DNA of 64,000 bases from Crossiella equi (lineage in GTDB: Bacteria > Actinomycetota > Actinomycetes > Mycobacteriales > Pseudonocardiaceae), in the NCBI RefSeq assembly GCF_017876755.1, contig NZ_JAGIOO010000001.1, positions 2,666,001-2,730,000 on the forward strand, written 5' to 3'. Below are positions 1 to 64,000 of this stretch, one piece after another. The notes beneath the pieces were generated by a model, which was not told where the DNA came from, searched no databases, and saw only the letters and a program-made list of their open reading frames with translations. Numbering within the stretch: position 1 is the first letter of the stretch; each line of letters opens with the position of its first letter. Made by a program: the position numbers and the translations under genes.

Positions 1-777
1 TACGGGGAGCCCCGGTTCCTGCGACCGGGGGACGTGGCCCTCGTACGCGGGCCGCAGGTCTACCGCCTGGCCGACCGGCCGGACACCCCGCCGGGCGTGT
101 ACGTGCTCAGCGCCGAGGAGTGCGTGGACGGCGACGGCAACGACGTGTGCGACCGGCTGTTCCTGGGCGCGCGCACCTTCGGCGAGCACCTGGACGGCTC
201 GGCGGCGCTGATCACCGGGTCCTACCTGGTGGACGGCGACATCACCGAGCGGCTGCTGTCCGTGCTGCCGCCGGTGCTGGTGGTACCGGACGACCGGGGG
301 CCCTGCGACCTGCTGCGCCTGCTGGAGGAGGAGATCGACGGCGTCGCGCCCGGGCAGCAGCTCGTGCTGGACCGGCTGCTGGACCTGCTGCTGGTGCTCA
401 CCTTCCGCTGCTGGTTCGCCATGCCCGAGGCCAACCCGCCCGCCTGGTACCGCGCGCTCGGCGACCCGGTGGTCGGCCCGGCGCTGCGGGCCCTGCACGC
501 CGAGCCCGCGCGGCCGTGGACGGTGGCCGCGCTCGCCGAGGAGTCCGGGGTGTCCCGGGCGGCGCTGGCGCGGCGGTTCAGCAGCGAGGTCGGGGTGCCG
601 CCGCTGGCCTACCTCACCGAGTGGCGGATGGCCCTGGCCGCGGACCTGCTGCACAACCCGGACGAGACGATCGGCCGCGTGGCCAAGCGGGTCGGCTACT
701 CCGACGGGTTCGCCTTCAGCTCGGCGTTCAAGCGCGTGCGCGGGGTGAGCCCGAGCGAGCACCGGGCCGCGGTCTGA
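1..777 (+). CDS. AraC-family transcriptional regulator (5' end outside window)
   Basis: The reading frame is open from base 1, so the gene starts upstream of the window; about 258 residues are visible. The N-terminal part resembles the cupin-like sensing domain of AraC/XylS regulators (LRPGDVALVRGP near the visible start). The last ~100 residues hold two helix-turn-helix motifs: WTVAALAEESGVSRAALARRF, then IGRVAKRVGYSDGFAFSSAFKR followed by GVSPSEHR, the classical AraC C-terminal signature. It ends 40 bp before the co-directional PHP-domain gene. Ligand and targets cannot be told from the sequence. Confidence 0.85.
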   Translation, partial: YGEPRFLRPGDVALVRGPQVYRLADRPDTPPGVYVLSAEECVDGDGNDVCDRLFLGARTFGEHLDGSAALITGSYLVDGDITERLLSVLPPVLVVPDDRGPCDLLRLLEEEIDGVAPGQQLVLDRLLDLLLVLTFRCWFAMPEANPPAWYRALGDPVVGPALRALHAEPARPWTVAALAEESGVSRAALARRFSSEVGVPPLAYLTEWRMALAADLLHNPDETIGRVAKRVGYSDGFAFSSAFKRVRGVSPSEHRAAV

Positions 778-817
778 GGTTCACCTCCCGGCCATGTCCG
801 GGTGATGGGGTGCGGCC

Positions 818-2386
818 ATGAGCGAGCTGAGCAGGCGCGGGCTGCTGCGCGGGGCGGGTGCGGTGGCGGCCGGGGCGGCGCTGGCCGGGGCGGGCACCGG
901 GGCGGCGGCGGCCTCGGTGGAGTCGGACGTGCGCCTGGACCTGGGCCTGCCGCGCCTGCCCGGCGGGGGTGCGCGCTGGCTGGTTGGCGATCATCACGTG
1001 CACACGCTATATTCCAATGACGCCATGTACAGCGTTGACCAGGTCGTGGCGGGTGCGCGGCGGCACGGGGCGGAGTGGCTGGTGTTCTCCGACCACGGGC
1101 ACGTCGCGCACGAGGCGCACTCGGTGGAGCCCGCGCACGCGGATGTGGTGGCCGCGCGGCGGCGGCACCCCGGGATGCTGCTGTGGCAGGGCCTGGAGTG
1201 GAACGTGCCCGCGGCAGAGCACGCCACGGTGTTCCTGCCGCCGAGCCGGGACGAGGCGGCGTTGCTGCGCGAGTTCGAGCGCACCTTCGACTCGCGGCTG
1301 ACCGGCTCCGGGGCCAGCACCCCGGCGAACGAGGCGCTGGCCGTGCGGGCACTGCGGTGGCTGGCGCGGCGGGGTGGGCTGGTGGTGGTGAACCACCCCT
1401 CGCGCAACGGCCGCGTCAGTCCGGCGGAGCTGCGGAGCTGGCACGACGCCGCGCCAGGGGTGGTGATCGGCATGGAGGGCGCGCCCGGGGCGCAGGGTGA
1501 CGGCATCCCGGCGCCGGGCGGCAGCGGACAGTACCGGGGCGGGTACGGCAACTCCCCCGGCGCCGACTCCTGGCCGGGGCTGCCCGCCGAGGCCTACCGC
1601 ACCTACGGCGGGTTCGACTGGATGACCGCGCGGCTGGGCGGGCTGTGGGACTCGCTGCTGGCCGAGGGCCGGAACTGGTGGGTGACCAGCAACTCCGACA
1701 GCCACTTCAACTACCGCGACACCATCGTGCGCCAGCCCGAACCGCCGGACCACTACGACCGCACCGGCAGGCACCTGCCCGCGCTGCCGGGCGGCCCGGT
1801 GCAGACGCTGCCGCCCTACTGCGACTTCTACCCGGGCGAGTTCAGCCGCACCGTGGTCGGCGCCGAGGACCGCAGCCTCACCGCCGTCATGGCGGGCCTG
1901 CGCGCGGGCCGGGTGTGGGTGGGCCACGGTGGCCTGGTGGACGCCCTGGAGACGCACGTCTTCGCCGCGGACCGCCTGTCCTGGCCGGTGGGCCTGGGCG
2001 GTCGGCTGCGGGTGCGCCGGGGCACCGACGTCACGGTGGCCGTGCTGGCCCGCCTGGCCGCGCGCCCGAACTCCTCGGGCGCGCTGCCCCGCCTCGGTCG
2101 GCTGGACCTCATCCGGGGCCCGGTGCTGGGCACGGCCCCGGACCGGCAGGCATGGCACGTGGACGGGGTGTCGGTGGTGCGCTCGTACGAGCCGCGGTTC
2201 CGTCCCGGGTGGACGGTCGGGTTCAGGCACACCTTCCGGGACGTGCGGGAGTCCTTCTACGTGCGGGTGCGGGGCACGGACGGGCGGCGGGGCGGGACCG
2301 AGCCCGCGCAGGACGTGCGCGGGCAGGCCGATCCGTGGCAGGACCTGTGGTGTTACGGGAACCCGGTGTTCGTGGAGGTGGGCTAG
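818..2386 (+). CDS. Tat-exported PHP-domain metal-dependent phosphoesterase-like protein
   Basis: The 522-residue product starts with a twin-arginine signal (SRRGLLRGAG, then an Ala/Gly-rich hydrophobic stretch ending AAAAS), so it is probably exported folded. The mature part opens with the PHP metal-binding motif DHHVHTLYSND and continues with FSDHGHVAHE, HATVFLP, VVVNHPSRNG and SNSDSHFNY. These His and Asp residues are those expected to bind the metal cluster of PHP phosphoesterases. A C-terminal beta-rich segment follows. The substrate is unknown; exported PHP proteins are usually annotated only by fold. It runs convergently into the histidine-kinase gene with a 4-bp overlap. Confidence 0.8.
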   Translation: MSELSRRGLLRGAGAVAAGAALAGAGTGAAAASVESDVRLDLGLPRLPGGGARWLVGDHHVHTLYSNDAMYSVDQVVAGARRHGAEWLVFSDHGHVAHEAHSVEPAHADVVAARRRHPGMLLWQGLEWNVPAAEHATVFLPPSRDEAALLREFERTFDSRLTGSGASTPANEALAVRALRWLARRGGLVVVNHPSRNGRVSPAELRSWHDAAPGVVIGMEGAPGAQGDGIPAPGGSGQYRGGYGNSPGADSWPGLPAEAYRTYGGFDWMTARLGGLWDSLLAEGRNWWVTSNSDSHFNYRDTIVRQPEPPDHYDRTGRHLPALPGGPVQTLPPYCDFYPGEFSRTVVGAEDRSLTAVMAGLRAGRVWVGHGGLVDALETHVFAADRLSWPVGLGGRLRVRRGTDVTVAVLARLAARPNSSGALPRLGRLDLIRGPVLGTAPDRQAWHVDGVSVVRSYEPRFRPGWTVGFRHTFRDVRESFYVRVRGTDGRRGGTEPAQDVRGQADPWQDLWCYGNPVFVEVG

Positions 2387-3546
2387 GGAGCCACGGGCAG
2401 GGTCACGGTGACGTCCAGGCCGCCGCCGGGGACCGGTTCGGCGTGCACCTCGCCGCCGTGGGCGGCCACCACCGAGCGCACGATGGACAGGCCCAGGCCC
2501 GCGCCGCGGTGGGCGGTGCGGTCGTGGCCGCCCCGGCGGAAGGGCTCGAAGAGCTCGGCGACGCGTTCCACCGAGATCTGGCCGCCGGAGGAGGTGACGC
2601 GGAGGGTGGCGCGTTTGGTGTCGACGGAGGTGTGCACCCGGATCCAGCCGCCGTCGGTGTTGTGGCGCACCGCGTTCTCCAGCAGGTTGCCCGCCAGGCG
2701 TTCCAGCAGGACCGGGTCGCCCACGGCCTGGATGGCCGGGGTGTGGAACTCGGTGTGCAGGCCCCGGGCCTCGGCGTCGCGGCGGGCGGCCGACCAGGCG
2801 CTGCGCACGACCAGGGACAGGTCCACGGGTTCGCGCACCGACAGGCCCACCGCGTCGGTGCGGGCCAGCAGCAGCAGGGCCTCGACCAGGTGTTCGGCGC
2901 GCTGGGTGGCCGAGCGGACCACGTCGGCCATGCGGCGCAGCTCGGCCACGTCGGCGTCCGGGTCGGCCAGGGTCACGTCCAGCTCGGTGCGCACGACCGC
3001 CAGGGGGGTGCGCAGCTCGTGGCTGGCGTTGGCCACGAAACGGCGCTGGGACTCGAAGGCGGACTGGAGGCGGTCGAGCATGGCGTCGAAGGTGTCGGCC
3101 AGCTCGGCGACCTCGTCGCGGGTGCCGCGCAGCGCGATGCGCTCGTCCAGGGACTCCACGGACAGCCGCTGCGCGGTGTAGGTGACCTCGTGCAGGGGCC
3201 GCAGCACCCGGCCGGTGAGCGCCCAGGCCAGCAGCGCGGTGGCCAGCACCATGCACACGAAGGCGATGGTGCCCGACTCCAGCACGGTGTCCCGGGCGTG
3301 GTTCTTGAGCAGCTCCTGCACCTGGGAGGGGGGCAGGTCGCGGTCGAGCACGCGCACCTTGGTGCCCGGCGGGAAGACCGGGTAGTTGTCGACGACCGTG
3401 CCGACCAGCATCCAGCCCAGCCACAGCAGCAGGATGCTGACCGCCGCGACGAGCCCGGTGGCCAGCAGCGTCAGCCGCATGCGCAGGCCCGGCCCCCGGC
3501 GCCGCCGGAGGGCCGGTGGTGCCTCAGGAATCGGTGGGCCCCTCAC
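2383..3546 (-). CDS. Two-component sensor histidine kinase
   Basis: The 387-residue membrane kinase has an N-terminal transmembrane helix (about residues 23-45), a short extracellular loop of ~45 residues, a second helix (about 92-112), a HAMP linker (TGRVLRPLHEVTYTAQRLS), a HisKA dimerisation helix with phospho-acceptor His in FVANASHELRTPLAV, and an HATPase_c domain with N box (NLLENAVRHN) and G box (GAGLGLSIV). The extracytoplasmic sensor is too short to suggest a ligand. The start overlaps the end of the upstream response-regulator gene by 23 bp, so the pair is translationally coupled. Signal and regulon are unknown. Confidence 0.92.
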   Translation of the reverse strand: MRGPPIPEAPPALRRRRGPGLRMRLTLLATGLVAAVSILLLWLGWMLVGTVVDNYPVFPPGTKVRVLDRDLPPSQVQELLKNHARDTVLESGTIAFVCMVLATALLAWALTGRVLRPLHEVTYTAQRLSVESLDERIALRGTRDEVAELADTFDAMLDRLQSAFESQRRFVANASHELRTPLAVVRTELDVTLADPDADVAELRRMADVVRSATQRAEHLVEALLLLARTDAVGLSVREPVDLSLVVRSAWSAARRDAEARGLHTEFHTPAIQAVGDPVLLERLAGNLLENAVRHNTDGGWIRVHTSVDTKRATLRVTSSGGQISVERVAELFEPFRRGGHDRTAHRGAGLGLSIVRSVVAAHGGEVHAEPVPGGGLDVTVTLPVAP

Positions 3547-4210
3547 CGGCGTTGACCGGCACCCGGTAGCCGGAGCCGACCACGGTCTCGATGATGCCCG
3601 GCTCGCCGAGCTTCTTGCGCAGGGTCATGACGGTAACCCGGACGGTCGTGGTGAACGGGTCGGCGTTCTCGTCCCACACGCGTTCCAGGAGCTCCTCGGA
3701 GCTGACCACGGCGCCCCCCGCGGCCAGCAGGACCTCCAGCACGCCGAACTCCTTGCGGGTGAGCTCGACGGGCACCCCGGCGCGGGTGACGCTGCGCCGG
3801 GCCGGGTTGAGCACCACGTCGGCCACGGTGAGCACGGGCGGCATGGCGGGGGTGGCCCGGCGGCCGAGCGCGCGCACCCGGGCGACCAGCTCGGGGAAGG
3901 CGAAGGGCTTGGCGAGGTAGTCATCGGCACCCAGGGAGAGCCCGGACACGCGGTCCTGCACGGTGCCGCTGGCGGTGAGCATGATCACGCGGGTGAGGGC
4001 CCCGGAGTCGACGATCTGCTTGCACAGCTCGTCGCCGGACATGCCGGGCAGGTCCCGGTCCAGCACCACCACGTCGTACCGCGTGACCGTGGACTTCTCG
4101 TGCCCCGACTCCCCGTCGTAGGCCACGTCCACGGCCATGCCTTCCCGCCGCAGCCCCCGGGCGATGGCGTCCGCCAGGGGCTGCTCGTCCTCCACAATCA
4201 GGATCCGCAC
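3524..4210 (-). CDS. OmpR/PhoB-type response regulator
   Basis: The receiver domain begins directly at the chosen GTG start (VRILIVEDEQ), with acidic pocket DE, phospho-acceptor Asp in VVVLDRDLPG, conserved Thr in MLTAS and Lys in LAKPFAF. A C-terminal winged helix follows (VELTRKEFGVLEVLL, ELLERVWDEN, TVMTLRKKLGEP, VVGSGYRV). The length of 228 residues is normal for the family. The reading frame is open further upstream, but the receiver beta-1 strand starts at this GTG, so the shorter start is preferred. It is the first gene of the regulator/kinase pair, about 275 bp downstream of a lipoprotein gene. Confidence 0.92.
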   Translation of the reverse strand: MRILIVEDEQPLADAIARGLRREGMAVDVAYDGESGHEKSTVTRYDVVVLDRDLPGMSGDELCKQIVDSGALTRVIMLTASGTVQDRVSGLSLGADDYLAKPFAFPELVARVRALGRRATPAMPPVLTVADVVLNPARRSVTRAGVPVELTRKEFGVLEVLLAAGGAVVSSEELLERVWDENADPFTTTVRVTVMTLRKKLGEPGIIETVVGSGYRVPVNAGEGPTDS

Positions 4211-4350
4211 CCCACCACAGTGCCACGCCCGGGACGGCGAGGCGCCATCCGGGCCTGTCGACACCCTGTCGAGGGGCTGTCCCCCCTCGAACACAAGCCG
4301 AACCTGATCACAAACCCAGCCCAAGAGGGCTCTAAAACCCGACCAGAGGG

Positions 4351-4444
4351 CGTGTTGGCCGTTTTCGTACCTCGTGTTGGCGCCGTCGAGGGAGCCGAAG
4401 GCGATCCGAGACTGCCAACACGAGGTACGAAAACGGCCAACACG
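4351..4444. repeat. Perfect 31-bp inverted repeat, member of the CGTGTTGGC repeat family
   Basis: Arm 4351-4381 and arm 4414-4444 are perfect reverse complements over 31 bp, with a 32-nt spacer. Each arm carries two CGTGTTGGC cores 22 nt apart, separated by the 13-mer CGTTTTCGTACCT. The same cores and spacing recur at 35.7 and 45.7 kb. It lies between the lipoprotein gene (upstream on the minus strand) and the response-regulator gene. It could fold into a long hairpin and act as a transcription barrier, or it could be a dispersed repeat element. The rest of 4211-4485 holds nothing else recognisable. Confidence 0.9.
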
Positions 4445-4485
4445 GCACGTCCGACGGGCCGGACGGCGAAGCCGGGTGCCCGGCC

Positions 4486-5922
4486 CTACTGGTAGCTGAT
4501 CATCATCGGCGCGGGCTGGTACCTCATCGTCTGCTCCGGGGTGAGCATCGGCTTGTCCTCGTCGTAGAAGTTCTTCCACCCCAGGGGCAGGTCCGCGGGC
4601 CGCGCGCCGACGACCGCGCGCCAGGTCTCGGCCTTCTGCCCGGTGGTGCCCTGGCCGTCCATGTGGATCAGCACGGACAGCTCGTCGTGGCCGAGGTCCA
4701 GGTCCTTCTCATCGCGCAGCATGGACAGCTTGAACTGGTGCAGCACCAACAGCTTCTGCGGCAGCTTGTGCTCCCGGGCCAGCTCCGCCAGCCAGGCCGA
4801 GGCCCGGTTGACCTCGGCGGCGTCGATGCCGCCGATCTGCTTGAGCGGCACCTGGTCCGGGCCCAGCTTCCACTCCGGGTCGATGGCCAGGCCCACGTGC
4901 GGGCGCCGCAGCAGGGACTCGTAGCGTTTGGCCTGCTCGGTGACGTCGGCGCGGCCCGGCTGGAGGTCCAGCACCACGTACACGCCCTCCTGCGCCGCCC
5001 GGTCCACCCAGGGGCGCAGGGACTCCGCGCTGACCTCGTTGGAGTAGTCGCCGTCCACGCCCGGGCCGCCCTGGGCCACCGTGGCGATGATCTCCAGGCT
5101 CGGTACCACGGGGACGTCACTGAACGGCTCGTAGGACCTGGCCAGCTCCTTGACCCGCTTGATGGTCTCGTCCACGCCCTGCTCGCCGAGCACCCCCAGC
5201 GAGGGTGTGCCGGGGTGGCCGTACATCGCCACCAGGCGCCTGCCGGGCAGGACGAGCTGGCCGCCACCGGGCAGCTCCCCCGCGACGGCCAGGCGGGCGC
5301 GCAGGCGCTCCGGCGGGCCGAACCCGCTGCCCAGGGCCACCACCACGTCCGCACCGGCCGCGGCCAGGGCCTTGCTGGCCGCCGGGTCCGCGCGCGGGTC
5401 GGTACCGCGCACCGGGACCACCGCGGCACCGGCGGCCTTGGCGGTGGCCGCGGCCGCGGCGTGCTCCCGGGAGGAGTCGAGCAGCACCGTCACCCCGGAC
5501 GGGGGAGGCGGGCTGTGGCGGAAGTCGCCAGCATTGGCGGGGGTGAGCTCGACCACCTTGGCCCGGTCGCCGACCGCCTGGCGGGCGGCGGGGCCCGTGG
5601 TGAGCACGGTCTCCGGGTTCAGGCGGGACAGCTCGCGGCGCACGGCCTCCGGCTCGGCGGCGGACAGGACCGGGGCGCCCGTGTCGGGCACGTCCGGGCG
5701 GTCGGCGACCACCACGACCGGGGCGCGGGTGAGCAGCAGCTCGCTGAGCGCGACGGCGGACGGGCTGTCCAGGACGGTGGTCTTGTCCCCCGGCACCTTC
5801 ACGGCCACGGTCTGCGCGGCCGGACCGGAATCCGGTGGGGCGGCGGCGGGCGGCGGTGGGGCGGTACAGGCCGCGAGGGCGGACACCGTTGCGAGCACGA
5901 GCCAAACCGGCCGGTTGATCAT
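4486..5922 (-). CDS. Actinobacterial lipoprotein of unknown function
   Basis: The 478-residue protein has a lipoprotein signal peptide with lipobox SALAAC (Cys at about residue 19) and a Pro/Ala-rich linker. Residues ~40-210 show alternating short blocks (LSELLLTRAPVVVVADRP, ETVLTTGPAARQAVGD, VVPVRGTDPRADPAASKALAAAGADVVVALG) reminiscent of cell-wall-binding repeat 2 modules. The C-terminal half (~230-478) looks like a TIM-barrel fold (YVVLDLQPG, VGLAIDPEW, LLVLHQFK, LSVLIHMDGQG). I recognise the general architecture but not a named family. It probably sits on the outer face of the membrane. It is transcribed towards the two-component genes and away from dxs. Confidence 0.6.
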   Translation of the reverse strand: MINRPVWLVLATVSALAACTAPPPPAAAPPDSGPAAQTVAVKVPGDKTTVLDSPSAVALSELLLTRAPVVVVADRPDVPDTGAPVLSAAEPEAVRRELSRLNPETVLTTGPAARQAVGDRAKVVELTPANAGDFRHSPPPPSGVTVLLDSSREHAAAAATAKAAGAAVVPVRGTDPRADPAASKALAAAGADVVVALGSGFGPPERLRARLAVAGELPGGGQLVLPGRRLVAMYGHPGTPSLGVLGEQGVDETIKRVKELARSYEPFSDVPVVPSLEIIATVAQGGPGVDGDYSNEVSAESLRPWVDRAAQEGVYVVLDLQPGRADVTEQAKRYESLLRRPHVGLAIDPEWKLGPDQVPLKQIGGIDAAEVNRASAWLAELAREHKLPQKLLVLHQFKLSMLRDEKDLDLGHDELSVLIHMDGQGTTGQKAETWRAVVGARPADLPLGWKNFYDEDKPMLTPEQTMRYQPAPMMISYQ

Positions 5923-6018
5923 GACCCTCCGAGGGACGTGCGGCGGGGACGGACCTCGCCGAGCATGTCACCCGGACGGGGGGCCCGCCACTCGACGGCG
6001 GGCCCCTCACGGGTCGGA

Positions 6019-7971
6019 TCACTGGCGCTTGCGGCTCTTCGCCTTCGGCTCCTCGTCCACAGTGGACTCCTCCGGCGAGTCGGCCTGCTCACCCAGCTGG
6101 ACCGCGGTCCACTCGGTGATGCGCCGCGCCACGTCCTGGGCGGTCAGGCCCAGGTCGGCCAGCACCTCGGCGCGCGAGGCGTGGTCGAGGAAGCGCTGCG
6201 GGATGGCCAGGTCGCGCATCGGCACGTCCACCTCGGCATCACGCAGGGCCGCGGCGGTGGCCCAGCCGAAACCGCCGTGGCGGCCCGAGTCCTCCACGGT
6301 GACGACCAGGCGGTGCCGGGCGGCCAGCTCGACGATCTCGGCGGGAACGGGAACAACCCACCGCGGGTCGACGACGGTGACCCCGACGCCCTGGTCGGAC
6401 AGGCGCTGCGCGGCCTCCAGGGCCAGCTCGGCGAAGCAGCCGACGGCCACCAGCAGCACGTCCTGGCCCTCGCCCTCGGCGGGGCGGCGCAGCACGTCGA
6501 CCACGCCGATCCGCTCCAGGGCCGGGACGGACTCCACGACCGCGCCCTTGCCGTAGCGGATCGCGGACGGGCCGTCGTCGATGGCCACCGACTCGCGCAG
6601 CTCCTCGCGCAGGGTGGCCGCGTCGCGCGGCACCGCCACGCGCATGCCGGGCACGACGCCCAGGATGGACAGGTCCCACATGCCGTTGTGGCTGGCGCCG
6701 TCGTCGCCGGTGACCCCCGAGCGGTCCAGCACCAGGCTGACCGGCTGCCTGTGCAGCGCCACCTCCATCAGGAGCTGGTCGAAGGCCCGGTTGAGGAAGG
6801 TGGAGTACACCGCGAACAGCGGCTTGCGGCCGCCCATGGCCAGGCCCGCGGCGGCGGTCATCGCGTGCTGCTCGGCGATGCCGACGTCCAGGCAGCGGCC
6901 CGGGTAGGTCTCGGCGAACTTGGCCAGGCCGGTGGGACCGAGCATGGCCGCGGTGATGGTGACCAGGTCCTCGCGCTCGGCGCCGAGCTTGACGATCTCC
7001 TCGGCGAACACGCCGGTCCAGTCCAGCGGCTTCTTCTTGGTCTCCTTGCCGGTGACCGGGTCGATCACGCCGATGGCGTGCATCACGTCGGCCTTGTGGT
7101 TCTCGGCAGGAGCGTAGCCGCGGCCCTTCTGGGTGACCGTGTGCACGATCACGGGGCCGCCGAAGGCCTTGGCCTTCTCCAGCGCGGCCTCGAAGGCGAG
7201 CTGGTCGTGGCCGTCCACCGGGCCCATGTACTTCAGGCCCAGGTCCTCGAACATCACCTGCGGGCTCAGCGCGTCCTTGATGCCGCGCTTGGCCGCGTGC
7301 AGGGCCGCGTAGAGCGGCTTGCCGACGACCGGGGTGTTCTGCAGGGTCCGCTTGCCGCTCTCCAGCGCGCGCTCGTACCCGGGCCGCAGCCGCAGGGAGG
7401 CGAGGTGGTCGGCGAACCCGCCGATGGTCGGCGAGTAGGAGCGGCCGTTGTCGTTGACGACGATGACGATCGGCCGGGTCTTGTCGAAGGCGATGTTGTT
7501 CAGCGCCTCCCAGCACATGCCGCCGGTGAGCGCGCCGTCGCCGACAACCGCGACCACGTGGCGCCGCTTGCCGGAGAGCTTGAACGCGGTGGCCAGACCG
7601 TCCGCGTAGGACAGCGCGGTCGAGGCGTGGCTGGACTCGACGAGGTCGTGCTCGCTCTCGGCGCGGCTGGGGTAGCCGGACAGGCCGCCGCGCTTGCGGA
7701 GCTTGTCGAAGCCGTCCAGGCGGCCGGTGACCATCTTGTGCACGTAGGACTGGTGGCCGGTGTCGAAGAGCACGGCGTCGTGCGGGGAGTCGAAGACCCG
7801 GTGCACGGCCAGGGTGATCTCGACCACGCCGAGGTTGGGCCCGAGGTGGCCACCGGTGCGGGACACCTTCTCCACCAGGAAGGCGCGGATCTCCGCGGCG
7901 AGCACGGCCAGCTCCTCCTGGCTCATGCGTTTGAGATCCGCCGGGCTACGCACGGATTCGAGTAGTTGCAC
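6019..7971 (-). CDS. dxs: 1-deoxy-D-xylulose-5-phosphate synthase
   Basis: This thiamine-diphosphate enzyme condenses pyruvate and glyceraldehyde 3-phosphate, the first step of the MEP isoprenoid pathway. The N-terminal domain shows [10 protein letters not shown] and the ThDP/metal motif [10 protein letters not shown]. Later come DIGIAEQHA-like ([17 protein letters not shown]), the pyrimidine-domain segment FLNRAFDQL and [10 protein letters not shown], and the transketolase C-terminal domain. The GTG at 7971 follows a GAGGGG-containing leader and gives 650 residues, the usual length. The frame is open further upstream but that part looks unlike Dxs. The C-terminal ~25 residues are a charged tail (PKAKSRKRQ). 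It is a housekeeping gene marking the left border of the cluster. Confidence 0.96.
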
Positions 7972-8352
7972 CTCACACCCCTCGTTACGCTGTAGCTCGT
8001 CTCTTCCCGCTCCACAACGGGAAACGCCGCCCGGTCGGCGGCTGTCGGCCAGTCTACGGAGGCGGCCGGGGTGCTCACGGACCGGAACGCCCGATGGCCG
8101 ACTCCTGCCGGTCGCCAATACTTCCGGTGTCCCGCCGGTGTCCCGCCACCGGCGGCACGTTGCGGCAGTCGGGTGGTACCCGCTGCGCCCATGATCACTC
8201 CAGGTGGCCGGAATCGCGAACCGCTCTCGTCGGGGATTGTTCACACGATTGTCACGCGCTAACGTGCGAAGCCTCTCACGGAGTTCTCCCGCGCCTTTCT
8301 CGCTTTTCCTCTCACCCTGCGCCGTCCCGGCCGCGTCCCAAGGGGAGCAACC
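7972..8352. promoter_or_regulatory. Divergent intergenic region between dxs and the first glycosyltransferase
   Basis: These 381 bp separate dxs (minus) from the first cluster gene (plus) and should hold promoters for both. The right part is less GC-rich (around 8230-8270, TTCACACGATTGTCACGC), the likeliest promoter zone for the glycosyltransferase, and AAGGGGAGCAACC before 8353 supplies its ribosome-binding site. No convincing open frame, RNA gene or strong palindrome is visible. It is the left edge of the accessory cluster. Confidence 0.4.
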
Positions 8353-9666
8353 ATGCGCGTGCTTTTCGCCACCTACGCGGAGAAGACCCATTTCTACCTG
8401 ATGGCGCCCCTGGCCTGGGCGTTGCGCACCGCGGGCCACGAGGTGCGCGTGGCCAGTCAGCCGGAGCTCACCGACGCGATCACCGGGGCCGGGCTGACCG
8501 CGGTGCCGATCGGCCAGAACCACCCCTTCTGGCGGGTGATGCGCACCTACCCGCTGTTCGACCCGCGCCAGGACAAGGTGCCCCCGTACGGCATCGCGGA
8601 GACCCCGGCCGAGGAGCTCACCTGGGAGTACCTGAAGTGGGGCTACGGGCAGATCGTGCCGTGGTGGTGGCGAATGGTGAACGACACCCTCGTGGACGGG
8701 CTCACCGAATTCTGCCGCCAGTGGAAACCCGACCTGGTCGTCTGGGACCAGATCACCTACGCGGCGCCGATCGCGGCGAAAGCCAGCGGGGCGGTGCACG
8801 CCCGGTTCCTGTGGAGCGTCGACCTGTTCGCGCGAATGCGGAGCCATTTCCTGCGCCTCATGTACGAACAGCCGGCCCACGAACGGGTGGACGTGCTGGC
8901 CGACTGGCTGGGTGCCCAGGTATCCCGGTTCGGCGCGGAGTTCACCGAGGACATGACCAGCGGGCACTTCACCATCGACTACTTCCCCGACTCGCTGCGC
9001 CTGGACCCGGAGCTGGACCTCGACCTGGACCTGGACTACGTGCCGATGCGGTACGTGCCCTACAACGGCGCCTCGGTGGTCCCGGACTGGCTGCGGGAGG
9101 CGCCGGAGCGGCCCCGGGTGTGCCTGACGCTGGGCACCGCGGCGGTGGAGCGCTTCGACGGCTACTCGGTGCCGGTGCAGGAGCTGCTGGACGCCCTCGG
9201 CGAGCTGGACGTGGAGGTGGTGGCCACCCTCGCGCCCGAGCAGCAGGAGGCGCTGACCCGGGTCCCGGCCAACACCCGCGTGGTGTCCTACCTGGCGCTG
9301 AACGTGCTGGTGCCCACGTGCGCGGCGGTGGTGCACCACGGCGGCGCGGGCTCCTACTGCACCACGCTGCTCAACGGGGTGCCGCAGCTGGTGCTCCACA
9401 ACCTGCTGGACGCCCCGGTGCGCGGGCGGCACGTGGTCCGGACCGGCGCGGGCCTGGCCATGCACACCAGCGAGGTGACCGGGCCGAAGGTGGCCGAGGC
9501 GGTGCGCAGGCTGCTCACCGAGCCCTCCTTCGCCGAGGCCGCGGGCAGGCTGGCGGAGGAGGTGTGGGCGCTGCCCAGCCCGAACGAGCTGGTCCCGGTG
9601 CTGGAGGCGCTGACCGCCCGGTACCGCGCCGCGCGGCCGGTGGGGAGCGCCGATGTACGAGGCTGA
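8353..9666 (+). CDS. Macrolide-type (GT1/MGT) glycosyltransferase 1
   Basis: The 437-residue enzyme belongs to the EryCIII/DesVII/TylM2-like family that transfers NDP-deoxysugars to natural-product aglycones. It starts [36 protein letters not shown], the N-terminal acceptor domain. The C-terminal nucleotide-sugar domain shows [21 protein letters not shown] and the donor motif [34 protein letters not shown] precedes the ATG. It overlaps the downstream N-methyltransferase gene by 14 bp; that enzyme makes dimethylamino sugars, so this transferase may use that sugar. It is one of six paralogues in the window. Confidence 0.93.
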
Positions 9667-10360
9667 CCTGGCCGAGGTCTACGACGCGGTCTACGCCGGG
9701 CGCGGCAAGGACTACGCGGCCGAGGCGGCGCGGGTGCTGGACCTGGCCGGACGGGGCCGGGGCGTGCGGTCGCTGCTGGACGTGGCCTGCGGCACCGGAG
9801 CGCACCTGGAGAGCTTCGCCGCGCTGCTGCCCGAGGTCGTGGGCCTGGAGCTCTCCCCGGACATGGCCGCCGCGGCCCGGCGGCGGCTGCCCGGGGTGCC
9901 GGTGCACGAGGGCGACATGCGCGAGTTCGCGCTCGCTGCCCGCTTCGACGTGGTGACCTGCATGTTCAGCTCGATCGCGTACATGCGCGGCCAGGCCGAG
10001 CTGGACCGGGCGCTCGCGCGGATGGCCGCGCACCTGCGCCCGGGCGGTGTGGTCGTGGTGGAGCCGTGGTGGTTCCCGGAGACCTTCCTGCCCGGCTACG
10101 TGGCCGGGGACGTGGTGACCGCGGGCGGGCGCACACTGGCCCGGGTCTCGCACACCGTGCGCGAGGGCGAGGTCTCGGTGATGAGCGCGCACTACCTGGT
10201 CGCGGAGGCGGACACCGGCGTGCGGCACTTCGCGGTGACGCACGTGAACAGCCTGTTCACCCGTGCGCAGTACGAGACGGCGTTCCGGGCGGCGGGGCTG
10301 TCGGTGGAGTTCCTCAGCGGGGGTCCGTCGGGGCGGGGGCTGTTCCGGGGAACGGCGTGA
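9653..10360 (+). CDS. NDP-aminosugar N,N-dimethyltransferase (DesVI/TylM1/EryCVI type)
   Basis: This class I SAM methyltransferase has 235 residues, the same size as DesVI and TylM1. It starts [25 protein letters not shown]. Motif I is [13 protein letters not shown], followed by [49 protein letters not shown] and the C-terminal GGPSGRGLF. These blocks match DesVI-family enzymes as I remember them, which dimethylate the C-3 amino group of NDP-3-amino-3,6-dideoxyhexoses; SpnS acts similarly on a C-4 amine. It is coupled to the glycosyltransferase upstream and overlaps the end of the convergent SARP gene by 47 bp. Confidence 0.9.
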
Positions 10361-12302
10361 ACGGCGCGACCACCGGCTCCCGCGCCCGCTCGGCCAGCCG
10401 GGCGCGCAGCCGCCGCGCCAGCTCGGGCAGCCCGGCGCGCTCGGCCCGTTCGCACACCGCCAGCGCGACCGCGTGCTCCCCCGGCCCGGCGTGCAGGTGG
10501 TGGCGCACCAGGCGGCCCAGCACCACCTGGTGGTGGCCGGGCGGGTCCTGCGTCCCGGACAGGTCGCGGGCGTAGGCCTGGGTCAGCCCGGACAGGCGCA
10601 GGCGGCCCGGGCACGGGCGCTCGGCCAGGTGCACGGTGCACAGCAGGTCGGCCAGGGCGCTCGTGCGGTCCAGGTCGGTGTCGGCCATCGCGGCCGCGGC
10701 GGTCAGCGCGAGCTCGCGGGCCGGGTGGTGGCCCAGCACGCGGAACAGCGCCGCGGCCTCCTCGGGCAGCGTGCGGTAGGTCCAGGACAGCAGCGTGCGG
10801 ATGCTCGTGCACGCGTCGTCCGGTGCGGCCAGGTGGTGCAGCAGCGTGGGCGCGGCCAGCAGGTCCGGCAGTGCGTGCGTGCCCTCCTCCAGCAGCTCGG
10901 CGGCCAGCCGCAGCGCGACCGGCAGGTGGTCGCAGGCCTGGGCCAGCCGCCGCGCCCGCTCCGGCGGCAGCGGCGGGGACACCAGGTCGGCCAGCAGCGC
11001 CTCGGCCTCGGCCTCCGACATCGGCGGCACGGTCAGGCGGCGGGCGCCGTCCCGGGCGGCCAGGCCCGGCATGCGGTTGCGGCTGGTGACCAGGACCAGG
11101 CAGGTCGGGGAGCCGGGCAGCAGCGGGCGCACCTGGTGCGCGGAGGCCGCGTTGTCCAGCACCAGCAGCAGCCGGCGGCCCGCCACCGCGCTGCGGAACT
11201 GCGCGAGCAGCCGCCCCGGGCTGGTCTCGGCGGGCTGGGACCCGCCCAGCCCGGCCAGCAGGTGGCCGAGCGCCTCGGCCGCGGTCAGCGGGCGCGCGTC
11301 GGCCGCGTAGCCCTCCAGGTCCAGGAACAGCTGGCCGTCCGGGTAGCTCTCGGCCAGCTCGTGCGCCAGCCGCAGCGCCAGCGCGGTCTTGCCCACGCCC
11401 GCCGGGCCGTCCAGCAGCAGCACCGCGCCGGGCTCGGTGCCCAGTGCGCGCAGCCGGGCCAGCTCGCGGGCGCGGCCGGTGAAGGGCGGCACCTCGCGGG
11501 GCAGCTGCGCCGGGGCCGGGCGGCCACCACCGGCCTGGCCGGGGCCGCTGCGCAGGATCTGCTGGTGGCAGCGCTGCAGCTCCACGCTCGGTTCGATGCC
11601 CAGCTCGCGGATCAGCGCCTCGCGGGCCTCCCGGAACTCGGCCAGGGCGTCCGCGCGGCGGCCGCAGCGGTGGAAGGCCAGCATGCGCAGCAGCCGGGGG
11701 CGTTCGCGCAGCGGGTGGCGGCGCACGAGCTCGGCCAGCTCGCCCAGCACCTCGGTCGGGCGGTCGACCTCCAGCAGCATCTCGGCGCGCTGCTCCTGGG
11801 CACCGAACCACAGCTCTTCCAGGCGCCGGCGCTCCTCCTCGGCGAACGGGCCCGGCGTGCCCCCGAACGGGGTGCCGCCCCACAGCGCCCGCACACCGTC
11901 CGATTCGGACAGTGCCAGCCGGACCGCGCCGCGCACGGCCAGCTGGCGCACGCGGTCCAGGCGGTCCTGGAAGACGTGCGTGTCCACCCGGTCCGACGGC
12001 AGCTGCAAGGAGTACCCGGCGGTGTCGCCGACCAGCAGCTCGGCCGGGGCGCGCAGCGCGCGGCGCGGTTCCAGGCTGCGGCGCAGGCGCGCCACGTAGG
12101 TGTAGACGCTGCTCTCCACGGTGGCGGGCGGGCTGGCGCCCCACACCGCCTCGATGAGCTCCTCCCGGCTGACCGCCTGCCCGGTGCGGGCCGCGAGCAC
12201 CGCGAACAGGGCCCGCTGCCTCGGCGGTCCGAGCTCCAGGTCACCGCTCCGCCCCGTCGCGGTGACCTGGCCGAGCAACCGCACCCGGATGGCTGCCTCC
12301 AT
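10314..12302 (-). CDS. SARP/AfsR-type transcriptional activator with NB-ARC ATPase domain, lacking TPRs
   Basis: The N-terminus is an OmpR-like winged helix (RVRLLGQVTA..LELGPPRQRALFAVLAARTGQAVSREELIEAVWG), followed by a bacterial transcriptional activation domain (about residues 95-240) and an NB-ARC ATPase with Walker A (LLDGPAGVGKTALALRLA) and Walker B-like (LLLVLDN). The 662-residue protein ends soon after the ATPase, without the TPR array of full AfsR. The chosen ATG has a GGGGGAG ribosome-binding site; the frame is open further upstream. SARPs activate antibiotic clusters from direct heptamer repeats at promoters. It lies downstream of the 12.4-17.1 kb sugar operon with its own 144-bp leader, and is a likely pathway-specific activator. 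Confidence 0.88.
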   Translation of the reverse strand: MEAAIRVRLLGQVTATGRSGDLELGPPRQRALFAVLAARTGQAVSREELIEAVWGASPPATVESSVYTYVARLRRSLEPRRALRAPAELLVGDTAGYSLQLPSDRVDTHVFQDRLDRVRQLAVRGAVRLALSESDGVRALWGGTPFGGTPGPFAEEERRRLEELWFGAQEQRAEMLLEVDRPTEVLGELAELVRRHPLRERPRLLRMLAFHRCGRRADALAEFREAREALIRELGIEPSVELQRCHQQILRSGPGQAGGGRPAPAQLPREVPPFTGRARELARLRALGTEPGAVLLLDGPAGVGKTALALRLAHELAESYPDGQLFLDLEGYAADARPLTAAEALGHLLAGLGGSQPAETSPGRLLAQFRSAVAGRRLLLVLDNAASAHQVRPLLPGSPTCLVLVTSRNRMPGLAARDGARRLTVPPMSEAEAEALLADLVSPPLPPERARRLAQACDHLPVALRLAAELLEEGTHALPDLLAAPTLLHHLAAPDDACTSIRTLLSWTYRTLPEEAAALFRVLGHHPARELALTAAAAMADTDLDRTSALADLLCTVHLAERPCPGRLRLSGLTQAYARDLSGTQDPPGHHQVVLGRLVRHHLHAGPGEHAVALAVCERAERAGLPELARRLRARLAERAREPVVAPFTPFPGTAPAPTDPR

Positions 12303-12446
12303 GCACACTCCCCCGTCACGGGCCGCCCGCCCAGTGTCAGGTAAAAGCTTGGGAAAGAGTCGTGCAGGAGAAAGTACCAAAAAACCCGGACCCCCGTGGA
12401 GAGTGTGCCTCTTGGGGCAAACGGCGTTCACCAGCGGCATTTCCGG

Positions 12447-13442
12447 CTATTTCTCCCCGTACGCGCGCGCGAGCCGGTGAAAGGCTTCCTTGGGCGTGCG
12501 CGTGCCGTCCGCACCCACCTTGACCACGCCGAAGCTGGCCACGTCGAGGTCCTTGTGCGGCTTGTGGGAATGCCTCAGGAGCTCTTCGACGAACTCGAAG
12601 ACGTAAGCTCCGTGCACCCGTTCGGAGCGAAATAGCTCAATCAGTTGGGCGAGATAATCCGCCTGTTCGGTCTCATTCCGCACCGTCCCGGGCCGGGGCC
12701 GGGCGCCGAAGAACCGCCAGCTGACGACCTCGTCCCCGTTGGCGCCCTCGACGGCCGCGCCGCGGAAGGTGGCGCAGCCGAACTCGGTGATCAGCACCGG
12801 CTTGCCGTGCTTGTGCAGGGCGCGCAGGTCGTCCAGGTAGGTGCGCTGGTTCTCCGCGCTGCGGTAGAGGTTCATGCCGACGAAGTCGAACTCGGTCCAG
12901 TCCACCTCCTCCCACAGCCCGGCGCTGTAGGTGATCCGGCCGCCGAAGCGGGCGCGGGCCACGGACAGCGCACGGTCGAGCAGGCGGCGCAACCGGTGGT
13001 TGAACCAGGGCAGCTGTGTCCACCTCTGCGGCAGCCGCGCCGCGCGGGTCAGCAGGTGGTTGCCGGGCATGGAGCCGCCGACGAACAGCGACAGCTCGCA
13101 GCCGAGGTTGAGCCCGACCTCGGGCCACCGGCGCCGCAACGGTTCCAGGCGGGCCGCGACCTCGGCGAGCACCGCCAGCACGGCGGGCGGTTCCACGTCG
13201 ACCAGCCTCGGCTGCACCCAGGTGACCAGGCCCAGCTCCAGCGCGGTCTCGGCGGCCTGGAGCAGCCGGTCGGTCTTGCCGCCGAAGAGGGTGACCGCGT
13301 TGCAGTGCAACCGGTCGCGGATGACGAGCAGCTCGCGCCGCACCAGCTCCGGACTCCAGGTCCGGCGCGAGAGCAGGTAGCGCCCGTACCGCGTGCCGAC
13401 GTCGTAGTTGATGCCCCGTTCGACGAGGACCGGCCGGTTCAT
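12447..13442 (-). CDS. Clan GH-A-like glycoside hydrolase (TIM barrel)
   Basis: The 331-residue cytoplasmic protein has no signal peptide. Blocks typical of a (beta/alpha)8 hydrolase are visible: VERGINYDVGTRYG, GLVTWVQPRLV, GLNLGCELSLF (possible acid/base Glu), FDFVGMNLYRS, and GKPVLITEFGCATF, whose Glu in ITEFG matches the beta-7 nucleophile position of clan GH-A. I cannot name the exact family. It is the last gene of a tightly coupled sugar operon (4-bp overlap with the preceding glycosyltransferase). It may trim a sugar from an intermediate or product, by analogy with the OleR/DesR reactivation glucosidases, although those are GH3 enzymes and secreted. Confidence 0.65.
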   Translation of the reverse strand: MNRPVLVERGINYDVGTRYGRYLLSRRTWSPELVRRELLVIRDRLHCNAVTLFGGKTDRLLQAAETALELGLVTWVQPRLVDVEPPAVLAVLAEVAARLEPLRRRWPEVGLNLGCELSLFVGGSMPGNHLLTRAARLPQRWTQLPWFNHRLRRLLDRALSVARARFGGRITYSAGLWEEVDWTEFDFVGMNLYRSAENQRTYLDDLRALHKHGKPVLITEFGCATFRGAAVEGANGDEVVSWRFFGARPRPGTVRNETEQADYLAQLIELFRSERVHGAYVFEFVEELLRHSHKPHKDLDVASFGVVKVGADGTRTPKEAFHRLARAYGEK

Positions 13443-14725
13443 GCCACCCCGGTGCAGCCGTCGGCGGCCAGGCGGGCCTCGATCGCGCGCACCACCTCGG
13501 CCGGTCCGGGCATCGCCCGCAGCGTCCCGGCCAGGGCCTCCGCGCCCGCCCGGTAGGACGGTTCGGTGAGCAGCTCGCCGACCGACTTGGTGAGCCCGTC
13601 AGCGGTCACCTCGCCCGGCGGGATGACCAGACCGGCGCCGTGCCGCGGGATGAGCCGGGCCAGCACGGGCTCGTCGAAGACCTTGGGCACCAGCAGCTGC
13701 GGCACCGCGTGCCGGGCCACGGTGAACAGCGTGCCCGGCCCGGCGTGGTTGATCACCACCGAGCAGGTGGGCGCGAGCACGTTGAGGGCGACGAAGGACA
13801 CCAGGCGCACGTTGGCGGGCACCGAGGTGAGCTTGCGCTGCTCGGCCTCGGCGATCGTGGCCACCACCTCGACGTCCAGGTCGGCCAGCGCCTCGAGCAC
13901 GTCGGCCACCGGGACCGCGTACTTGTCGAAGTAGGCCTGCAGCGAGGTGCCCAGGGTCAGGCACACGCGCGGCCGGTCGGGGGCCTTGCGCAGCCACGGC
14001 TCCACGACGGCCTTGCCGTTGTAGGGCACGTACCGCATCGGCAGGTAGTCGTGGTCGGTCGGCAGGTCCAGCCCGGCGTCGGCGCGCAACGAGTCCGGGA
14101 TGCAGTCGATGGAGAACTGGCCGCTGACCAGGTCCTCGTGGAAGCGCACACCGTGGGGCTGGAGGCGGTCGGTGAGCCAGCGGGCCAGCGCGTCCTCGCG
14201 GCCGAAGGCCGAGCGCTGGGCCTTGTGGCGCAGGTAGTGCCCGCGCATGCGCCCGAACAGGTCCACGCTCCACAGCAGCCGCGCGTGCCGGGCCCCGCAC
14301 ACCGCGGCGGCCAGCGAGCCCGCGAAGGTCAGCGGCTCCCAGACGACCAGGTCCGGTCGCCAGTGCTGGGCGAAGGCGATCAGGTCGTCGATCATCGGCT
14401 CGTTGACCACGCGCCACCACCAGTGCACGTTGTCGCGGTAGCCGCTGGTGAGGTAGTCCCAGGTGAGCTCGTCGGCGGGCCGGGTGAAGTCGAACTCCGG
14501 CTCGGTCTCCTCCTCGGGCAGGCTCTGGCTGGCCTGCACGACCGCGCCGAGCTGGTGGTCCTTGCCGACCGGCACCGCGGTCAGGCCGGCGCCGGTGACG
14601 GTGTCCACCATGGACGGTTGCACCGCGACGCGGACCTCGTGGCCCAGGTTCTGGAACTCCCACGCCAGCGGCACCATGCCGAGCAGGTGCGTGCGCTCGG
14701 CGTGCGCGGTGAACAGGACCCTCAT
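13439..14725 (-). CDS. Macrolide-type (GT1/MGT) glycosyltransferase 2, with degenerate donor motif
   Basis: The 428-residue paralogue has the same layout as the other five: MRVLFTAHAERTHLLGMVPLAWEFQNLGHEVRV, then VCLTLGTS and VEVVATIAEAEQ. The donor-binding motif is changed: VVINHAGPGTLFTVARHAVPQLLV carries HAGPGT where the others have HHGGxGS/T. The first Gly of the HGG element is Ala and the next residue is Pro. Activity may be kept or altered. It overlaps the upstream dehydratase gene and the downstream hydrolase gene by 4 bp each, so the four-gene operon is translationally coupled. Confidence 0.9.
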   Translation of the reverse strand: MRVLFTAHAERTHLLGMVPLAWEFQNLGHEVRVAVQPSMVDTVTGAGLTAVPVGKDHQLGAVVQASQSLPEEETEPEFDFTRPADELTWDYLTSGYRDNVHWWWRVVNEPMIDDLIAFAQHWRPDLVVWEPLTFAGSLAAAVCGARHARLLWSVDLFGRMRGHYLRHKAQRSAFGREDALARWLTDRLQPHGVRFHEDLVSGQFSIDCIPDSLRADAGLDLPTDHDYLPMRYVPYNGKAVVEPWLRKAPDRPRVCLTLGTSLQAYFDKYAVPVADVLEALADLDVEVVATIAEAEQRKLTSVPANVRLVSFVALNVLAPTCSVVINHAGPGTLFTVARHAVPQLLVPKVFDEPVLARLIPRHGAGLVIPPGEVTADGLTKSVGELLTEPSYRAGAEALAGTLRAMPGPAEVVRAIEARLAADGCTGVA

Positions 14726-16047
14726 GCCGGACCACCCTTGAGGACGAACTCGCGGATCGTCTCCGCGATGTAGGCGGACATCTCCTCGGTGATGGCCGGG
14801 TAGACCCCGACCCAGAACGTGCCCTCGGTGACCAGGTCGCTGTTGGTGAGCTCGCCGTGCACGCGGTAGTGCCGGTCCTGGTAGGCGGGGTGCCGGACCA
14901 GGTTGCCGCCGAACAGGCCGCGGGTGCTGACCAGTCGCTCCTCCAGGAAGGCCACCAGCTCGCCGCGGGTGAACGGGGCCTCCGGGTCGACGGTGACCAC
15001 GAAGCCGAACCAGCTCGGGTCGGACTTCGGCGTGGGCTCGGGCAGGATGAGCCCGGGCAGGCCGTCCAGCTCGGCGCGCAGGAAGTTCCAGTTGCGGCGG
15101 CGGATGCGGCCGAACTCCTCGAGCCGGTCGAGCTGGCTCAGGCCCAGGGCGGCCTGGAGGTCGGTGGTCTTGAGGTTGTAGCCCACCGCGGAGAAGACGT
15201 ACTTGTGGTCGTAGCCGTGCGGCAGGGTGCCCAGCTGCTGGTCGAAGCGCTTGAAGCAGCGGTTGTCCTCACCGGGCGCGCACCAGCAGTCCCGGCCCCA
15301 GTCCCGCAGCGACTCCACCAGCCGCGCCAGGCCCAGGTCGGAGGTGAGCACGCACCCGCCCTCGCCCATGGTGATGTGGTGCGCCGGGTAGAAGCTGACC
15401 GTGGACAGGTCGCCGAAGGTGCCGGTGAGCCTGCCCTCGTAGGTGGTGCCGACCGCGTCGCAGTTGTCCTCGACGAGGTAGAGCCCGTGCTCGGCGGCCA
15501 GCTCGGCCATCTCCCGCGCCGCGTAGGGGTTGCCGAGCGAGTGGGCGATCATGATGGCCTTGGTGCGCGGCCCGATCGCGGCGGCCACCCGGTCCGGGGT
15601 GGTGTTGTAGGTGCCCAGCTCGATGTCGACGAAGACGGGCACGAGGCCGTTCTGCAGGATCGGGTTGACCGTGGTGGGGAACCCGGCGGCCACCGTGATC
15701 ACCTCATCGCCCGGCCGCAGCTGCTGCTCGCCCATGGCGGGCTGGCACAGGGCGGAGAGCGCGAGCAGGTTCGCCGAGGAGCCCGAGTTGGTCAGATGTG
15801 CCTTGCGCAGCCCGAAGTAGCGGGCGAAACGGCTCTCGAACCGGGTGGAGCTGGTCCCGGCGGCGATGCGCAGGTCCAGGGCCGCCTCGACCAGGGCGAC
15901 CCGGTCCTCGGGCGCCAGGTCCGCGCCGGAGGCGAGGATGCGCGTGCGGCCCGGGACGAAGCCCGGTCCGGTGGTCTGCTCGTGGTAGTCCCGGACCTGG
16001 GCCAGGATCTGCTCCTTCACCACGCTGGTCCGCTCCGCGAGGCTCAT
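14722..16047 (-). CDS. PMP-dependent NDP-4-keto-6-deoxyhexose 3-dehydratase (E1/SpnQ/RfbH type)
   Basis: The 441-residue protein has the fold of PLP aminotransferases (DEVITVAAGFPTTVNP, GLYLVEDNCDAVGTTYEG), but the usual lysine is replaced by His in SFYPAHHITMGEGG. That substitution is the signature of E1-type 3-dehydratases (AscC, RfbH, SpnQ), which use PMP and a reductase to remove the C-3 hydroxyl of NDP-4-keto-6-deoxysugars. C-terminal Cys residues in RDWGRDCWCAPGEDNRC fit the iron-sulfur-binding cysteines of E1. The start follows AGGGGAGCCGACG. No dedicated reductase partner is seen in the window. It is coupled by 4-bp overlaps to the ketoreductase upstream and glycosyltransferase 2 downstream. 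Confidence 0.92.
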   Translation of the reverse strand: MSLAERTSVVKEQILAQVRDYHEQTTGPGFVPGRTRILASGADLAPEDRVALVEAALDLRIAAGTSSTRFESRFARYFGLRKAHLTNSGSSANLLALSALCQPAMGEQQLRPGDEVITVAAGFPTTVNPILQNGLVPVFVDIELGTYNTTPDRVAAAIGPRTKAIMIAHSLGNPYAAREMAELAAEHGLYLVEDNCDAVGTTYEGRLTGTFGDLSTVSFYPAHHITMGEGGCVLTSDLGLARLVESLRDWGRDCWCAPGEDNRCFKRFDQQLGTLPHGYDHKYVFSAVGYNLKTTDLQAALGLSQLDRLEEFGRIRRRNWNFLRAELDGLPGLILPEPTPKSDPSWFGFVVTVDPEAPFTRGELVAFLEERLVSTRGLFGGNLVRHPAYQDRHYRVHGELTNSDLVTEGTFWVGVYPAITEEMSAYIAETIREFVLKGGPA

Positions 16048-17060
16048 CGTCGGCTCCCCTGCTCTGCTCGTGTGGTGGCCAGCGCACGCACCTGGTCGAC
16101 CAGCCGCGCCTGGTGCGTGCTCGCCTGCTCCGGCGGCGCACCGGTGCGCACGGCGTGCGCGAACGCGGTGAGCGTGTTGGCGAACTGGTCGTCGGGTTCC
16201 AGGGACAGGCACTCGGTGTGGTCCTGGCGGTCGATGCGCACGGTGGGCCGGTGGCCGGGCGGCGGGGTGAACACGTGGTCCACCGAGATCCGGCCGAGGC
16301 TGCCGAGCAGCTCGTAGGCCGAGGAGTAGTGGTGCTCCAGGCCGAAGGTGACGTGCGCGGTCACCCCGTCCGGGCGCAGCAGCAGCGCACCGCCGCTGAG
16401 GTCCACGCCGAGCTCGGGGTCCACGCGCAGGCCCGCGCCCACCGCGGTGAGCTCGGGGCCGAGGAAGTGCTGGGCCGCGCGGATCGGGTACCCGGCGACG
16501 TCGTGCAGGGCGCCGCCGCCCAGCCCGGGACGGTAGCGGATGTCCTCCGGCGGCCGGGGCGGGATGGCGAAGACCGAGGAGAAGGACCGCAGCTCCCCGA
16601 TCACGCCCTTCTCCACCAGCTCGGCCACCCGCTGGTGCAGCGAGTGGTGCAGGAACATGTAGTTCTCGCGCAGCACCAGGCCGCGGGCGGCGGCCAGCAC
16701 GGCCAGCGCCCGGGTGTGCTCCTCGCCGGTGGTCATCGGCTTCTCCACCAGCACGTGCTTGCCCGCGCGCAGCGCCCGTTCCACCCACTCCGCGTGCAGC
16801 GCGGCGGGCAGCGGCACGTACACCGCGTCGACGTCCGGCCGGGCCAGCACCTCGGCATATCCCATCACCGGTTCTCCGCCCCACCGGGCGGCGAACTCCT
16901 CCGCTTTCGCCCGAATTCTGCTGCCGATCGCGACGAGCTGAATTCCGGGAATAGCGGACAGTGCGGGCAGTACCCGTTTGGCGGCGACGGCCGCACAGCC
17001 GAGAACGCCCAACCGGAGTGGTGCACCGACAGTCAAATTGTTTTCCGCGAAGGCATGCAT
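16044..17060 (-). CDS. NDP-hexose 3-ketoreductase (Gfo/Idh/MocA family; SpnN/KijD10-like)
   Basis: The 338-residue oxidoreductase has an N-terminal Rossmann motif (RLGVLGCAAVAAKRVLPAL) and the family signature GKHVLVEKPMTTGEEH, followed by a C-terminal beta-sheet domain containing YRPGLGGGALHDVAGYPI. In deoxysugar pathways such enzymes reduce the unstable 3-keto product of the 2,3-dehydratase to give a 2,6-dideoxy-4-keto sugar, and a 2,3-dehydratase is encoded at 23.3 kb. GGGAG five bases before the ATG is a good ribosome-binding site. It is the first gene of the minus-strand operon that continues with 3-dehydratase, glycosyltransferase 2 and glycoside hydrolase, and it diverges from the ACP-like gene with an 88-bp intergenic region. 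Confidence 0.88.
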   Translation of the reverse strand: MHAFAENNLTVGAPLRLGVLGCAAVAAKRVLPALSAIPGIQLVAIGSRIRAKAEEFAARWGGEPVMGYAEVLARPDVDAVYVPLPAALHAEWVERALRAGKHVLVEKPMTTGEEHTRALAVLAAARGLVLRENYMFLHHSLHQRVAELVEKGVIGELRSFSSVFAIPPRPPEDIRYRPGLGGGALHDVAGYPIRAAQHFLGPELTAVGAGLRVDPELGVDLSGGALLLRPDGVTAHVTFGLEHHYSSAYELLGSLGRISVDHVFTPPPGHRPTVRIDRQDHTECLSLEPDDQFANTLTAFAHAVRTGAPPEQASTHQARLVDQVRALATTRAEQGSRR

Positions 17061-17148
17061 AGGCTCCCTTACCGTGGGAAGTCCCGTTCACCGACGATCG
17101 GATACTGACCGGGCTCCACCGAGAGTGTCAAGGAAGGTCGTATTCCCC

Positions 17149-17541
17149 ATGAGCCAATACGAAATCCCCCAGGCACGGGACTTCGATCCGCTGCAGGACT
17201 TCGACCCGACCGGGCAGGGCTACGGCCCCGCCGCCGGGCAGGGCTACCACCCCGAGCGGGAGTGGGCGCGGGACTGGGTGCGGGAGCGCGCCCGGGAGGA
17301 GCTGCACCGGGCCTGGGTGAACTCCACCGGCGGCACCAAGTCGGAGAACGACGCGGTGCTGGACGACATCGAGCAGGGCGTGTTCCTGGAGCTGATGCTG
17401 ACCATCGAGGACCTGGCCGGGCTGACGCTGCTGGCGGTGCTGCACGAGTTCAACGGCACCAGCATCGACGACTTCGTGGAGTTCGTGGTGGGCCGCACCG
17501 AGGAGATCTACGAGGAGCCGGAGGCGGAGGCGGAGGCCTGA
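17149..17541 (+). CDS. ACP-like small protein lacking the phosphopantetheine serine
   Basis: The 130-residue acidic protein starts with a Gly/Tyr-rich segment (RDFDPLQDFDPTGQGYGP). Its C-terminal ~70 residues align without gaps to the cluster's ACP at 33.8 kb: LMLTIEDLAGLTLLAVLHEF-NGTSIDDFVEFVV here against LILSLEDCFQVSLLEEMPAF-EGRSFAELAEFLL there. In that alignment the ACP sequence LDSF corresponds to IEQG, so the carrier Ser is replaced by Gln. It therefore cannot carry a phosphopantetheine arm in the normal way; a docking, scaffold or regulatory role is inference. AAGGAAGG precedes the ATG. A 34-bp convergent overlap joins it to glycosyltransferase 3. Confidence 0.6.
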   Translation: MSQYEIPQARDFDPLQDFDPTGQGYGPAAGQGYHPEREWARDWVRERAREELHRAWVNSTGGTKSENDAVLDDIEQGVFLELMLTIEDLAGLTLLAVLHEFNGTSIDDFVEFVVGRTEEIYEEPEAEAEA

Positions 17542-18803
17542 GCCGCGTCCCGCCGGCGGGACGCGGCGAGCAGCCCGGGCAGCGCGGCGGCGACCTCGGC
17601 CGGGGAGGGCATGTCCCGCACCTCCCGCCGCAGCGCCGCCGCGGCCCGGGCGAAGGCCGGTTCGGCGAGCAGCCGGGCCACCGCGGCGGCCACGTCCCCG
17701 CCGGTGGCCCCGGCACCCGGGATGACCAGCCCGGCGCCCTGCGCGGCCAGGCGTTCGGCGCGCAGCGGGGCGTCGAACAGCGAGGGCAGCACCAGCTGCG
17801 GCACCCCGTTGAGCAGGCAGGTCTGGTAGGACCCGTTGCCGCCGTGGTGGATGACCACCGAGCAGGTGGGCACGAGCTGGCCCAGCGGGACGAAGTTCTC
17901 CAGGCGTACGTTCGCGGGGACCTCGCCGAGCGCGGGGCGCAGCGCCTCGGGCACGGTGGCCACCACCTCGACGTCCTGCCGCCCCAGGGCCCGGAGGATG
18001 TCGCCGACGGGCAGCGGGAAGCCGCCGAGGCGTTCACTGGCCGCGGTGCCCAGGGTCAGGCAGACCCGGGGCCGCTCCGGCGGGGTCCACAGCCAGCGGG
18101 GCAGCACGGAGGTGCCGTTGTAGGGCACGTACCGGATGGGCTGGGTCCGGGTGTCCAGTGGCAGCCGCAAGGACTCCGGCACGTAGTCCAGGGTCAGCTC
18201 GCCGGTGAGCAGCCGCTCGGAGTACTCGACGCCGTAGGGGGCACCGCGCCTGGTCAGCCAGTCCTGGAAGACGTCCTCGCGGCGGTCCGCGGGCTGCTCG
18301 GCCTTGACCCGCAGGTAGTGCCCGCGCATGCGGGTGAACACGTCCGCGCCCCACAGGAACCGGGCGTGCGCGGCCCCGACCGCCTCGGCGGCCAGCGGTC
18401 CGGCGAAGGAGATCGGTTCCCACACCACGAGGTCCGGGCGCCAGCACCGGGCGTAGGCGACCAGGTCGTCGATCATCGGCTCGTTCACCAGCCGCCACCA
18501 CCAGCCGACCACCTGGCGGTGGCCCCAGCGCAGGCGGTCCCAGGTCAGCTCCTCGGGGCGGTCCTGCGCCAGGTCGAACAGCTCCACGTCCAGCTCCAGG
18601 CTCCGCTGCATGCCGGTCACCCGGTACAGGGCGTGGTCCCGGCCGACCGGGACCGCGGTCAGCCCGGCGCCGGTCACGGTGCCGACCATCTCCGGCTGGG
18701 TGGCCACCCGCACCTCGTGGCCCGCGTTCAGCAACGCCCAGGCCAGCGGAACCATGCCGAGGAAGTGGGTCTTCTCGGCGATCGAGGCGAACAGCACGCG
18801 CAT
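17508..18803 (-). CDS. Macrolide-type (GT1/MGT) glycosyltransferase 3
   Basis: The 431-residue paralogue begins [39 protein letters not shown] and has a canonical donor motif [24 protein letters not shown]. The acceptor-side residues differ from the other copies in the region around 60-75 (HALYRVTGMQRSLELD), the part expected to contact the aglycone or growing glycan. Its start lies only 34 bp from the divergent thymidylyltransferase start. Its 3' end, with a 26-bp perfect palindrome inside the coding region, runs into the ACP-like gene. Confidence 0.92.
   Translation of the reverse strand: MRVLFASIAEKTHFLGMVPLAWALLNAGHEVRVATQPEMVGTVTGAGLTAVPVGRDHALYRVTGMQRSLELDVELFDLAQDRPEELTWDRLRWGHRQVVGWWWRLVNEPMIDDLVAYARCWRPDLVVWEPISFAGPLAAEAVGAAHARFLWGADVFTRMRGHYLRVKAEQPADRREDVFQDWLTRRGAPYGVEYSERLLTGELTLDYVPESLRLPLDTRTQPIRYVPYNGTSVLPRWLWTPPERPRVCLTLGTAASERLGGFPLPVGDILRALGRQDVEVVATVPEALRPALGEVPANVRLENFVPLGQLVPTCSVVIHHGGNGSYQTCLLNGVPQLVLPSLFDAPLRAERLAAQGAGLVIPGAGATGGDVAAAVARLLAEPAFARAAAALRREVRDMPSPAEVAAALPGLLAASRRRDAAQASASASGSS
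17542..17567. repeat. 26-bp perfect palindrome containing GTCCCGC-CG-GCGGGAC
   Basis: The palindrome has half-site GCCGCGTCCCGC, a CG centre and the mirror half. It begins at the base after the ACP-like stop codon and lies inside the last codons of glycosyltransferase 3. It may terminate the ACP-like transcript, but it also contains the 16-bp palindrome seen at 27419, 33231 and (one mismatch) 41834, so a regulator-binding role is possible. Confidence 0.7.
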
Positions 18804-18837
18804 GAGTTCCCACCTTGTCTACGAAGGGGAAAAAGCG

Positions 18838-19710
18838 GTGAAGGGAATCGTCCTGGCCGGGGGCAGCGGCACCCGCCTGCACCCGGTGACGTTCACGACG
18901 TCGAAGCAGCTCTTGCCGATCTACGACAAACCGATGATCTACTACCCGTTGTCCGTGCTCATGCTGGCCGACATCCGGGACGTCCTGATCATCTCCAGTC
19001 CCGGGACCTTACCGGCGCTGGAGACGCTGTTCGGCGACGGCGGGCACCTCGGGCTGTCCATCGGCTACGCGGCGCAGCCCGAGCCCAACGGCATCGCCGA
19101 GGCCTTCCTGATCGGCGCGGACCACGTGGGGGATGAGGACTGCGCGCTGATCCTGGGCGACAACCTGTTCCACGGCGCGGGCTTCGTCGACCTGCTGCAC
19201 TCCGCGCGCACCGGGGTCGACGGCTGCGTGCTGTTCGGCTACCCGGTGACCGACCCGGAGCGCTACGGCATCGCCGAGGTCGACGAGCGCGGACGGCTGG
19301 TCTCCATCGAGGAGAAGCCGTTGCGCCCCCGGTCGGACAACGCCATCACCGGCCTGTACTTCTACAGCTCGGACGTGGTGGCGCTGGCCCGGGAGCTCAA
19401 GCCGTCCGAGCGCGGCGAGCTGGAGATCACCGACCTCAACCGGCGGTACCTGGATCAGGGCCGGGCCCGGCTGGTGGAGCTGGGGCGCGGGTTCACCTGG
19501 CTGGACGCGGGCACGCACCAGTCGCTGCTGGAGGCCTCGCAGTACGTGCAGATCCTGGAGCACCGGCAGGGCGTGCGGGTGGCCTGCCTGGAGGAGATCG
19601 CGCTGCGCATGGGGTTCATCGGTGCCGACGCCTGTTACGAGCGCGGCCTGGAGATGCGCAACTCCAGCTACGGCCGCTACGTGATGGAGATGGCCCGCTC
19701 CGGCGTCTGA
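18838..19710 (+). CDS. rmlA: Glucose-1-phosphate thymidylyltransferase
   Basis: The enzyme forms dTDP-glucose from glucose 1-phosphate and dTTP, the entry step for dTDP-deoxysugars. Signature segments are KGIVLAGGSGTRLHPVT, SKQLLPIYDKPMIYYPLS, LGDNLFHG, FGYPVTDPERYG and EEKPLRPRSD..TGLYFYSSDV. Starting at the GTG after GAAGGGG gives 290 residues, the standard length. A longer in-frame start would overlap the divergent glycosyltransferase gene. No 4,6-dehydratase (rmlB) is recognised in the window, so that step must be supplied elsewhere on the chromosome. It ends about 140 bp before the LmbU-type regulator gene. Confidence 0.95.
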   Translation: MKGIVLAGGSGTRLHPVTFTTSKQLLPIYDKPMIYYPLSVLMLADIRDVLIISSPGTLPALETLFGDGGHLGLSIGYAAQPEPNGIAEAFLIGADHVGDEDCALILGDNLFHGAGFVDLLHSARTGVDGCVLFGYPVTDPERYGIAEVDERGRLVSIEEKPLRPRSDNAITGLYFYSSDVVALARELKPSERGELEITDLNRRYLDQGRARLVELGRGFTWLDAGTHQSLLEASQYVQILEHRQGVRVACLEEIALRMGFIGADACYERGLEMRNSSYGRYVMEMARSGV

Positions 19711-19849
19711 CCGGAGGTACCCCTTGCCCCGGTCAGCGGCAGAACCCACAGAAATAACCGCCGTACAGAAGCTGTCTAGATGTTCTCGGCGGCCTCCCGT
19801 GCAGAATCACCCCGGTCTGCGTCGACAATCCAGGTAAGGGACGTGGGGG

Positions 19850-20500
19850 ATGCCCGAAACGAATGGTCCGGAAAATTCCACTCCCGGGGCTGTGGCGGTA
19901 CGGTCAGCACCATCCGGCCGACTGTCGATCGATGGTTCCGCGCTGAAACGGCGTACCGCTCTCTCCATCCCGAGAGGAATGCCGCTCACCGCGTGGAAAC
20001 GCCTCGGCAGGCAGATCTTCATCATTTCCGACGCCTCCGGCTGGTGGCTCGGTGACTGGCTCATCTATGGTCAGAAGCAATACCCCGACTGCTACAAGCG
20101 GGCGATCGCGGAAACCGCGCTCGACTACCAGACGCTGCGCAACTACGCCTGGGTCGCACGCCGGTTCCACCCGTCGCGCCGACGTGCCCGGCTCAGCTTC
20201 CAGCACCACGCCGAGGTGGCCAGCCTGCCCGAGCAGGAGCAGGACACCTGGCTGGCGCAGGCCGAGCGCTCCGGCTGGTCGCGCAACGAGCTGCGCCGCC
20301 AGATCAAGCTCATGCGGGACCCCGGGGCCGGGGCCAAGGAGATCACGCACATCCAGATGAAGCTGATCACCGAGCAGAAGCAGCTGTGGCAGGAAGCGGC
20401 ACAGCGGCAGGACCAGGACCTGCTCGCCTGGATCTTCACCGTGCTGGACACGGCGGCGAGCCAGGTGCTCGACGTCCCGCAGGAGGCGGCCAGGTTGTAG
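19850..20500 (+). CDS. LmbU-family transcriptional regulator
   Basis: The 216-residue protein carries the conserved core of the LmbU/NovE/CouE family: ALSIPRGMPLTAWKRLGRQIFIISDASGWWLGDWLIYGQKQYPDCYKRAIAETALDYQTLRNYAWVARRF is visible in pieces, notably SGWWLGDWL and DYQTLRNYAWVARRFHPSRR. The second half (SFQHHAEVASLP, WLAQAERSGWSRNELRRQIK) resembles a helix-turn-helix region. In lincomycin and aminocoumarin clusters such proteins are cluster-situated regulators. The ~139 bp upstream (19711-19849) should hold its promoter. FAAL follows 31 bp downstream. It is a candidate controller of the 16-bp palindromes described for this cluster. Confidence 0.88.
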   Translation: MPETNGPENSTPGAVAVRSAPSGRLSIDGSALKRRTALSIPRGMPLTAWKRLGRQIFIISDASGWWLGDWLIYGQKQYPDCYKRAIAETALDYQTLRNYAWVARRFHPSRRRARLSFQHHAEVASLPEQEQDTWLAQAERSGWSRNELRRQIKLMRDPGAGAKEITHIQMKLITEQKQLWQEAAQRQDQDLLAWIFTVLDTAASQVLDVPQEAARL

Positions 20501-20531
20501 CAGCCGGGCCGCGGAAGGGAGCAACCCCGGA

Positions 20532-22193
20532 ATGTCCACCCTCGTCGACGCGGTCCGCAGGCAGGCGGTGGACGCACCGGACTCCCCCGCCATGACGTTC
20601 ACCGACCACCGGCGTGGTGGTGCCACCACGACGACGGGCTACCGGGAACTGGACCGCAGGGCACGCGCGCTGGGCGCGCACCTGGCACGTCGCTGCGCAC
20701 CGGGCGCGCGGATCGCCGTGCTGTGCCCCCATTCCCTGGACTACGTCGTCGCGGTGCTGGGCTGTCTGTACGCCGGGCGGGTCGCGGTGCCGCTGTCCGC
20801 GCCCGAGCTCTTCCGGGACCACGGCAGGCTGCGCGCGGTGCTCACCGACTGCGCACCGCACGGCGTGCTGACCACGAGCGGGGTCCGCCCCGCGGTGGAT
20901 GCCACGCTGGCGGAGCTGGCCGTGGTCCCGGAGCTGGTGGTGGAGGTGGACCGCGCGGCGGGCTGGCCGACGCTGTCGTGGCGGCGGCCGGAGACCGGGC
21001 CGGAGGACCTCGCCTACCTGCAGTACACCTCGGGCTCCACCGGGGACCCGGCGGGCGTGCGGATCACGCACGGCAACCTCGCCGCGGCCAACGAGGCCAT
21101 CCGGGACCACTACCCGGCGCGGGTGGTGGCCTCCTGGCTGCCGTTCTTCCACGACTTCGGGCTGGTGTGCGCGGTGCTGCACCCGCTGAGCGCGGGCGCG
21201 CACGCCGTGCACACCAGCCCGGCCGCCTTCGTGCGGGACCCGCTGCGCTGGCTGGATCTGGTGTCGGAGCACCGCGCGGACTGGACCATCGCGCCCGCGT
21301 TCAGCCTGGAGCGGTGTGTGCGGCGGGCCAGCCCGGACCGGTTGGCACGCCTGGACCTCAGCTGCCTGCGGCTGGTCACGGTGGCCGCCGAGCCGGTGCA
21401 CGCGGAGGCCGTGGCGCGCTTCGCCGGGACCTTCGCCGGGTGCGGGCTGGACCCGGCCGCGCCGACGCCGTGTTACGGCCTGGCCGAGGCGACGCTGCCG
21501 GTCACCGCGCCCCCGGTGGGTGCGGGCCTGCGCACCCTGGCCGTGGACCGGGCCGCGCTGACCGCCGGACGGGCCGTGCCCGCGGCACCGGGGGTGCCCG
21601 CCGTGCACCTGGTGTCCTGCGGTACGCCCCGGCTCGGGGTGAGCGTGCGGGTGGCGGCCCCGGACGGGCGGGTCGGCGAGGTGCTGGTGCGCGGGGCCGG
21701 GGTGGCCGACGGGTACTGGCGGCGCCCGGCGCGCTCGGCCGAGGTGTTCGGCGGTGGCTGGCTGCGCACCGGCGACCTGGGGTTCACGCACGAGGGCGCG
21801 CTGTACCTGGCGGGCCGGTGCAAGGAGGTGGTGATCGTCCGGGGCCGCAACCACTACCCGGCCGACCTGGAGACCACGGTGCGCCGCGCGCTGCCCCCGG
21901 AGGCCGGGGCGGCGGGGCTGGCGGCCGCGTTCGCCGTACCCGGCCCGGCAGGGGAGCGACTGGTGGTGCTGGTGGAGGTGGCCCCGGAGCTGCTGGCCGG
22001 GTCACCGTCCCAAGTGGACGAGACGAGGACCGGGCTGCGCAGGCTGGTGGCCCGGGAGCACGGCGTTGAGGTGCACGAGCTGCGGCTGGTGCACCGGGGC
22101 GCCCTGCCGCGCACCAGCAGCGGGAAGATCCGCCGGGGCGCGTGCCGGGAGCAGTACCTGGGCGAGCTGCCCACCGACGAACCTTTGAGGTGA
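20532..22193 (+). CDS. Fatty acyl-AMP ligase (FAAL-type adenylating enzyme)
   Basis: The 553-residue member of the ANL superfamily shows the P-loop LQYTSGSTGDPAGV, the FAAL-like SWLPFFHDFGLV, YGLAEATLP, TGDLGFTHEGALYLAGR and KEVVIVRGRNHYPADLE, and the C-terminal PRTSSGKIRR containing the catalytic Lys. The HDFGL and RGRNHYPADLE motifs are typical of FAALs, which activate fatty acids as acyl-adenylates and load them on acyl carrier proteins rather than CoA. With two ACPs, a ketosynthase and GNATs in the cluster, this suggests recruitment of a fatty acyl starter. It is followed after 9 bp by an aminotransferase gene. Confidence 0.9.
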   Translation: MSTLVDAVRRQAVDAPDSPAMTFTDHRRGGATTTTGYRELDRRARALGAHLARRCAPGARIAVLCPHSLDYVVAVLGCLYAGRVAVPLSAPELFRDHGRLRAVLTDCAPHGVLTTSGVRPAVDATLAELAVVPELVVEVDRAAGWPTLSWRRPETGPEDLAYLQYTSGSTGDPAGVRITHGNLAAANEAIRDHYPARVVASWLPFFHDFGLVCAVLHPLSAGAHAVHTSPAAFVRDPLRWLDLVSEHRADWTIAPAFSLERCVRRASPDRLARLDLSCLRLVTVAAEPVHAEAVARFAGTFAGCGLDPAAPTPCYGLAEATLPVTAPPVGAGLRTLAVDRAALTAGRAVPAAPGVPAVHLVSCGTPRLGVSVRVAAPDGRVGEVLVRGAGVADGYWRRPARSAEVFGGGWLRTGDLGFTHEGALYLAGRCKEVVIVRGRNHYPADLETTVRRALPPEAGAAGLAAAFAVPGPAGERLVVLVEVAPELLAGSPSQVDETRTGLRRLVAREHGVEVHELRLVHRGALPRTSSGKIRRGACREQYLGELPTDEPLR

Positions 22194-22202
22194 CACGAGA
22201 CC

Positions 22203-23312
22203 ATGACCCTTTCCGTCTGGAACTATCTGCGGGAGTACGAGGACGAGCGCGCGGACATCCTGGACGCCGTGGACACCGTGTTCCGCTCCGGCCGGCTGGT
22301 GCTCGGCGACAGCGTGCAGGGCTTCGAGCGGGAGTTCGCCGCCTACCACGGGCTCGCGCACTGCGTCGGGGTGGACAACGGCACGGACGCGCTGGTGGTC
22401 GGCCTGCAGGCGATCGGCGTGCGGCCGGGCGAGGAGGTGATCACCGTGTCGAACACGGCGGCGCCCACGGTGGTGGCCATCACCTCGGCCGGGGCGCGGG
22501 CGGTGTTCGTGGACGTGGACCCCGACACCTACCTGATGCGCGTGGACCAGGTCGAGGCGGCGATCACCCCGCGCACCAAGGCGATCGTGCCGGTGCACCT
22601 GTACGGCCAGTGCGTGGACATGGCACCGCTGCTGGCGGTCGCCGACAGGCACGGGCTGACGGTGCTGGAGGACTGCGCGCAGGCGCACGGCGCCCGGCAC
22701 CACGGCAGGCTGGCGGGCACCTTCGGCCGGGCCGCCGCGTTCTCCTTCTACCCCACCAAGGTGCTCGGCGCCTACGGCGACGGCGGCGGTGTCATCACCG
22801 ATGACGACGAGGTGGAGCGCGCGCTGCGCAGGCTGCGCTACTACGGCATGGCCGAGCAGTACTACGTGGTGCAGTCGCCCGGCCACAACACCCGCCTGGA
22901 CGAGGTGCACGCGGAGATCCTGCGCCGCAAGCTCACCCGCCTGGACGCCTACGTAGCGGGGCGGCAGCGGGTGGCCGCGCGGTACGTGGAGGCGCTGGGC
23001 GACACCGAGATCGTGCTGCCGGTGACCGCGCCGGGCAACACGCACGTGCACTACGTGTACGTGGTGCGGCACCCGCAGCGGGACAAGATCATCGAGAAGC
23101 TGCACTCCTACGACATCTCGTTGAACATCAGCTACCCGTGGCCGGTGCACACGATGACCGGCTTCGCGCACCTCGGCTACGAGCGGGGCGCGCTGCCGGT
23201 GACGGAGTCGCTGGCCAACGACATCTTCTCGCTGCCCATGTACCCGTCACTGTCCAGCACGGACCAGGAGCGGGTTGTCGACGCGCTGCGTGAGGTGCTC
23301 CGCACGCTGTGA
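22203..23312 (+). CDS. NDP-3-ketohexose 3-aminotransferase (EvaB/DesV/TylB type, DegT/DnrJ/EryC1 family)
   Basis: The 369-residue PLP enzyme has the family blocks [59 protein letters not shown] and the lysine that binds PLP in [16 protein letters not shown]. The start ([16 protein letters not shown]) and the C-terminal [19 protein letters not shown] resemble EvaB of glycopeptide vancosamine pathways as I recall it. It would aminate C-3 of the 3-keto sugar made by the 2,3-dehydratase encoded next. It sits 9 bp after FAAL and 16 bp before the dehydratase, so the three are one operon. Confidence 0.9.
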
Positions 23313-23328
23313 CGGAAGGACTCATCCC

Positions 23329-24738
23329 GTGACGAAGCGACTCGCCGTGCGCGACGCGGCGGAGGGCGCGATGCGGTTCACCGTGTCCGCCCTGACCCAG
23401 GACAGCTCGCTCTCCCCCGGCCCGGAGTTCGAGCGGTGGTGGGCCGACCGGGCCGCGGCCGGTCGGTTCCGGGTCGACCCGATCACCTTCGACGCCCTGG
23501 ACAAGTGGGGCTTCCAGGACCCGGACGGCAGCCTGGCGCACACCTCGGGCCGGTTCTTCGTCGTCGAGGGCCTGCGGGTCACCGACGGCACCCGGCAATG
23601 GGACCAGCCGATCATCAACCAGCCGGAGATCGGGGTGCTGGGCATCCTGGTCAAGGAGTTCGACGGGGTGCTGCACTGCCTGATGCAGGCGAAGATGGAG
23701 CCGGGCAACGTGAACACGCTCCAGCTCTCGCCGACCGTGCAGGCCACCCGCAGCAACTACTCCAAGGTGCACCGGGGTGCGGGCACCCGCTACCTGGAGC
23801 ACTTCCGGGGTCCCACCCGGGGCCGGGTGCTGGTGGACGTGCTCCAGTCCGAGCAGGGCGCCTGGTTCTGGCACAAGAGCAACCGGAACATGGTCGTGCA
23901 GGCGTTGACCGACGTCGAGGTGCACGAGGACTTCCGGTGGCTGACGCTGCACCAGGTCCGGGCGCTGCTGCGGCAGGACAACATGGTGAACATGGACGCG
24001 CGCACGGTGCTGTCCTGCATCCCGTTCGCGGCCCCGCACGAGTTCACCTCGACCGACGGCAACCCGTTCGTGCGCTCGCTGGTCCGCTCCTACACCGGGG
24101 ACTCCTCGCTGCACTCCGACGAGGAGATCCTCAGCTGGTTCATCGAGTCCAAGGCGCGCTGCGACTGGAGCTCCCGGCTCATCCCGCTGCACGGCATCAA
24201 GGGCTGGCACCGCACCGACCACGAGATCGCCGACGAGGCGGGCAGGCTGGCCCGGGTGATCGCGGTGTCGGTGCAGGCGGGCAACCGCGAGGTGCACCGG
24301 TGGACGCAGCCGCTGCTGGCGCCGAGGGGGCACGGCCTGGCCGCGTTCCTGGTGCGCCGGATCGGCGGGGTGCTGCACGTGCTGGTGCAGTCCCGGGGCG
24401 AGCCCGGCCTGCTGGACCTGGTGGAGATGGCACCGACCGTGCAGCTGGTCAACGCGCAGGACCCGGTCGCCCGGGCGGCCACGCGGTTCTGCGACCACGT
24501 GCTGCACGCGGCGCCGGAGACCGTGCGGTTCGACGCGATGCTCTCCGAGGAGGGCGGGCGCTTCCACCACGCGCAGACGCGGTACCGGGTGGTGGAGGCG
24601 GGCTCGGAGTTCCCCCTCGACGTGCCGGAGGAGTTCTGCTGGGTGACCGTGCGGCAGATGATGGAGCTGCTGCGGCACGGGCACTACCTCAACATCGAGG
24701 CGCGGAGCCTGCTGGCCTGCCTGCACAGCCTGTGGTGA
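23329..24738 (+). CDS. NDP-hexose 2,3-dehydratase (EvaA/TylX3/SpnO type)
   Basis: The 469-residue enzyme starts at GTG, nine bases after GGAAGG. Two homologous halves are visible: FFVVEGLRV..WDQPIINQPEIGVLGILVKEFDGVLHCLMQAK..VNTLQLSPTVQATRSNY, and IAVSVQAGNREVHRWTQPLL..GLAAFLVRRIGGVLHVLVQ..LLDLVEMAPTVQLVN. The internal duplication and these motifs define NDP-4-keto-6-deoxyhexose 2,3-dehydratases, which remove the C-2 hydroxyl and give a 3,4-diketo intermediate for amination (next to the 3-aminotransferase gene) or 3-ketoreduction (gene at 16.0 kb). It is the last gene of the LmbU-FAAL-aminotransferase run. Confidence 0.94.
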   Translation: MTKRLAVRDAAEGAMRFTVSALTQDSSLSPGPEFERWWADRAAAGRFRVDPITFDALDKWGFQDPDGSLAHTSGRFFVVEGLRVTDGTRQWDQPIINQPEIGVLGILVKEFDGVLHCLMQAKMEPGNVNTLQLSPTVQATRSNYSKVHRGAGTRYLEHFRGPTRGRVLVDVLQSEQGAWFWHKSNRNMVVQALTDVEVHEDFRWLTLHQVRALLRQDNMVNMDARTVLSCIPFAAPHEFTSTDGNPFVRSLVRSYTGDSSLHSDEEILSWFIESKARCDWSSRLIPLHGIKGWHRTDHEIADEAGRLARVIAVSVQAGNREVHRWTQPLLAPRGHGLAAFLVRRIGGVLHVLVQSRGEPGLLDLVEMAPTVQLVNAQDPVARAATRFCDHVLHAAPETVRFDAMLSEEGGRFHHAQTRYRVVEAGSEFPLDVPEEFCWVTVRQMMELLRHGHYLNIEARSLLACLHSLW

Positions 24739-24743
24739 CCGGC

Positions 24744-24782
24744 GGCCCGGCCCACCCCCCTCGCGCGGGTGCGGGCCGGGCC
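24744..24782. terminator. Bidirectional terminator between 2,3-dehydratase and glycosyltransferase 4
   Basis: GGCCCGGCCC (24744-24753) pairs with GGGCCGGGCC (24773-24782), extended by ACCC with GGGT across a 2-nt bulge, around a short loop. It fills the 50-bp gap between two convergent genes. Confidence 0.8.
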
Positions 24783-24788
24783 TTCCCG

Positions 24789-26054
24789 TCAGCGGCCGTA
24801 CTTGGCCGTGCGCAGCTCCAGATCGCGCACGAGCTCGCTCGGGGTGGGCAGCCCGCGCAGCTCGGCCGCGAGCCGGGCCGCGCTGTCCACGTAGGACTCG
24901 TCAGCCAGCACCCGTGCCACCGCGGCCGCCACGCCGCCGACCTGGCGCGGCGGGACCACCACGCCCGCACCCTGCCGGGCCAGGTACTCCGCGCGTTCGC
25001 CGCCGTCGAAGAAGAACGGCACCACCACCTGCGGCACCCCGCGGGCCAGGACCGTGCAGTAGGAGCCGTAGCCGCCGTGCCCGACCACCACGTCGCAGGT
25101 GGGCACGAGCACGTCCAGCGGGGTGAACGGGACCAGGCGCACGTTGTCCGGCAGCGGGCCCAGCGCGGCCTGCTGCTCGGGCGGCACGGTGGCCACCACC
25201 TCGGCGTCCAGGTGCGCCAGCGAGGCCAGCAACCCCGCCAGGCCCACCGAGTAGCCGTCCAGTGCCTCGGTGGAGGACACCCCCATGGTGACCGCCACCC
25301 GGGGCCGGGTCTTGGGCGCGCGCAGCCAGTCCGGTACGACCGAGCGGCCGTGGTAGGGCACCGGCCGCACGGACAGGTAGTCCAGGCCGAGGCCGTCCAA
25401 GCCCAGCTCGGGGTCGGCGCGCAGCGAGGGCGGCACGGTGTCCACGGTGAAGTGCCCGGTGGTCAACGTCTCCGCGTACGCCACCCCGTGCCGGGTGGCC
25501 AGGCCGGTCAGCCAGGTCTGGAGGGGGTCCGGTCCCGGGTCGGGCTGTTCGGCGCGGCGGGCCAGGTAGTGCTGGCGCATGCGCGTGAACAGGTCGGTGC
25601 ACCACAGCATCCGGGCGTGCGCGGCGCCCACCGCCTCGGCGGCCACCGCCCCGGCGAAGGTCACCGGCTCCCACAGCACCAGGTCGGGCCGCCACCGGCG
25701 CGCGTAGCCCACCAGCGCGTCCACCAGGCCGTCGTTGACCAGCCGGAACCACCAGGGCACCACGTTGGCGTACCCGGCGCGCAGGTACGGCCAGTCCAGC
25801 ACCTCCGGGCGGCGTTCGGCGAAGTCGAAGCCGCCCTCGTCCGGGGTGCGCTCGTCGGCGGGGGCGAGCAGCTGGTGCAGCCGGTGGTCCCGCCCCAGCG
25901 GCACCGCGGTCAGCCCGGCCGAGGTGACGGCCTCGGTGAGCGCGGGCTGGCTGGCCACCCGCACCTCGTGGCCCGCGTTCTGGAGTGCCCAGGCCAGGGG
26001 CACCATGCCGAGGAAGTGGGTCTTCTCCGCGTAGGCGGCGAGCAGCACGCGCAC
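24789..26054 (-). CDS. Macrolide-type (GT1/MGT) glycosyltransferase 4
   Basis: The 421-residue paralogue starts at GTG ([41 protein letters not shown]) after GAGGGGA. The upstream open frame does not look like this family. The C-terminal half has VAVTMGVSSTEALDGYSV, VEVVATVPPEQQ and donor motif VVGHGGYGSYCTVLARGVPQVVVPFFFDGGERAEYL. The PFFFDGG block is shared only with glycosyltransferase 6, suggesting these two form a subfamily. It diverges from the ketosynthase gene with 80 bp between starts. Confidence 0.92.
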   Translation of the reverse strand: MRVLLAAYAEKTHFLGMVPLAWALQNAGHEVRVASQPALTEAVTSAGLTAVPLGRDHRLHQLLAPADERTPDEGGFDFAERRPEVLDWPYLRAGYANVVPWWFRLVNDGLVDALVGYARRWRPDLVLWEPVTFAGAVAAEAVGAAHARMLWCTDLFTRMRQHYLARRAEQPDPGPDPLQTWLTGLATRHGVAYAETLTTGHFTVDTVPPSLRADPELGLDGLGLDYLSVRPVPYHGRSVVPDWLRAPKTRPRVAVTMGVSSTEALDGYSVGLAGLLASLAHLDAEVVATVPPEQQAALGPLPDNVRLVPFTPLDVLVPTCDVVVGHGGYGSYCTVLARGVPQVVVPFFFDGGERAEYLARQGAGVVVPPRQVGGVAAAVARVLADESYVDSAARLAAELRGLPTPSELVRDLELRTAKYGR

Positions 26055-26134
26055 GGCTTTCCCCTCACTACCGTCCGGTTTCCTTGCCCCGCAACATAAC
26101 TCCGGCACCGTGCCCGCACCAGGAGGAGGAGACG

Positions 26135-27379
26135 ATGGCCGAGGACGACCGCCGGGTCGTGGTGACCGGCTACGGGGTACTGTCCCCGCTCGGCGAGACC
26201 TGGGCGGCGACGTGGCGGGGGCTCGTCGAGGGGCGCGGCGGGATCCGGGCACTGACCACAGTGGACACCACCGGGCTGCCGGTGCGGTTCGGCGGTGAGC
26301 TGGCCGGGTTCCAGGCGGGCGCGCACCTGCCCGAGCCCCTGGTCGCGCGGACCGGGCGCGCCACGCACCTCGCCCTGGTCGCCGCGCAGGACGCGCTCGC
26401 CGACGCCGGGCTAACGCTCACCGACGCCCCGGACCGCGCCGCGGTGCTGCTGGGCACGGTCGGCGCGCCCACCACCGCGGTGCTGCGCAGCCACGAGGCC
26501 TTCACCCGGCGCGGGTTCAAGGGCGTGCACCCGTACGCCTTCGCCGGGGCGGGGGTGGTGACCGGGGCGGCGGAGGTCGCGCTGCACGTGGGCGCCCAGG
26601 GCCCGTGCGCGAGCCTGGTCACCGCGTGCGCCACCGGGGCCACCTGCGTGGGCGAGGGCATGCGGCTCATCCAGGCCGGGCGCGCGGACGTCGTGCTCGC
26701 CGGGGGCGCCGAGGACTCCTTGACCCGCCTGGACATCGCCACCGCCGCGCGGGCGGGCGCGCTGTCCCGGCGCAACGACGATCCCGCCGGGGCCAGCCGC
26801 CCGTTCGACCGGGCGCGGGACGGCTTCGTGATGAGCGCGGGCGCGGCCGTGCTGGTCCTGGAGAGCGCCGCGCACGCCCGCGACCGCGGTGCCGAGGTCC
26901 GGGCCGAGCTGGCCGGGTACGGGGCGAGCACGGACGCCTTCCACCTCGCCGCCCCTCAGCCCGACGGCCGCATCGCCGAACGCGCGGTGCGCGCCGCCCT
27001 CGCCGAGGCCCGCCTGGACCCCGCCGACCTCGGCCACGTCAACGCGCACGGCACCGGCACCCCGCGCAACGACACCACCGAGATCCGCTTGCTGCGGCGC
27101 GTGTTCGGGCACCGGCTGCCCCGGATCCCCGTCAGTGCCACCAAGAGCGCGACCGGGCACCTGCTGGCCGCGGCGGGCGCGCTGGAGGCGGTCCTGGCGG
27201 TGCAGGCCATCCGGGACGGCGTGCTGCCGCCCACGCTCAACCTCACCGACCCCGAGCACCCGGACCTCGACCTCGTGCCGCACACCGCCCGGACGCGGCG
27301 GGTGGATTCCGTGCTCAGCAACAGCTTCGGGTTCGGCGGGCACAACGCCGCGCTCCTGCTGCGCCGGTGGCGGCCGTAG
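26135..27379 (+). CDS. Beta-ketoacyl-ACP synthase (FabF-like)
   Basis: The 414-residue condensing enzyme has an intact Cys-His-His triad: Cys165 in SLVTACATGA, His305 in VNAHGTGTP and His342 in SATKSATGHLLAAAGA, ending with NSFGFGGHNAALLL. It would extend an acyl chain on an ACP with malonyl units. The start follows AGGAGGAGGAG. An ACP gene and a short AMP-ligase gene follow, so the three look like a small lipid-building unit. No cognate ketoreductase, dehydratase or chain-length factor is present in the window; primary fatty acid synthase may supply those steps. Confidence 0.93.
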   Translation: MAEDDRRVVVTGYGVLSPLGETWAATWRGLVEGRGGIRALTTVDTTGLPVRFGGELAGFQAGAHLPEPLVARTGRATHLALVAAQDALADAGLTLTDAPDRAAVLLGTVGAPTTAVLRSHEAFTRRGFKGVHPYAFAGAGVVTGAAEVALHVGAQGPCASLVTACATGATCVGEGMRLIQAGRADVVLAGGAEDSLTRLDIATAARAGALSRRNDDPAGASRPFDRARDGFVMSAGAAVLVLESAAHARDRGAEVRAELAGYGASTDAFHLAAPQPDGRIAERAVRAALAEARLDPADLGHVNAHGTGTPRNDTTEIRLLRRVFGHRLPRIPVSATKSATGHLLAAAGALEAVLAVQAIRDGVLPPTLNLTDPEHPDLDLVPHTARTRRVDSVLSNSFGFGGHNAALLLRRWRP

Positions 27380-27392
27380 TAGCCTTGCCGCC

Positions 27393-27406
27393 AGCGCGAT
27401 CGCGCT
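27393..27406. promoter_or_regulatory. 14-bp perfect palindrome AGCGCGATCGCGCT
   Basis: A perfect 14-bp palindrome lies just after the ketosynthase stop, 13 bp before a second palindrome of different sequence and about 70 bp before the ACP start. Whether it binds a protein is unknown; short GC-rich palindromes occur by chance more often in this base composition. Confidence 0.35.
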
Positions 27407-27418
27407 CCGCCGCGGCAC

Positions 27419-27434
27419 GTCCCGCCAGCGGGAC
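27419..27434. promoter_or_regulatory. Candidate operator GTCCCGC-CA-GCGGGAC
   Basis: Perfect 7+7 bp inverted repeat with a 2-bp centre, 40 bp upstream of the ACP start codon. The same half-sites occur at 17547-17562 and 33231-33246, and with one mismatch at 41834-41849; I found no copy outside the cluster. Candidate binding site for a cluster regulator. Confidence 0.55.
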
Positions 27435-27474
27435 ACACCCCAGTTTCCGCCCGCACAGACGGGAGTCCTCAGCC

Positions 27475-27714
27475 ATGTCCGAAGAGCTCTACCCCCTCCT
27501 GGTCGGGGTGATCGAGAAGGTCGGCGGGGTGCCCGCCGGTCGGGTGCGGCCGCACCAGGAGTTCGTGGCCGACCTGGGCCTGGACTCCCTGAGCCTGGTC
27601 GCCGTGGTCTACGCGCTGGAGGAGCACACCGGCCTGGACATCCCGGACGAACGCGTGGCCGGGGTGCGCACGGTGCGGGACCTGCACGAGCTGCTCCTCG
27701 AGGAGGCCGCGTGA
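27475..27714 (+). CDS. Acyl carrier protein
   Basis: The 79-residue stand-alone carrier has the phosphopantetheine attachment Ser in FVADLGLDSLSLVAVVYALEE and the expected helix IV region (TVRDLHELLLEEAA). The frame is open far upstream but inside the ketosynthase region; the ATG at 27475 gives a normal ACP. The stop overlaps the AMP-ligase start (GTGA), so the two are translationally coupled. It probably holds the chain handled by the ketosynthase upstream. Confidence 0.95.
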   Translation: MSEELYPLLVGVIEKVGGVPAGRVRPHQEFVADLGLDSLSLVAVVYALEEHTGLDIPDERVAGVRTVRDLHELLLEEAA

Positions 27715-28739
27715 ACCTGTTCGCGACGGCGGACCGGCCCTGGCACCACGACTGGTCCACAATGTCTGATTTGCGGGCCGCTGTCCAGTTGCCGTCCACA
27801 ATGGACTTCGACACCTCGGGCAGCACCGGGCCCAGCCGCACCTGGCGGCACCGGGGCGAGACGCTGTGGACCGAGGCCGGGCTGCTGGCCGACCTGGTGC
27901 GCCCGCACCGGCCGGAGGCGGTGCTCGCCTCCGCCCCGCCCCGGCACCTCTACGGCGCGCTGGCCACCGTGCTGCTGCCCGCGCGGCTGCGGCTGCCGGT
28001 CTGGTACCGGCCGCAGTACTTCGGCGCGCTGCCGCCGCCCGGGGGCAGGCGGTGGCTGGTGGTCGCGGTGCCGTGGACCTTCGCCGCGCTGGCCCGCCGG
28101 GAGGCCTGGCTGGACCAGGTCGCGCACCTGACCGTGCTGCACAGCTCGGCCACCGTGCCGGAGACCGCGGCCCGCCTGCTGGAGCGGCTGGGCGGGCGGG
28201 CCGAGGTGGTCGAGGTGTTCGGGGCCACCGAGACCGGCGGGGTGGCGCACCGGGTGTGGCGGCCGGACCCACCGCCCTGGCGGCTGTTCCCGGACGTCGA
28301 GCTGCGCACCGAGGGCCCCGGGGAGCAGCCGCTGCGGGTGCGCGGCCCGCGCCTGGCCGAGGGGCTCGCCGAGTGGACCCTGGACGACTTCGTGGTACCG
28401 GTGCCGGACCGGGGTTTCCGCTTCGCCGGACGGCGTTCGCGGCTGGTGAAGGTCAACGGGCGGCGGGTGGACCTGGACGTGCTGGAGGCCGCGCTGCGGG
28501 CGGCCCTGCCCGGGATGGACCTGGCCGCGCTGCCGGTGGCCGACCCGACCAGTGGCGAGCACGTCGACCTGCTGGTGGTGCCGGAGGGGCGGACCGAGGA
28601 CGAGGTGCGCGCGGCCATCGCGCACCTGGCCCCGCGCCCGCGCCGCGTGCTGCTGGTCCCGGCCATCGACCGCTCGGCGACCGGCAAGGCGCGGCGCGTG
28701 CGGCTCACAGCTTGCGCAGGAACTCCGCCTGTTCGGTGA
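27711..28739 (+). CDS. Short AMP-dependent acyl ligase-like protein
   Basis: The 342-residue protein keeps core ANL motifs: a phosphate-binding FDTSGSTGPSRTW at about residue 35, FGATETGGVAH in the middle, FRFAGRRSRLVKVNGRRVDLDVLEAAL at the hinge, and RSATGKARRVRL at the C-terminus. It is ~200 residues shorter than typical acyl-CoA synthetases, because the N-terminal subdomain is almost absent. Similar short AMP-ligases accompany aryl polyene and related pathways. It may load a free acid onto the ACP encoded immediately before it (4-bp overlap). Its 3' end overlaps the convergent Nudix gene by 35 bp. Confidence 0.75.
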   Translation: MNLFATADRPWHHDWSTMSDLRAAVQLPSTMDFDTSGSTGPSRTWRHRGETLWTEAGLLADLVRPHRPEAVLASAPPRHLYGALATVLLPARLRLPVWYRPQYFGALPPPGGRRWLVVAVPWTFAALARREAWLDQVAHLTVLHSSATVPETAARLLERLGGRAEVVEVFGATETGGVAHRVWRPDPPPWRLFPDVELRTEGPGEQPLRVRGPRLAEGLAEWTLDDFVVPVPDRGFRFAGRRSRLVKVNGRRVDLDVLEAALRAALPGMDLAALPVADPTSGEHVDLLVVPEGRTEDEVRAAIAHLAPRPRRVLLVPAIDRSATGKARRVRLTACAGTPPVR

Positions 28740-29145
28740 TCGTGTTCTCCGGCGGCTCGGCGAAGCAGCCCACCTGCTCCCCGGCCGCGCTGCCGGTGAG
28801 CTCGCCCGAGCGGTGCGTGGCCTGGAAGGCGAAGCCCACCGGCCAGCCCCGATAGCCGTTGGCGTGCATGAGCGGGTACTCGATGTAGCCCAGCAGCTCG
28901 CCGACCTCGACCTCCACACCCAGCTCCGCGCGCGCCACCCGGCGCACCGCCGCCACCAGCGTCTCGCCGAAGCGCACCGTGCCGCCGGGCAGGTGCCACT
29001 GGCCCTTGCACGGCTCGATGTCCCGCAGCGTGAGCACCACCCCGTCCGGGGTGCGCAGCACCACCTCGACGTTCAGGCGCGGCACCCGACCGTAGACAGC
29101 GTCGAACTCCTCGCGGGACAACGGCATTTCGTCCTCTTCCGGCAC
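28705..29145 (-). CDS. Nudix hydrolase, GDP-mannose mannosyl hydrolase-like
   Basis: The 146-residue protein has LSREEFDAVYGRVPRLNVEVVLRTPDGVVL, then GQWHLPGGTVRFGETLVAAVRRVARAELGV in two pieces. The Nudix box is altered: where the consensus has REUxEExGU, this has RVARAELGV, missing two acidic residues. GDP-mannose mannosyl hydrolase (Gmm) has the same kind of altered box (RLTxAELG) and hydrolyses the sugar from an NDP-sugar. In this deoxysugar cluster an NDP-sugar hydrolase or clean-up role is plausible. The start could also be the Met six codons later. Confidence 0.8.
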   Translation of the reverse strand: MPEEDEMPLSREEFDAVYGRVPRLNVEVVLRTPDGVVLTLRDIEPCKGQWHLPGGTVRFGETLVAAVRRVARAELGVEVEVGELLGYIEYPLMHANGYRGWPVGFAFQATHRSGELTGSAAGEQVGCFAEPPENTITEQAEFLRKL

Positions 29146-29177
29146 ATCCGCACGCTAGCAGCAGGGAGGAGCACACC

Positions 29178-30485
29178 GTGCGCGTCCTGTTCGCCACCCA
29201 CGCCGAACCCACGCACTTCCACGGCATGGTGCCCCTGGCCTGGGCACTCCAGAACGCGGGCCACGAGGTGCGGGTGGCCAGCCAGCCCGCGCTCACCGGG
29301 GTGGTCACCTCGGCCGGGCTCACCGCGGTGCCGCTGGGCACCGACCACCGGCTGCACGAGGTGCTGCGCCGCACCGGCCGCCTGGCCGAGGCCGACCCGC
29401 TGCCCTTCGACTTCGCCCGGCCCGCCGAGGAGATCACCTGGCCCTGGCTGGAAGCGGGCTACCGGGCCTTCGTGCCGTGGTGGCTGCGCCTGGTCAACGA
29501 CGGCCTGATCGCCGAGCTGACCGCGTTCTGCCTGGACTGGCGGCCGGACCTGGTGCTGTGGGAGCCGCTCACGCACGCGGGCGCGGTCGCCGCCCAGGCC
29601 TGCGGCGCGGTGCACGGCCGCGTGCTGTGGGGGCTGGACCTGTTCGGCCGGATGCGGGCCCACTTCCTCCGGCTGCGCCCGCCCGGTGCCCCCGATCCCC
29701 TGGCCGACTGGCTCACCGCCCGGGGCGCGGTGTTCGAGGAGGCCCTGGTGACCGGCCAGTTCACCATCGACCACACGCCGCCCTCGCTGCGCACCGGCAC
29801 CTGCGACCTGCCCGGCCTGGACCACCTGCCGGTGCGGTGGGTGCCCTGCGGTGGCGCGGCCGCGGTCCCGGACTGGCTGCGGGAGCGGCCGCGCCTGCCC
29901 CGGGTGTGCCTGACGCTCGGCACCTCCGGCTTCGCCCCCACCGACCGGCGGGGCGGGCTGGCCGAGCTGCTCACCGCGCTGGCCTGCCCGGAGGTGGAGC
30001 TCGTGGCCACCGTGCCGCCCTCGGCGGTACCACCGGGGCTGCCCAACGTCCGCGCGGTGCCGTTCACCCCGCTGGACGCGCTGCTGCCGAGCTGCGCGGT
30101 GGTGGTGCACCACGGCGGGCACGGCACCTACCGCACGGCCCTGCTGCACGGGGTGCCGCAGCTGGTGCTGGCCAACGTGTTCGACCTGGGCCTGCGCGCC
30201 CGGCACCTCGCCGCCGAGGGCGCCGGGCTCACCGCCTCCTCGGCGCCGGAGGTCGCCGCCGCCGCGCACCGCCTGCGCACCGAACCGCGTTTCCGCCTCC
30301 ACGCCGCCCGCCTGCGGGCCGAGGCGCTCACGCTGCCCAGTCCCTGTGACCTGGTGCCGGAGCTGGAACTCCGCGCCGCCGTCGGAAGGAACCACCATGC
30401 GCATCCTGTTCGCGTCCTACGCCGAGAAAACCCACTTCCTGACACAGGTGCCCCTGGCCTGGGCACTCCAGAACGCAGGCCATGA
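29178..30485 (+). CDS. Macrolide-type (GT1/MGT) glycosyltransferase 5
   Basis: The 435-residue paralogue starts at GTG ([41 protein letters not shown]) after GGGAGGA. The C-terminal domain has VCLTLGTSG and donor motif VVVHHGGHGTYRTALLHGVPQLVLANVFD. Family homology ends near residue 405 (CDLVPELELR); the last ~30 residues are encoded in the start region of glycosyltransferase 6, giving an 89-bp overlap in another frame. The lost or shifted stop codon suggests recent divergence of a tandem duplicate. Confidence 0.9.
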   Translation: MRVLFATHAEPTHFHGMVPLAWALQNAGHEVRVASQPALTGVVTSAGLTAVPLGTDHRLHEVLRRTGRLAEADPLPFDFARPAEEITWPWLEAGYRAFVPWWLRLVNDGLIAELTAFCLDWRPDLVLWEPLTHAGAVAAQACGAVHGRVLWGLDLFGRMRAHFLRLRPPGAPDPLADWLTARGAVFEEALVTGQFTIDHTPPSLRTGTCDLPGLDHLPVRWVPCGGAAAVPDWLRERPRLPRVCLTLGTSGFAPTDRRGGLAELLTALACPEVELVATVPPSAVPPGLPNVRAVPFTPLDALLPSCAVVVHHGGHGTYRTALLHGVPQLVLANVFDLGLRARHLAAEGAGLTASSAPEVAAAAHRLRTEPRFRLHAARLRAEALTLPSPCDLVPELELRAAVGRNHHAHPVRVLRRENPLPDTGAPGLGTPERRP

Positions 30486-31692
30486 GGTGCGGGTGGCCAG
30501 CCAGCCCGCGCTCACCGAGGTGATCACCTCGGCCGGGCTGACCGCCGTCCCGGTCGGCCGGGACCACCGGCTCTACCAGTTCCTGCGCGACGAGCGGGCG
30601 GCGCTGGCCTCGGGCATGCGGGTCCCCGACGAGGCGGCCTGGTTCGACCTGGCCCAGGACCCGTCCACTGTGGACTGGGAGGAGATGCGCCGCGGCTACG
30701 GCCAGATCGTGCTGTGGTGGTGGCGGGCCATGGTGGACACGATGATCGACGGCCTGGTGGAGTACTGCCAGCAGTGGCGACCGGACCTGGTCATCTGGGA
30801 GACGATCACCTTCGCCGGGCCGATCGCCGCGCAGGCCTGCGGTGCGGTGCACGCCCGCCAGATGTGGGCCATCGACCTGTTCACCCGCATGCGCAAGCAG
30901 TACCTGCGCCTGCAGGCGGACAAGCCCGAGGAGCGCACGGAGGACGTGTTCCGGCAGTGGCTGGCCGCGCGGGTGGGCAAGGCGGGCGGGGAGTACGAGG
31001 AGTCCATGACCACCGGGCACTTCACCATCGACAGCGTGCCGCCGTCCCAGCGCCACGACCCGGAGCTCGGCCTGGCCGACCTGGGCCTGGACTACCTGCC
31101 GATGCGGTGGATCCCCTACCACGGCAAGTCGGTGGTCCCGGACTGGCTGCGCGAGCCCCCGCGCCGCCGCCGCGTCGCGCTGACCCTGGGCGTGTCCTCC
31201 ACCGACCAGCTCGACGGCTACGGCCTGTCCGTGCCCGCGCTGCTGCGCGCGCTGGGCGGCCTGGACGTCGAGGTGGTGGCCACCGTGGCGGAGAGCGAGC
31301 AGGCCGCGCTGGGCGAAATGCCGGGCAACGTGCGGCTGGTGCCGTTCGTGCCGCTGAACGTGCTGGCGCCGACCTGCGACCTGGTGATCGGGCACGGCGG
31401 CAACGGCTCGTACAACACCACGCTGTGCCACGGGGTGCCGCAGATCGTGGTGCCGTTCTTCTTCGACGGCGGCCTGCGCGCGGAGTACCTGCGGCGCCAG
31501 GGCGCCGGGATCGTGCTGGACCGCGGCGAGGCCACCGGGGAGCTGGTGGCGAACGCGGCGCGGCGGGTGCTGGGCGACGCGTCGTTCAGCTCGAACGCGC
31601 AGCGGCTGGCTCGGGAGATGCGGACGCTGCCCACGCCCAACGACCTGGTGCCGGTGATCGAGGAGCGGGTGGAGAAGTACCGCAGGCGGTAA
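30397..31692 (+). CDS. Macrolide-type (GT1/MGT) glycosyltransferase 6
   Basis: The 431-residue paralogue starts [41 protein letters not shown], after GGAAGGA. The C-terminal domain has VALTLGVSSTDQLDGYGL, VEVVATVAESEQ and donor motif VIGHGGNGSYNTTLCHGVPQIVVPFFFDGG. Its closest relative in the window by eye is glycosyltransferase 4, which shares the VSSTxxLDGY and PFFFDGG blocks. It is translated from within the 3' end of glycosyltransferase 5 and followed by two hairpins before the convergent C-methyltransferase gene. Confidence 0.93.
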   Translation: MRILFASYAEKTHFLTQVPLAWALQNAGHEVRVASQPALTEVITSAGLTAVPVGRDHRLYQFLRDERAALASGMRVPDEAAWFDLAQDPSTVDWEEMRRGYGQIVLWWWRAMVDTMIDGLVEYCQQWRPDLVIWETITFAGPIAAQACGAVHARQMWAIDLFTRMRKQYLRLQADKPEERTEDVFRQWLAARVGKAGGEYEESMTTGHFTIDSVPPSQRHDPELGLADLGLDYLPMRWIPYHGKSVVPDWLREPPRRRRVALTLGVSSTDQLDGYGLSVPALLRALGGLDVEVVATVAESEQAALGEMPGNVRLVPFVPLNVLAPTCDLVIGHGGNGSYNTTLCHGVPQIVVPFFFDGGLRAEYLRRQGAGIVLDRGEATGELVANAARRVLGDASFSSNAQRLAREMRTLPTPNDLVPVIEERVEKYRRR

Positions 31693-31728
31693 AGGTGGAG
31701 CTGTGACATTGGCGCGCTCCGCGCGCGG

Positions 31729-31821
31729 GTGTTCTCGCTCCCAGGTGACCTCGCCGCGTCCTCGCCACGCGCGACGCGAGCGTCGGCGTGTCGAGAACGC
31801 GGCAAGGTCACGCGAAAACAC
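31729..31821. repeat. Long imperfect inverted repeat downstream of glycosyltransferase 6
   Basis: GTGTTCTCGC (31729-31738) pairs with GCGAAAACAC (31812-31821) with one mismatch; GTGACC (31745-31750) pairs with GGTCAC (31806-31811); and GCCGCG (31753-31758) with CGCGGC (31798-31803). A 6-nt bulge sits on the left arm. It precedes the compact terminator at 31851 and may be a remnant element or transcript-end structure. Confidence 0.6.
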
Positions 31822-31850
31822 AACAACCAGCCGAGGGGCGGGACGTGTCG

Positions 31851-31887
31851 CCTCTCCTCGCCACACCACGCCTGTGGCGAGGAGAGG
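31851..31887. terminator. Strong bidirectional terminator hairpin
   Basis: A perfect 15-bp stem (31851-31865 with 31873-31887, arms CCTCTCCTCGCCACA and its complement) closes a 7-nt loop. It sits between convergent glycosyltransferase 6 and the C-methyltransferase gene. There is no clear U-tract. Confidence 0.85.
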
Positions 31888-31910
31888 GCGGGCGGCGTCC
31901 CGCGCGGGTG

Positions 31911-33137
31911 TCAGAGCACCCGCACGTCCGGCACATAGGTGATCCACTTGCCGCCCGACTCCCGGAACCCCTTCTCCTTGGCCATGATCTCCTCGGCGTG
32001 GTTCCACGCGAACAGCAGCGCGTAGTCCGGGTACGGGCTGGCGAAGAACTCCGGTGGGTGCACCGGCAGGTGCGTACCAGGGGTGAAGCGGCCCTGCTTG
32101 GCCGGGGTGGAGTCGCACACGCCCTGGACCAGGTCCGGGCCGATGCCGCAGAAGTTCGTCACCGTCGCGCTCTTCGCGGTGGCCCCGTAGCCCAGGACGC
32201 GCTTGCCCTGCTGCCGCAACGACTCCAGCAGCTCGACCAGGTCCGCGCGGATGCGCTCCACGTTCTCCCCGAAGCGCCGCAACGTCTCCGGCTCGGCCAG
32301 CCGCTGCCCGTCCTCGGCCGCCAGCAGCTGCGCCACCGCCGGGCTGGGCGTGCGGCGGCCCGCCCGGGCCAGCGTGTAGCGGACCTCGCCGCCGTGCACC
32401 GGCAGGCGTTCCACGTCCACCAGCTCCAGGCCCGCGCGGGCGGCCATGGTCTGCACCGAGCGGGCGGTGAAGAAGAAGAAGTGCTCGTCGTAGATCTGGT
32501 CGAAGGAGGTGCGCTCGACGATGTCGCCCAGGTACGGGTCCTCGAAGACGAACACGCCGTCCTGGGCCAGCAGCGCGTCCACCCCGGCCAGGATCGAGTC
32601 CAGGTACGGGATGTGGCACAGCGTGTTGGCGGCGAACAGCACGTCGGCCGGGCCGTGCTGCGCCCGGACCTCCTCGGCGCTGGCCCGCTCGAAGAAGTCG
32701 ACCCGCACGTTGATCCCCTTGGCGGCGGCCAGTTCCGCGACCCCGCCGGAGGGTTCGACACCGAGGTGGCGCACGCCCGCCTCGGCCACCACCTTGAGCA
32801 GCACGCCGTCGTTGCAGCCCAGCTCCACCAGGAACGGGTCGTCCCCGGTGAGCTCGGTGCGCAGGAAGTGCTCGGCGGTGGACTCGAAGTGCTTGCGCAT
32901 CACCGCCGAACCTGATGATCGGTACGGGTAGTCCTGGTGGAACATGCGCTCCCGCGGCACCTCCTCCATGAGCTGCACCATCGTGCAGCCGGTGCAACGG
33001 CCGACGGCGAGCCGGTAGAAGAACTCCTCCGCGAAGCCGTCCTCACGCGGGAAGTGGTCGGAGAGGGGCTGACGGCCGAAGTCGAAGAACTCGCGCACTT
33101 CGGAGGTGCACACACGGCACCGAGACGTTGCTGGCAT
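31911..33137 (-). CDS. NDP-hexose 3-C-methyltransferase (TylCIII/EvaC type)
   Basis: The 408-residue SAM enzyme has an N-terminal zinc site (CRVC near residue 7 and RCTGC around 50), the SAM motif LVELGCNDGVLL, PYLGDIVERTSFDQIYDEHFFFFT, and a C-terminal domain with VLGYGATAKSATVTN and FAWNHAEEI. This layout defines sugar C-methyltransferases that add a methyl branch at C-3 of NDP-4-keto-2,6-dideoxyhexoses, for mycarose or vancosamine-type sugars. With the 2,3-dehydratase and EvaB-like aminotransferase it supports a 3-amino-3-C-methyl sugar. GGGGAG precedes the ATG. It diverges from the GNAT gene at 33271. Confidence 0.94.
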   Translation of the reverse strand: MPATSRCRVCTSEVREFFDFGRQPLSDHFPREDGFAEEFFYRLAVGRCTGCTMVQLMEEVPRERMFHQDYPYRSSGSAVMRKHFESTAEHFLRTELTGDDPFLVELGCNDGVLLKVVAEAGVRHLGVEPSGGVAELAAAKGINVRVDFFERASAEEVRAQHGPADVLFAANTLCHIPYLDSILAGVDALLAQDGVFVFEDPYLGDIVERTSFDQIYDEHFFFFTARSVQTMAARAGLELVDVERLPVHGGEVRYTLARAGRRTPSPAVAQLLAAEDGQRLAEPETLRRFGENVERIRADLVELLESLRQQGKRVLGYGATAKSATVTNFCGIGPDLVQGVCDSTPAKQGRFTPGTHLPVHPPEFFASPYPDYALLFAWNHAEEIMAKEKGFRESGGKWITYVPDVRVL

Positions 33138-33227
33138 GGGAGACTCCCCGCATAATCGGGAACCGCGGACAGGATTCCTGTCGATGGTGACACGCGCGCC
33201 GCTCGCGCCTCCAGATCTCCTCATTTC

Positions 33228-33249
33228 GCCGTCCCGCTGGCGGGACGGC
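33228..33249. promoter_or_regulatory. Perfect palindrome GCCGTCCCGC-TG-GCGGGACGGC, candidate operator
   Basis: Perfect 10+10 bp inverted repeat with a 2-bp centre, ending 21 bp upstream of the GNAT/ACP operon start. It contains the same 16-bp core as the sites at 17547 and 27419. Its position, between promoter and start codon, suits a repressor or roadblock, or an mRNA hairpin. Confidence 0.6.
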
Positions 33250-33270
33250 TGCCGAGAGGGTGACCGCACT

Positions 33271-33849
33271 GTGCTTTTCCCTTACACGGAAACGAAAAGA
33301 ACCTCCCTCCGCCCCGTGCACCCGAGCCCCGGCGAGACCCTGCACGCGCGGCTGGCCCGCACCGGGGTGGCCGGGCTGCCCGCGCCCGAGGTGTTCGAGC
33401 TGGCCCACGGCCGCGCGGTGGCCGCACAGTTCCTGGTGCGCCAAGGGCATGAGGTAGCCGGGGTCAGCACGCTGTGCGCGCGCGATGCCAACGCCGGGCA
33501 CGTGCGCGCCGAGGTGCTGCTGGACCCGGCGCGGGCGCGCGACGGCGTGGCCATGGAGGCCGTGCTGCTGACCGTGAACTACGCCTTCGCCATGTGGCAG
33601 GTGCGCAAGGTCTACTTCCACAGCCCCGAGGACATGCCCCTGGACTTCGGCGTGAACTCGGTGATGGTGCGCAAGGAGGGCGTGCTGCCCGCGCACCTGC
33701 TGGTGGACGGTGAACCGGCCGACCTGCACGTGTTCGCCCTCCACCGCGCGGAGTGGGAGGAGTTCGGCGTGCCGCTGCTGCGACGCCTGGTGCGCAGCGT
33801 GTCCGAACGCCTGGAGGCCCGCATGGCCCGCGCGGGCGGGCAGGCATGA
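33271..33849 (+). CDS. GNAT-family acyltransferase (paralogue of the 42.0 kb GNAT)
   Basis: The 192-residue protein shows a GNAT-like fold: SLRPVHPSPGETLHARL, a central VAGVSTLCARD..HVRAEVLLDPARARDGVAMEAVLLTVNYAFAMWQVRKVYFHSPED, and C-terminal LHVFALHRAEWEEFGVPLLRRLV. The last two blocks align with VNYAFATWEEVRKIYF and LHWYAIYREEWTALNAPVLDRLV in the GNAT next to the lanthipeptide genes. It overlaps an ACP gene by 4 bp, so acyl-ACP is the likely donor. The acceptor could be the peptide amino terminus, as in goadvionin, or the amino sugar made by the next two genes. The GTG start is chosen after GAGAGGG. Confidence 0.75.
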   Translation: MLFPYTETKRTSLRPVHPSPGETLHARLARTGVAGLPAPEVFELAHGRAVAAQFLVRQGHEVAGVSTLCARDANAGHVRAEVLLDPARARDGVAMEAVLLTVNYAFAMWQVRKVYFHSPEDMPLDFGVNSVMVRKEGVLPAHLLVDGEPADLHVFALHRAEWEEFGVPLLRRLVRSVSERLEARMARAGGQA

Positions 33850-34106
33850 CCGGCACCACGAGCCTGCTGCCGGAGGACGTCACCGAGCAGATCCGCCAGC
33901 AGGCCACCGCGATCCTGCTGCTGTCCACCGGCGAGTGCGAGGCCGAACCGGCCGACCTGGGCGACCTCGACTCGTTCTCGGTGGTGCAGCTGATCCTGTC
34001 CCTGGAGGACTGCTTCCAGGTCTCGCTGCTGGAGGAGATGCCCGCCTTCGAGGGCCGGTCCTTCGCCGAGCTGGCGGAGTTCCTGCTCGCCCGGGTGCAC
34101 CCGTGA
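33846..34106 (+). CDS. Acyl carrier protein (GNAT-linked)
   Basis: The 86-residue carrier has the attachment Ser in LGDLDSFSVVQLILSLEDCF; DSF replaces the usual DSL. Helices III and IV are recognisable (EMPAFEGRSFAELAEFLLARV). Its start overlaps the GNAT stop and its stop overlaps the ketoisomerase start, so carrier, acyltransferase and 3-amino-sugar genes are co-translated. The ACP-like protein at 17.1 kb aligns with it without gaps over the C-terminal half. Confidence 0.88.
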   Translation: MTGTTSLLPEDVTEQIRQQATAILLLSTGECEAEPADLGDLDSFSVVQLILSLEDCFQVSLLEEMPAFEGRSFAELAEFLLARVHP

Positions 34107-34543
34107 CGGCCGCCCCGGAGGTCGTGGTCGGCCGCGTGGACCCGTGCCGCCTGGTGGACATCCCCCGCCACGACGACGCGCGCGGCAGCCTGTGCGTGGT
34201 CGAGGAGGGCGCGCAGCTGCCGTTCCCGGTCCGCCGCGCCTACTACATGTTCGACATCCCGGACGGCGCCTCGCGGGGCGCGCACGGCCACCGCCGCCTG
34301 CGCCAGCTGATCATAGCGGTGCACGGCAGCTTCGACGTCCTGGTCGACGACGGCTTCCACAGCCATAAGTACACTTTGGACAGTCCGAGCAAGGGCCTCT
34401 ACATCGGGCCGATGGTGTGGCGGGACATGGTGGGCTTCGCCCCGGGCACGGTGGGCCTGTGGCTGGTGGCCGACCTGTACGACCCGGCCGAGTACTACCG
34501 CGACCACGCGGAGTTCCTGCGCGACGCGCGAGCCCTGCCGTGA
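34103..34543 (+). CDS. dTDP-4-keto-6-deoxyglucose 3,4-ketoisomerase (FdtA/QdtA/Tyl1a type)
   Basis: The 146-residue cupin has the family blocks VDIPRHDDARGSLCVVEEGAQLPFPVRRAYYMFDIP, GAHGHRRLRQLIIAVHGSFDVLVDDG and SPSKGLYIGPMVWRDMVGF. The paired His residues in GAHGH are the expected catalytic and acid-base residues. It converts the 4-keto sugar to the 3-keto isomer for 3-amination, and the aminotransferase is encoded next with a GTGA overlap. The GTG start directly overlaps the ACP stop codon. Confidence 0.93.
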   Translation: MTAAPEVVVGRVDPCRLVDIPRHDDARGSLCVVEEGAQLPFPVRRAYYMFDIPDGASRGAHGHRRLRQLIIAVHGSFDVLVDDGFHSHKYTLDSPSKGLYIGPMVWRDMVGFAPGTVGLWLVADLYDPAEYYRDHAEFLRDARALP

Positions 34544-35631
34544 CGGTGCCGTTCCTGGACCTGAAGGCCCCGTACCGGGAGCTGGCGGTGGAGCTGGACG
34601 AGGCCGCGGCGCGGGTGCTGCGCTCGGGCTGGTACTTGCGGGGCCCGGAGCTGGCGGCCTTCGAGCACGAGTTCGCCGCCTACTGCGGCGCGGCGCACTG
34701 TGTGGCGGTGGGCAGCGGCAGCGACGCGATCGAGCTGACCCTCCGGGCCCTGGGCATCGGCCGGGGCGACGAGGTCCTGGTCCCCTCGCACACCTTCATC
34801 GCCACCTGGGCCGCGGTCACCCGCGCGGGCGCGACCCCGGTCCCGGTGGAGCCCTGCCCGCGCACCTGGCTGCTGGACCCGGCGAACCTGGCACCGGCGA
34901 TCACGCCGCGCACGGCGGCGGTCATCCCGGTCCACCTCTACGGCCAGGCGGTGGACCTGGCGGCGGTGCACGCGGTGGCCACCCGCCACAGCCTGGCGGT
35001 CATCGAGGACGCGGCCCAGTCCCACGGCGCCCGCTACCGGTCGGCGGGCACCTCGCGGGCGAGGACCTACAGCTTCTACCCGGGCAAGAACCTGGGCGCG
35101 CTGGGCGACGGCGGCGCGGTGGTCACCGACGACCCGGACCTGGCCACCCGCCTCCGCCTGCACCGCGACCACGGCTCCCGCCACAAGTACCACCACGAGC
35201 TGCTGGCCACGAACTCCCGCCTGGACGAGCTCCAGGCCGCGTTCCTGCGCGCGAAGCTCCCCCACCTGGACACCTGGAACGCACGCCGCGACAGGATCGC
35301 CACCCGCTACCTGACCGAACTGGCGGACCTCCCCCTGACCCTGCCGACCCGCGTCCCGTGGTCCACCCACGCGTGGCACCTGTTCGTGGTCGCCTCCCCG
35401 CACCGCGACACCCTCCAGGAGGCCCTGACCGCCGAGGGCGTGCACACCCTCATCCACTACCCGATCCCGGTCCACCGCACCGAGGCCTACGCGACCGACC
35501 CGGTGGCACGGTCCCCCCTCCCGATCGCCGACACCCTGGCGGCCACGGTCCTGAGCCTCCCGATGGGCCCGCACCAACCAGAGGCCCACACCACCAGGGT
35601 CATCGAAACCCTGCACCGCGTGTGCACCTGA
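34540..35631 (+). CDS. dTDP-3-keto-6-deoxyhexose 3-aminotransferase (FdtB/QdtB/TylB type)
   Basis: The 363-residue PLP enzyme begins VPFLDLKAPYRELAVELDEAAARVLRSGWYLRGPE and carries VGSGSDAIELTLRALGIGRGDEV, VHLYGQAVDL, IEDAAQSHGARY and the PLP lysine in SFYPGKNLGALGDGG. Paired with the ketoisomerase it gives a 3-amino-3,6-dideoxyhexose, which the N,N-dimethyltransferase at 9.7 kb could methylate (mycaminose or ravidosamine type) or the GNAT could acylate. Unlike the 22.2 kb aminotransferase, it belongs to the FdtB-like branch, so the two probably serve different sugars. It is the last gene of the GNAT-ACP operon. Confidence 0.92.
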   Translation: MTVPFLDLKAPYRELAVELDEAAARVLRSGWYLRGPELAAFEHEFAAYCGAAHCVAVGSGSDAIELTLRALGIGRGDEVLVPSHTFIATWAAVTRAGATPVPVEPCPRTWLLDPANLAPAITPRTAAVIPVHLYGQAVDLAAVHAVATRHSLAVIEDAAQSHGARYRSAGTSRARTYSFYPGKNLGALGDGGAVVTDDPDLATRLRLHRDHGSRHKYHHELLATNSRLDELQAAFLRAKLPHLDTWNARRDRIATRYLTELADLPLTLPTRVPWSTHAWHLFVVASPHRDTLQEALTAEGVHTLIHYPIPVHRTEAYATDPVARSPLPIADTLAATVLSLPMGPHQPEAHTTRVIETLHRVCT

Positions 35632-35657
35632 CCAACCCCAGCCCCCGTGCGGGACCG

Positions 35658-35828
35658 GCCAACACGAGGTACGAGATCGGCAAACACGAACAACCGTCCC
35701 GGCCAACACGCCCCAACCCCCAACCCCCACGCGTGTTGGCCGATCCCGTACCTCGTGTTGGCCGATCCCGTACCTCGTGTTGGCCGATCCCGTACCTCGT
35801 GTTGGCCCACCCCGCACGTCGTGTTGGC
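35658..35828. repeat. 22-bp-period CGTGTTGGC repeat array with opposed arms
   Basis: Left arm (minus orientation): cores at 35658-35666, 35680-35688 (one mismatch) and 35702-35710, 22 nt apart. Right arm (plus orientation): cores start at 35732, 35754, 35776, 35798 and 35820, exactly 22 nt apart. The first three intervening 13-mers are identical (CGATCCCGTACCT) and the fourth diverges. The left and right arms are mutually complementary and could form a long hairpin. It occupies the gap between convergent aminotransferase and SDR genes and shares its core with the repeats at 4.4 and 45.7 kb. Confidence 0.92.
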
Positions 35829-35892
35829 CGTGTGCGCGACCGGTCCCGGGCCCGGCGTCGAAGCCGGGGCCGGGACCGGTCGCCGTGGCGGG

Positions 35893-36861
35893 TCAGGCCG
35901 CGCCGCTGTCCACCTGGGCCAGCCACGCCGGTTGCGCGTGCGCCCACTCGACGGTCGTCGCCAGGCCTTCCCGCAGGCTGGTGTGGTGCCGCCAGCCCAG
36001 GACCTCGGCCGCCTTCCTGGTGTCCGGGATGCGGCGCGGCAGGTCCTGGAAAGCCTGGCCGATGCGCGCGTTCGTGTCCACCCGCTGGATGTCCGCCCGC
36101 ACGCCGGTCAGCTCCGCGATGAGCTCCACCGTGGCCCGCACGGTGGTCTCCTCCGAACTGCCCAGGTTGAAGCTCTCGCCGTCGGCCTTGGCCGAGCTGC
36201 CCGCCAGGGCGGTGGCCGCGATGACGTCGCCGACGTAGGTGAAGGAGCGGGTCTGGCCGCCGTCGTCGTAGACCACCGGGGCCAGGCCGTTGAGCGCCCG
36301 GTGGATGCTGCGGCTCACCACGAAGGCCGGGCGCTGGCGCGGGCCGTACAGGTTGAAGTACCGCACGATCGTGGCCGCCAGGCCGTGCTGCTGGATGAAG
36401 CCGTACACCAGGTGTTCGGCCACCGCCTTGCTGGAGGCGTAGCACCAGCGCGCCGTGCCCGTGCTGCCCAGCACCCGGTCCGCGTCCTCCGACCACGGCA
36501 CCGCCGGGTTCTTGCCGAAGACCTCGCTCGTGCTCGCGTACACGACCTTCGCCCCGGCCCGCGTCGCCGCCGCCAGCACGTTGCGCGTGCCGAGCACGTT
36601 GCTGTCCACGACGTCCAGCGGCCGCTCGACGTAGTTGTCCACCCCGACCACCGAGGCCAGGTGGTACACCACGTCCACGCCCGGCCCGATCACGCCCGCC
36701 ACCGCGTCCTCGTCCAGCAGGTTCGCGGTCACGTGCTCGGCCACCGGCAGCGAGGGCGTGCCCCGGTCCACCCCGAGCACCGAGTCCCCCGCCGCCACCA
36801 GGTGCTCCACCAGGTGACTGCCCACGAACCCGGACGCCCCGGTCACCACCACGCGCGCCAC
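35893..36861 (-). CDS. Extended SDR, NDP-glucuronate decarboxylase/epimerase-like
   Basis: The 322-residue nucleotide-sugar enzyme has the NAD motif VVVTGASGFVGSHLVEHL and the catalytic pair in CYASSKAVAEHLVYGF (YxxxK). VYASTSEVFG and the following RWCYASSK resemble the decarboxylase domain of ArnA and UDP-xylose synthases, which have STSEVYG where 4,6-dehydratases have STDEVYG. Because an NDP-sugar dehydrogenase gene lies 2 bp upstream on the same strand, decarboxylation of NDP-glucuronate to a pentose is the favoured role, as in CalS8-CalS9 of calicheamicin. A 4-epimerase cannot be excluded. The start codon is GTG with GAGGTAGG upstream. Confidence 0.75.
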   Translation of the reverse strand: MARVVVTGASGFVGSHLVEHLVAAGDSVLGVDRGTPSLPVAEHVTANLLDEDAVAGVIGPGVDVVYHLASVVGVDNYVERPLDVVDSNVLGTRNVLAAATRAGAKVVYASTSEVFGKNPAVPWSEDADRVLGSTGTARWCYASSKAVAEHLVYGFIQQHGLAATIVRYFNLYGPRQRPAFVVSRSIHRALNGLAPVVYDDGGQTRSFTYVGDVIAATALAGSSAKADGESFNLGSSEETTVRATVELIAELTGVRADIQRVDTNARIGQAFQDLPRRIPDTRKAAEVLGWRHHTSLREGLATTVEWAHAQPAWLAQVDSGAA

Positions 36862-36863
36862 GC

Positions 36864-38204
36864 CTACCTCCCGATCCCTCGGTAGGCGAAGCCCAGTGTC
36901 CCCAGCATCTCGATCGTCTCCTTTGCGTAGTAGGCCCGCCCGTCCACCACGGTGCAGGCCGGTGCGGCCAGCTCCCGCAGCCGCGCGAAGTCCAGGTCGT
37001 CGTACGCGGCGTGCCCGGCCAGCACGGCGATCACCGAGGCACCGCGCACGGCCTCGTCCACGGAGGACACCGGCGCCTGCCCGAACACCTTCACCGCCTC
37101 GTCCGGGTCCACCAGCGGGTCGTGCAGCACCACCTCGGCCCCGGCGCGGCGCAGCGCGTCCACCACCGGCGCCACCGGCGTGGCCCGCAGGTCCCCGGTA
37201 TCGCTCTTGAACGCCAGCCCCAGCACCGCGACCCGTGCCTGCTCGGGCACTGGCAGCTCCGCCAGCACCAGGTCCGCGGTGAAGGCGGGCATGCCGTCGT
37301 TGACCGCCCGCGCCACCGGGATCGTGCGCAGCTCCACACCCAGCTCGGCCGCCCGCCGCCACACCATCCACGGGTCCTTGGTCAGGCAGGACCCGCCGAC
37401 CCCGACGCTGGGCAGCAGGATGTTGACGTTTCCCTCGCCCTTGGTGATCGAGTTGGCCCCGGCGATCACGTCCAGCACGTCCACCGCCAGCGCGCCGCAC
37501 AGCTTCGCCAGCTCGTTGGCCAGCGCGATGTTGTGGTCGATCCACCAGTTGTCGGCGAGCTTGACCAGTTCCGCGGCCTCCAGCGAGGCACACCGGATCA
37601 CCTCGACCCCGATGCCGAGTCGCCAGAACGCACACGCCGCCTCGACGCTGTCCGCGCCGAGCCCGCCCACCACGATGGGGAACCGGTTGAGCTCGGCCAG
37701 CGCGGCCCCCTCGGACAGCCGCTCCGGCGAGAAGACCAGCCCGAAGTCCGCACCCGCCACCAGGCCGCCGCGTTCCAGCAGCGGGACCACCAGCGAGCGC
37801 GTCATCCCGGGCGGCACGGTGGACTTGAGCACCACCAGCTGCCCGGGCCGCAGGTGCCCGGACAGCTCCTCGCACGCGGCGCGCAGCTGCGTGTCCCGCA
37901 GCGTGCCGCCGTCGTGGATGGGCGTGCCGACGGCCACGATCACCACGTCCGCGCGGGCGGCCTCGGCGTAGTCGGTGGTCGCGGTCAGCAGGCCGTCCGC
38001 GACCACCCGCGCGAGCAGCTCGGGCAGCCCGGCCTCCCGGAACCGGCACCGTCCACTTCGGACTTCTTCGACGAGCGCGGTGTCCACGTCCAGCCCGGTC
38101 ACCCGGATCCCGTTGCCCGCCAACGTCGCCGCCACGCAGGAGCCGACGTAGCCGAGCCCGAGCACCGACGCGGTGGGAGTTCCCCTGCCAGGCAGGAAGC
38201 GCAT
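36864..38204 (-). CDS. NDP-sugar 6-dehydrogenase (UDP-glucose/GDP-mannose dehydrogenase family)
   Basis: The 446-residue enzyme oxidises C-6 of an NDP-hexose to the uronic acid. It has the Rossmann start VLGLGYVGSCVAATLAGNG, VGTPIHDGG, LKSTVPPGMTR, FSPERLSEG, ELVKLADNWWIDHNIALANELA, the catalytic Cys in VGVGGSCLTKDPW, and VAVLGLAFKSDTGDLRATP. WIDHNIA and the overall sequence look closer to WecC/CalS8-type than to classical Ugd enzymes. The product would feed the adjacent SDR. A terminator at 38249 separates it from the ABC transporter genes, so it probably has its own promoter. Confidence 0.88.
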   Translation of the reverse strand: MRFLPGRGTPTASVLGLGYVGSCVAATLAGNGIRVTGLDVDTALVEEVRSGRCRFREAGLPELLARVVADGLLTATTDYAEAARADVVIVAVGTPIHDGGTLRDTQLRAACEELSGHLRPGQLVVLKSTVPPGMTRSLVVPLLERGGLVAGADFGLVFSPERLSEGAALAELNRFPIVVGGLGADSVEAACAFWRLGIGVEVIRCASLEAAELVKLADNWWIDHNIALANELAKLCGALAVDVLDVIAGANSITKGEGNVNILLPSVGVGGSCLTKDPWMVWRRAAELGVELRTIPVARAVNDGMPAFTADLVLAELPVPEQARVAVLGLAFKSDTGDLRATPVAPVVDALRRAGAEVVLHDPLVDPDEAVKVFGQAPVSSVDEAVRGASVIAVLAGHAAYDDLDFARLRELAAPACTVVDGRAYYAKETIEMLGTLGFAYRGIGR

Positions 38205-38248
38205 AGCAGCTCCAGTGGAGAGAGGATTTCCCCGATGCTAAGCGGAAA

Positions 38249-38277
38249 GGGCGCACCGGCGGAATGCCGGTGCGCCC
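38249..38277 (-). terminator. Rho-independent-like terminator after the ABC exporter operon
   Basis: A 12-bp perfect stem (38249-38260 with 38266-38277, arm GGGCGCACCGGC) closes a 5-nt loop. On the minus strand it is followed by TTTCC. It ends the precursor/ABC operon and precedes the sugar dehydrogenase gene. Confidence 0.85.
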
Positions 38278-38297
38278 CCTCAACGGATCCTCCGAGG

Positions 38298-39455
38298 TCA
38301 GCGGGCCGAGGTGAGCACCCGTTTCAACCGCCACGCACCCAGCAGGTACAGCACCACGGCGAACGCGGCGAGCACCCCGAGCTGCGGCAGGATGTCCAGC
38401 ACCGTGCCCTCGCGCCGCAGCAGCACCACGAACGCGTCGTAGCCCCAGGCGTGCGGGGTGAGGTAGGCGATCTGCTTCATGGTCGGGTTGAACGACTCCA
38501 GCGGCACCATCGCGCCCCCGATCGCCGCGATCCCCAGCCCCAGCAACGGTGCCATGGACAGCGCGGTCCCGACGGTCTTGGCCACCGAGCCGAGCAGCAT
38601 CGCCGCCCCGCTGCCCACCATGGCGAACAACAGCAGCAACACCCCCGAGGCGAGCGGGTCGCCCCAGTCCACGCCGAAGGCCAGCGCCGAGCCGAGCATG
38701 ATGACCAGCCCCTGCACCAGCGCGATCACCATCCGCCCGGAGGCCTCCCCGGTGACGATCGTGCGGGTCGAGGTGGGTGTGGCGTACATCCGGCCCGCCA
38801 CGCCGAGCTGCCGCGTCTCCACCAGGCCGACCGCGGCGGTCAGCGAGGTGAGGAAGACGAACAGCAGCAGCAGGGGCGGCGCGGACACGCTGAACTGGCT
38901 GAACCCCGGCGGGTACTGGGCGTTGCCCGCGGTGGTCGCCTGCACCGACACCCCCGGCACCGTCACCTCCCGCGCGATCGCCAGCCCGCGCTCGAACGGC
39001 ACACCCTCCTCGGCCCCGAGCCGCGCGGCGCGCACCTTCGCGGCCTCCTGCGGCACCACCGAGCGCAGCCACACGCCGACGTCCTGCGCGCGCCGGTCGT
39101 TCGGGCGCACCAGGTAGCTCAGCGTGATGTCCTTGCCCTGCCTCAGGTCCGCGTCGTAGCCGGGCGGCACGGTGAGCCCGGCGTGCAGCTGCCCGCGTTC
39201 CACCCGCGAGCGCAGCTCCTCGGCCGAGGCCAGCCGTTCCACCTGGATGCGGTCGCCCTGCCCGAGTGAGCGCAGCAGCGAGTCGGTCAGCTCCCCGGAC
39301 CCGGCGACCACACCGAGCCGCAGCTGCTGGCCTCCGCCGAACAGCAGCCCGATCACGAAGATCATCAGGAACGGCACCGCGAGGACCATGAAGATGTTGT
39401 TCCGGTCGCGGAACAGGCGGCGCAGGTTCAGCACGCCGATCGCCAGCACCTTCAT
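38298..39455 (-). CDS. ABC-2 type exporter permease B
   Basis: The 385-residue integral membrane protein has one N-terminal membrane helix (NIFMVLAVPFLMIFVIGLLF), a large extracytoplasmic domain (~residues 45-190) and about five C-terminal helices (LLLLFVFLTSLTAAVGL, MVIALVQGLVIMLGSALAF, ASGVLLLLFAMVGSGAAMLL, MAPLLGLGIAAIGGAMV, LGVLAAFAVVLYLLGAW). This is the ABC2_membrane_3 layout. The start at 39455 overlaps the preceding permease stop by 4 bp; the longer open frame is rejected. It is the last gene of the export operon. Confidence 0.9.
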   Translation of the reverse strand: MKVLAIGVLNLRRLFRDRNNIFMVLAVPFLMIFVIGLLFGGGQQLRLGVVAGSGELTDSLLRSLGQGDRIQVERLASAEELRSRVERGQLHAGLTVPPGYDADLRQGKDITLSYLVRPNDRRAQDVGVWLRSVVPQEAAKVRAARLGAEEGVPFERGLAIAREVTVPGVSVQATTAGNAQYPPGFSQFSVSAPPLLLLFVFLTSLTAAVGLVETRQLGVAGRMYATPTSTRTIVTGEASGRMVIALVQGLVIMLGSALAFGVDWGDPLASGVLLLLFAMVGSGAAMLLGSVAKTVGTALSMAPLLGLGIAAIGGAMVPLESFNPTMKQIAYLTPHAWGYDAFVVLLRREGTVLDILPQLGVLAAFAVVLYLLGAWRLKRVLTSAR

Positions 39456-40630
39456 GACCGGACCACCTTTCCGAGGCGCAGCAGGGCGATCGCGCCACCC
39501 GCCACGGCGAACCCGAGCAGGACCAGCACCGGCGTCCACACCACGGCCAGCCCGCCGCCACCGGAGAGGTCGGCCAGACCGCGCAGGAACCAGCGGTGCG
39601 GGGTGAAGTAGCTGATCACGCTGAGCCCGCCGAGGTCGGCCACCGGGAACAGCGCGCCGCCGAGCACCCCGAGCAGCATCGCGGCCGCGGACTGCCAGTT
39701 GGAGGCCTGCTCACCGGTGCGCGCGAACACCGCGACCACCGACATCACGCCGGTCGCGGCGAGCACCCCGGCCAGGATCAGCAGCGCCAGCCCGGCGACG
39801 TCCTGGCCCCAGTTGGCGTCCAGCAGCCAGGTGGAGGCGAGCACCAGCACGATCATGTTGATGATGCCGACCAGCACCCCGGACAGCATCTTGCCGACCA
39901 GGATCGAGCGCGGCCGGATCGGGGCGGCGAGCAGGCGCGGCAGCGTGCCCGCGCGGCGCTCGTCGAGGATGCCGGTCACGGTGAACAGCGCGGCGAAGAA
40001 CAGGAAGAACACCGCCATGCCCGCCGCGTAGAAGGTCTTGGAGTCCAGCTCCCGCCGGGCCGCCGAGGCGTCCTCGGTGACCGAGACCGGCGGGGACGCG
40101 GTCTGCACCCGCACGGTCAGCTCGGCCTCCCGCTCGGGTTCGACGGTGCCGCCCGCGCGCACCACGGCCAGGGCCAGCTGCACGGACCGCCGTCCGGCGG
40201 CGTAGGACTCGGCGATCTCGCGGGCCACCTGCACCTGGATCGCGGAGTCCACGTTGCCGATCAGGCGCAGCACAGCCGGTCTCCCGGCCTCGGCGTCGGC
40301 GGAGAACCCGGCGGGCAGCACGTACAGCGCGTCCAGCTCCTTGGCCTCCAGCTGCCGCACGCCCTCCTCCTGGCTGGACGCGGTGCGCAGCGAGATGCGG
40401 CCGTCCTTGTCCATGGGCTTGAGCACGTGGTCGATGAGCTCGGCGGAGAGCGCACCGCGGTCCTGGTCCAGGACGGCGTAGCGCGCGGTGATCGGCTGGG
40501 TCGCGTTGCCCAGCACGAGGTTGAACAGGAAAGCCATCCCCAGCGGCAGGATGACAGCGAAGATGATCAGCGCGACGTCCCGCAAGCGCTGACTGAGGTC
40601 CTTCGTGAGGATCACCAGGGTCGCCCGCAT
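39452..40630 (-). CDS. ABC-2 type exporter permease A
   Basis: The 392-residue paralogous permease begins MRATLVILTKDLSQRLRDVALIIFAVILPLGMAFLF, followed by a ~150-residue extracytoplasmic region and five C-terminal membrane helices (FYAAGMAVFFLFFAALF, GVLVGIINMIVLVLAS, VAGLALLILAGVLAATGVM, AAAMLLGVLGGALF, VLVLLGFAVAGGAIALL). It is encoded between the ATPase (12 bp upstream) and permease B (4-bp overlap), so the two permeases probably form a heterodimer. Export of the cluster product, and thereby self-protection, is the likely role. Confidence 0.9.
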   Translation of the reverse strand: MRATLVILTKDLSQRLRDVALIIFAVILPLGMAFLFNLVLGNATQPITARYAVLDQDRGALSAELIDHVLKPMDKDGRISLRTASSQEEGVRQLEAKELDALYVLPAGFSADAEAGRPAVLRLIGNVDSAIQVQVAREIAESYAAGRRSVQLALAVVRAGGTVEPEREAELTVRVQTASPPVSVTEDASAARRELDSKTFYAAGMAVFFLFFAALFTVTGILDERRAGTLPRLLAAPIRPRSILVGKMLSGVLVGIINMIVLVLASTWLLDANWGQDVAGLALLILAGVLAATGVMSVVAVFARTGEQASNWQSAAAMLLGVLGGALFPVADLGGLSVISYFTPHRWFLRGLADLSGGGGLAVVWTPVLVLLGFAVAGGAIALLRLGKVVRS

Positions 40631-40642
40631 GGCCAGCGCCCC

Positions 40643-41584
40643 CTAGTCCCGCAACGCCTTGCCGGTGAGCTGGAGGAACACGGCCTCCAGGTTCGGCTCG
40701 ACCACCTCGACCGACCGCACCGCGGCCCCGGCGGCGGCCACCGCGGCGAGCAGGCCGGGCAGCTGCGCACGGGCGTCGGCGACCAGCGCGTGCACGCGGT
40801 GCTCCTCGGCCCCGGCCTCGCGGACCTCCGGCAGCGCGGCCAGTTCCCGTTGGGCGGCGAGGACATCGCCGTCGAGGGTGAACAGCACCTGGTCGCTCTC
40901 CTTGACCAGGTCGACCAGCTCGCGCCGGGTGCCCTCGGCCTGGAGCCGGCCGCTGTCGATGATGCCGACGCGGTCGCAGAGCCGCTCGGCCTCCTCCATG
41001 TAGTGCGTGGTGTAGAGGACGGCGGTGCCCTCCCCGGCCAGGCGCTGCACGCTGTCCAGGATCGCGTTGCGGCTGTGCGGGTCCACGCCCGCGGTGGGCT
41101 CGTCGAGCACGAGCAGCCTCGGCTTGTTCAGCAGCCCGGCCGCGATGTTGAGGCGCCGGGCCATGCCGCCGGAGTAGGTCCCGGTGGCGTCGCCCGCGCG
41201 GTCGGAGAGCCCGACCACCTCCAGGACCTCGTCGACCTTGCTCCGCAGCCGCTTGCCGGACAGCCCGTACAGCCGGGCGAAGAAGCGGAGGTTCTCCCGC
41301 CCGGAGAGGTCCTGGTAGAGCGCGAGGTCCTGCGGCACGTACCCGATGAGCGCCTTGCTCTTCATCGAGTTGACCGAATGCGGAATTCCGTCGACGGTGA
41401 CCATGCCCGCGTCGCGGGCAAGAATTCCCACAATCATCGCGATCGACGTGGTCTTACCGGCGCCATTCGGCCCGAGTAGCCCGTAGGTCTCCCCCTCGGC
41501 GATGGAAAAACTGATTCCGTCCACGGCGACTAAATCGCCATATGACTTGCGCAAACCCTCGCACACCAAAATGGCGTCACTCAT
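40643..41584 (-). CDS. ABC transporter ATP-binding protein (DrrA-like)
   Basis: The 313-residue ATPase has Walker [16 protein letters not shown]-loop [13 protein letters not shown], signature [12 protein letters not shown], Walker [17 protein letters not shown] and H-loop [13 protein letters not shown]-terminal ~80-residue extension ([31 protein letters not shown]) is typical of DrrA-type drug exporters. The ATG at 41584 opens right at the nucleotide-binding domain. It lies 79 bp downstream of the lanthipeptide precursor gene on the same strand, tying the exporter to that peptide. Confidence 0.94.
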
Positions 41585-41663
41585 GGCCACCAGTGAAGCA
41601 CTGGGCGCAAAGGGTGACAAGCTCGACAAAGCGGGCAGGCCCGCCAGCTGCCCGAAGGGGCGG

Positions 41664-41756
41664 TCAGCAGCCTGAGCTCTCCAGACTCTCCGGCAGCTGG
41701 TCGTACTCGGGTGCCGCGTCCAGCACCTGCAGTTCCAGGACATCGACCAAGTCCAT
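41664..41756 (-). CDS. lanA: Class III lanthipeptide (lipolanthine-type) precursor peptide
   Basis: A 30-residue peptide starts 8 nt after a very strong GGGAGGGG ribosome-binding site. Residues 6-13 (VLELQVLD) match the class III leader box (I/L)-L-x-L-Q recognised by LanKC enzymes. The C-terminal SLESSGC has Ser24-x-x-Ser27-x-x-Cys30, the labionin-type spacing, and Cys30 is the last residue, as needed for oxidative decarboxylation by a LanD enzyme. A leader of ~20 acidic residues (PEYDQLPE) lies between. It is divergent from the GNAT-LanD-LanKC genes and is the first gene of the exporter operon. The core boundary is unknown. The gene is too small for routine gene finding. Confidence 0.85.
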   Translation of the reverse strand: MDLVDVLELQVLDAAPEYDQLPESLESSGC

Positions 41757-41833
41757 GCGCGAACCCCTCCCAGTGAATTGACCCGAATGCGCTAGCTCGT
41801 GGGCACTAGCCCGGACGAGCCACTTCCCCGGCC

Positions 41834-41849
41834 GTCTCGCCGGCGGGAC
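41834..41849. promoter_or_regulatory. Near-perfect palindrome GTCTCGC-CG-GCGGGAC in the lanA/GNAT divergent promoter region
   Basis: It has one mismatch from the cluster palindrome and lies in the 238-bp region (41757-41994) between precursor and GNAT. It contains CTCGCCGGCG, which from memory resembles the CGCCGGCG core reported for LmbU binding. It lies ~78 bp upstream of the precursor start. A weaker GCTAG/CTAGC inverted repeat occurs at 41791-41810. Confidence 0.5.
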
Positions 41850-41994
41850 GCCGACCGGGGCGCACGAGTCGAATGATAGCCATTGTCGCGGCTGACACCA
41901 GACCCGTCGAGAACTCCTTGACCGGTCCACGCACCGGAATCTAGCTTCGGCCCGGTATCGCCCATCCCTTTTCCCCGCCGAAAGGTGGCCGGAC

Positions 41995-42591
41995 GTGCTG
42001 ACTGCCCATGCCCAAACCCAGCGGATCGCGCTGCGCCCGATCGAGCCCGGCGACGGGACCGCCGTGTACGAGCTGCTGCTGCGCCTCGGCCTGCACAGCC
42101 TGCCACCGCTGGAGACGTTCCTGAGCACCTACGACCGGGGCGCGAACGCGATCTTCCGGATCACCGCGCGGCACAACGGCGAGACGGTCGGCTTCGGCTC
42201 GCTGCAACACCTGGACCCCCACGGGCACATCCAGGTGGGCATCTTCACCGATCCGGACAAAGCGCGCCTGGGCATCGGCGGCGAGGCGATGATGCTGCTG
42301 GTCAACTACGCCTTCGCCACCTGGGAGGAGGTCCGCAAGATCTACTTCCTGACCACGGACGTGCACCTGGAGGCCTTCGGCACCACGCTGGCCCGGGTGC
42401 CGCGCGAGCTGACGCTGCCGGAGCACGTCTACTTCGCGGGCAGGCTGTGGGACCTGCACTGGTACGCGATCTACCGCGAGGAGTGGACGGCGCTCAACGC
42501 CCCGGTGCTGGACCGCCTGGTGCGGGGCCCTGCCGTGCGCACCACGCTGGAACCGGCGGCCGAGCCCGACTCCGCACCCACCCCGGCGTGA
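41995..42591 (+). CDS. GNAT-family acyltransferase of the lanthipeptide operon (GdvG-like role proposed)
   Basis: The 198-residue GNAT has RIALRPIEPGDGTAVYELL at the N-terminus, ETVGFGSLQHLDPHGHIQVGIFTDPDKARLGIGGEAMMLLVNYAFATWEEVRKIYFLTT in the core (the ARLGIGGEAM stretch is the acyl-CoA/pantetheine-binding loop position), and LHWYAIYREEWTAL. Goadvionin and, by genome context, other lipolanthines use a GNAT to join an acyl chain from an ACP to the peptide amino terminus; this gene, coupled by a GTGA overlap to LanD and next to the precursor, fits that role. The inference rests on context, not on a diagnostic residue. Confidence 0.78.
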   Translation: MLTAHAQTQRIALRPIEPGDGTAVYELLLRLGLHSLPPLETFLSTYDRGANAIFRITARHNGETVGFGSLQHLDPHGHIQVGIFTDPDKARLGIGGEAMMLLVNYAFATWEEVRKIYFLTTDVHLEAFGTTLARVPRELTLPEHVYFAGRLWDLHWYAIYREEWTALNAPVLDRLVRGPAVRTTLEPAAEPDSAPTPA

Positions 42592-43178
42592 GGTTCCCGG
42601 TACCGGCGTTCACCGGGCGGCGGCTGCTGTTCGTGGCCTCCGGCGCGGTGACCGCGGTGCAGCTGCCGTTCTGGCTGAACTGGCTGACCACGAGCTACCC
42701 GGACCTGGAGACGCGGGTGGTGCTGACCACGAGCGCGGCGCGGTTCGTGAGCCCGCACGCGGTGGCCCAGCTGACCGGCGCGCCGCCGCTGCCGGACCGC
42801 TGGCCGGAGGACCCGGTCCCGGGCGCCCCGCACGTGGAGCTGGCGCGGTGGTGCGACACGGCGGTGGTCTTCCCGGCCTGCCTGCACTTCCTGTCCCGCC
42901 TGGCCCTGGGCCTGGCCGACACCCCGGCGCTGCTGGCCCTGCACTGCCTGACCGCGCCGATCGGCCTGGCCCCGTCCCTGCCGCCGGGCGCGGACCGGAA
43001 CCCGATCGTGCGGGACAACCTGGCCCGCCTGGCGGACCGGGAGAACGTGGTGGTGGCCCCGACCACCCCGGCCCGCAGCCTGACCACCGGCCACAAGGAC
43101 GCGGCCGGCTCCTGTCCACTGTGGACGCTCCTGGAACTGGTCGAGGCCCGGCGCGGGGACGAGCCGTGTTCGAGCTGA
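42588..43178 (+). CDS. lanD: HFCD-family flavoprotein, LanD-type peptidyl-cysteine decarboxylase
   Basis: The 196-residue flavoprotein has the fold start FTGRRLLFVASGAVTAVQLPFWLNWL, TRVVLTTSAARFVSP, a conserved-histidine-like segment HVELARWCDTAVVFPACLHFLSRLALGLADTPALLALHCL, and VVVAPT. LanD enzymes (EpiD, CypD, MicD) use FMN to decarboxylate a C-terminal peptidyl Cys to an aminoenethiol, needed for AviCys or avionin. The precursor at 41.7 kb ends in Cys, which agrees. The substrate-binding motif is not obvious by eye. It is coupled to the GNAT (GTGA) and overlaps LanKC by 13 bp. Confidence 0.88.
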   Translation: MRFPVPAFTGRRLLFVASGAVTAVQLPFWLNWLTTSYPDLETRVVLTTSAARFVSPHAVAQLTGAPPLPDRWPEDPVPGAPHVELARWCDTAVVFPACLHFLSRLALGLADTPALLALHCLTAPIGLAPSLPPGADRNPIVRDNLARLADRENVVVAPTTPARSLTTGHKDAAGSCPLWTLLELVEARRGDEPCSS

Positions 43179-45646
43179 CCCAGCTGCACTGCTTCGCCGA
43201 CGAGTTCTTCTTCGAGGACGTGAGCCACTGGCGCGAGGGACCGGACTTCCTGGGCGAGCGCGAGCCACCACCGGGCTGGACGCGCACCCACCGCCGGACC
43301 TGGACGATCCTGCACCCGCCCCGGCCGGAGCTGCCGGACCAGGGCTGGAAGGTGCACGTCTCCGGCACCCCGGCGAACGCGGCCAGGCTGTGCACAGCGG
43401 TGTGGGACCACTGCACCGCCAGGGGAATCGCCTTCAAACACCTGCGCGACCACAGGATCCTGCTGGCGGTGAACGCGAAGTACGCCCCCCGGTCGGGCAG
43501 CGGCAAGCTCCTGACGATCTACCCTCGCGATGAGGCCGAGCTGACGACCGTCCTCACCGGACTGTCCACAGTGCTCGACGGCGAGCCGGGCCCGCGCATC
43601 CTCAGCGACCTGCGCTACCGCGAGGGTCCGCTGCACGTGCGCTACGGCGCGTTCCGCACGATGACCTGTGTCGACGAACGCGGGGACTGGGTACGCGCGC
43701 TGCGCCGCCCGGACGGCGCACTGGTACCCGACCCCCGCGTTCCGGCCTTCCGCCCGCCTGCCTGGGTCCAGCTCCCCGCCGTCCTGCGCACCGACCGCCA
43801 GCCGCGGCCGTTCCCGTACCGCGTGGACCGGGCCCTGCACTTCTCCAACGCGGGCGGCATCTACCTGGCCACCCGCACCGCCGACGGCCGCCAGGTGGTC
43901 CTGAAGGAGGCCCGCCCGCACACCGCGGTGGACGAGAACGGCGAGGACGCGCCCACCCGCCAGTCCCGCGAGGCCGACGCCCTGCACCGCCTGTCGGGCC
44001 TCCCGGGTGTCCCGGAACCGCTGGACCGGTTCACCGCCGACGGCCACCACTTCCTGGTGCAGTCGGTCGTCCCGGGTGAGCCCCTGCACGTGTGGTTCGG
44101 CATCCACCACCCGTGGGTCACCACCCCCGACCCGACCCGCGAGGCCGTCGCGGCCTACACCGCCCGCGCGCTGCGTGTCCTGGACCGCCTGTCCACCCTG
44201 CTGGCCGCGATCCACGCCCGGGGCCTGGTCTTCGGCGACCTGCACCTGGGCAACATCATGATCGCCCCGGACGACTCGGTGGGCCTGGTCGACTTCGAGC
44301 TCGCCTTCCCGACCACGGCCACGACCTGGCGCCCGGGCCTGCGCGCGACGGGCTTCGGCCGCCGGGACCTGACCGGCCTGGCGGTGGACCGCTACGCCTT
44401 CGCCGCGGTCCAGCTGGGCACCTTCCTGAGCTACGGCCGCCTGATCGCCCTGGACCCGCACAAGGTGGCGGAGTTCGTCCGCATCATCGGAGACAACTTC
44501 CCGGTACCGGCAAGTTGGCTGCAATCGGTCTCCCATGACTTGACGCCCATCACCACCGCCCCGGCACACCGTCCCCCGCTCTCACCGCGCACGATCGCGA
44601 ACGGCATCGTGGCCATGGCGCAGCCGTACCGTGAAGACCGCATATTCCCGGGTGATGTGGAGCAGTTCGCCCCCGGTGGCGGAGGCCTGACCCTGGCCCA
44701 CGGCGCGGCGGGCGTGCTCTGGGCCCTGTCGGTCACGGGCCACGGCCGCCACCCGGCCCACGAACGGTGGCTGCGCGCCGCGGCGACCCGCCTGCGCCAC
44801 CCGAACCCGGGCTTCTACAACGGCATCGCGGGCGTGGCCTACGCCCTGCACCACCTGGGCCACCGAACCGAGGCCGCGACCCTGCTGGACCGCCACCTGG
44901 CCGAGGTCCCCGAACGCCTGAACCACTCCCTGTTCAGCGGCCTGGCGGGCATCGGCGCGACCCTGCTGCACTTCGGCGACCAGCCGCGAGCGCTGAACCT
45001 GGCCGACAACCTGCTGTCCAGGCCCCCGGACGGCCACCGGGGCGCGGGCCTGATGCACGGCTGGTCGGGCGTGGCACTGTTCCTGCTGCGCCTGTTCGAC
45101 CACACCGCCGACCCGGCCCTCCTGGACGCGGCCACGACCTGCCTGCACCGGGACCTGGACCAGTGTGTGTCCACTTCGGACGGTACCCTGATGGTCGAGG
45201 AGAAGGGCGTGCGCACGATGCCCTACCTGGACGTGGGCAGCGCGGGCATCGCCCTGGTCGCCGACGAGCTGCTGGCCCACCGCCCAGACGACCGCACCGC
45301 GACCGCGCTCCCCCTGCTGCTGCGCGCCTCCTGCCGCCGCTTCTCCTTCCAGGCCAACCTCTTCCAGGGCTTCGCGGGCCACCTGGCGACCCTGGCCCGC
45401 CTGAGCCCACGCCACGACCACTCTCCGACCCTGCGCCGCCACCTGACCGAGCTCCCCTGGCACGCCCTGACATACCGAGGCCACCCCACCTTCGCGGGCA
45501 CCCAGGGCGTCCGCCTGTCCACCGACCTGGCAACGGGCGCGGCGGGCGTCCTGCTGGCCACGGCCACCGCCACCCACCCGAACGCCCCCTTCCTCCCCTA
45601 CTTCTCCCCCCGCCCAACCCCCCTCCCGCATTGGCCCTTCCCGTAG
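43166..45646 (+). CDS. lanKC: Class III lanthipeptide synthetase (lyase-kinase-cyclase)
   Basis: The 826-residue enzyme has three domains. Residues ~1-220 are the lyase part (starts FELTQLHCFADEFFFEDVSHW). Residues ~225-480 are a Ser/Thr kinase-like part: VVLKEARP (ATP lysine), HARGLVFGDLHLGN with the catalytic Asp near 358, and LVDFE near 376. Residues ~500-826 are the LanC-like cyclase with seven glycine motifs (HGAAG, NGIAG, SGLAG, HGWSG, VGSAG, QGFAG, TGAAG) and no evident zinc triad, as is usual in class III. It phosphorylates and eliminates Ser residues and forms the labionin/avionin ring. The last residues (HWPFP-stop) are encoded by a degenerate unit of the 22-bp repeat. Confidence 0.95.
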   Translation: MFELTQLHCFADEFFFEDVSHWREGPDFLGEREPPPGWTRTHRRTWTILHPPRPELPDQGWKVHVSGTPANAARLCTAVWDHCTARGIAFKHLRDHRILLAVNAKYAPRSGSGKLLTIYPRDEAELTTVLTGLSTVLDGEPGPRILSDLRYREGPLHVRYGAFRTMTCVDERGDWVRALRRPDGALVPDPRVPAFRPPAWVQLPAVLRTDRQPRPFPYRVDRALHFSNAGGIYLATRTADGRQVVLKEARPHTAVDENGEDAPTRQSREADALHRLSGLPGVPEPLDRFTADGHHFLVQSVVPGEPLHVWFGIHHPWVTTPDPTREAVAAYTARALRVLDRLSTLLAAIHARGLVFGDLHLGNIMIAPDDSVGLVDFELAFPTTATTWRPGLRATGFGRRDLTGLAVDRYAFAAVQLGTFLSYGRLIALDPHKVAEFVRIIGDNFPVPASWLQSVSHDLTPITTAPAHRPPLSPRTIANGIVAMAQPYREDRIFPGDVEQFAPGGGGLTLAHGAAGVLWALSVTGHGRHPAHERWLRAAATRLRHPNPGFYNGIAGVAYALHHLGHRTEAATLLDRHLAEVPERLNHSLFSGLAGIGATLLHFGDQPRALNLADNLLSRPPDGHRGAGLMHGWSGVALFLLRLFDHTADPALLDAATTCLHRDLDQCVSTSDGTLMVEEKGVRTMPYLDVGSAGIALVADELLAHRPDDRTATALPLLLRASCRRFSFQANLFQGFAGHLATLARLSPRHDHSPTLRRHLTELPWHALTYRGHPTFAGTQGVRLSTDLATGAAGVLLATATATHPNAPFLPYFSPRPTPLPHWPFP

Positions 45647-45745
45647 GCCGTGTTGGCCACCCCCGCACACCGTGTTGGCCGTATCCGTACCTCGTGTTGG
45701 CCGGTCCCGCACACCGTGTTGGCCGCATCCGCAGACCGTGTGGGC
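45627..45745. repeat. 22-bp-period CGTGTTGGC repeat array at the LanKC 3' end
   Basis: Cores start at 45627 (CGCATTGGC, degenerate), 45649, 45671, 45693, 45715 and 45737 (CGTGTGGGC), all exactly 22 nt apart and in the same orientation. The 13-nt inserts vary (CACCCCCGCACAC, CGTATCCGTACCT, CGGTCCCGCACAC, CGCATCCGCAGAC). The first unit supplies the LanKC stop codon. The array is followed by a strong hairpin at 45767. Confidence 0.9.
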
Positions 45746-45766
45746 CGGTCCGGTCCAGACGACGAA

Positions 45767-45808
45767 GCGGGGCCGGGGGTGCCTCCGAAGTGGCACCCCC
45801 GGCCCCGC
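45767..45808. terminator. Strong 17-bp terminator hairpin between LanKC and the IS/dnaE
   Basis: The perfect 17-bp stem 45767-45783 with 45792-45808 (arm GCGGGGCCGGGGGTGCC) closes an 8-nt loop. It probably once served both LanKC (plus) and dnaE (minus); the insertion sequence now separates it from dnaE by ~1 kb. Confidence 0.88.
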
Positions 45809-45841
45809 TCCTGGGCCGTCCCGCGGAACCCGCGGCGTCTA

Positions 45842-46773
45842 GAGCCTGTCCTGTAAGTCATCGGAGCCAGAGCGTGATGGCGGCGATGGTGAGTTCGGCC
45901 TGGTAGTAGGCGGCCCGCTTGGCATAGCGGGTGGCAAGGTCGCGGAACTGTTTGAGCCGGTTGAAGCAGCGTTCGACCACGTTGCGCTGCTTGTAGAGCT
46001 CGACGTCGAAGGCTGGTGGCCGCCCGCCGCGTGCACCCTTGGCCGCGCGCTGAGCGATCTGGTCGGTGCGTTCCGGGCTGACGAAAGTGATCCCTCGCCG
46101 TCGCAACGCCTTCCTGGTCGAGGGGTGCGAGTAGGCCTTGTCCGCGATCACGGCATCCGGTCGTGATCGCGGACGGCCCGGCCCGTCGCGCCGGATGCGG
46201 ATACCGTCGAGCAGGGGCAGGAGCTGTGGGTTGTCCCCGGCCTGCCCGGCGGTGAGCAGCACCCGCATCGGCAGACCACGCCCGTCCACCGCGAGGTGGA
46301 TCTTGGTGCTCAGTCCTCCACGGGAGCGGCCGAGTCCTTCCCCCTCGACCGCGAGGGCTTCGACTTCGGGGCCGCAGCCCCCTTTTTCCGGGCTCCGGCC
46401 GAGTGCTGATGGGCCCGCACCACGCTGGAGTCCACGCTGACCACCCACTCCAGAGCGCCGACGGAGTCGTCCTTGACGATCACCTCGTCCAGGATCCGCG
46501 CCCAGGTGCCGTCCTTGGTCCACAACCGCAGCCGTTCATGCGCGGTCTTCCACGGCCCATACCGCTCAGGCAGGTCACGCCAGGGCGCGCCGGTACGCAG
46601 CTTCCACAGGATCGCGTTGATCACCTGCCGGTGATCACGCCACCGCCGCCCACCACTGGCCACTGGAGGCAGCAACGGCTCGATCACCGCCCACGCCCGA
46701 TCCGTCAACTCACCGCGACCCACCACGACACACAAATACCAGACGCCCAGATCAACGACTTACAGGACAGGCT

Positions 46774-46774
<1 letters not shown>
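45842..46774 (-). mobile_element. IS5-family insertion sequence (IS427-like, TA target duplication)
   Basis: The 933-bp element has perfect 18-bp terminal inverted repeats GAGCCTGTCCTGTAAGTC (45842-45859 and 46757-46774). It is flanked by TA on both sides (45840-45841, 46775-46776) within a CTAG target. It encodes a two-frame transposase on the minus strand. The right end abuts the last base of the dnaE stop codon. The intact ends and open frames suggest a recent insertion. Confidence 0.93.
45858..46735 (-). CDS. IS5-family DDE transposase, two overlapping frames joined by frameshift
   Basis: Frame A (46735 to 46310, 141 residues) starts GRGELTDRAWAVIEPLLPP and has WRDHRQVINAILWKLRTGAPWRDLPERYGPW and VDSSVVRAHQHSAGARKKG, with the first catalytic Asp in VDSS. 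Frame B (open from 46523, useful from about 46388 to 45858) has LGRSRGGLSTKIHLAVDG, VIADKAYSHPSTRK with the second Asp, and NVVERCFNRLKQFR with the catalytic Glu. The slippery GGAAAAAGGGGG at about 46380-46390 (minus strand) is the likely programmed frameshift site. The stop codon lies in the left terminal repeat. Confidence 0.9.
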
Positions 46775-50319
<3,545 letters not shown>

Positions 50320-50468
50320 CGGTGGAAACCTCCCAGGATCGCACGGCGGGCCCCCGCGCAGCGCCGGAGACAGAACCTATCAAGAGATGGTCCTCCCTGT
50401 CGCAGCCGAGGTGCGGGAGCGACACGATCCCCTTTGGTGTCAACGATTTCAGCGTGCCCGAGCTGCGG

Positions 50469-51683
50469 CTACACCTTCGTCAGCAGGGCGATGCACTCCA
50501 TGTGGTGGGTCATCGGGAACGCGTCGAAGGCACGCAGCCGGTCCAGCCGGTAACCGTGCGTGGCGAACAGCCCGACGTCCCTCGCCAGGGCCGCCGGATC
50601 GCAGGCGATGTGCACCACCCGTGACGGACCGGCGGCGGCGACCGCGGCCACCACCTCCTTGCCCGCGCCCTTGCGGGGCGGGTCCAGCACGACCACGTCC
50701 GGGCGTTCGGCGGCGACCTCGGCGGAGGCCAGCACGCGTTCCACCCGGCCCACCCGCAGGCGGACCTGGGGCAGGTCGACCAGGTTGGCGGTGCCGTCCT
50801 GGATGGCCTGGCGGGAGGACTCCACGACCAGGACCGAGCCCTGGGGGCCGACCTGGCGGGCCAGCACCGAGCCGAACAGGCCCACGCCGCCGTACAGGTC
50901 CCAGGCCACGCCGCCCGCCGGGGCCTGCGCCCACTCGTCCACGACCCGCGCGAACGTCGGGGCCGCCGCCGGGTGCACCTGCCAGAAGCCGTGCGCGTCC
51001 AGGCGCCAGGCCCGGCCCGCCGCGTGCTCGACCGCCACGCCGTCGCCCCGGTGGCGGCGGGCCGGGCGGTCCTTGCGCACCTCGCTGACGTGCACCTGGC
51101 CCGCGCCGTCCCTGGTGACCTCGAGCTCCGTGCCCGGCCGCCAGCCCCGGTCGAGGACGCCGTCCAGGGCGCCCGGGACCGAGATCGGGCAGTCGGCCAG
51201 GGGCAGCACCCGGTGGCTGCGGTGGGCCCGCAGCCCGGCCTTGCCGCTCTTGCCCACCGCCAGGCGGACCCGGGTGCGCCAGCCCAGCGGACCGCCCGGC
51301 AGCTCCTCGACGGTGACCGGCCAGGTCAGGCCCGCGATGCGCTGCAGCTGCTCCTGGACCACCGCGGCCTTCAGCTCGCGCTGGGCTCGCGGCGCGGCGT
51401 GCTGCCAGTCGCAGCCCCCGCACTGCCCCGGCGCCGCCAGCGGGCACGGCGGCTCGACCCGGGCGGGCGCCGCCACCAGGACCTCGACCGCGTCCGCGCG
51501 GCAGAACGAGCCGCCGTTGTCCTCGGTGACCTCGACCACCACGTGCTCACCCGGCAGGGCGTGGCGGACGAACAGCACCCGGCCCTCGTGCCGCGCCACG
51601 CAGTGGCCGCCGTGGGCCACCGGGCCCACCTCGACGGTCAGGCGGCGTCCGGTCCAGTCCAGGCGTTGTTCGGCCTGTGTCAC
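50469..51683 (-). CDS. TRAM-domain class I SAM-dependent RNA methyltransferase (TrmA/RlmD family)
   Basis: The 404-residue enzyme starts with a TRAM RNA-binding domain (TGRRLTVEVGPVAHGGHCVARHEGRVLFVRHALPGE), followed by Cys residues in CPLAAPGQCGGCDWQ that fit the iron-sulfur site of RlmD-type enzymes. The methyltransferase domain has VAWDLYGGVGLFGSVLA, VVLDPPRKGAGK and the catalytic region RVVHIACDPAALARDVGLF, whose CDP Cys is the uracil nucleophile. It would make 5-methyluridine in rRNA or tRNA. It is equivalent by position to M. tuberculosis Rv2689c and overlaps the permease stop by 4 bp. Confidence 0.92.
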   Translation of the reverse strand: MTQAEQRLDWTGRRLTVEVGPVAHGGHCVARHEGRVLFVRHALPGEHVVVEVTEDNGGSFCRADAVEVLVAAPARVEPPCPLAAPGQCGGCDWQHAAPRAQRELKAAVVQEQLQRIAGLTWPVTVEELPGGPLGWRTRVRLAVGKSGKAGLRAHRSHRVLPLADCPISVPGALDGVLDRGWRPGTELEVTRDGAGQVHVSEVRKDRPARRHRGDGVAVEHAAGRAWRLDAHGFWQVHPAAAPTFARVVDEWAQAPAGGVAWDLYGGVGLFGSVLARQVGPQGSVLVVESSRQAIQDGTANLVDLPQVRLRVGRVERVLASAEVAAERPDVVVLDPPRKGAGKEVVAAVAAAGPSRVVHIACDPAALARDVGLFATHGYRLDRLRAFDAFPMTHHMECIALLTKV

Positions 51684-53749
51684 GGGGTGCTCTTCTCCTT
51701 CTTGTTCTTCTGCTCCGCCTTGCGGCGGCGTTCCTCGGCGGCCTTGGCCGCGGCCGCCACCGGGTCGAAGCCGCGCCGGATCGAACCGGGCGCCACGACC
51801 GGGGCCTCCTTGCGGCGGCGCTCCGAGGAGATCAGCTGCCACGGCACCGACACCACCATGACGCCCTGCTGGAACAGCAGCCGCCCCTTCAGGCGCAGCG
51901 CGCTCTGGTTGTGCAGGAAGTGCTCCCACCAGCGGCCGACCACGTACTCCGGGATGAACACGGTGACCACGTCGCGCGGGTTGCTGCTGCGGATGCGCTT
52001 GACGTAGTCCAGCACCGGCTTGGTGATCTCGCGGTACGGGGACTCCACGACCTTCAGCGGCACCGGCAGGTCCTGCCGCTCCCACTCGGTGACCAGGCGC
52101 CGGGTGTCCGCGTCGTCGACGTTGACCGTGACCGCCTCCAGCACGTCCGGGCGGGTGGCCCGGGCGTAGCTGATCGCGCGCATGGTCGGCATGTGCAGCT
52201 TGGACACCAGCACGACCGCGTGGTTGCGGGCGGGCAGCGTGTGCGTGCCCTCGGCCTCGGCCGCCTCCAGCTCCTGCGCCACGTGGTCGTAGTGCCGCCG
52301 GATGCCGGTCATCAGCACGAACACCGCGCCCATGGCCGCGATCGCCACCCAGGCGCCGAGGGTGAACTTGGTGATCAGCACGACGATCAGCACCACACCG
52401 GTCATGACCATGCCGAACCCGCTGATCAGGCGCGAGCGCTTGAGCCTGCTGACCGCGGCCGGGTCCTGCTCGCCGCGCAGCAGCTTGTTCCAGTGCCGGA
52501 CCATCCCGGCCTGGCTGAGCGTGAAGGAGACGAACACGCCGACCGTGTACAGCGGGATCAGCCGGGAGACCTCGGCCTCGTACAGGATGACCAGCAGGAT
52601 CGCGAACCCGGCGAGGAAGACGATGCCGTTGGAGAAGGCCAGCCGGTCGCCGCGGGTGTGCAGCTGGCGCGGCAGGTAGCGGTCCTGGGCCAGGATCGAG
52701 CCGAGCACCGGGAAGCCGTTGAACGCGGTGTTGGCCGCGAGCACGAGGATCAGCGCGGTGACCGCGGCGATGAAGAAGGCGCCGACCGGGAAGCCGTCGA
52801 AGACCGCGTTGGCGATCTGCACGACCATGGTCTTCTGGTGGTACCCGGCGGGGGTGCCGCTGAGCTGCGTCTCCGGGTGCTCGGCGATCTTGACCCCGGT
52901 CAGCTGGGCCAGCATCACCAGGCCCATCAGCATGACCACCGCGATCAGGCCCATCATCAGCAGCGTGGTGGCCGCGTTGCGGGACTTCGGCTTGCGGAAG
53001 GCGGGCACGCCGTTGCTGATGGCCTCCACGCCGGTCAGCGCCGCGCAGCCCTGGGTGAACGAGCGGAGCACCACCATCGCCAGCACCAGGCCCATCAGCT
53101 GGTCCTGCTCGGCGTGCAGCTCGAAGCCAGCGCTCTCCGCGCGCATCTCGTCACCGAGCACGAACCCGCGCACCAGGCCGTAGAGGATCATCGCGATCAT
53201 GCCGATCATGAACGCGTAGGTCGGCACGGCGAAGGCGCTGCCGGACTCGCGGATGCCGCGCAGGTTGACCGCGGTGAGCAGCACGATCGCGGTGACCGCG
53301 AAGATCACCTTGTGCTCGGCCACGAACGGGATGAGCGAGCCGATGTTGGCCATCGCCGAGGAGATGGACACCGCGACGGTGAGGATGTAGTCGACCAGCA
53401 GGGCGCTGCCCACGGTCAGCCCGCCGTAGCGGCCCAGGTTCGCGTTCGCGATCTCGTAGTCGCCGCCGCCGGAGGGGTAGGCGTGCACGTTCTGCCGGTA
53501 GCTGAAGACCACGGTCAGCATGACCACGGCCACCGCGACCCCGATCCACGGCGCGAAGACGTAGCCCGAGATGCCCGCCAACGACAGGACCAGGAAGATC
53601 TCCTCCGGCGCGTAGGCCACCGACGACAGCGCGTCGGAGGCGAACACCGGCAGCGCGATGCGCTTCGGGAGCAGCGTGTGGGAGAGCCGGTCACTGCGGA
53701 ACGGCCGCCCCACCAGGAGGCGTTTGGCCGCGGTGGCGAACTTGGACAC
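51680..53749 (-). CDS. APC-superfamily permease, KimA-like potassium importer
   Basis: The 689-residue protein has about 12 membrane helices and a C-terminal cytoplasmic USP-like domain. Segments FASDALSSVAYAPEEI, AYPSGGGDYEIA, GSALLVDYILTVAVSISS, GCAALTGVEAISNGVPAFRKPKSRNAATTLLMMG, VLAANTAFNGFPVLGSILAQDRYLPRQL and LIPLYTVGVFVSFTLSQAGM agree closely with Bacillus KimA (YdaO) as I remember it, a high-affinity K+ importer inhibited by cyclic di-AMP. Divergent TrkA-type regulators (ceoB/ceoC) next door strengthen a potassium role. A charged tail (RRRKAEQKNKKEKS) ends the protein. Confidence 0.85.
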   Translation of the reverse strand: MSKFATAAKRLLVGRPFRSDRLSHTLLPKRIALPVFASDALSSVAYAPEEIFLVLSLAGISGYVFAPWIGVAVAVVMLTVVFSYRQNVHAYPSGGGDYEIANANLGRYGGLTVGSALLVDYILTVAVSISSAMANIGSLIPFVAEHKVIFAVTAIVLLTAVNLRGIRESGSAFAVPTYAFMIGMIAMILYGLVRGFVLGDEMRAESAGFELHAEQDQLMGLVLAMVVLRSFTQGCAALTGVEAISNGVPAFRKPKSRNAATTLLMMGLIAVVMLMGLVMLAQLTGVKIAEHPETQLSGTPAGYHQKTMVVQIANAVFDGFPVGAFFIAAVTALILVLAANTAFNGFPVLGSILAQDRYLPRQLHTRGDRLAFSNGIVFLAGFAILLVILYEAEVSRLIPLYTVGVFVSFTLSQAGMVRHWNKLLRGEQDPAAVSRLKRSRLISGFGMVMTGVVLIVVLITKFTLGAWVAIAAMGAVFVLMTGIRRHYDHVAQELEAAEAEGTHTLPARNHAVVLVSKLHMPTMRAISYARATRPDVLEAVTVNVDDADTRRLVTEWERQDLPVPLKVVESPYREITKPVLDYVKRIRSSNPRDVVTVFIPEYVVGRWWEHFLHNQSALRLKGRLLFQQGVMVVSVPWQLISSERRRKEAPVVAPGSIRRGFDPVAAAAKAAEERRRKAEQKNKKEKSTP

Positions 53750-53885
53750 GCACGCAGCGTAGACGGGTCAGACGCACCGGACGGGGTGGCCGTCGGTATG
53801 TTGAGTCACGTCGTGCCCCGGTTCGCAGGCATCCCCCGTTCAGGGGAGGCTATGGTGCACCAGCCGCGCTTGGAGGAGGCAGTCA

Positions 53886-54551
53886 GTGCACGTGGTCATC
53901 ATGGGCTGCGGCCGGGTCGGTTCGTCGCTGGCCAAGGGCCTGGAACGGCTCGGGCACACCGTGGCCGTCGTGGACAAGAGCGTCCAGGCCTTCCGCAGGC
54001 TGGGGGGCGACTTCCACGGCCAGCAGGTGGTCGGCATCGGCTTCGACCGCCAGGTGCTGATCGAGGCGGGCATCGAGCGGGCGGGGGCCTTCGCCGCGGT
54101 GTCCAGCGGCGACAACTCCAACATCATCTCCGCGCGCGTGGCCAGTGAGACCTTCGGGGTCGAGCACGTGGTGGCCCGCATCTACGACCCCAAGCGCGCC
54201 GCCGTCTACGAGCGGCTGGGCATCCCGACCGTGGCCACCGTGCCGTGGACCACCGACCGGTTCCTGCGCATGCTGCTGCCCGACGGGGTGGCCACCGCCT
54301 GGCGCGACCCCTCCGGCACGGTCGCGGTGCTGCCACTGCCGCTGCACGAGGGCTGGGTCGGCCACAGCCTGCGCGACCTGGAGGCGGCCGTGGGCGCCCG
54401 GGTGGCGTTCGTGATGCGCTTCGGCACCGGTGTGCTGCCCGAGCGGGACAGCGTGGTCCAGTCCGGCGACCAGGTCTACGTGGCCGCCCTGTCCGGCACG
54501 GTCACCGACGTGACCACGGCCGCGGCCCAGGCTCCCGAGGAGAACAACTGA
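53886..54551 (+). CDS. ceoB: TrkA-family potassium uptake regulator CeoB
   Basis: The 221-residue cytosolic regulator has an RCK-N Rossmann domain (HVVIMGCGRVGSSLAKGLERLGHTVAVVDK) binding NAD(H), FAAVSSGDNSNIISARVA, and a C-terminal RCK-C-like region (LHEGWVGHSLRDLEAAVGARVAFVMR). It starts at GTG 136 bp from the divergent KimA-like gene. Its stop overlaps the ceoC start by one base. M. tuberculosis has the same pair (Rv2691-Rv2692). Confidence 0.93.
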   Translation: MHVVIMGCGRVGSSLAKGLERLGHTVAVVDKSVQAFRRLGGDFHGQQVVGIGFDRQVLIEAGIERAGAFAAVSSGDNSNIISARVASETFGVEHVVARIYDPKRAAVYERLGIPTVATVPWTTDRFLRMLLPDGVATAWRDPSGTVAVLPLPLHEGWVGHSLRDLEAAVGARVAFVMRFGTGVLPERDSVVQSGDQVYVAALSGTVTDVTTAAAQAPEENN

Positions 54552-55207
54552 TGCGCGTGGCCATCGCCGGAGCAGGCGCCGTCGGCCGGTCCATCGCCCG
54601 CGAGCTGCTCGACTCCGAGCACCAGGTGATGCTGATCGAGCGCGACCAGACCCACTTCGACCCGCACGCGGTGGAGCAGGCCGAGTGGGTGCACGCCGAC
54701 GCCTGCGAGCTGTCCTCCCTGGAGGAGGCGGGCATCGAGCTGTGCGACGTGGTCATCGCGGCCACCGGCGACGACAAGGTCAACCTGGTGGTCTCGCTGC
54801 TGGCCAAGACCGAGTTCGCGGTGCGCCGGGTGGTCGCCCGGGTCAACGACCCGCGCAACGAGTGGCTGTTCACCGAGGCCTGGGGCGTGGACGTGGCGGT
54901 GTCCACCCCGCGCATGCTCGCGGCCATGGTCGAGGAGGCGGTCACGGTCGGCGACCTGGTGCGCCTGATGACGCTGCGCCAGGGCCAGGCCAACCTGGTC
55001 GAGGTCACCCTGCCCGAGGACACCCCGCTGTCCGGGCGCGCGGTCAAGACGCTGCGGATGCCCCGGGACGCCGCGCTGGTCACGATCCTGCGCGGCGGCC
55101 GGGTCATCGTGCCGCAGCCCGACGACACCCTGGAAGCGGGCGACGAGCTGCTGTTCGTGGCCACCAGCGACGTGGAGCACGAGGTCCACACCGCGTTGTT
55201 CGGCTGA
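54551..55207 (+). CDS. ceoC: TrkA-family potassium uptake regulator CeoC
   Basis: The 218-residue RCK protein has RVAIAGAGAVGRSIARELLDSEHQVMLIERD, ADACELSSLEEAGIELCDVVIAATGDDKVNLVVSLLAKTEF and a C-terminal RCK-C domain (NLVEVTLPEDTPLSGRAVKTLRMPRDAALVTILRGGRVIVPQPDDTLEAGDELLFVAT, read in parts). It probably forms hetero-oligomers with CeoB that gate the neighbouring transporter. It converges with the hydrolase gene with a 1-bp gap and no room for a separate terminator. Confidence 0.93.
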   Translation: MRVAIAGAGAVGRSIARELLDSEHQVMLIERDQTHFDPHAVEQAEWVHADACELSSLEEAGIELCDVVIAATGDDKVNLVVSLLAKTEFAVRRVVARVNDPRNEWLFTEAWGVDVAVSTPRMLAAMVEEAVTVGDLVRLMTLRQGQANLVEVTLPEDTPLSGRAVKTLRMPRDAALVTILRGGRVIVPQPDDTLEAGDELLFVATSDVEHEVHTALFG

Positions 55208-55208
55208 G

Positions 55209-56762
55209 TCAGGCGCCGGGCACCGGCAGCGGCATGCCCGGCTGCTCCTGGTCGGCGGGCACCACACCGTCGACCAGGAAGGCGTCGACCACCTCGTCCA
55301 GGGCGGCGTTGCCGTCGGCGTAGAGGCCGTGGTCGCCCTCACCGGTCACGGTGATCATCCGCGAGTTCCGGAACCGGGCGTGTGCCCTGGCCGCGCCCTC
55401 CCAGCCGGTGGCCGCGTCGTGCTCGGACTGCACGACCAGCACCGGCGGCACGCCCTTGCCGTCCAGCACCGGCACCGGGCGGTGCGGGCGCCGCCAGAAC
55501 ACGCAGGTCTGGGACTGGAGCCAGTACGCGCCGAGGATGGTGTGGCCGCGGTCGAAGTTCTCCTGCGAGCGGCGGAGCACGGACTCGCGGTCGCCGGTCC
55601 ACGGGGTGTCGTTGCACAGGGTGGCCCACAGCGTCGCGGTGGCGGCGTCCGGTGTCGCGGCGGCGGCCTGGGCCAGCCGGGCCGCGGCGGGCGCGGGTGC
55701 GGCGGCCCGGCCCTCGGCCAGGGCCTTGACCTGTGCCAGCCGCTCGGCCAGCGGGATGAAGGAGGCCTTCTTGTACATCGCCAGGATGACCGTGCCGTCC
55801 AGGGCGAGCTGGTCGAACTTCTCGCCGTCGACCACCACGGGCTCGCGGGTCAGCGCGGCGCGCAGCTCCCGGTGGTTGGCCAGCGCCTGTTCGGCGGTGG
55901 CGCCGAAGTGGTACCTGGCGTCGTACTTGGCCAGCCAGGGCAGGAAGTCCTGCCGCCACCGGCGTTCGTAGCTGGCCGCCTGGCTGTCGCGGAAGGTCTG
56001 CCAGTCGGCGGTGAAGTCCACGGCCGAGTCGACCACGAACCGCCCGGTGCGCCGGGGGAACTGCTGGGCGTACTGCGGGCCCAGCCAGGTGCCGCCGGAG
56101 TAGCCCAGGTAGTTGATCTTGTCTCGGCCGAGCAGCACGCGCAGCAGGTCCAGGTCCCGGATGGTCTGGGCGGTGGTGACGTGCTTCCCGAACTCACCCG
56201 AGGCCTGCTGGCAGGTGCGGGCGTAGTCGGCGACCGAGTCCACGATGCGGTTCAGGTTGGCCGGGGAGCGGTCGTAGGGGTCGGCGGCGAACGGAGTCTT
56301 CCCGCCACAGGTGATGTTCTCGCTCTTGCCGGTGCCGCGCACGTCGATGCCGATGACGTCCTGGTGCTGGCGGAGCTTGGTCTGCCCGCGCAGCATGGTG
56401 GGCATCGACCGGCCCGGTCCGCCGTGGCCACCCGGGTTGGTGAACAGGGAGGCCGTGGCCTCGCCGGTGGCGCGCAGGCGGCTGATCGCGACCGTGGTCT
56501 CCGGCTCGGCCCGCGGGCGGGCCCAGTCCCGGGGTGCCCGGAAGGTCGAGCACTCCATGCCGGTGATGTCCGTGGGATCGGTCGGCGGCAGGGAGAGGTC
56601 GGCCAGGGTGCACGGGTGCCAGGCCAGCCGCTGGTCGGCGAACCGGGACGGGATACCGGTGCTGTTGAGCGGCAGGCGGCCGTCGGCGAGGGCCGGGGTC
56701 GCTCCCGCGAGCAACCCGGCCACGAGCGCCGGGACGGCGACGAGGCGTCGGAACGTGGTCAT
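55209..56762 (-). CDS. Secreted alpha/beta hydrolase (tripeptidyl aminopeptidase-like)
   Basis: The 517-residue protein has a Sec signal peptide (RRLVAVPALVAGLLAGATPALA, cleavage after ALA). Catalytic features are the oxyanion region NPGGHGGPGRSMPT, DVRGTGKSENITC, the nucleophile elbow LGYSGGTWLG with the Ser, a lid region with a pair of Cys residues, and the C-terminal TAP-like segment PPVLVVQSEHDAATGWEGAARAHARF with the Asp and TGEGDHGLYADGN with the His. The triad is complete. Such streptomycete-type enzymes remove N-terminal tripeptides or hydrolyse esters; the substrate is unknown. Confidence 0.9.
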   Translation of the reverse strand: MTTFRRLVAVPALVAGLLAGATPALADGRLPLNSTGIPSRFADQRLAWHPCTLADLSLPPTDPTDITGMECSTFRAPRDWARPRAEPETTVAISRLRATGEATASLFTNPGGHGGPGRSMPTMLRGQTKLRQHQDVIGIDVRGTGKSENITCGGKTPFAADPYDRSPANLNRIVDSVADYARTCQQASGEFGKHVTTAQTIRDLDLLRVLLGRDKINYLGYSGGTWLGPQYAQQFPRRTGRFVVDSAVDFTADWQTFRDSQAASYERRWRQDFLPWLAKYDARYHFGATAEQALANHRELRAALTREPVVVDGEKFDQLALDGTVILAMYKKASFIPLAERLAQVKALAEGRAAAPAPAAARLAQAAAATPDAATATLWATLCNDTPWTGDRESVLRRSQENFDRGHTILGAYWLQSQTCVFWRRPHRPVPVLDGKGVPPVLVVQSEHDAATGWEGAARAHARFRNSRMITVTGEGDHGLYADGNAALDEVVDAFLVDGVVPADQEQPGMPLPVPGA

Positions 56763-56807
56763 GGGACCAGTCGAAACCGTGCCGCCACGGCATGGTCAAG
56801 CCAGGCG

Positions 56808-57539
56808 TCAGGCCGGTTCCGGCTTCGCCTGGTCGACCTTCGCCTGCTCCACCGGCTCCGCCTCGGCCTGCGCCGCTTCCTCGATCTTCTTGGCCCGGGC
56901 CACCGCCCACACGGTGACCAGCAGGGCCACCGCCGTCAGCGGGTAGCCCATCGCCAGGCGGGCGACGCCGAGCAGCGTGGTCTCGTTGCTGTCGTAGAGC
57001 CAGTTCTGCACGATCACGCGGGCCGCGAACAGCACCGTCCACACCATGGTGGCCAGGTCGTAGCCCAGGCGGGCCTTCGGGTGCTCGCGCCAGCCGAAGC
57101 CATGGCCGTTCAGGCCCGACCAGATCACGCCGACCAGGGGCCAGCGGACGACGAGGGAGACCAGGAAGGCCACGCCGAAGCCCGCGCTGACCCAGATGCC
57201 CCAGAGGAAGAAGCCCTTGGCCTCGCCCACCCGGTAGGCGATGAAGGCCGCGATCGCCACGCCCAGCACGCCCGAGACCGCGGGCATGAGGCGTTCCTTG
57301 CGGATCACCCGCCACACCCCGATGGCCACCGCGACGCCCAGGGCGCTCCAGATGGCGGGCCACATGCTGCTCAGCCAGTTGACGAAGACGAAGACCGCCA
57401 CCGGCACGGAGGCGGAGATGAAGCCGACCAGGCCGCCCATCTGCTCCCACATCGTGGGCATGGGCTCCTCCGCGCCGTCCTCGGGCGTGGTGCCCGCCGG
57501 CTGTGCGGTGGTGGGCTGGGGAGTGGTGGGTTCGCTCAT
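56808..57539 (-). CDS. DUF3159 family membrane protein
   Basis: The 243-residue protein has about six membrane helices (GLVGFISASVPVAVFVFVNW, IWSALGVAVAIGVW, AVSGVLGVAIAAFIAY, GIWVSAGFGVAFLVSLVV, MVWTVLFAARVIVQNW, LTAVALLVTVWAVA) between a Pro/Thr-rich N-terminus and an acidic/Lys-rich C-terminal tail. The ATG at 57539 is preferred; the longer open frame enters the OB-fold gene. It matches the position of Rv2693c in the conserved block. The function is unknown. Confidence 0.85.
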   Translation of the reverse strand: MSEPTTPQPTTAQPAGTTPEDGAEEPMPTMWEQMGGLVGFISASVPVAVFVFVNWLSSMWPAIWSALGVAVAIGVWRVIRKERLMPAVSGVLGVAIAAFIAYRVGEAKGFFLWGIWVSAGFGVAFLVSLVVRWPLVGVIWSGLNGHGFGWREHPKARLGYDLATMVWTVLFAARVIVQNWLYDSNETTLLGVARLAMGYPLTAVALLVTVWAVARAKKIEEAAQAEAEPVEQAKVDQAKPEPA

Positions 57540-57549
57540 GTGCTCACGA

Positions 57550-57939
57550 TCAGGAGGTGGTCTGCAGCTCGTAGTACGGGTTGTAGAGCACCTTACGCCC
57601 ATCCCGCACCGCGATGCGGCCACGCGCCTTGATCGTGCGACCCGGTTCGATGCCGGGGATGCGCCGACGGCCCAGCCACACCAGGGTGACGCCCTCGGTG
57701 CCGTCGTACAGTTCCGCCTCCAGGGTGGCCACCGCGTCCCGGGGGCACAGCTCGACGCTGCGGAGCCTGCCCAGCACGGTGACCTCCTCACCAGACCGGC
57801 AGTCGCACGCCTTCACGGCGCCGCGTGCCTCGGCTTCTCGGGACAGGTCGTCGGCGTCCAGCTCGCTGACGTCACTCGTCAGCTTGCGGACCATCCGCCG
57901 CCAGTAGCCCCCGCTGCCACTCATTCCGGCGCTCCCCAT
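57550..57939 (-). CDS. OB-fold nucleic-acid-binding protein
   Basis: The 129-residue protein has an OB-fold core: VKACDCRSGEEVTVLGRLRSVELCPRDAVATLEAELYDGTEGVTLVWLGRRRIPGIEPGRTIKARGRIAVRDGRKVLYNPYYEL, read as successive strands. It corresponds to Rv2694c in the conserved block. The start could also be the Met five codons later (SGSGGYW). It is upstream of the DUF3159 gene with an 10-bp gap. The binding target is unknown. Confidence 0.85.
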   Translation of the reverse strand: MGSAGMSGSGGYWRRMVRKLTSDVSELDADDLSREAEARGAVKACDCRSGEEVTVLGRLRSVELCPRDAVATLEAELYDGTEGVTLVWLGRRRIPGIEPGRTIKARGRIAVRDGRKVLYNPYYELQTTS

Positions 57940-57977
57940 ACGAAAGGGGCCCTCGGTTGTGGCCCCGTTTACCGCCA

Positions 57978-58020
57978 GGGTAACCAGATGGAGCTGGATT
58001 TACTCCATCCGGTGTTACCC
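57978..58020. promoter_or_regulatory. Two-tier inverted repeat upstream of the OB-fold gene
   Basis: GGGTAAC (57978-57984) pairs with GTTACCC (58014-58020) and GATGGAG (57987-57993) with CTCCATC (58003-58009), leaving a small internal loop and a 9-nt apical loop. It lies 38 bp upstream of the OB-fold start and has lower GC than its surroundings, so it may be an operator or 5' leader structure. Confidence 0.55.
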
Positions 58021-58128
58021 GGCTTTTCACTCTTCAGAACGGGGAGGAACCCGACATAGTTCCCCGAACCGCCCGCCGGATCGGGCCTGGTGGGCGGGGG
58101 TGCGCCCGGACACAGCAGGCAAAGTCAC

Positions 58129-58154
58129 ACCCGGGCCGGCGGACCGGCCCGGGT
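58129..58154. terminator. Terminator after the DUF3710 gene
   Basis: A perfect 11-bp stem, ACCCGGGCCGG (58129-58139) with its complement at 58144-58154, closes a 4-nt loop, starting 30 bp past the DUF3710 stop codon. Confidence 0.75.
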
Positions 58155-58184
58155 GCGGGTTCTCCAGGTGTGCGGCGGGGCTGG

Positions 58185-58832
58185 CTAGCCCTGCTGCCCC
58201 GCGATGTGCGCGGCGATGGCGGGCGGCAGCTCCAGCGGCAGCGGCGTGCGCACCGGCATCGGCGAGTCGCCGCGCACCACGACGGTGCCGCGCACGACGT
58301 CGCGCAGCAGCTCGGCCGCGGGCGCGGTGTGCGTGGGCGGGCTGGCGACCACCGCGCGCAGCATCCAGCGCGGACCGTCGACCCCCACGAAGCGCAGCGC
58401 CATCTCCGGGCCGGAGGCGACCAGCTCGGTGCCCCAGTCGCCGCCCTCCAGCACCACGCGGGCGCCGTCGCTCTTCAGCTGGTCGGACAGCTCCTTGCTG
58501 ACCTCCTTCCACAGCCCACCCGAGCGGGGGGCGGCGAAGGCGCTCACGGTCAGCCGGGCGAACTCGGTCATCAGGTGCACGGCCTGCACCTCACCGCCCT
58601 CGGGCGCGACCTCGACCTGCAGCTGGGCACCCTCGGGCACGGGCACGCGCACCGAGCCGAGGTCCAGGCGCTGCACCTGGTCCTGCGGGGCCTCCCGCTC
58701 GTCGTAGGGACCGTCGAAGGCGGCCTCGGCGTGCTCCGCCCCGCCCTCCCCGGCCACGTCCGCCGGAGCCGCGTGCTGGCTCTCGCCCGCCGCGGCCTTG
58801 CCCCGCTTCTTGCGGCGCCCGAACCCGAACAT
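58185..58832 (-). CDS. DUF3710 family protein
   Basis: The 215-residue soluble protein has a basic N-terminus (MFGFGRRKKRG), an acidic linker and the conserved core RLDLGSVRVPVPEGAQLQVE, VHLMTEFARLTVSAFAAPRSGGLWKEVSKELSDQL, WGTELVA, RFVGVDGPRWMLRAVVASP. The start at 58832 is 4 bp downstream of the dut stop, so the two are one operon. It matches Rv2696c in position. The function is unknown. Confidence 0.88.
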   Translation of the reverse strand: MFGFGRRKKRGKAAAGESQHAAPADVAGEGGAEHAEAAFDGPYDEREAPQDQVQRLDLGSVRVPVPEGAQLQVEVAPEGGEVQAVHLMTEFARLTVSAFAAPRSGGLWKEVSKELSDQLKSDGARVVLEGGDWGTELVASGPEMALRFVGVDGPRWMLRAVVASPPTHTAPAAELLRDVVRGTVVVRGDSPMPVRTPLPLELPPAIAAHIAGQQG

Positions 58833-58836
58833 CCCC

Positions 58837-59316
58837 TCAGACCTCCGTCGTTTCCAGCGCGCCGGCCCCGCCGGTGGACCCGTAGCCGCCCGCTCCGCGC
58901 TCGGAGTCCGGCAGCTCCGCGACCTCGCGGAACAGCGCGTGTTCGACCCGCTGGACCACCAGCTGGGCGATGCGGTCACCACGGCGGAGCTTGATCGGCT
59001 CGCGCGGGTCGTGGTTGACCAGGCAGATCTTGATCTCACCTCGGTACCCGGCATCGATGGTGCCAGGTGTGTTGACCACGCTGAGCCCAGCGCGGGCGGC
59101 GAGACCGGAACGGGGGTGCACGAAAGCGGCATAACCGACCGGCAGCGCGATGGCCACACCGGTGCCGACCACCTCGCGCTCTCCTGGCTCCAGCACCAGG
59201 TCGCTGGTGGTCACCAGGTCCGCGCCCGCGTCTCCGGGGCGCGCGTAGGACGGGACGGGGACATCCGGGTCGAGCCGGGTCAGGAGCACCTCAACGCTGG
59301 GCACGGCGGGCGACAT
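58837..59316 (-). CDS. dut: Deoxyuridine 5'-triphosphate nucleotidohydrolase
   Basis: The trimeric dUTPase hydrolyses dUTP to dUMP, keeping uracil out of DNA and feeding dTMP synthesis. The five motifs are visible: [10 protein letters not shown] (1), [22 protein letters not shown] (2 and 3), [15 protein letters not shown] (4) and [10 protein letters not shown] (5, the arm over the active site). Starting at [12 protein letters not shown] gives 159 residues, normal length. The start is only 7 bp from the divergent DUF3093 gene. Confidence 0.96.
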
Positions 59317-59323
59317 TACCCTG

Positions 59324-59842
59324 ATGGCCGTGAGCAGCGACGAGCACGCGGTCGATCGGGCCCCGAGCGGCACGGCCAAACCCCTCTTCAGCGAACGGCT
59401 CTACGTGCCGTGGTGGGGGTGGCTGCTGCCGCTGCTGGGCGCGGTGCTGCTGGCCGCGGAGATCCACATGGGCTACCCGGGCGTGCGGGCCTGGCTGCCC
59501 TACCTCCTGCTGGTGCCGCTGGTGGTGCTGATGATGTTCCGCCTCGGGCGGCAGAAGGTCGAGGTCAAGGGCGGCGAGCTGTGGGTGGGCCAGGCGCACC
59601 TGCCGCTGGAGTTCGTCGGCCGGGTCAGCGCGCTGACCACCGAGGAGAAGCGCCCGGCCATGGGCCGCGACCTGGACCCGGCCGCGTTCGTGGTGCACCG
59701 GGGCTGGGTCGGCCCGGCCGTGCTGGTCGAGCTCACCGACCCCGAGGACCCCACGCCGTACTGGCTGTTCAGCGCGCGCAAGGCGGAGCGGCTGGCCGAG
59801 GTGCTGCGCGCCGAGGCCGCCAGGCACCGGCAGGACGCATGA
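59324..59842 (+). CDS. DUF3093 family membrane protein
   Basis: The 172-residue protein has the DUF3093 start [32 protein letters not shown], two adjacent membrane helices ([18 protein letters not shown] and [17 protein letters not shown]) and a C-terminal soluble part ([54 protein letters not shown]). It matches Rv2698. The function is unknown. A terminator follows directly. Confidence 0.9.
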
Positions 59843-59846
59843 CGAA

Positions 59847-59880
59847 GCGGGGCGCCGACTCTCCCCAGTCGGCGCCCCGC
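59847..59880. terminator. Bidirectional terminator between DUF3093 and DUF4193 genes
   Basis: A perfect 14-bp stem GCGGGGCGCCGACT (59847-59860) with its complement at 59867-59880 closes a 6-nt loop, 5 bp past the DUF3093 stop. Confidence 0.88.
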
Positions 59881-59914
59881 CCTCGTGCCCGTTCCGCGCG
59901 GCCGAGCGGTCAGC

Positions 59915-60214
59915 TCAGTCGCAGTCGCGGCAGATGTACTGCCCGTCCTTCTCCCGGGACAACCGGCTGCGGTGGTGCAGCAGGAAGCAGCGGGAGCAGG
60001 TGAACTCGTCGTCCTGCTTCGGGAGCACCTTGACGGTGAGCTCCTCGCCGGACAGGTCGGCGCCCGGGAGCTCGAAGTTCTCGTCCGGAGCGTCGGTGTC
60101 GACGTCGACCACCCCGGACTGCGTCTCGTTGCGCCGCGCCTTCAGTTCCTCAAGCGAGTCCTCGGCGAGGTCGTCGGTCTCGCCACGGCGCGGAGCGTCG
60201 TAGTCGGTCGCCAT
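59915..60214 (-). CDS. DUF4193 zinc-ribbon-like protein
   Basis: The 99-residue acidic protein has a C-terminal zinc-ribbon: CSRC, then YICRDC, with HH in FLLHHRSRL between. The N-terminal half (DSLEELKARRNETQSGVVDVDTDAPDENFELPGADLSGEELTV, in parts) is typical of DUF4193, which is universal in mycobacteria and relatives (Rv2699c). Partners are unknown. Confidence 0.9.
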   Translation of the reverse strand: MATDYDAPRRGETDDLAEDSLEELKARRNETQSGVVDVDTDAPDENFELPGADLSGEELTVKVLPKQDDEFTCSRCFLLHHRSRLSREKDGQYICRDCD

Positions 60215-60548
60215 CGTGTAGTCACCCCTGCGTTTTGCTCAAGATGGTGGTTCGTGCCGCTGGATAACGTTCCAACGCACCGATTTGTGCCCGACGTCCC
60301 CAGTGACGGCGGTCTCTCTTTCGAGACCCTTCGCCCGCGCTGATGTCGATCTGATAACTCGACTCACCGGTGGGCCGGAGCGCCGAGAGGGTAGCCCATC
60401 GCGGCGGGCTCCACGCACTGGGTCACCCGGAAGCGCACCCGGTGTGGCCCGTAGCACTCAAATGGCGCATGCGGAACACCGAACTGGTCACGCACGCTCG
60501 GCGGATACCGCCTAGGCTGATCGTGACGTATGTCGACAACGAGGGCGG
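60215..60548. promoter_or_regulatory. Divergent intergenic region between DUF4193 and cei
   Basis: No coding frame is supported in these 334 bp. A small hairpin GGTCTC-(6)-GAGACC lies at 60311-60328. AT-richer segments (TGATAACT near 60350, TAGGCTGATCGTGACGTATG near 60513-60532) are the likeliest promoter zones. GAGGGCGG precedes the cei ATG. Confidence 0.4.
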
Positions 60549-61271
60549 ATGACGCCGGGGAGGGCGGAGGACGTGGCTGCGGGGAGCGTGAGGCAAAGCC
60601 TTGGACGTTATCGGAGGCGACGCCCGCTACCGGCGCTGGTCATCCTCGCCCTGCTGGGAGTACTCGCCACCTTCGTGTGGAGCAAGATCTTCAACACCGT
60701 CGACGACGTCGAGGCCGCCGTGCGCTGCGACGCGCCGCCGCCGGTCACCGCCGCCGCCGAGCCGGGCAAGGAGCCGCCCAAGCCGTACACCGGCCAGGGC
60801 CAGCCCCGGGACGCGCTGGACAAGACCGAGGCCTGGCCCACCTCCGACATCCGGGTGCGGGTGCTCAACGGCGGTGGCCTGCGCGGACAGGCCAAGCTGG
60901 TCAACGAGGAGCTCATCGGCTTCGGCTTCAACAAGGCCGGGGAGCCCGACGACGACCCGGTCTACGGCAACAAGCTCACCTGCCACGGCCAGCTCCGCTA
61001 CGGCCCGAACGGGGCGGGCGCCGCGCGCACCATGAGCCTGCTCGCGCCGTGCGTGCAGCTGGTCCGCGACGACCGCCAGGAGTCCTCGATCGACCTGGTG
61101 CTGGGCAAGAAGTTCGACGGCATCAAGCCCTCGCCGAGCACCCGCGGCCTGATCGACAAGCTCAAGGAGTGGGCCGAGCAGCAGCCTGAGCGGGGCGGCC
61201 AGCAGGCCGCGCCCCCGCCGCCGCAGCTGGACGGCGAGCTGCTCGCCGCCGCCCGCAACGTGCACTGCTAG
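60549..61271 (+). CDS. cei: LytR_C-domain envelope integrity protein Cei
   Basis: The 240-residue bitopic protein has a basic N-terminus (RYRRRRP), a membrane helix (PALVILALLGVLATFVW, about residues 28-46) and an extracytoplasmic LytR_C domain (IRVRVLNGGGLRGQAKLVNEELIGFGFNKAGEP), then Cys residues and a Pro-rich tail ending in Cys. By position and architecture it is the orthologue of Rv2700, Cei, which supports envelope integrity. A GTG eight codons later is an alternative start. Confidence 0.88.
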   Translation: MTPGRAEDVAAGSVRQSLGRYRRRRPLPALVILALLGVLATFVWSKIFNTVDDVEAAVRCDAPPPVTAAAEPGKEPPKPYTGQGQPRDALDKTEAWPTSDIRVRVLNGGGLRGQAKLVNEELIGFGFNKAGEPDDDPVYGNKLTCHGQLRYGPNGAGAARTMSLLAPCVQLVRDDRQESSIDLVLGKKFDGIKPSPSTRGLIDKLKEWAEQQPERGGQQAAPPPPQLDGELLAAARNVHC

Positions 61272-61308
61272 GAAGCGTTCCCCGCCCGTTCGGGCGCACA
61301 GAACCGCC

Positions 61309-61343
61309 GATGCCCGCCTCAGAGCCCTTCTGAGGCGGGCATC
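61309..61343. terminator. Bidirectional terminator between cei and suhB
   Basis: A perfect 15-bp stem GATGCCCGCCTCAGA (61309-61323) with its complement at 61329-61343 closes a 5-nt loop; CACACTTT follows on the plus strand. Confidence 0.9.
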
Positions 61344-61360
61344 ACACTTTCCCGGTCGCT

Positions 61361-62227
61361 CTAGACCTCGGCCGCGCCGGAGTCCCGCAGCAGCCCGGTG
61401 AGGGCCGCGGCGACCCCCGGCGCGACGGCCAGGGTCAGGTCCGCGCCGAGCCCGTCCGGATCGGTGCCGTCCGCACGCGGCCGCCGCACCACCGCGCCCG
61501 CCTCCTCGGCGATCAGGCCGCCGCCCGCCCAGTCCCAGTGGCCCAGGCCGTGCTCGTAGAAGGCGTCCACCCAGCCCGCCGCGACCGAGCACAGCTCGAT
61601 GGCCGCCGACCCGCCGCGCCGGATGTCGCGGACCCCGCGCAGCACCCCGGCCACCAGGTCGGCCTGCCGGGCCCGGCGCTCGGCCGAGTAGCTGAAACCC
61701 GTGGCCACCAGCGCCAACGGCAGCTCGGTGGTGGCCCCGGCGCGCAGCGGCTCGCCGTCCAGCGTGGCGCCGCGGCCGCGCGCGGCACTCCACACCCGGC
61801 CCGCCGCGGGCTCGACCACGGCCGCGGCCACGGCGAGGCCGCCGACCTCGGCCGCCACCGACACCGAGTACTGCGGCAGCCCGTACAGGTAGTTGACCGT
61901 GCCGTCGATCGGGTCGACCACCCAGCGCACCTCGGAGTCGACCGCGTCCGCGCCCGCCTCCTCGCCCAGCACGCCGTCCCCGGGACGCCGTTCCGCCAGG
62001 CGGGCCCGGATCAGCTCCTCGGCCGCCCGGTCCGCCTCGGTGACCACGTCCGTGGCCGTGCTCTTGGTGCCCACCTCACCGGCGAACCGGTGCTGACCAC
62101 CCCGCATGCGCTTGACCAGCTCACCGGCCTCGCTCGCCACGTCGACCGCGACGGCCCGCAGCGCGTCCGGATCCACCAACGTCGGTATCCCATCCACCAG
62201 ACCCACGGGACCATACGACCACATCAA
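61361..62227 (-). CDS. suhB: Inositol monophosphatase family phosphatase
   Basis: The 288-residue enzyme has the metal-binding motifs of inositol monophosphatases: GEEAG, WVVDPIDGTVNYLYGLPQYSVSVA (the DPIDGT signature) and HGLGHWDWAGGGLIAEEAGA. It dephosphorylates inositol phosphate or related sugars, for inositol-lipid synthesis in actinobacteria. The start could be either of two adjacent Met codons. It is divergent from ppgK with 51 bp between starts and corresponds to Rv2701c. Confidence 0.93.
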   Translation of the reverse strand: MMWSYGPVGLVDGIPTLVDPDALRAVAVDVASEAGELVKRMRGGQHRFAGEVGTKSTATDVVTEADRAAEELIRARLAERRPGDGVLGEEAGADAVDSEVRWVVDPIDGTVNYLYGLPQYSVSVAAEVGGLAVAAAVVEPAAGRVWSAARGRGATLDGEPLRAGATTELPLALVATGFSYSAERRARQADLVAGVLRGVRDIRRGGSAAIELCSVAAGWVDAFYEHGLGHWDWAGGGLIAEEAGAVVRRPRADGTDPDGLGADLTLAVAPGVAAALTGLLRDSGAAEV

Positions 62228-62278
62228 CGTTAAGGTCTGCCCACCACGTTTCTGAATCGAACAGGAAGGACCACGGGG

Positions 62279-63049
62279 ATGAGCGCTACCCGCGGGTTCG
62301 GAGTCGATATCGGCGGTTCCGGCATCAAGGGCGGTGTCGTGGACCTCGAGACGGGTGTGCTCGAAGGCGAACGCCTACGCATCCCCACCCCGCAGCCGTC
62401 CACGCCGGAGGCGGTCGCCGAGGTCGTGGCGGACATCGTGGCCAAGTTCGGCTGGGAGGGCCCGGTCGGGGTCACCCTGCCCTGCGTGGTCAAGCGGGGG
62501 GTCGCCCACAGCGCGGCCAACGTCGACCCCGGCTGGATCGGCACCGACGCGGCGGGCCTGTTCGCCGCCAAGCTCGGCCGTTCCGCCGACCAGGTCGTCG
62601 TGCTCAACGATGCCGACGCGGCGGGCCTGGCCGAGATGCGCTATGGCGCGGGTGTCGACCGCGACGGCACGGTGGTCCTGCTCACCTTCGGCACCGGCAT
62701 CGGCAGCGCGGTCTTCCTGGACGGCAAGCTCGTGCCGAACACCGAGTTCGGGCACCTCGAGGTCGACGGGCACGACGCGGAGAAGAAGGCCGCGGCCTCG
62801 GTCAAGGACGACCTCGACCTGTCCTGGGAGCAGTGGACGCCCCGGGTCTCCAGGTACCTGCGGGTGCTGGAGGACCTCGTGTGGCCCGACCTGGTGATCG
62901 CGGGCGGCGGGGTCAGCAAGAAGGCGCACAAGTGGCTGCCCCTGCTGGAGGTGCGCAGCGAGGTCGTCGCGGCGAAGCTGAAGAACGACGCGGGCATCGT
63001 CGGCGCGGCCAGCGCGGCGGCAAGGGGTGGCGCGCGCAACGGGCGCTGA
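62279..63049 (+). CDS. ppgK: Polyphosphate glucokinase
   Basis: The 256-residue ROK-type kinase phosphorylates glucose with polyphosphate or ATP. It shows the phosphate-1 motif [17 protein letters not shown], the substrate region [19 protein letters not shown] with the catalytic Asp, [15 protein letters not shown] (phosphate 2), [17 protein letters not shown] and the C-terminal [12 protein letters not shown]. The latter two agree with actinobacterial PPGK. AGGAAGGA precedes the ATG. sigA lies downstream. It corresponds to Rv2702. Confidence 0.95.
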
Positions 63050-63131
63050 ATCCCCGTCGTTACAATGGTGGACGCCCTTGGCTCTCTGCGCCGGGGGCTC
63101 TCCCCCGAAGAATTCCGGCGGCCTAGGTTCG

Positions 63132-63182
63132 CGCCCTTTCGCGCCCTGCGGCCCGCCTGCGAACGATCCCCGCGAAAGGGCG
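63132..63182 (+). promoter_or_regulatory. Inverted repeat that pairs with the sigA ribosome-binding site
   Basis: CGCCCTTTCGCG (63132-63143) is fully complementary to CGCGAAAGGGCG (63171-63182), with a 27-nt loop. The second arm contains GAAAGGG, the sigA Shine-Dalgarno sequence, 5 nt before the GTG. If folded, the site would be masked, so the element could control translation of sigA. Confidence 0.6.
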
Positions 63183-63185
63183 TAC

Positions 63186-64000
63186 GTGGCCATCACCGAC
63201 TCCGCTCGCCGGCTGGACCCCGCTGAGCTCGCCGAGGCGCGCAACCTGGCCCGCAAGGCCGCCGAGGCGGCCAAGAAGGCCGCGCAGCGCGCCGCTGCCA
63301 ACCGGACCGGGACCGTGCCGAAGAGCGCGGCCGCCAAGTCGGCGACGCCGAAGCCCTCGACGAGCACCACCACCCCGGCCAAGCCCGCCACGTCGAGCAG
63401 CACGGCTGCGGCGGCCCGGCCCTCGGCGGTCTCGGCCACGACCCCGGCGGCGGCCCGGCCCGCCACCACGACCACCGCCGCCGCGAAGCCCGCGGTGGCC
63501 AAGGCGGCCCCGGCGGCGAAGGCCCCGGCGGCGCGCAAGGCGGCGGCCCCCAAGACCACCGCGGCCAAGACCGCCGCCCCGAAGACCGCCGCCCCGAAGA
63601 CCGCCGCCCCGAAGACCGCCGCCCCGAAGGCGACGGCCGCCAAGAAGGCCGCCGCGCCCAAGGCCGGTGCGGCCGCCAAGGCGGCCCCGGCCGGTGCCAA
63701 GGCCGCGGGCAAGGCGGGCGAGGACGAGGTCGTGCTCGAGGACGTCGCGGTCGAGGACCTCGACCTGGGCGCCGATCTGGCCGACGAGCCGACCGAGGAG
63801 GACCGCAAGTCCGGCGACTTCGTCTGGGACGAGGAGGAGTCCGAGGCGCTGCGCAAGGCGCGCAAGGACGCCGAGCTCACCGCCAGCGCCGACTCCGTCC
63901 GCGCCTACCTCAAGCAGATCGGCAAGGTCTCCCTGCTCAACGCGGAGGAGGAGGTGGCCCTGGCCAAGCGCATCGAGGCGGGCCTGTACGCCGCCGAGCG
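63186..64000 (+). CDS. sigA: RNA polymerase principal sigma factor (3' end outside window)
   Basis: About 271 residues are visible and the frame is open to the end of the window. The N-terminal ~170 residues are an Ala/Lys/Pro-rich, low-complexity extension with PAAK and AAPKT repeats, followed by an acidic segment ([25 protein letters not shown]) and sigma region 1.2 ([37 protein letters not shown], read in parts), which identifies the housekeeping sigma factor (SigA/HrdB group). The GTG at 63186 follows GAAAGGG. Such long basic N-terminal tails are usual in actinobacterial principal sigmas. It corresponds to Rv2703. Confidence 0.95.
63570..63629 (+). repeat. Four 15-bp in-frame tandem repeats in the sigA N-terminal region
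   Basis: The unit ACCGCCGCCCCGAAG occurs four times in a row without change (63570-63629) and encodes TAAPK repeats. Identical units suggest length variation by replication slippage. Confidence 0.92.

Follow-up and report, generated by a model that had tools for sequence, protein, structure and literature searches.

Lipolanthines, saccharomicin, NAI-112 and cacaoidin are the described systems to which the locus analysed here is closest. LanD and a GNAT have a role in lipolanthine clusters. Saccharomicin is an oligosaccharide antibiotic that carries its sugars on the phenol of its acyl part, while NAI-112 belongs to the class III lanthipeptides and cacaoidin carries a disaccharide. To our knowledge, gene-encoded lanthipeptides are known only as a class separate from that of the very large oligosaccharide antibiotics. 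In the literature, the saccharomicin aglycone is caffeoyl-taurine (PMC3469384), NAI-112 is a labionin-containing lanthipeptide that bears a deoxyhexose (PMC10373908, PMC7268733), cacaoidin is a glycosylated lanthipeptide with a Tyr-linked sugar (PMC10373908), and the nocaviogua peptide has the sequence A-S-V-S-S-N-G-C (PMC10435860).

The window is a 64,000-nucleotide stretch of the Crossiella equi genome. A 37-kb part of it (8353..45646) holds sugar, acyl and lanthipeptide genes and lies, as an earlier note on this DNA had it, between housekeeping genes, DXS at 6019-7926 and DnaE at 46774-50319. Judging from sequence, this part is quite probably a single cluster whose product is a class III lanthipeptide, N-acylated and polyglycosylated, all the chemistry of which we infer; machinery akin to that of saccharomicin has apparently been reused to decorate the peptide.

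Gene content of the locus

The lanthipeptide core named in the earlier note is present as a class III LanKC, a LanD and a precursor. The LanKC synthetase (43166..45646, + strand) matches NF038151 with 901 vs 575 bits; its RamC_N and LANC_like domains pass, and its Pkinase match is under the Pfam cut-off. LanD (42588..43178, +) is a CypD-like cysteine decarboxylase (best PDB match 6jdd; under the NCBIfam cut-off at 85 vs 215 bits). It overlaps GNAT1 by 4 bases in a GNAT1-LanD-LanKC operon. The 30-residue LanA precursor MDLVDVLELQVLDAAPEYDQLPESLESSGC (41664..41756, −), ahead of which stands GGGAGGGG, ends in SLESSGC and has a core of about ESLESSGC. It shows the class III precursor features of an LxLQ-type leader motif and a Ser-X2-Ser-Xn-Cys core (MDLVDVLELQ...SLESSGC), and the same regular expression finds precursors in the nine relatives described below. 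A CypD-like LanD together with a precursor with terminal Cys makes an avionin-type pair. Across all ten clusters, the incomplete one of S. album among them, LanD occurs in four, exactly the four with a Cys-ending precursor. In the LanKC tree the window's protein and six cluster LanKCs form a 7-row clade (100/100), outside which fall all 29 other family rows, including one of the window's genus.

Six MGT-type glycosyltransferases had been claimed, and all six have the Pfam EryCIII-like N and C domains: the EryCIII-like GT1 (8353..9666, +), GT2 (13439..14725, −), GT3 (17508..18803, −), GT4 (24789..26054, −), GT5 (29178..30485, +) and GT6 (30397..31692, +). Where the earlier note had at least ten deoxysugar genes, we count 11 sugar-type genes. 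These encode RmlA glucose-1-phosphate thymidylyltransferase (18832..19710, +; TIGR01207, 412 vs 361 bits), an RfbH-type NDP-sugar 3-dehydrase (14722..16047, −; NF011936, 644 vs 423 bits; 68-70% in two Nocardiopsis), a GFO/IDH/MocA sugar ketoreductase (16044..16865, −), two further DegT aminotransferases, an NDP-hexose 2,3-dehydratase (23329..24738, +; PF03559), a sugar 3-C-methyltransferase of the TcaB9 type (31911..33098, −; PDB 3ndi, E=3.4e-186), an FdtA/QdtA-type 3,4-ketoisomerase (34103..34543, +; PF05523), a SAM methyltransferase (9653..10360, +; 67% in Sinosporangium siamense), UDP-glucose 6-dehydrogenase (UGDH; 36864..38165, −) and a UDP-glucuronate decarboxylase-like enzyme, or UDP-xylose synthase (35893..36861, −; PDB 4lk3, E=8.7e-48). 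The aminotransferases are DegT2 (22203..23312, +) and a sugar 3-aminotransferase (34540..35631, +), whose best PDB match is 2oga (E=1.3e-124), which we take to be DesV, with QdtB (3frk) third. From its context, the SAM methyltransferase may be an amino-sugar N-methyltransferase, peptide N-methylation being possible too; the one NCBIfam model that it matches, that of the daptide RiPP methyltransferase, scores below its cut-off at 71 vs 175 bits. Several EryCIII-like GTs together with the 2,3-dehydratase, aminotransferase and C-methyltransferase are features of the saccharomicin family.

The acyl gene set was likewise found in full. It comprises a fatty acyl-AMP ligase (FAAL; 20532..22193, +; 52% in S. 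siamense), a FabF-like ketosynthase (KS; 26135..27379, +; 61%) with the catalytic Cys and active-site motif, ACP1 (27475..27714, +; PF00550; 38%), ACP2 (33846..34106, +), which has a DSF serine and is below family thresholds, a small 4-coumarate-ligase-like AMP-ligase (27711..28739, +; TIGR02372, under the cut-off at 76 vs 335 bits), GNAT1 (41995..42591, +) and GNAT2 (33316..33849, +; no Pfam match). The GNATs are paralogous, as had been proposed, with 36% identity. The position of GNAT2 in the GNAT tree is weak, and the tree gave no support for the pair as orthologues of the saccharomicin-type GNAT pair.

The small AMP-ligase is 52% to an S. espanaensis protein and is a homologue of the ligase adjoining the Sam8-like lyase in the saccharomicin cluster, presumably Sam7. 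A Sam7-like ligase is present in all ten LanKC-bearing clusters, and a Sam8-like aromatic lyase and RmlB in all nine relatives. At E 1e-5, neither a Sam8-type lyase nor Sam5 (an HpaB-type hydroxylase) was found in the window at 8-46 kb, nor Sam5 in any of the nine relatives. RmlB is also missing from the window, which must therefore borrow both lyase and RmlB or use another acid; the best matches elsewhere in its own genome are at 51% for the aromatic lyase, at 790 kb within another cluster, and at 66% for RmlB, at 3.88 Mb. Since the saccharomicin-like ligase and the Sam8-like lyase are found in all nine relatives, a hydroxycinnamoyl cap may be a common theme of the family. The peptide may be lipidated, as claimed, but need not be: the acyl genes common to the family point to an aryl acid, as does the Sam7-like ligase, and the FAAL, FabF-like KS and ACPs, present with no type I PKS, allow a fatty chain.

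The remaining genes encode a DrrA-like ABC ATPase (40643..41584, −; drrA model 275 vs 312 bits; start revised by eye), ABC-2 permeases a (39452..40630, −) and b (38298..39455, −), a NUDIX hydrolase (28705..29127, −), a GH113-like protein (12447..13442, −; under the Pfam cut-off), which has no match across the 15 other clusters tabulated, and a 130-residue protein (17149..17541, +; no Pfam match) that by eye is carrier-protein-like but lacks the pantetheine serine. Pieces of an IS4/5-type transposase adjoin LanKC at 45858-46624. Reading frames are open in all 35 annotated genes, the six GTs included, and those that the GC3 model called have coding-type GC3. The gene calls between 8 and 46 kb include no large PKS or NRPS, in agreement with the earlier note. 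As proof of a peptide aglycone, however, this absence is insufficient alone, because saccharomicin has a caffeoyl-taurine aglycone and no large PKS/NRPS was seen among the genes examined in its cluster.

Conservation in other genomes and a shared palindrome

LanKC and LanA occur with the sugar, GNAT and AMP-ligase genes in nine other actinomycete genomes, seven of them with LanKC and the sugar/acyl genes on one contig; in N. alba and S. album the genes are spread over two contigs each. Of 28 gene types in the window, S. siamense has 24, and it has LanA as well. Gene orders differ among the nine genomes, which have five to nine GTs each. In both Nonomuraea, LanA is flanked by GNAT and GT genes and lies 18-19 kb from LanD-LanKC.

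Six sister clusters, five of them in members of the window's family and the sixth in a Streptomyces, have the sugar/acyl genes and no LanKC in the stretches examined. UGDH and the decarboxylase, and each ABC-2 permease, are found in eight of the nine relatives and in none of the sister clusters, while ACP2 homologues are found in eight relatives and all six sister clusters (15/16 with the window); GNATs are in all 16. The earlier note regarded sugar/lipid genes without lanthipeptide genes, or the reverse, as a sign of two independent neighbours, and formally half of that pattern was found. The sister clusters show instead a reusable module, since they carry another amine source, either NRPS domains or, in the saccharomicin type, taurine-type genes. 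One of them (G053) has an NRPS with condensation, adenylation and carrier domains; G259, G090 and G700 have repeated adenylation-type matches; and of the 16 clusters only those of S. espanaensis and S. tamanrassetensis have matches to a PanD-type aspartate decarboxylase and to an enzyme of the PALP family. Because the six share the sugar/acyl module, it can work without the peptide, and the amine acceptor (taurine, NRPS peptide or lanthipeptide) looks swappable.

The cluster encodes a SARP/AfsR-type regulator (10314..12302, −; 49% in S. siamense) and an LmbU-family regulator (19979..20500, +; NF038070, 219 vs 125 bits). The palindrome GTCCCGCNNGCGGGAC, a candidate LmbU box that contains the published LmbU core, is found exactly at 17547..17562 within the GT3 3' end, at 27419..27434 between KS and ACP1 and at 33231..33246 in the CMT/GNAT2 divergent promoter, and with one mismatch at 41834..41849 in the LanA/GNAT1 divergent promoter. 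The 9.44-Mb genome has four exact sites, three of them in the window, and none for the reversed control. Relatives and sister clusters have 1-6 sites (≤1 mismatch) per piece scanned vs shuffle means of 0-0.4; the two Nonomuraea regions have the box, although an LmbU gene was found in neither. The palindromes said to link the two parts are thus upheld as one motif in both the sugar/lipid and the peptide part, but a two-mismatch scan (5 found vs a mean of 3.3 in shuffles) was not above chance. The LmbU-family activator is likely to be the switch, acting through this palindrome.

Proposed product and alternative readings

Co-conservation in nine genomes, the LanKC clade of cluster members and the shared palindrome strongly support the reading of the stretch as one cluster and, lipidation aside, also support the glycosylated, acylated avionin-type peptide of the earlier note. 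By homology and motif, LanKC would phosphorylate serines of the core and catalyse elimination there, and LanD would decarboxylate the C-terminal Cys and close the avionin ring jointly with LanKC. The AMP-ligases, the Sam7-like one and FAAL, would load acids onto the carrier proteins; GNAT1 would transfer the acyl group to the peptide amine, and GNAT2 would either assist it or acylate an amino sugar. The products of the sugar genes would be a 3-amino-3-C-methyl sugar, a 3-amino-3,6-dideoxy sugar, a 3-deoxy sugar and, probably, also xylose. The six GTs would attach these most likely at the phenol of the acyl cap, by analogy with saccharomicin, or else at ring Ser/Thr.

A plain lipolanthine with minor sugars, which overlaps this proposal, is a doubtful prospect. 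FAAL and KS would make a fatty chain as in microvionin and goadvionin, and most GTs would act on one short chain or be idle paralogues; the intact FAAL, KS and ACP1, all common to S. siamense, and the missing aromatic lyase suit such a product, but the Sam7-like ligase of every cluster and the many open GT frames, here and in the relatives, do not. It is unlikely that the co-inherited cluster is one regulon with two separate products, the lanthipeptide on the one hand and a saccharomicin-like glycoside on the other. In favour, LanKC-less sister clusters have homologous GNAT, ACP and GT genes and, as far as the stretch reaches, AMP-ligase and lyase genes too, and they yield or should yield a product, as with saccharomicin (PMC3469384); however, the sister clusters have their other acceptor sources, and here GNAT1 overlaps LanD within the LanD-LanKC operon. 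G655 also speaks against two products: it has genes of the lanthipeptide type (KASIII-like, permeases), and LanKC is absent from the 40 kb examined, but its cluster reaches the contig start.

That the cluster is decaying and silent we hold to be quite unlikely: lyase and RmlB are missing and IS remnants lie by LanKC, but the frames are open with coding-type GC3, and an RmlB homologue is present elsewhere in the genome. Two independent clusters touching between 35.9 and 41.7 kb are very improbable and largely refuted. The 22-bp repeats and convergent gene ends at 35632-35892 could mark a join, but the gene sets stay together in nine genomes despite differing gene orders, the Nonomuraea LanA lies amid GNAT/GT genes, and both parts carry the palindrome.

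Beyond the single acylated, glycosylated peptide proposed here, we lean slightly towards a new, hybrid natural-product class, in which a saccharomicin-type oligosaccharide/hydroxycinnamoyl module with an evolutionarily interchangeable amine acceptor comes under one LmbU-type palindrome; the window would be its avionin branch and LanD-less members (e.g. Nocardiopsis) its labionin branch. If true, this joins gene-encoded lanthipeptides with very large oligosaccharide antibiotics, and codon edits would change the peptide while the sugar/acyl machinery is kept, which would make the route to acyl-peptide antibiotics with heavy glycosylation programmable. We found no description of a polyglycosylated lipolanthine in open-licence PMC papers; subscription papers may differ. 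For saccharomicin itself, PMC3469384 proposes a penicillin-amidase gene for the caffeoyl-taurine amide step. That gene has a match in only 2/16 clusters, and the distribution of the GNATs and ACP2 suggests these as possible makers of the amide.

Comparison with known systems

Unlike NAI-112, in which a deoxyhexose is N-linked to Trp, the window has a precursor without Trp and encodes six GTs. Cacaoidin differs in being of class V, with a synthetase of another class, and we know of no acyl machinery of the window's type for it. The lipolanthines (microvionin, nocavionin/nocaviogua, goadvionins) share with the window a class III LanKC, LanD, acyl machinery and a GNAT, as well as a short Ser-X2-Ser-X2-3-Cys core with C-terminal Cys, whereas the six GTs, the 11 sugar-type genes, the coumarate-ligase-like enzyme shared with saccharomicin and the lack of a type I PKS set the window apart from them. 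In the saccharomicin cluster (sam, Saccharothrix espanaensis) we found neither LanKC nor LanA; the window, for its part, is without the Sam8-type lyase, Sam5 and the PanD-type gene (Sam29, taurine supply) and has UGDH plus decarboxylase. Like the sam cluster, among whose genes examined there is no large PKS/NRPS, the window has homologous GTs, branched amino-sugar genes, RmlA, AMP-ligase, ACP2 and GNATs, together with the LmbU regulator and its palindrome.

Genes of the cluster

The window occupies positions 2666001-2730000 of a 9.44-Mb single-contig genome, and the cluster at 8353-45646 is flanked by DXS and DnaE. Thirty-five genes were annotated there by GC3 gene calling with manual additions, and named by comparison with Pfam, NCBIfam and PDB. 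The sugar side comprises six EryCIII-like glycosyltransferases (GTs) and 11 sugar-type genes. The acyl side consists of FAAL, a FabF-like KS, two ACPs, a small AMP-ligase and two acyltransferases, GNAT1 and GNAT2. Other genes encode two regulators (SARP and LmbU types), an ABC exporter, the precursor peptide LanA, the CypD-like decarboxylase LanD and the class III synthetase LanKC. The methyltransferase at 9653-10360 is assigned loosely because its sole NCBIfam match, a daptide RiPP methyltransferase, lies below cut-off (71 versus 175 bits); the enzyme could N-methylate the peptide rather than a sugar.

Several other features were observed. The 130-aa protein at 17149-17541 appears by eye to be carrier-protein-like, without the pantetheine serine, and was unmatched in the 15 other clusters tabulated; the GH113-like protein at 12447-13442, below the Pfam cut-off, was matched among the 16 tabulated clusters in the window only. 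Pieces of an IS4/5-family transposase lie between LanKC and DnaE (45858-46624). A 22-bp unit with a GCCAACACGAGGTACG core occurs at three intergenic places, 4366-4429, 35658-35828 and 45642-45723, forming arrays at the latter two; the window holds 12 sites at up to three mismatches, versus a shuffle mean of 0.8. Thirteen LANC_like family matches were counted genome-wide, and the strain therefore has several lanthipeptide-type systems.

Occurrence in other genomes

The earlier note had proposed that these genes form one cluster, for a heavily glycosylated, lipidated avionin peptide, rather than two independent neighbours. In a family sample of 297 genomes, our own counted, LanKC was found in 158 (E ≤1e-60), LanD in 11 (1e-20) and GNAT2 in 6 (1e-10). 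The five other GNAT2 genomes have GNAT pairs, GTs, amino-sugar genes and ACP2, and LanKC was absent from the stretches fetched; in one of them, G090, the C-methyltransferase was not found in its 40 kb. Another is S. espanaensis, where the region is the saccharomicin cluster, with ten GTs and genes like Sam5 (hydroxylase), Sam7 (AMP-ligase) and Sam8 (aromatic lyase). Taken alone, the sugar and lipid genes without LanKC in these five genomes would speak for two clusters, but two further samples favour a single one.

A GNAT-alignment scan of GTDB r220 gave 24 loci in 19 genomes, and 12 of the 14 of these that were searched had a LanKC match anywhere at E 1e-20. Sinosporangium siamense, two Nonomuraea and Nocardiopsis sp. 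ATB16-24 carry LanKC within the cluster on one contig. Nocardiopsis alba and Sinosporangium album each have a cluster that is apparently divided between two contigs, and S. album is treated as incomplete, its two pieces being without most sugar-nucleotide genes. S. siamense has 24 of 28 window gene types plus LanA (RfbH, the 130-aa protein, GH113 and NUDIX are missing), and the LanA gene of both Nonomuraea is surrounded by GNAT and GT genes, at a distance of 18-19 kb from LanD-LanKC. The third sample, an independent draw of 394 genomes from the class, contained nine with GNAT1 (1e-15), our own counted. G576, G692 and G592 each have LanKC, a pair of precursors, GTs and the majority of the other genes, and G700 has an NRPS-type cluster with GNAT1. 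The loci of G431, G499, G584 and G655 are fragments or contig ends, and LanKC was not in the stretch fetched. We tabulated ten lanthipeptide-type clusters, the window counted, and six sister clusters without LanKC.

The LanKC proteins were compared in a 47-row tree comprising the window, the 29 top-scoring rows of the family sample, 16 rows from GTDB-scan genomes and the S. album piece; it leaves out G576, G692 and G592. Each row was pieced together from tblastn hits, stops being written as X, and the branch of one row, L119, is very long. In this tree the window LanKC groups with six cluster LanKCs at 100/100, and the remaining family rows, among them one from the window's own genus, lie outside that clade. 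The five top LanKCs (S. siamense, two Nonomuraea, two Nocardiopsis) score 764-901 bits, and those of any other family-sample genome at most 716.

The clusters also have a palindrome in common. The box GTCCCGCNNGCGGGAC is exact at 17547, 27419 and 33231, and a one-mismatch copy at 41834 lies in the divergent promoter of LanA and GNAT1, where S. siamense has a site too. The 9.44-Mb genome has four exact sites, three of them in the window, and the reversed control has 0. At up to one mismatch, each piece scanned from relatives and sister clusters contains 1-6 sites, versus means of 0-0.4 in ten first-order shuffles; class-sample pieces (G576, G692, G592, G700 and others), counted without a shuffle control, have 1-4 each. 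At two mismatches the window is not significantly enriched (5 sites versus a shuffle mean of 3.3). The motif includes CGC-NN-GCG, and passages in PMC6510168 and PMC10763038 report binding of LmbU to CGCCGGCG, with an extended form TCGCCGGCGA. A LmbU homologue is encoded in the window's cluster, and none was found in the two Nonomuraea regions. Since site 17547 falls within the 3' end of GT3, the box sites are not all necessarily promoters. The genome's only other exact site, 795111, sits inside a called gene near an aromatic amino acid lyase family gene at 790 kb, in a separate cluster (G000:C1:780000-799999, L157).

The joint occurrence of LanKC with the sugar and acyl genes in the relatives, the LanKC clade and the common palindrome support the proposal of one cluster. 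There is good support for one cluster that would direct a polyglycosylated, acylated lanthipeptide; its product, how the sugars are attached and which acyl group is present are predictions.

Peptide and amine acceptor

LanKC scores 901 bits against a class III synthetase cut-off of 575 (NCBIfam). The precursor MDLVDVLELQVLDAAPEYDQLPESLESSGC is encoded divergently from GNAT1-LanD-LanKC, in which successive frames overlap, LanD beginning at 42588 and LanKC at 43166. Its core, Ser-X2-Ser-X2-Cys with a terminal Cys, agrees with the nocaviogua pattern, which a passage in PMC10435860 gives as Ala-Avi-Val-Ser-Avi-Asn-Gly-Avi. The precursors of the window, S. siamense and both Nonomuraea end in Cys, and these are the four clusters with LanD. 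In the other six, those of Nocardiopsis ATB16-24 (three precursors), N. alba, S. album (incomplete), G576, G692 and G592, further residues come after the Cys and LanD was not found. The presence of LanD matches a Cys at the precursor end; clusters with both would fit avionin, and those without LanD labionin.

Other acceptors appear elsewhere. LanKC and LanA are present in ten of the tabulated clusters; a PanD-type decarboxylase and a PALP-family enzyme adjoin the GNATs in saccharomicin-type clusters, 2 of the 16. G053 has an NRPS, and G259, G090 and G700 are labelled NRPS from the similarity of three to four adenylation-type hits each. Two acceptor types within one cluster were not seen in the stretches fetched. 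The sister clusters of Prauserella cavernicola, G259, G090 and Streptomyces abikoensis (L064-L069, L076-L077, L190-L192) carry GTs, a GNAT pair, ACP2, a lyase and NRPS-type adenylation domains, and probably direct glycosylated hydroxycinnamoyl peptides.

A degenerate P-loop in the alignment hinted that GNAT1 and GNAT2 are orthologues of two saccharomicin-type GNATs. The tree does not support this: GNATs of saccharomicin and NRPS clusters fall in clades of their own, and those of the window group with lanthipeptide-cluster GNATs (GNAT1 at 93/94; GNAT2 in a 12-row split at 96/90, weakly placed). Searching PDB with the GNAT profile returned generic acetyltransferases only. Clear one-to-one GT orthologues across families were not found in a tree built by a quick method, so the tree does not single out a first-acting GT.

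Acyl group, sugars and known systems

The small AMP-ligase is 52% identical to an S. espanaensis protein, presumably Sam7, that adjoins a Sam8-type lyase; its sole NCBIfam match is 4-coumarate-CoA ligase, at 76 bits versus a cut-off of 335. By Pfam, the lyase of S. siamense belongs to the aromatic amino acid lyases, and it has 64-71% homologues in the other eight relatives. Neither an aromatic lyase nor RmlB was found in the window; elsewhere in the genome there are a 51% lyase and a 66% RmlB. The former, which is an aromatic lyase by Pfam and lies at 790 kb, is not claimed to stand in for the gene absent here, given its low identity and its place in another cluster. A KASIII-like protein occurs in six other relatives, and in the parts of the G576, G592 and S. 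album clusters that were read it is followed by an acyl-CoA dehydrogenase, a free-standing adenylation protein of 487-497 aa and a small protein that looks like a carrier but has no Pfam match, a set reminiscent of pyrrole-carboxylate modules. An aryl acid may thus be the theme shared by the clusters, and the window's own cap may be of this kind or a fatty chain. KS, ACP1 and FAAL (52%) are common to the window and S. siamense only. A lipid chain, as in the earlier note, is therefore one candidate: FAAL, KS and ACPs are present, and the common acyl genes point to an aryl acid.

G021 has a lipolanthine-type cluster (L078-L080) whose two precursors, nearly identical, both end in STGSITC; its two GT-like genes belong to a different type, with a GSRGDVQP/GTRGDVQP motif by eye. 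We considered it as proof that KS and FAAL belong to lipolanthines. Its LanKC-LanD adjoins a PKS-like gene, and KS (58%), FAAL (45%) and ACP lie 11-18 kb off in a separate operon behind a transposase-like gene (both gene names by eye); it was set aside for that reason.

The sugars are assigned by homology. The C-methyltransferase is TcaB9-like (PDB, E 3.4e-186), suggesting a 3-C-methyl sugar, and DegT3, close to 2oga and QdtB (PDB), adjoins an FdtA homologue. RfbH would imply a 3-deoxy sugar, and UGDH with a UDP-glucuronate-decarboxylase-like enzyme would imply xylose or a related pentose. This last pair seems tied to the peptide, as it occurs in 8 of 9 relatives versus 0 of 6 sister clusters. 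S. siamense and Nonomuraea (L128-L136) have an acyl-CoA-dehydrogenase-family gene near branched amino-sugar genes, which we take to be possibly a nitrososynthase; it was not found in the window. Among known systems, the cluster is best filed as one that joins the lipolanthines with saccharomicin-type glycosylation.
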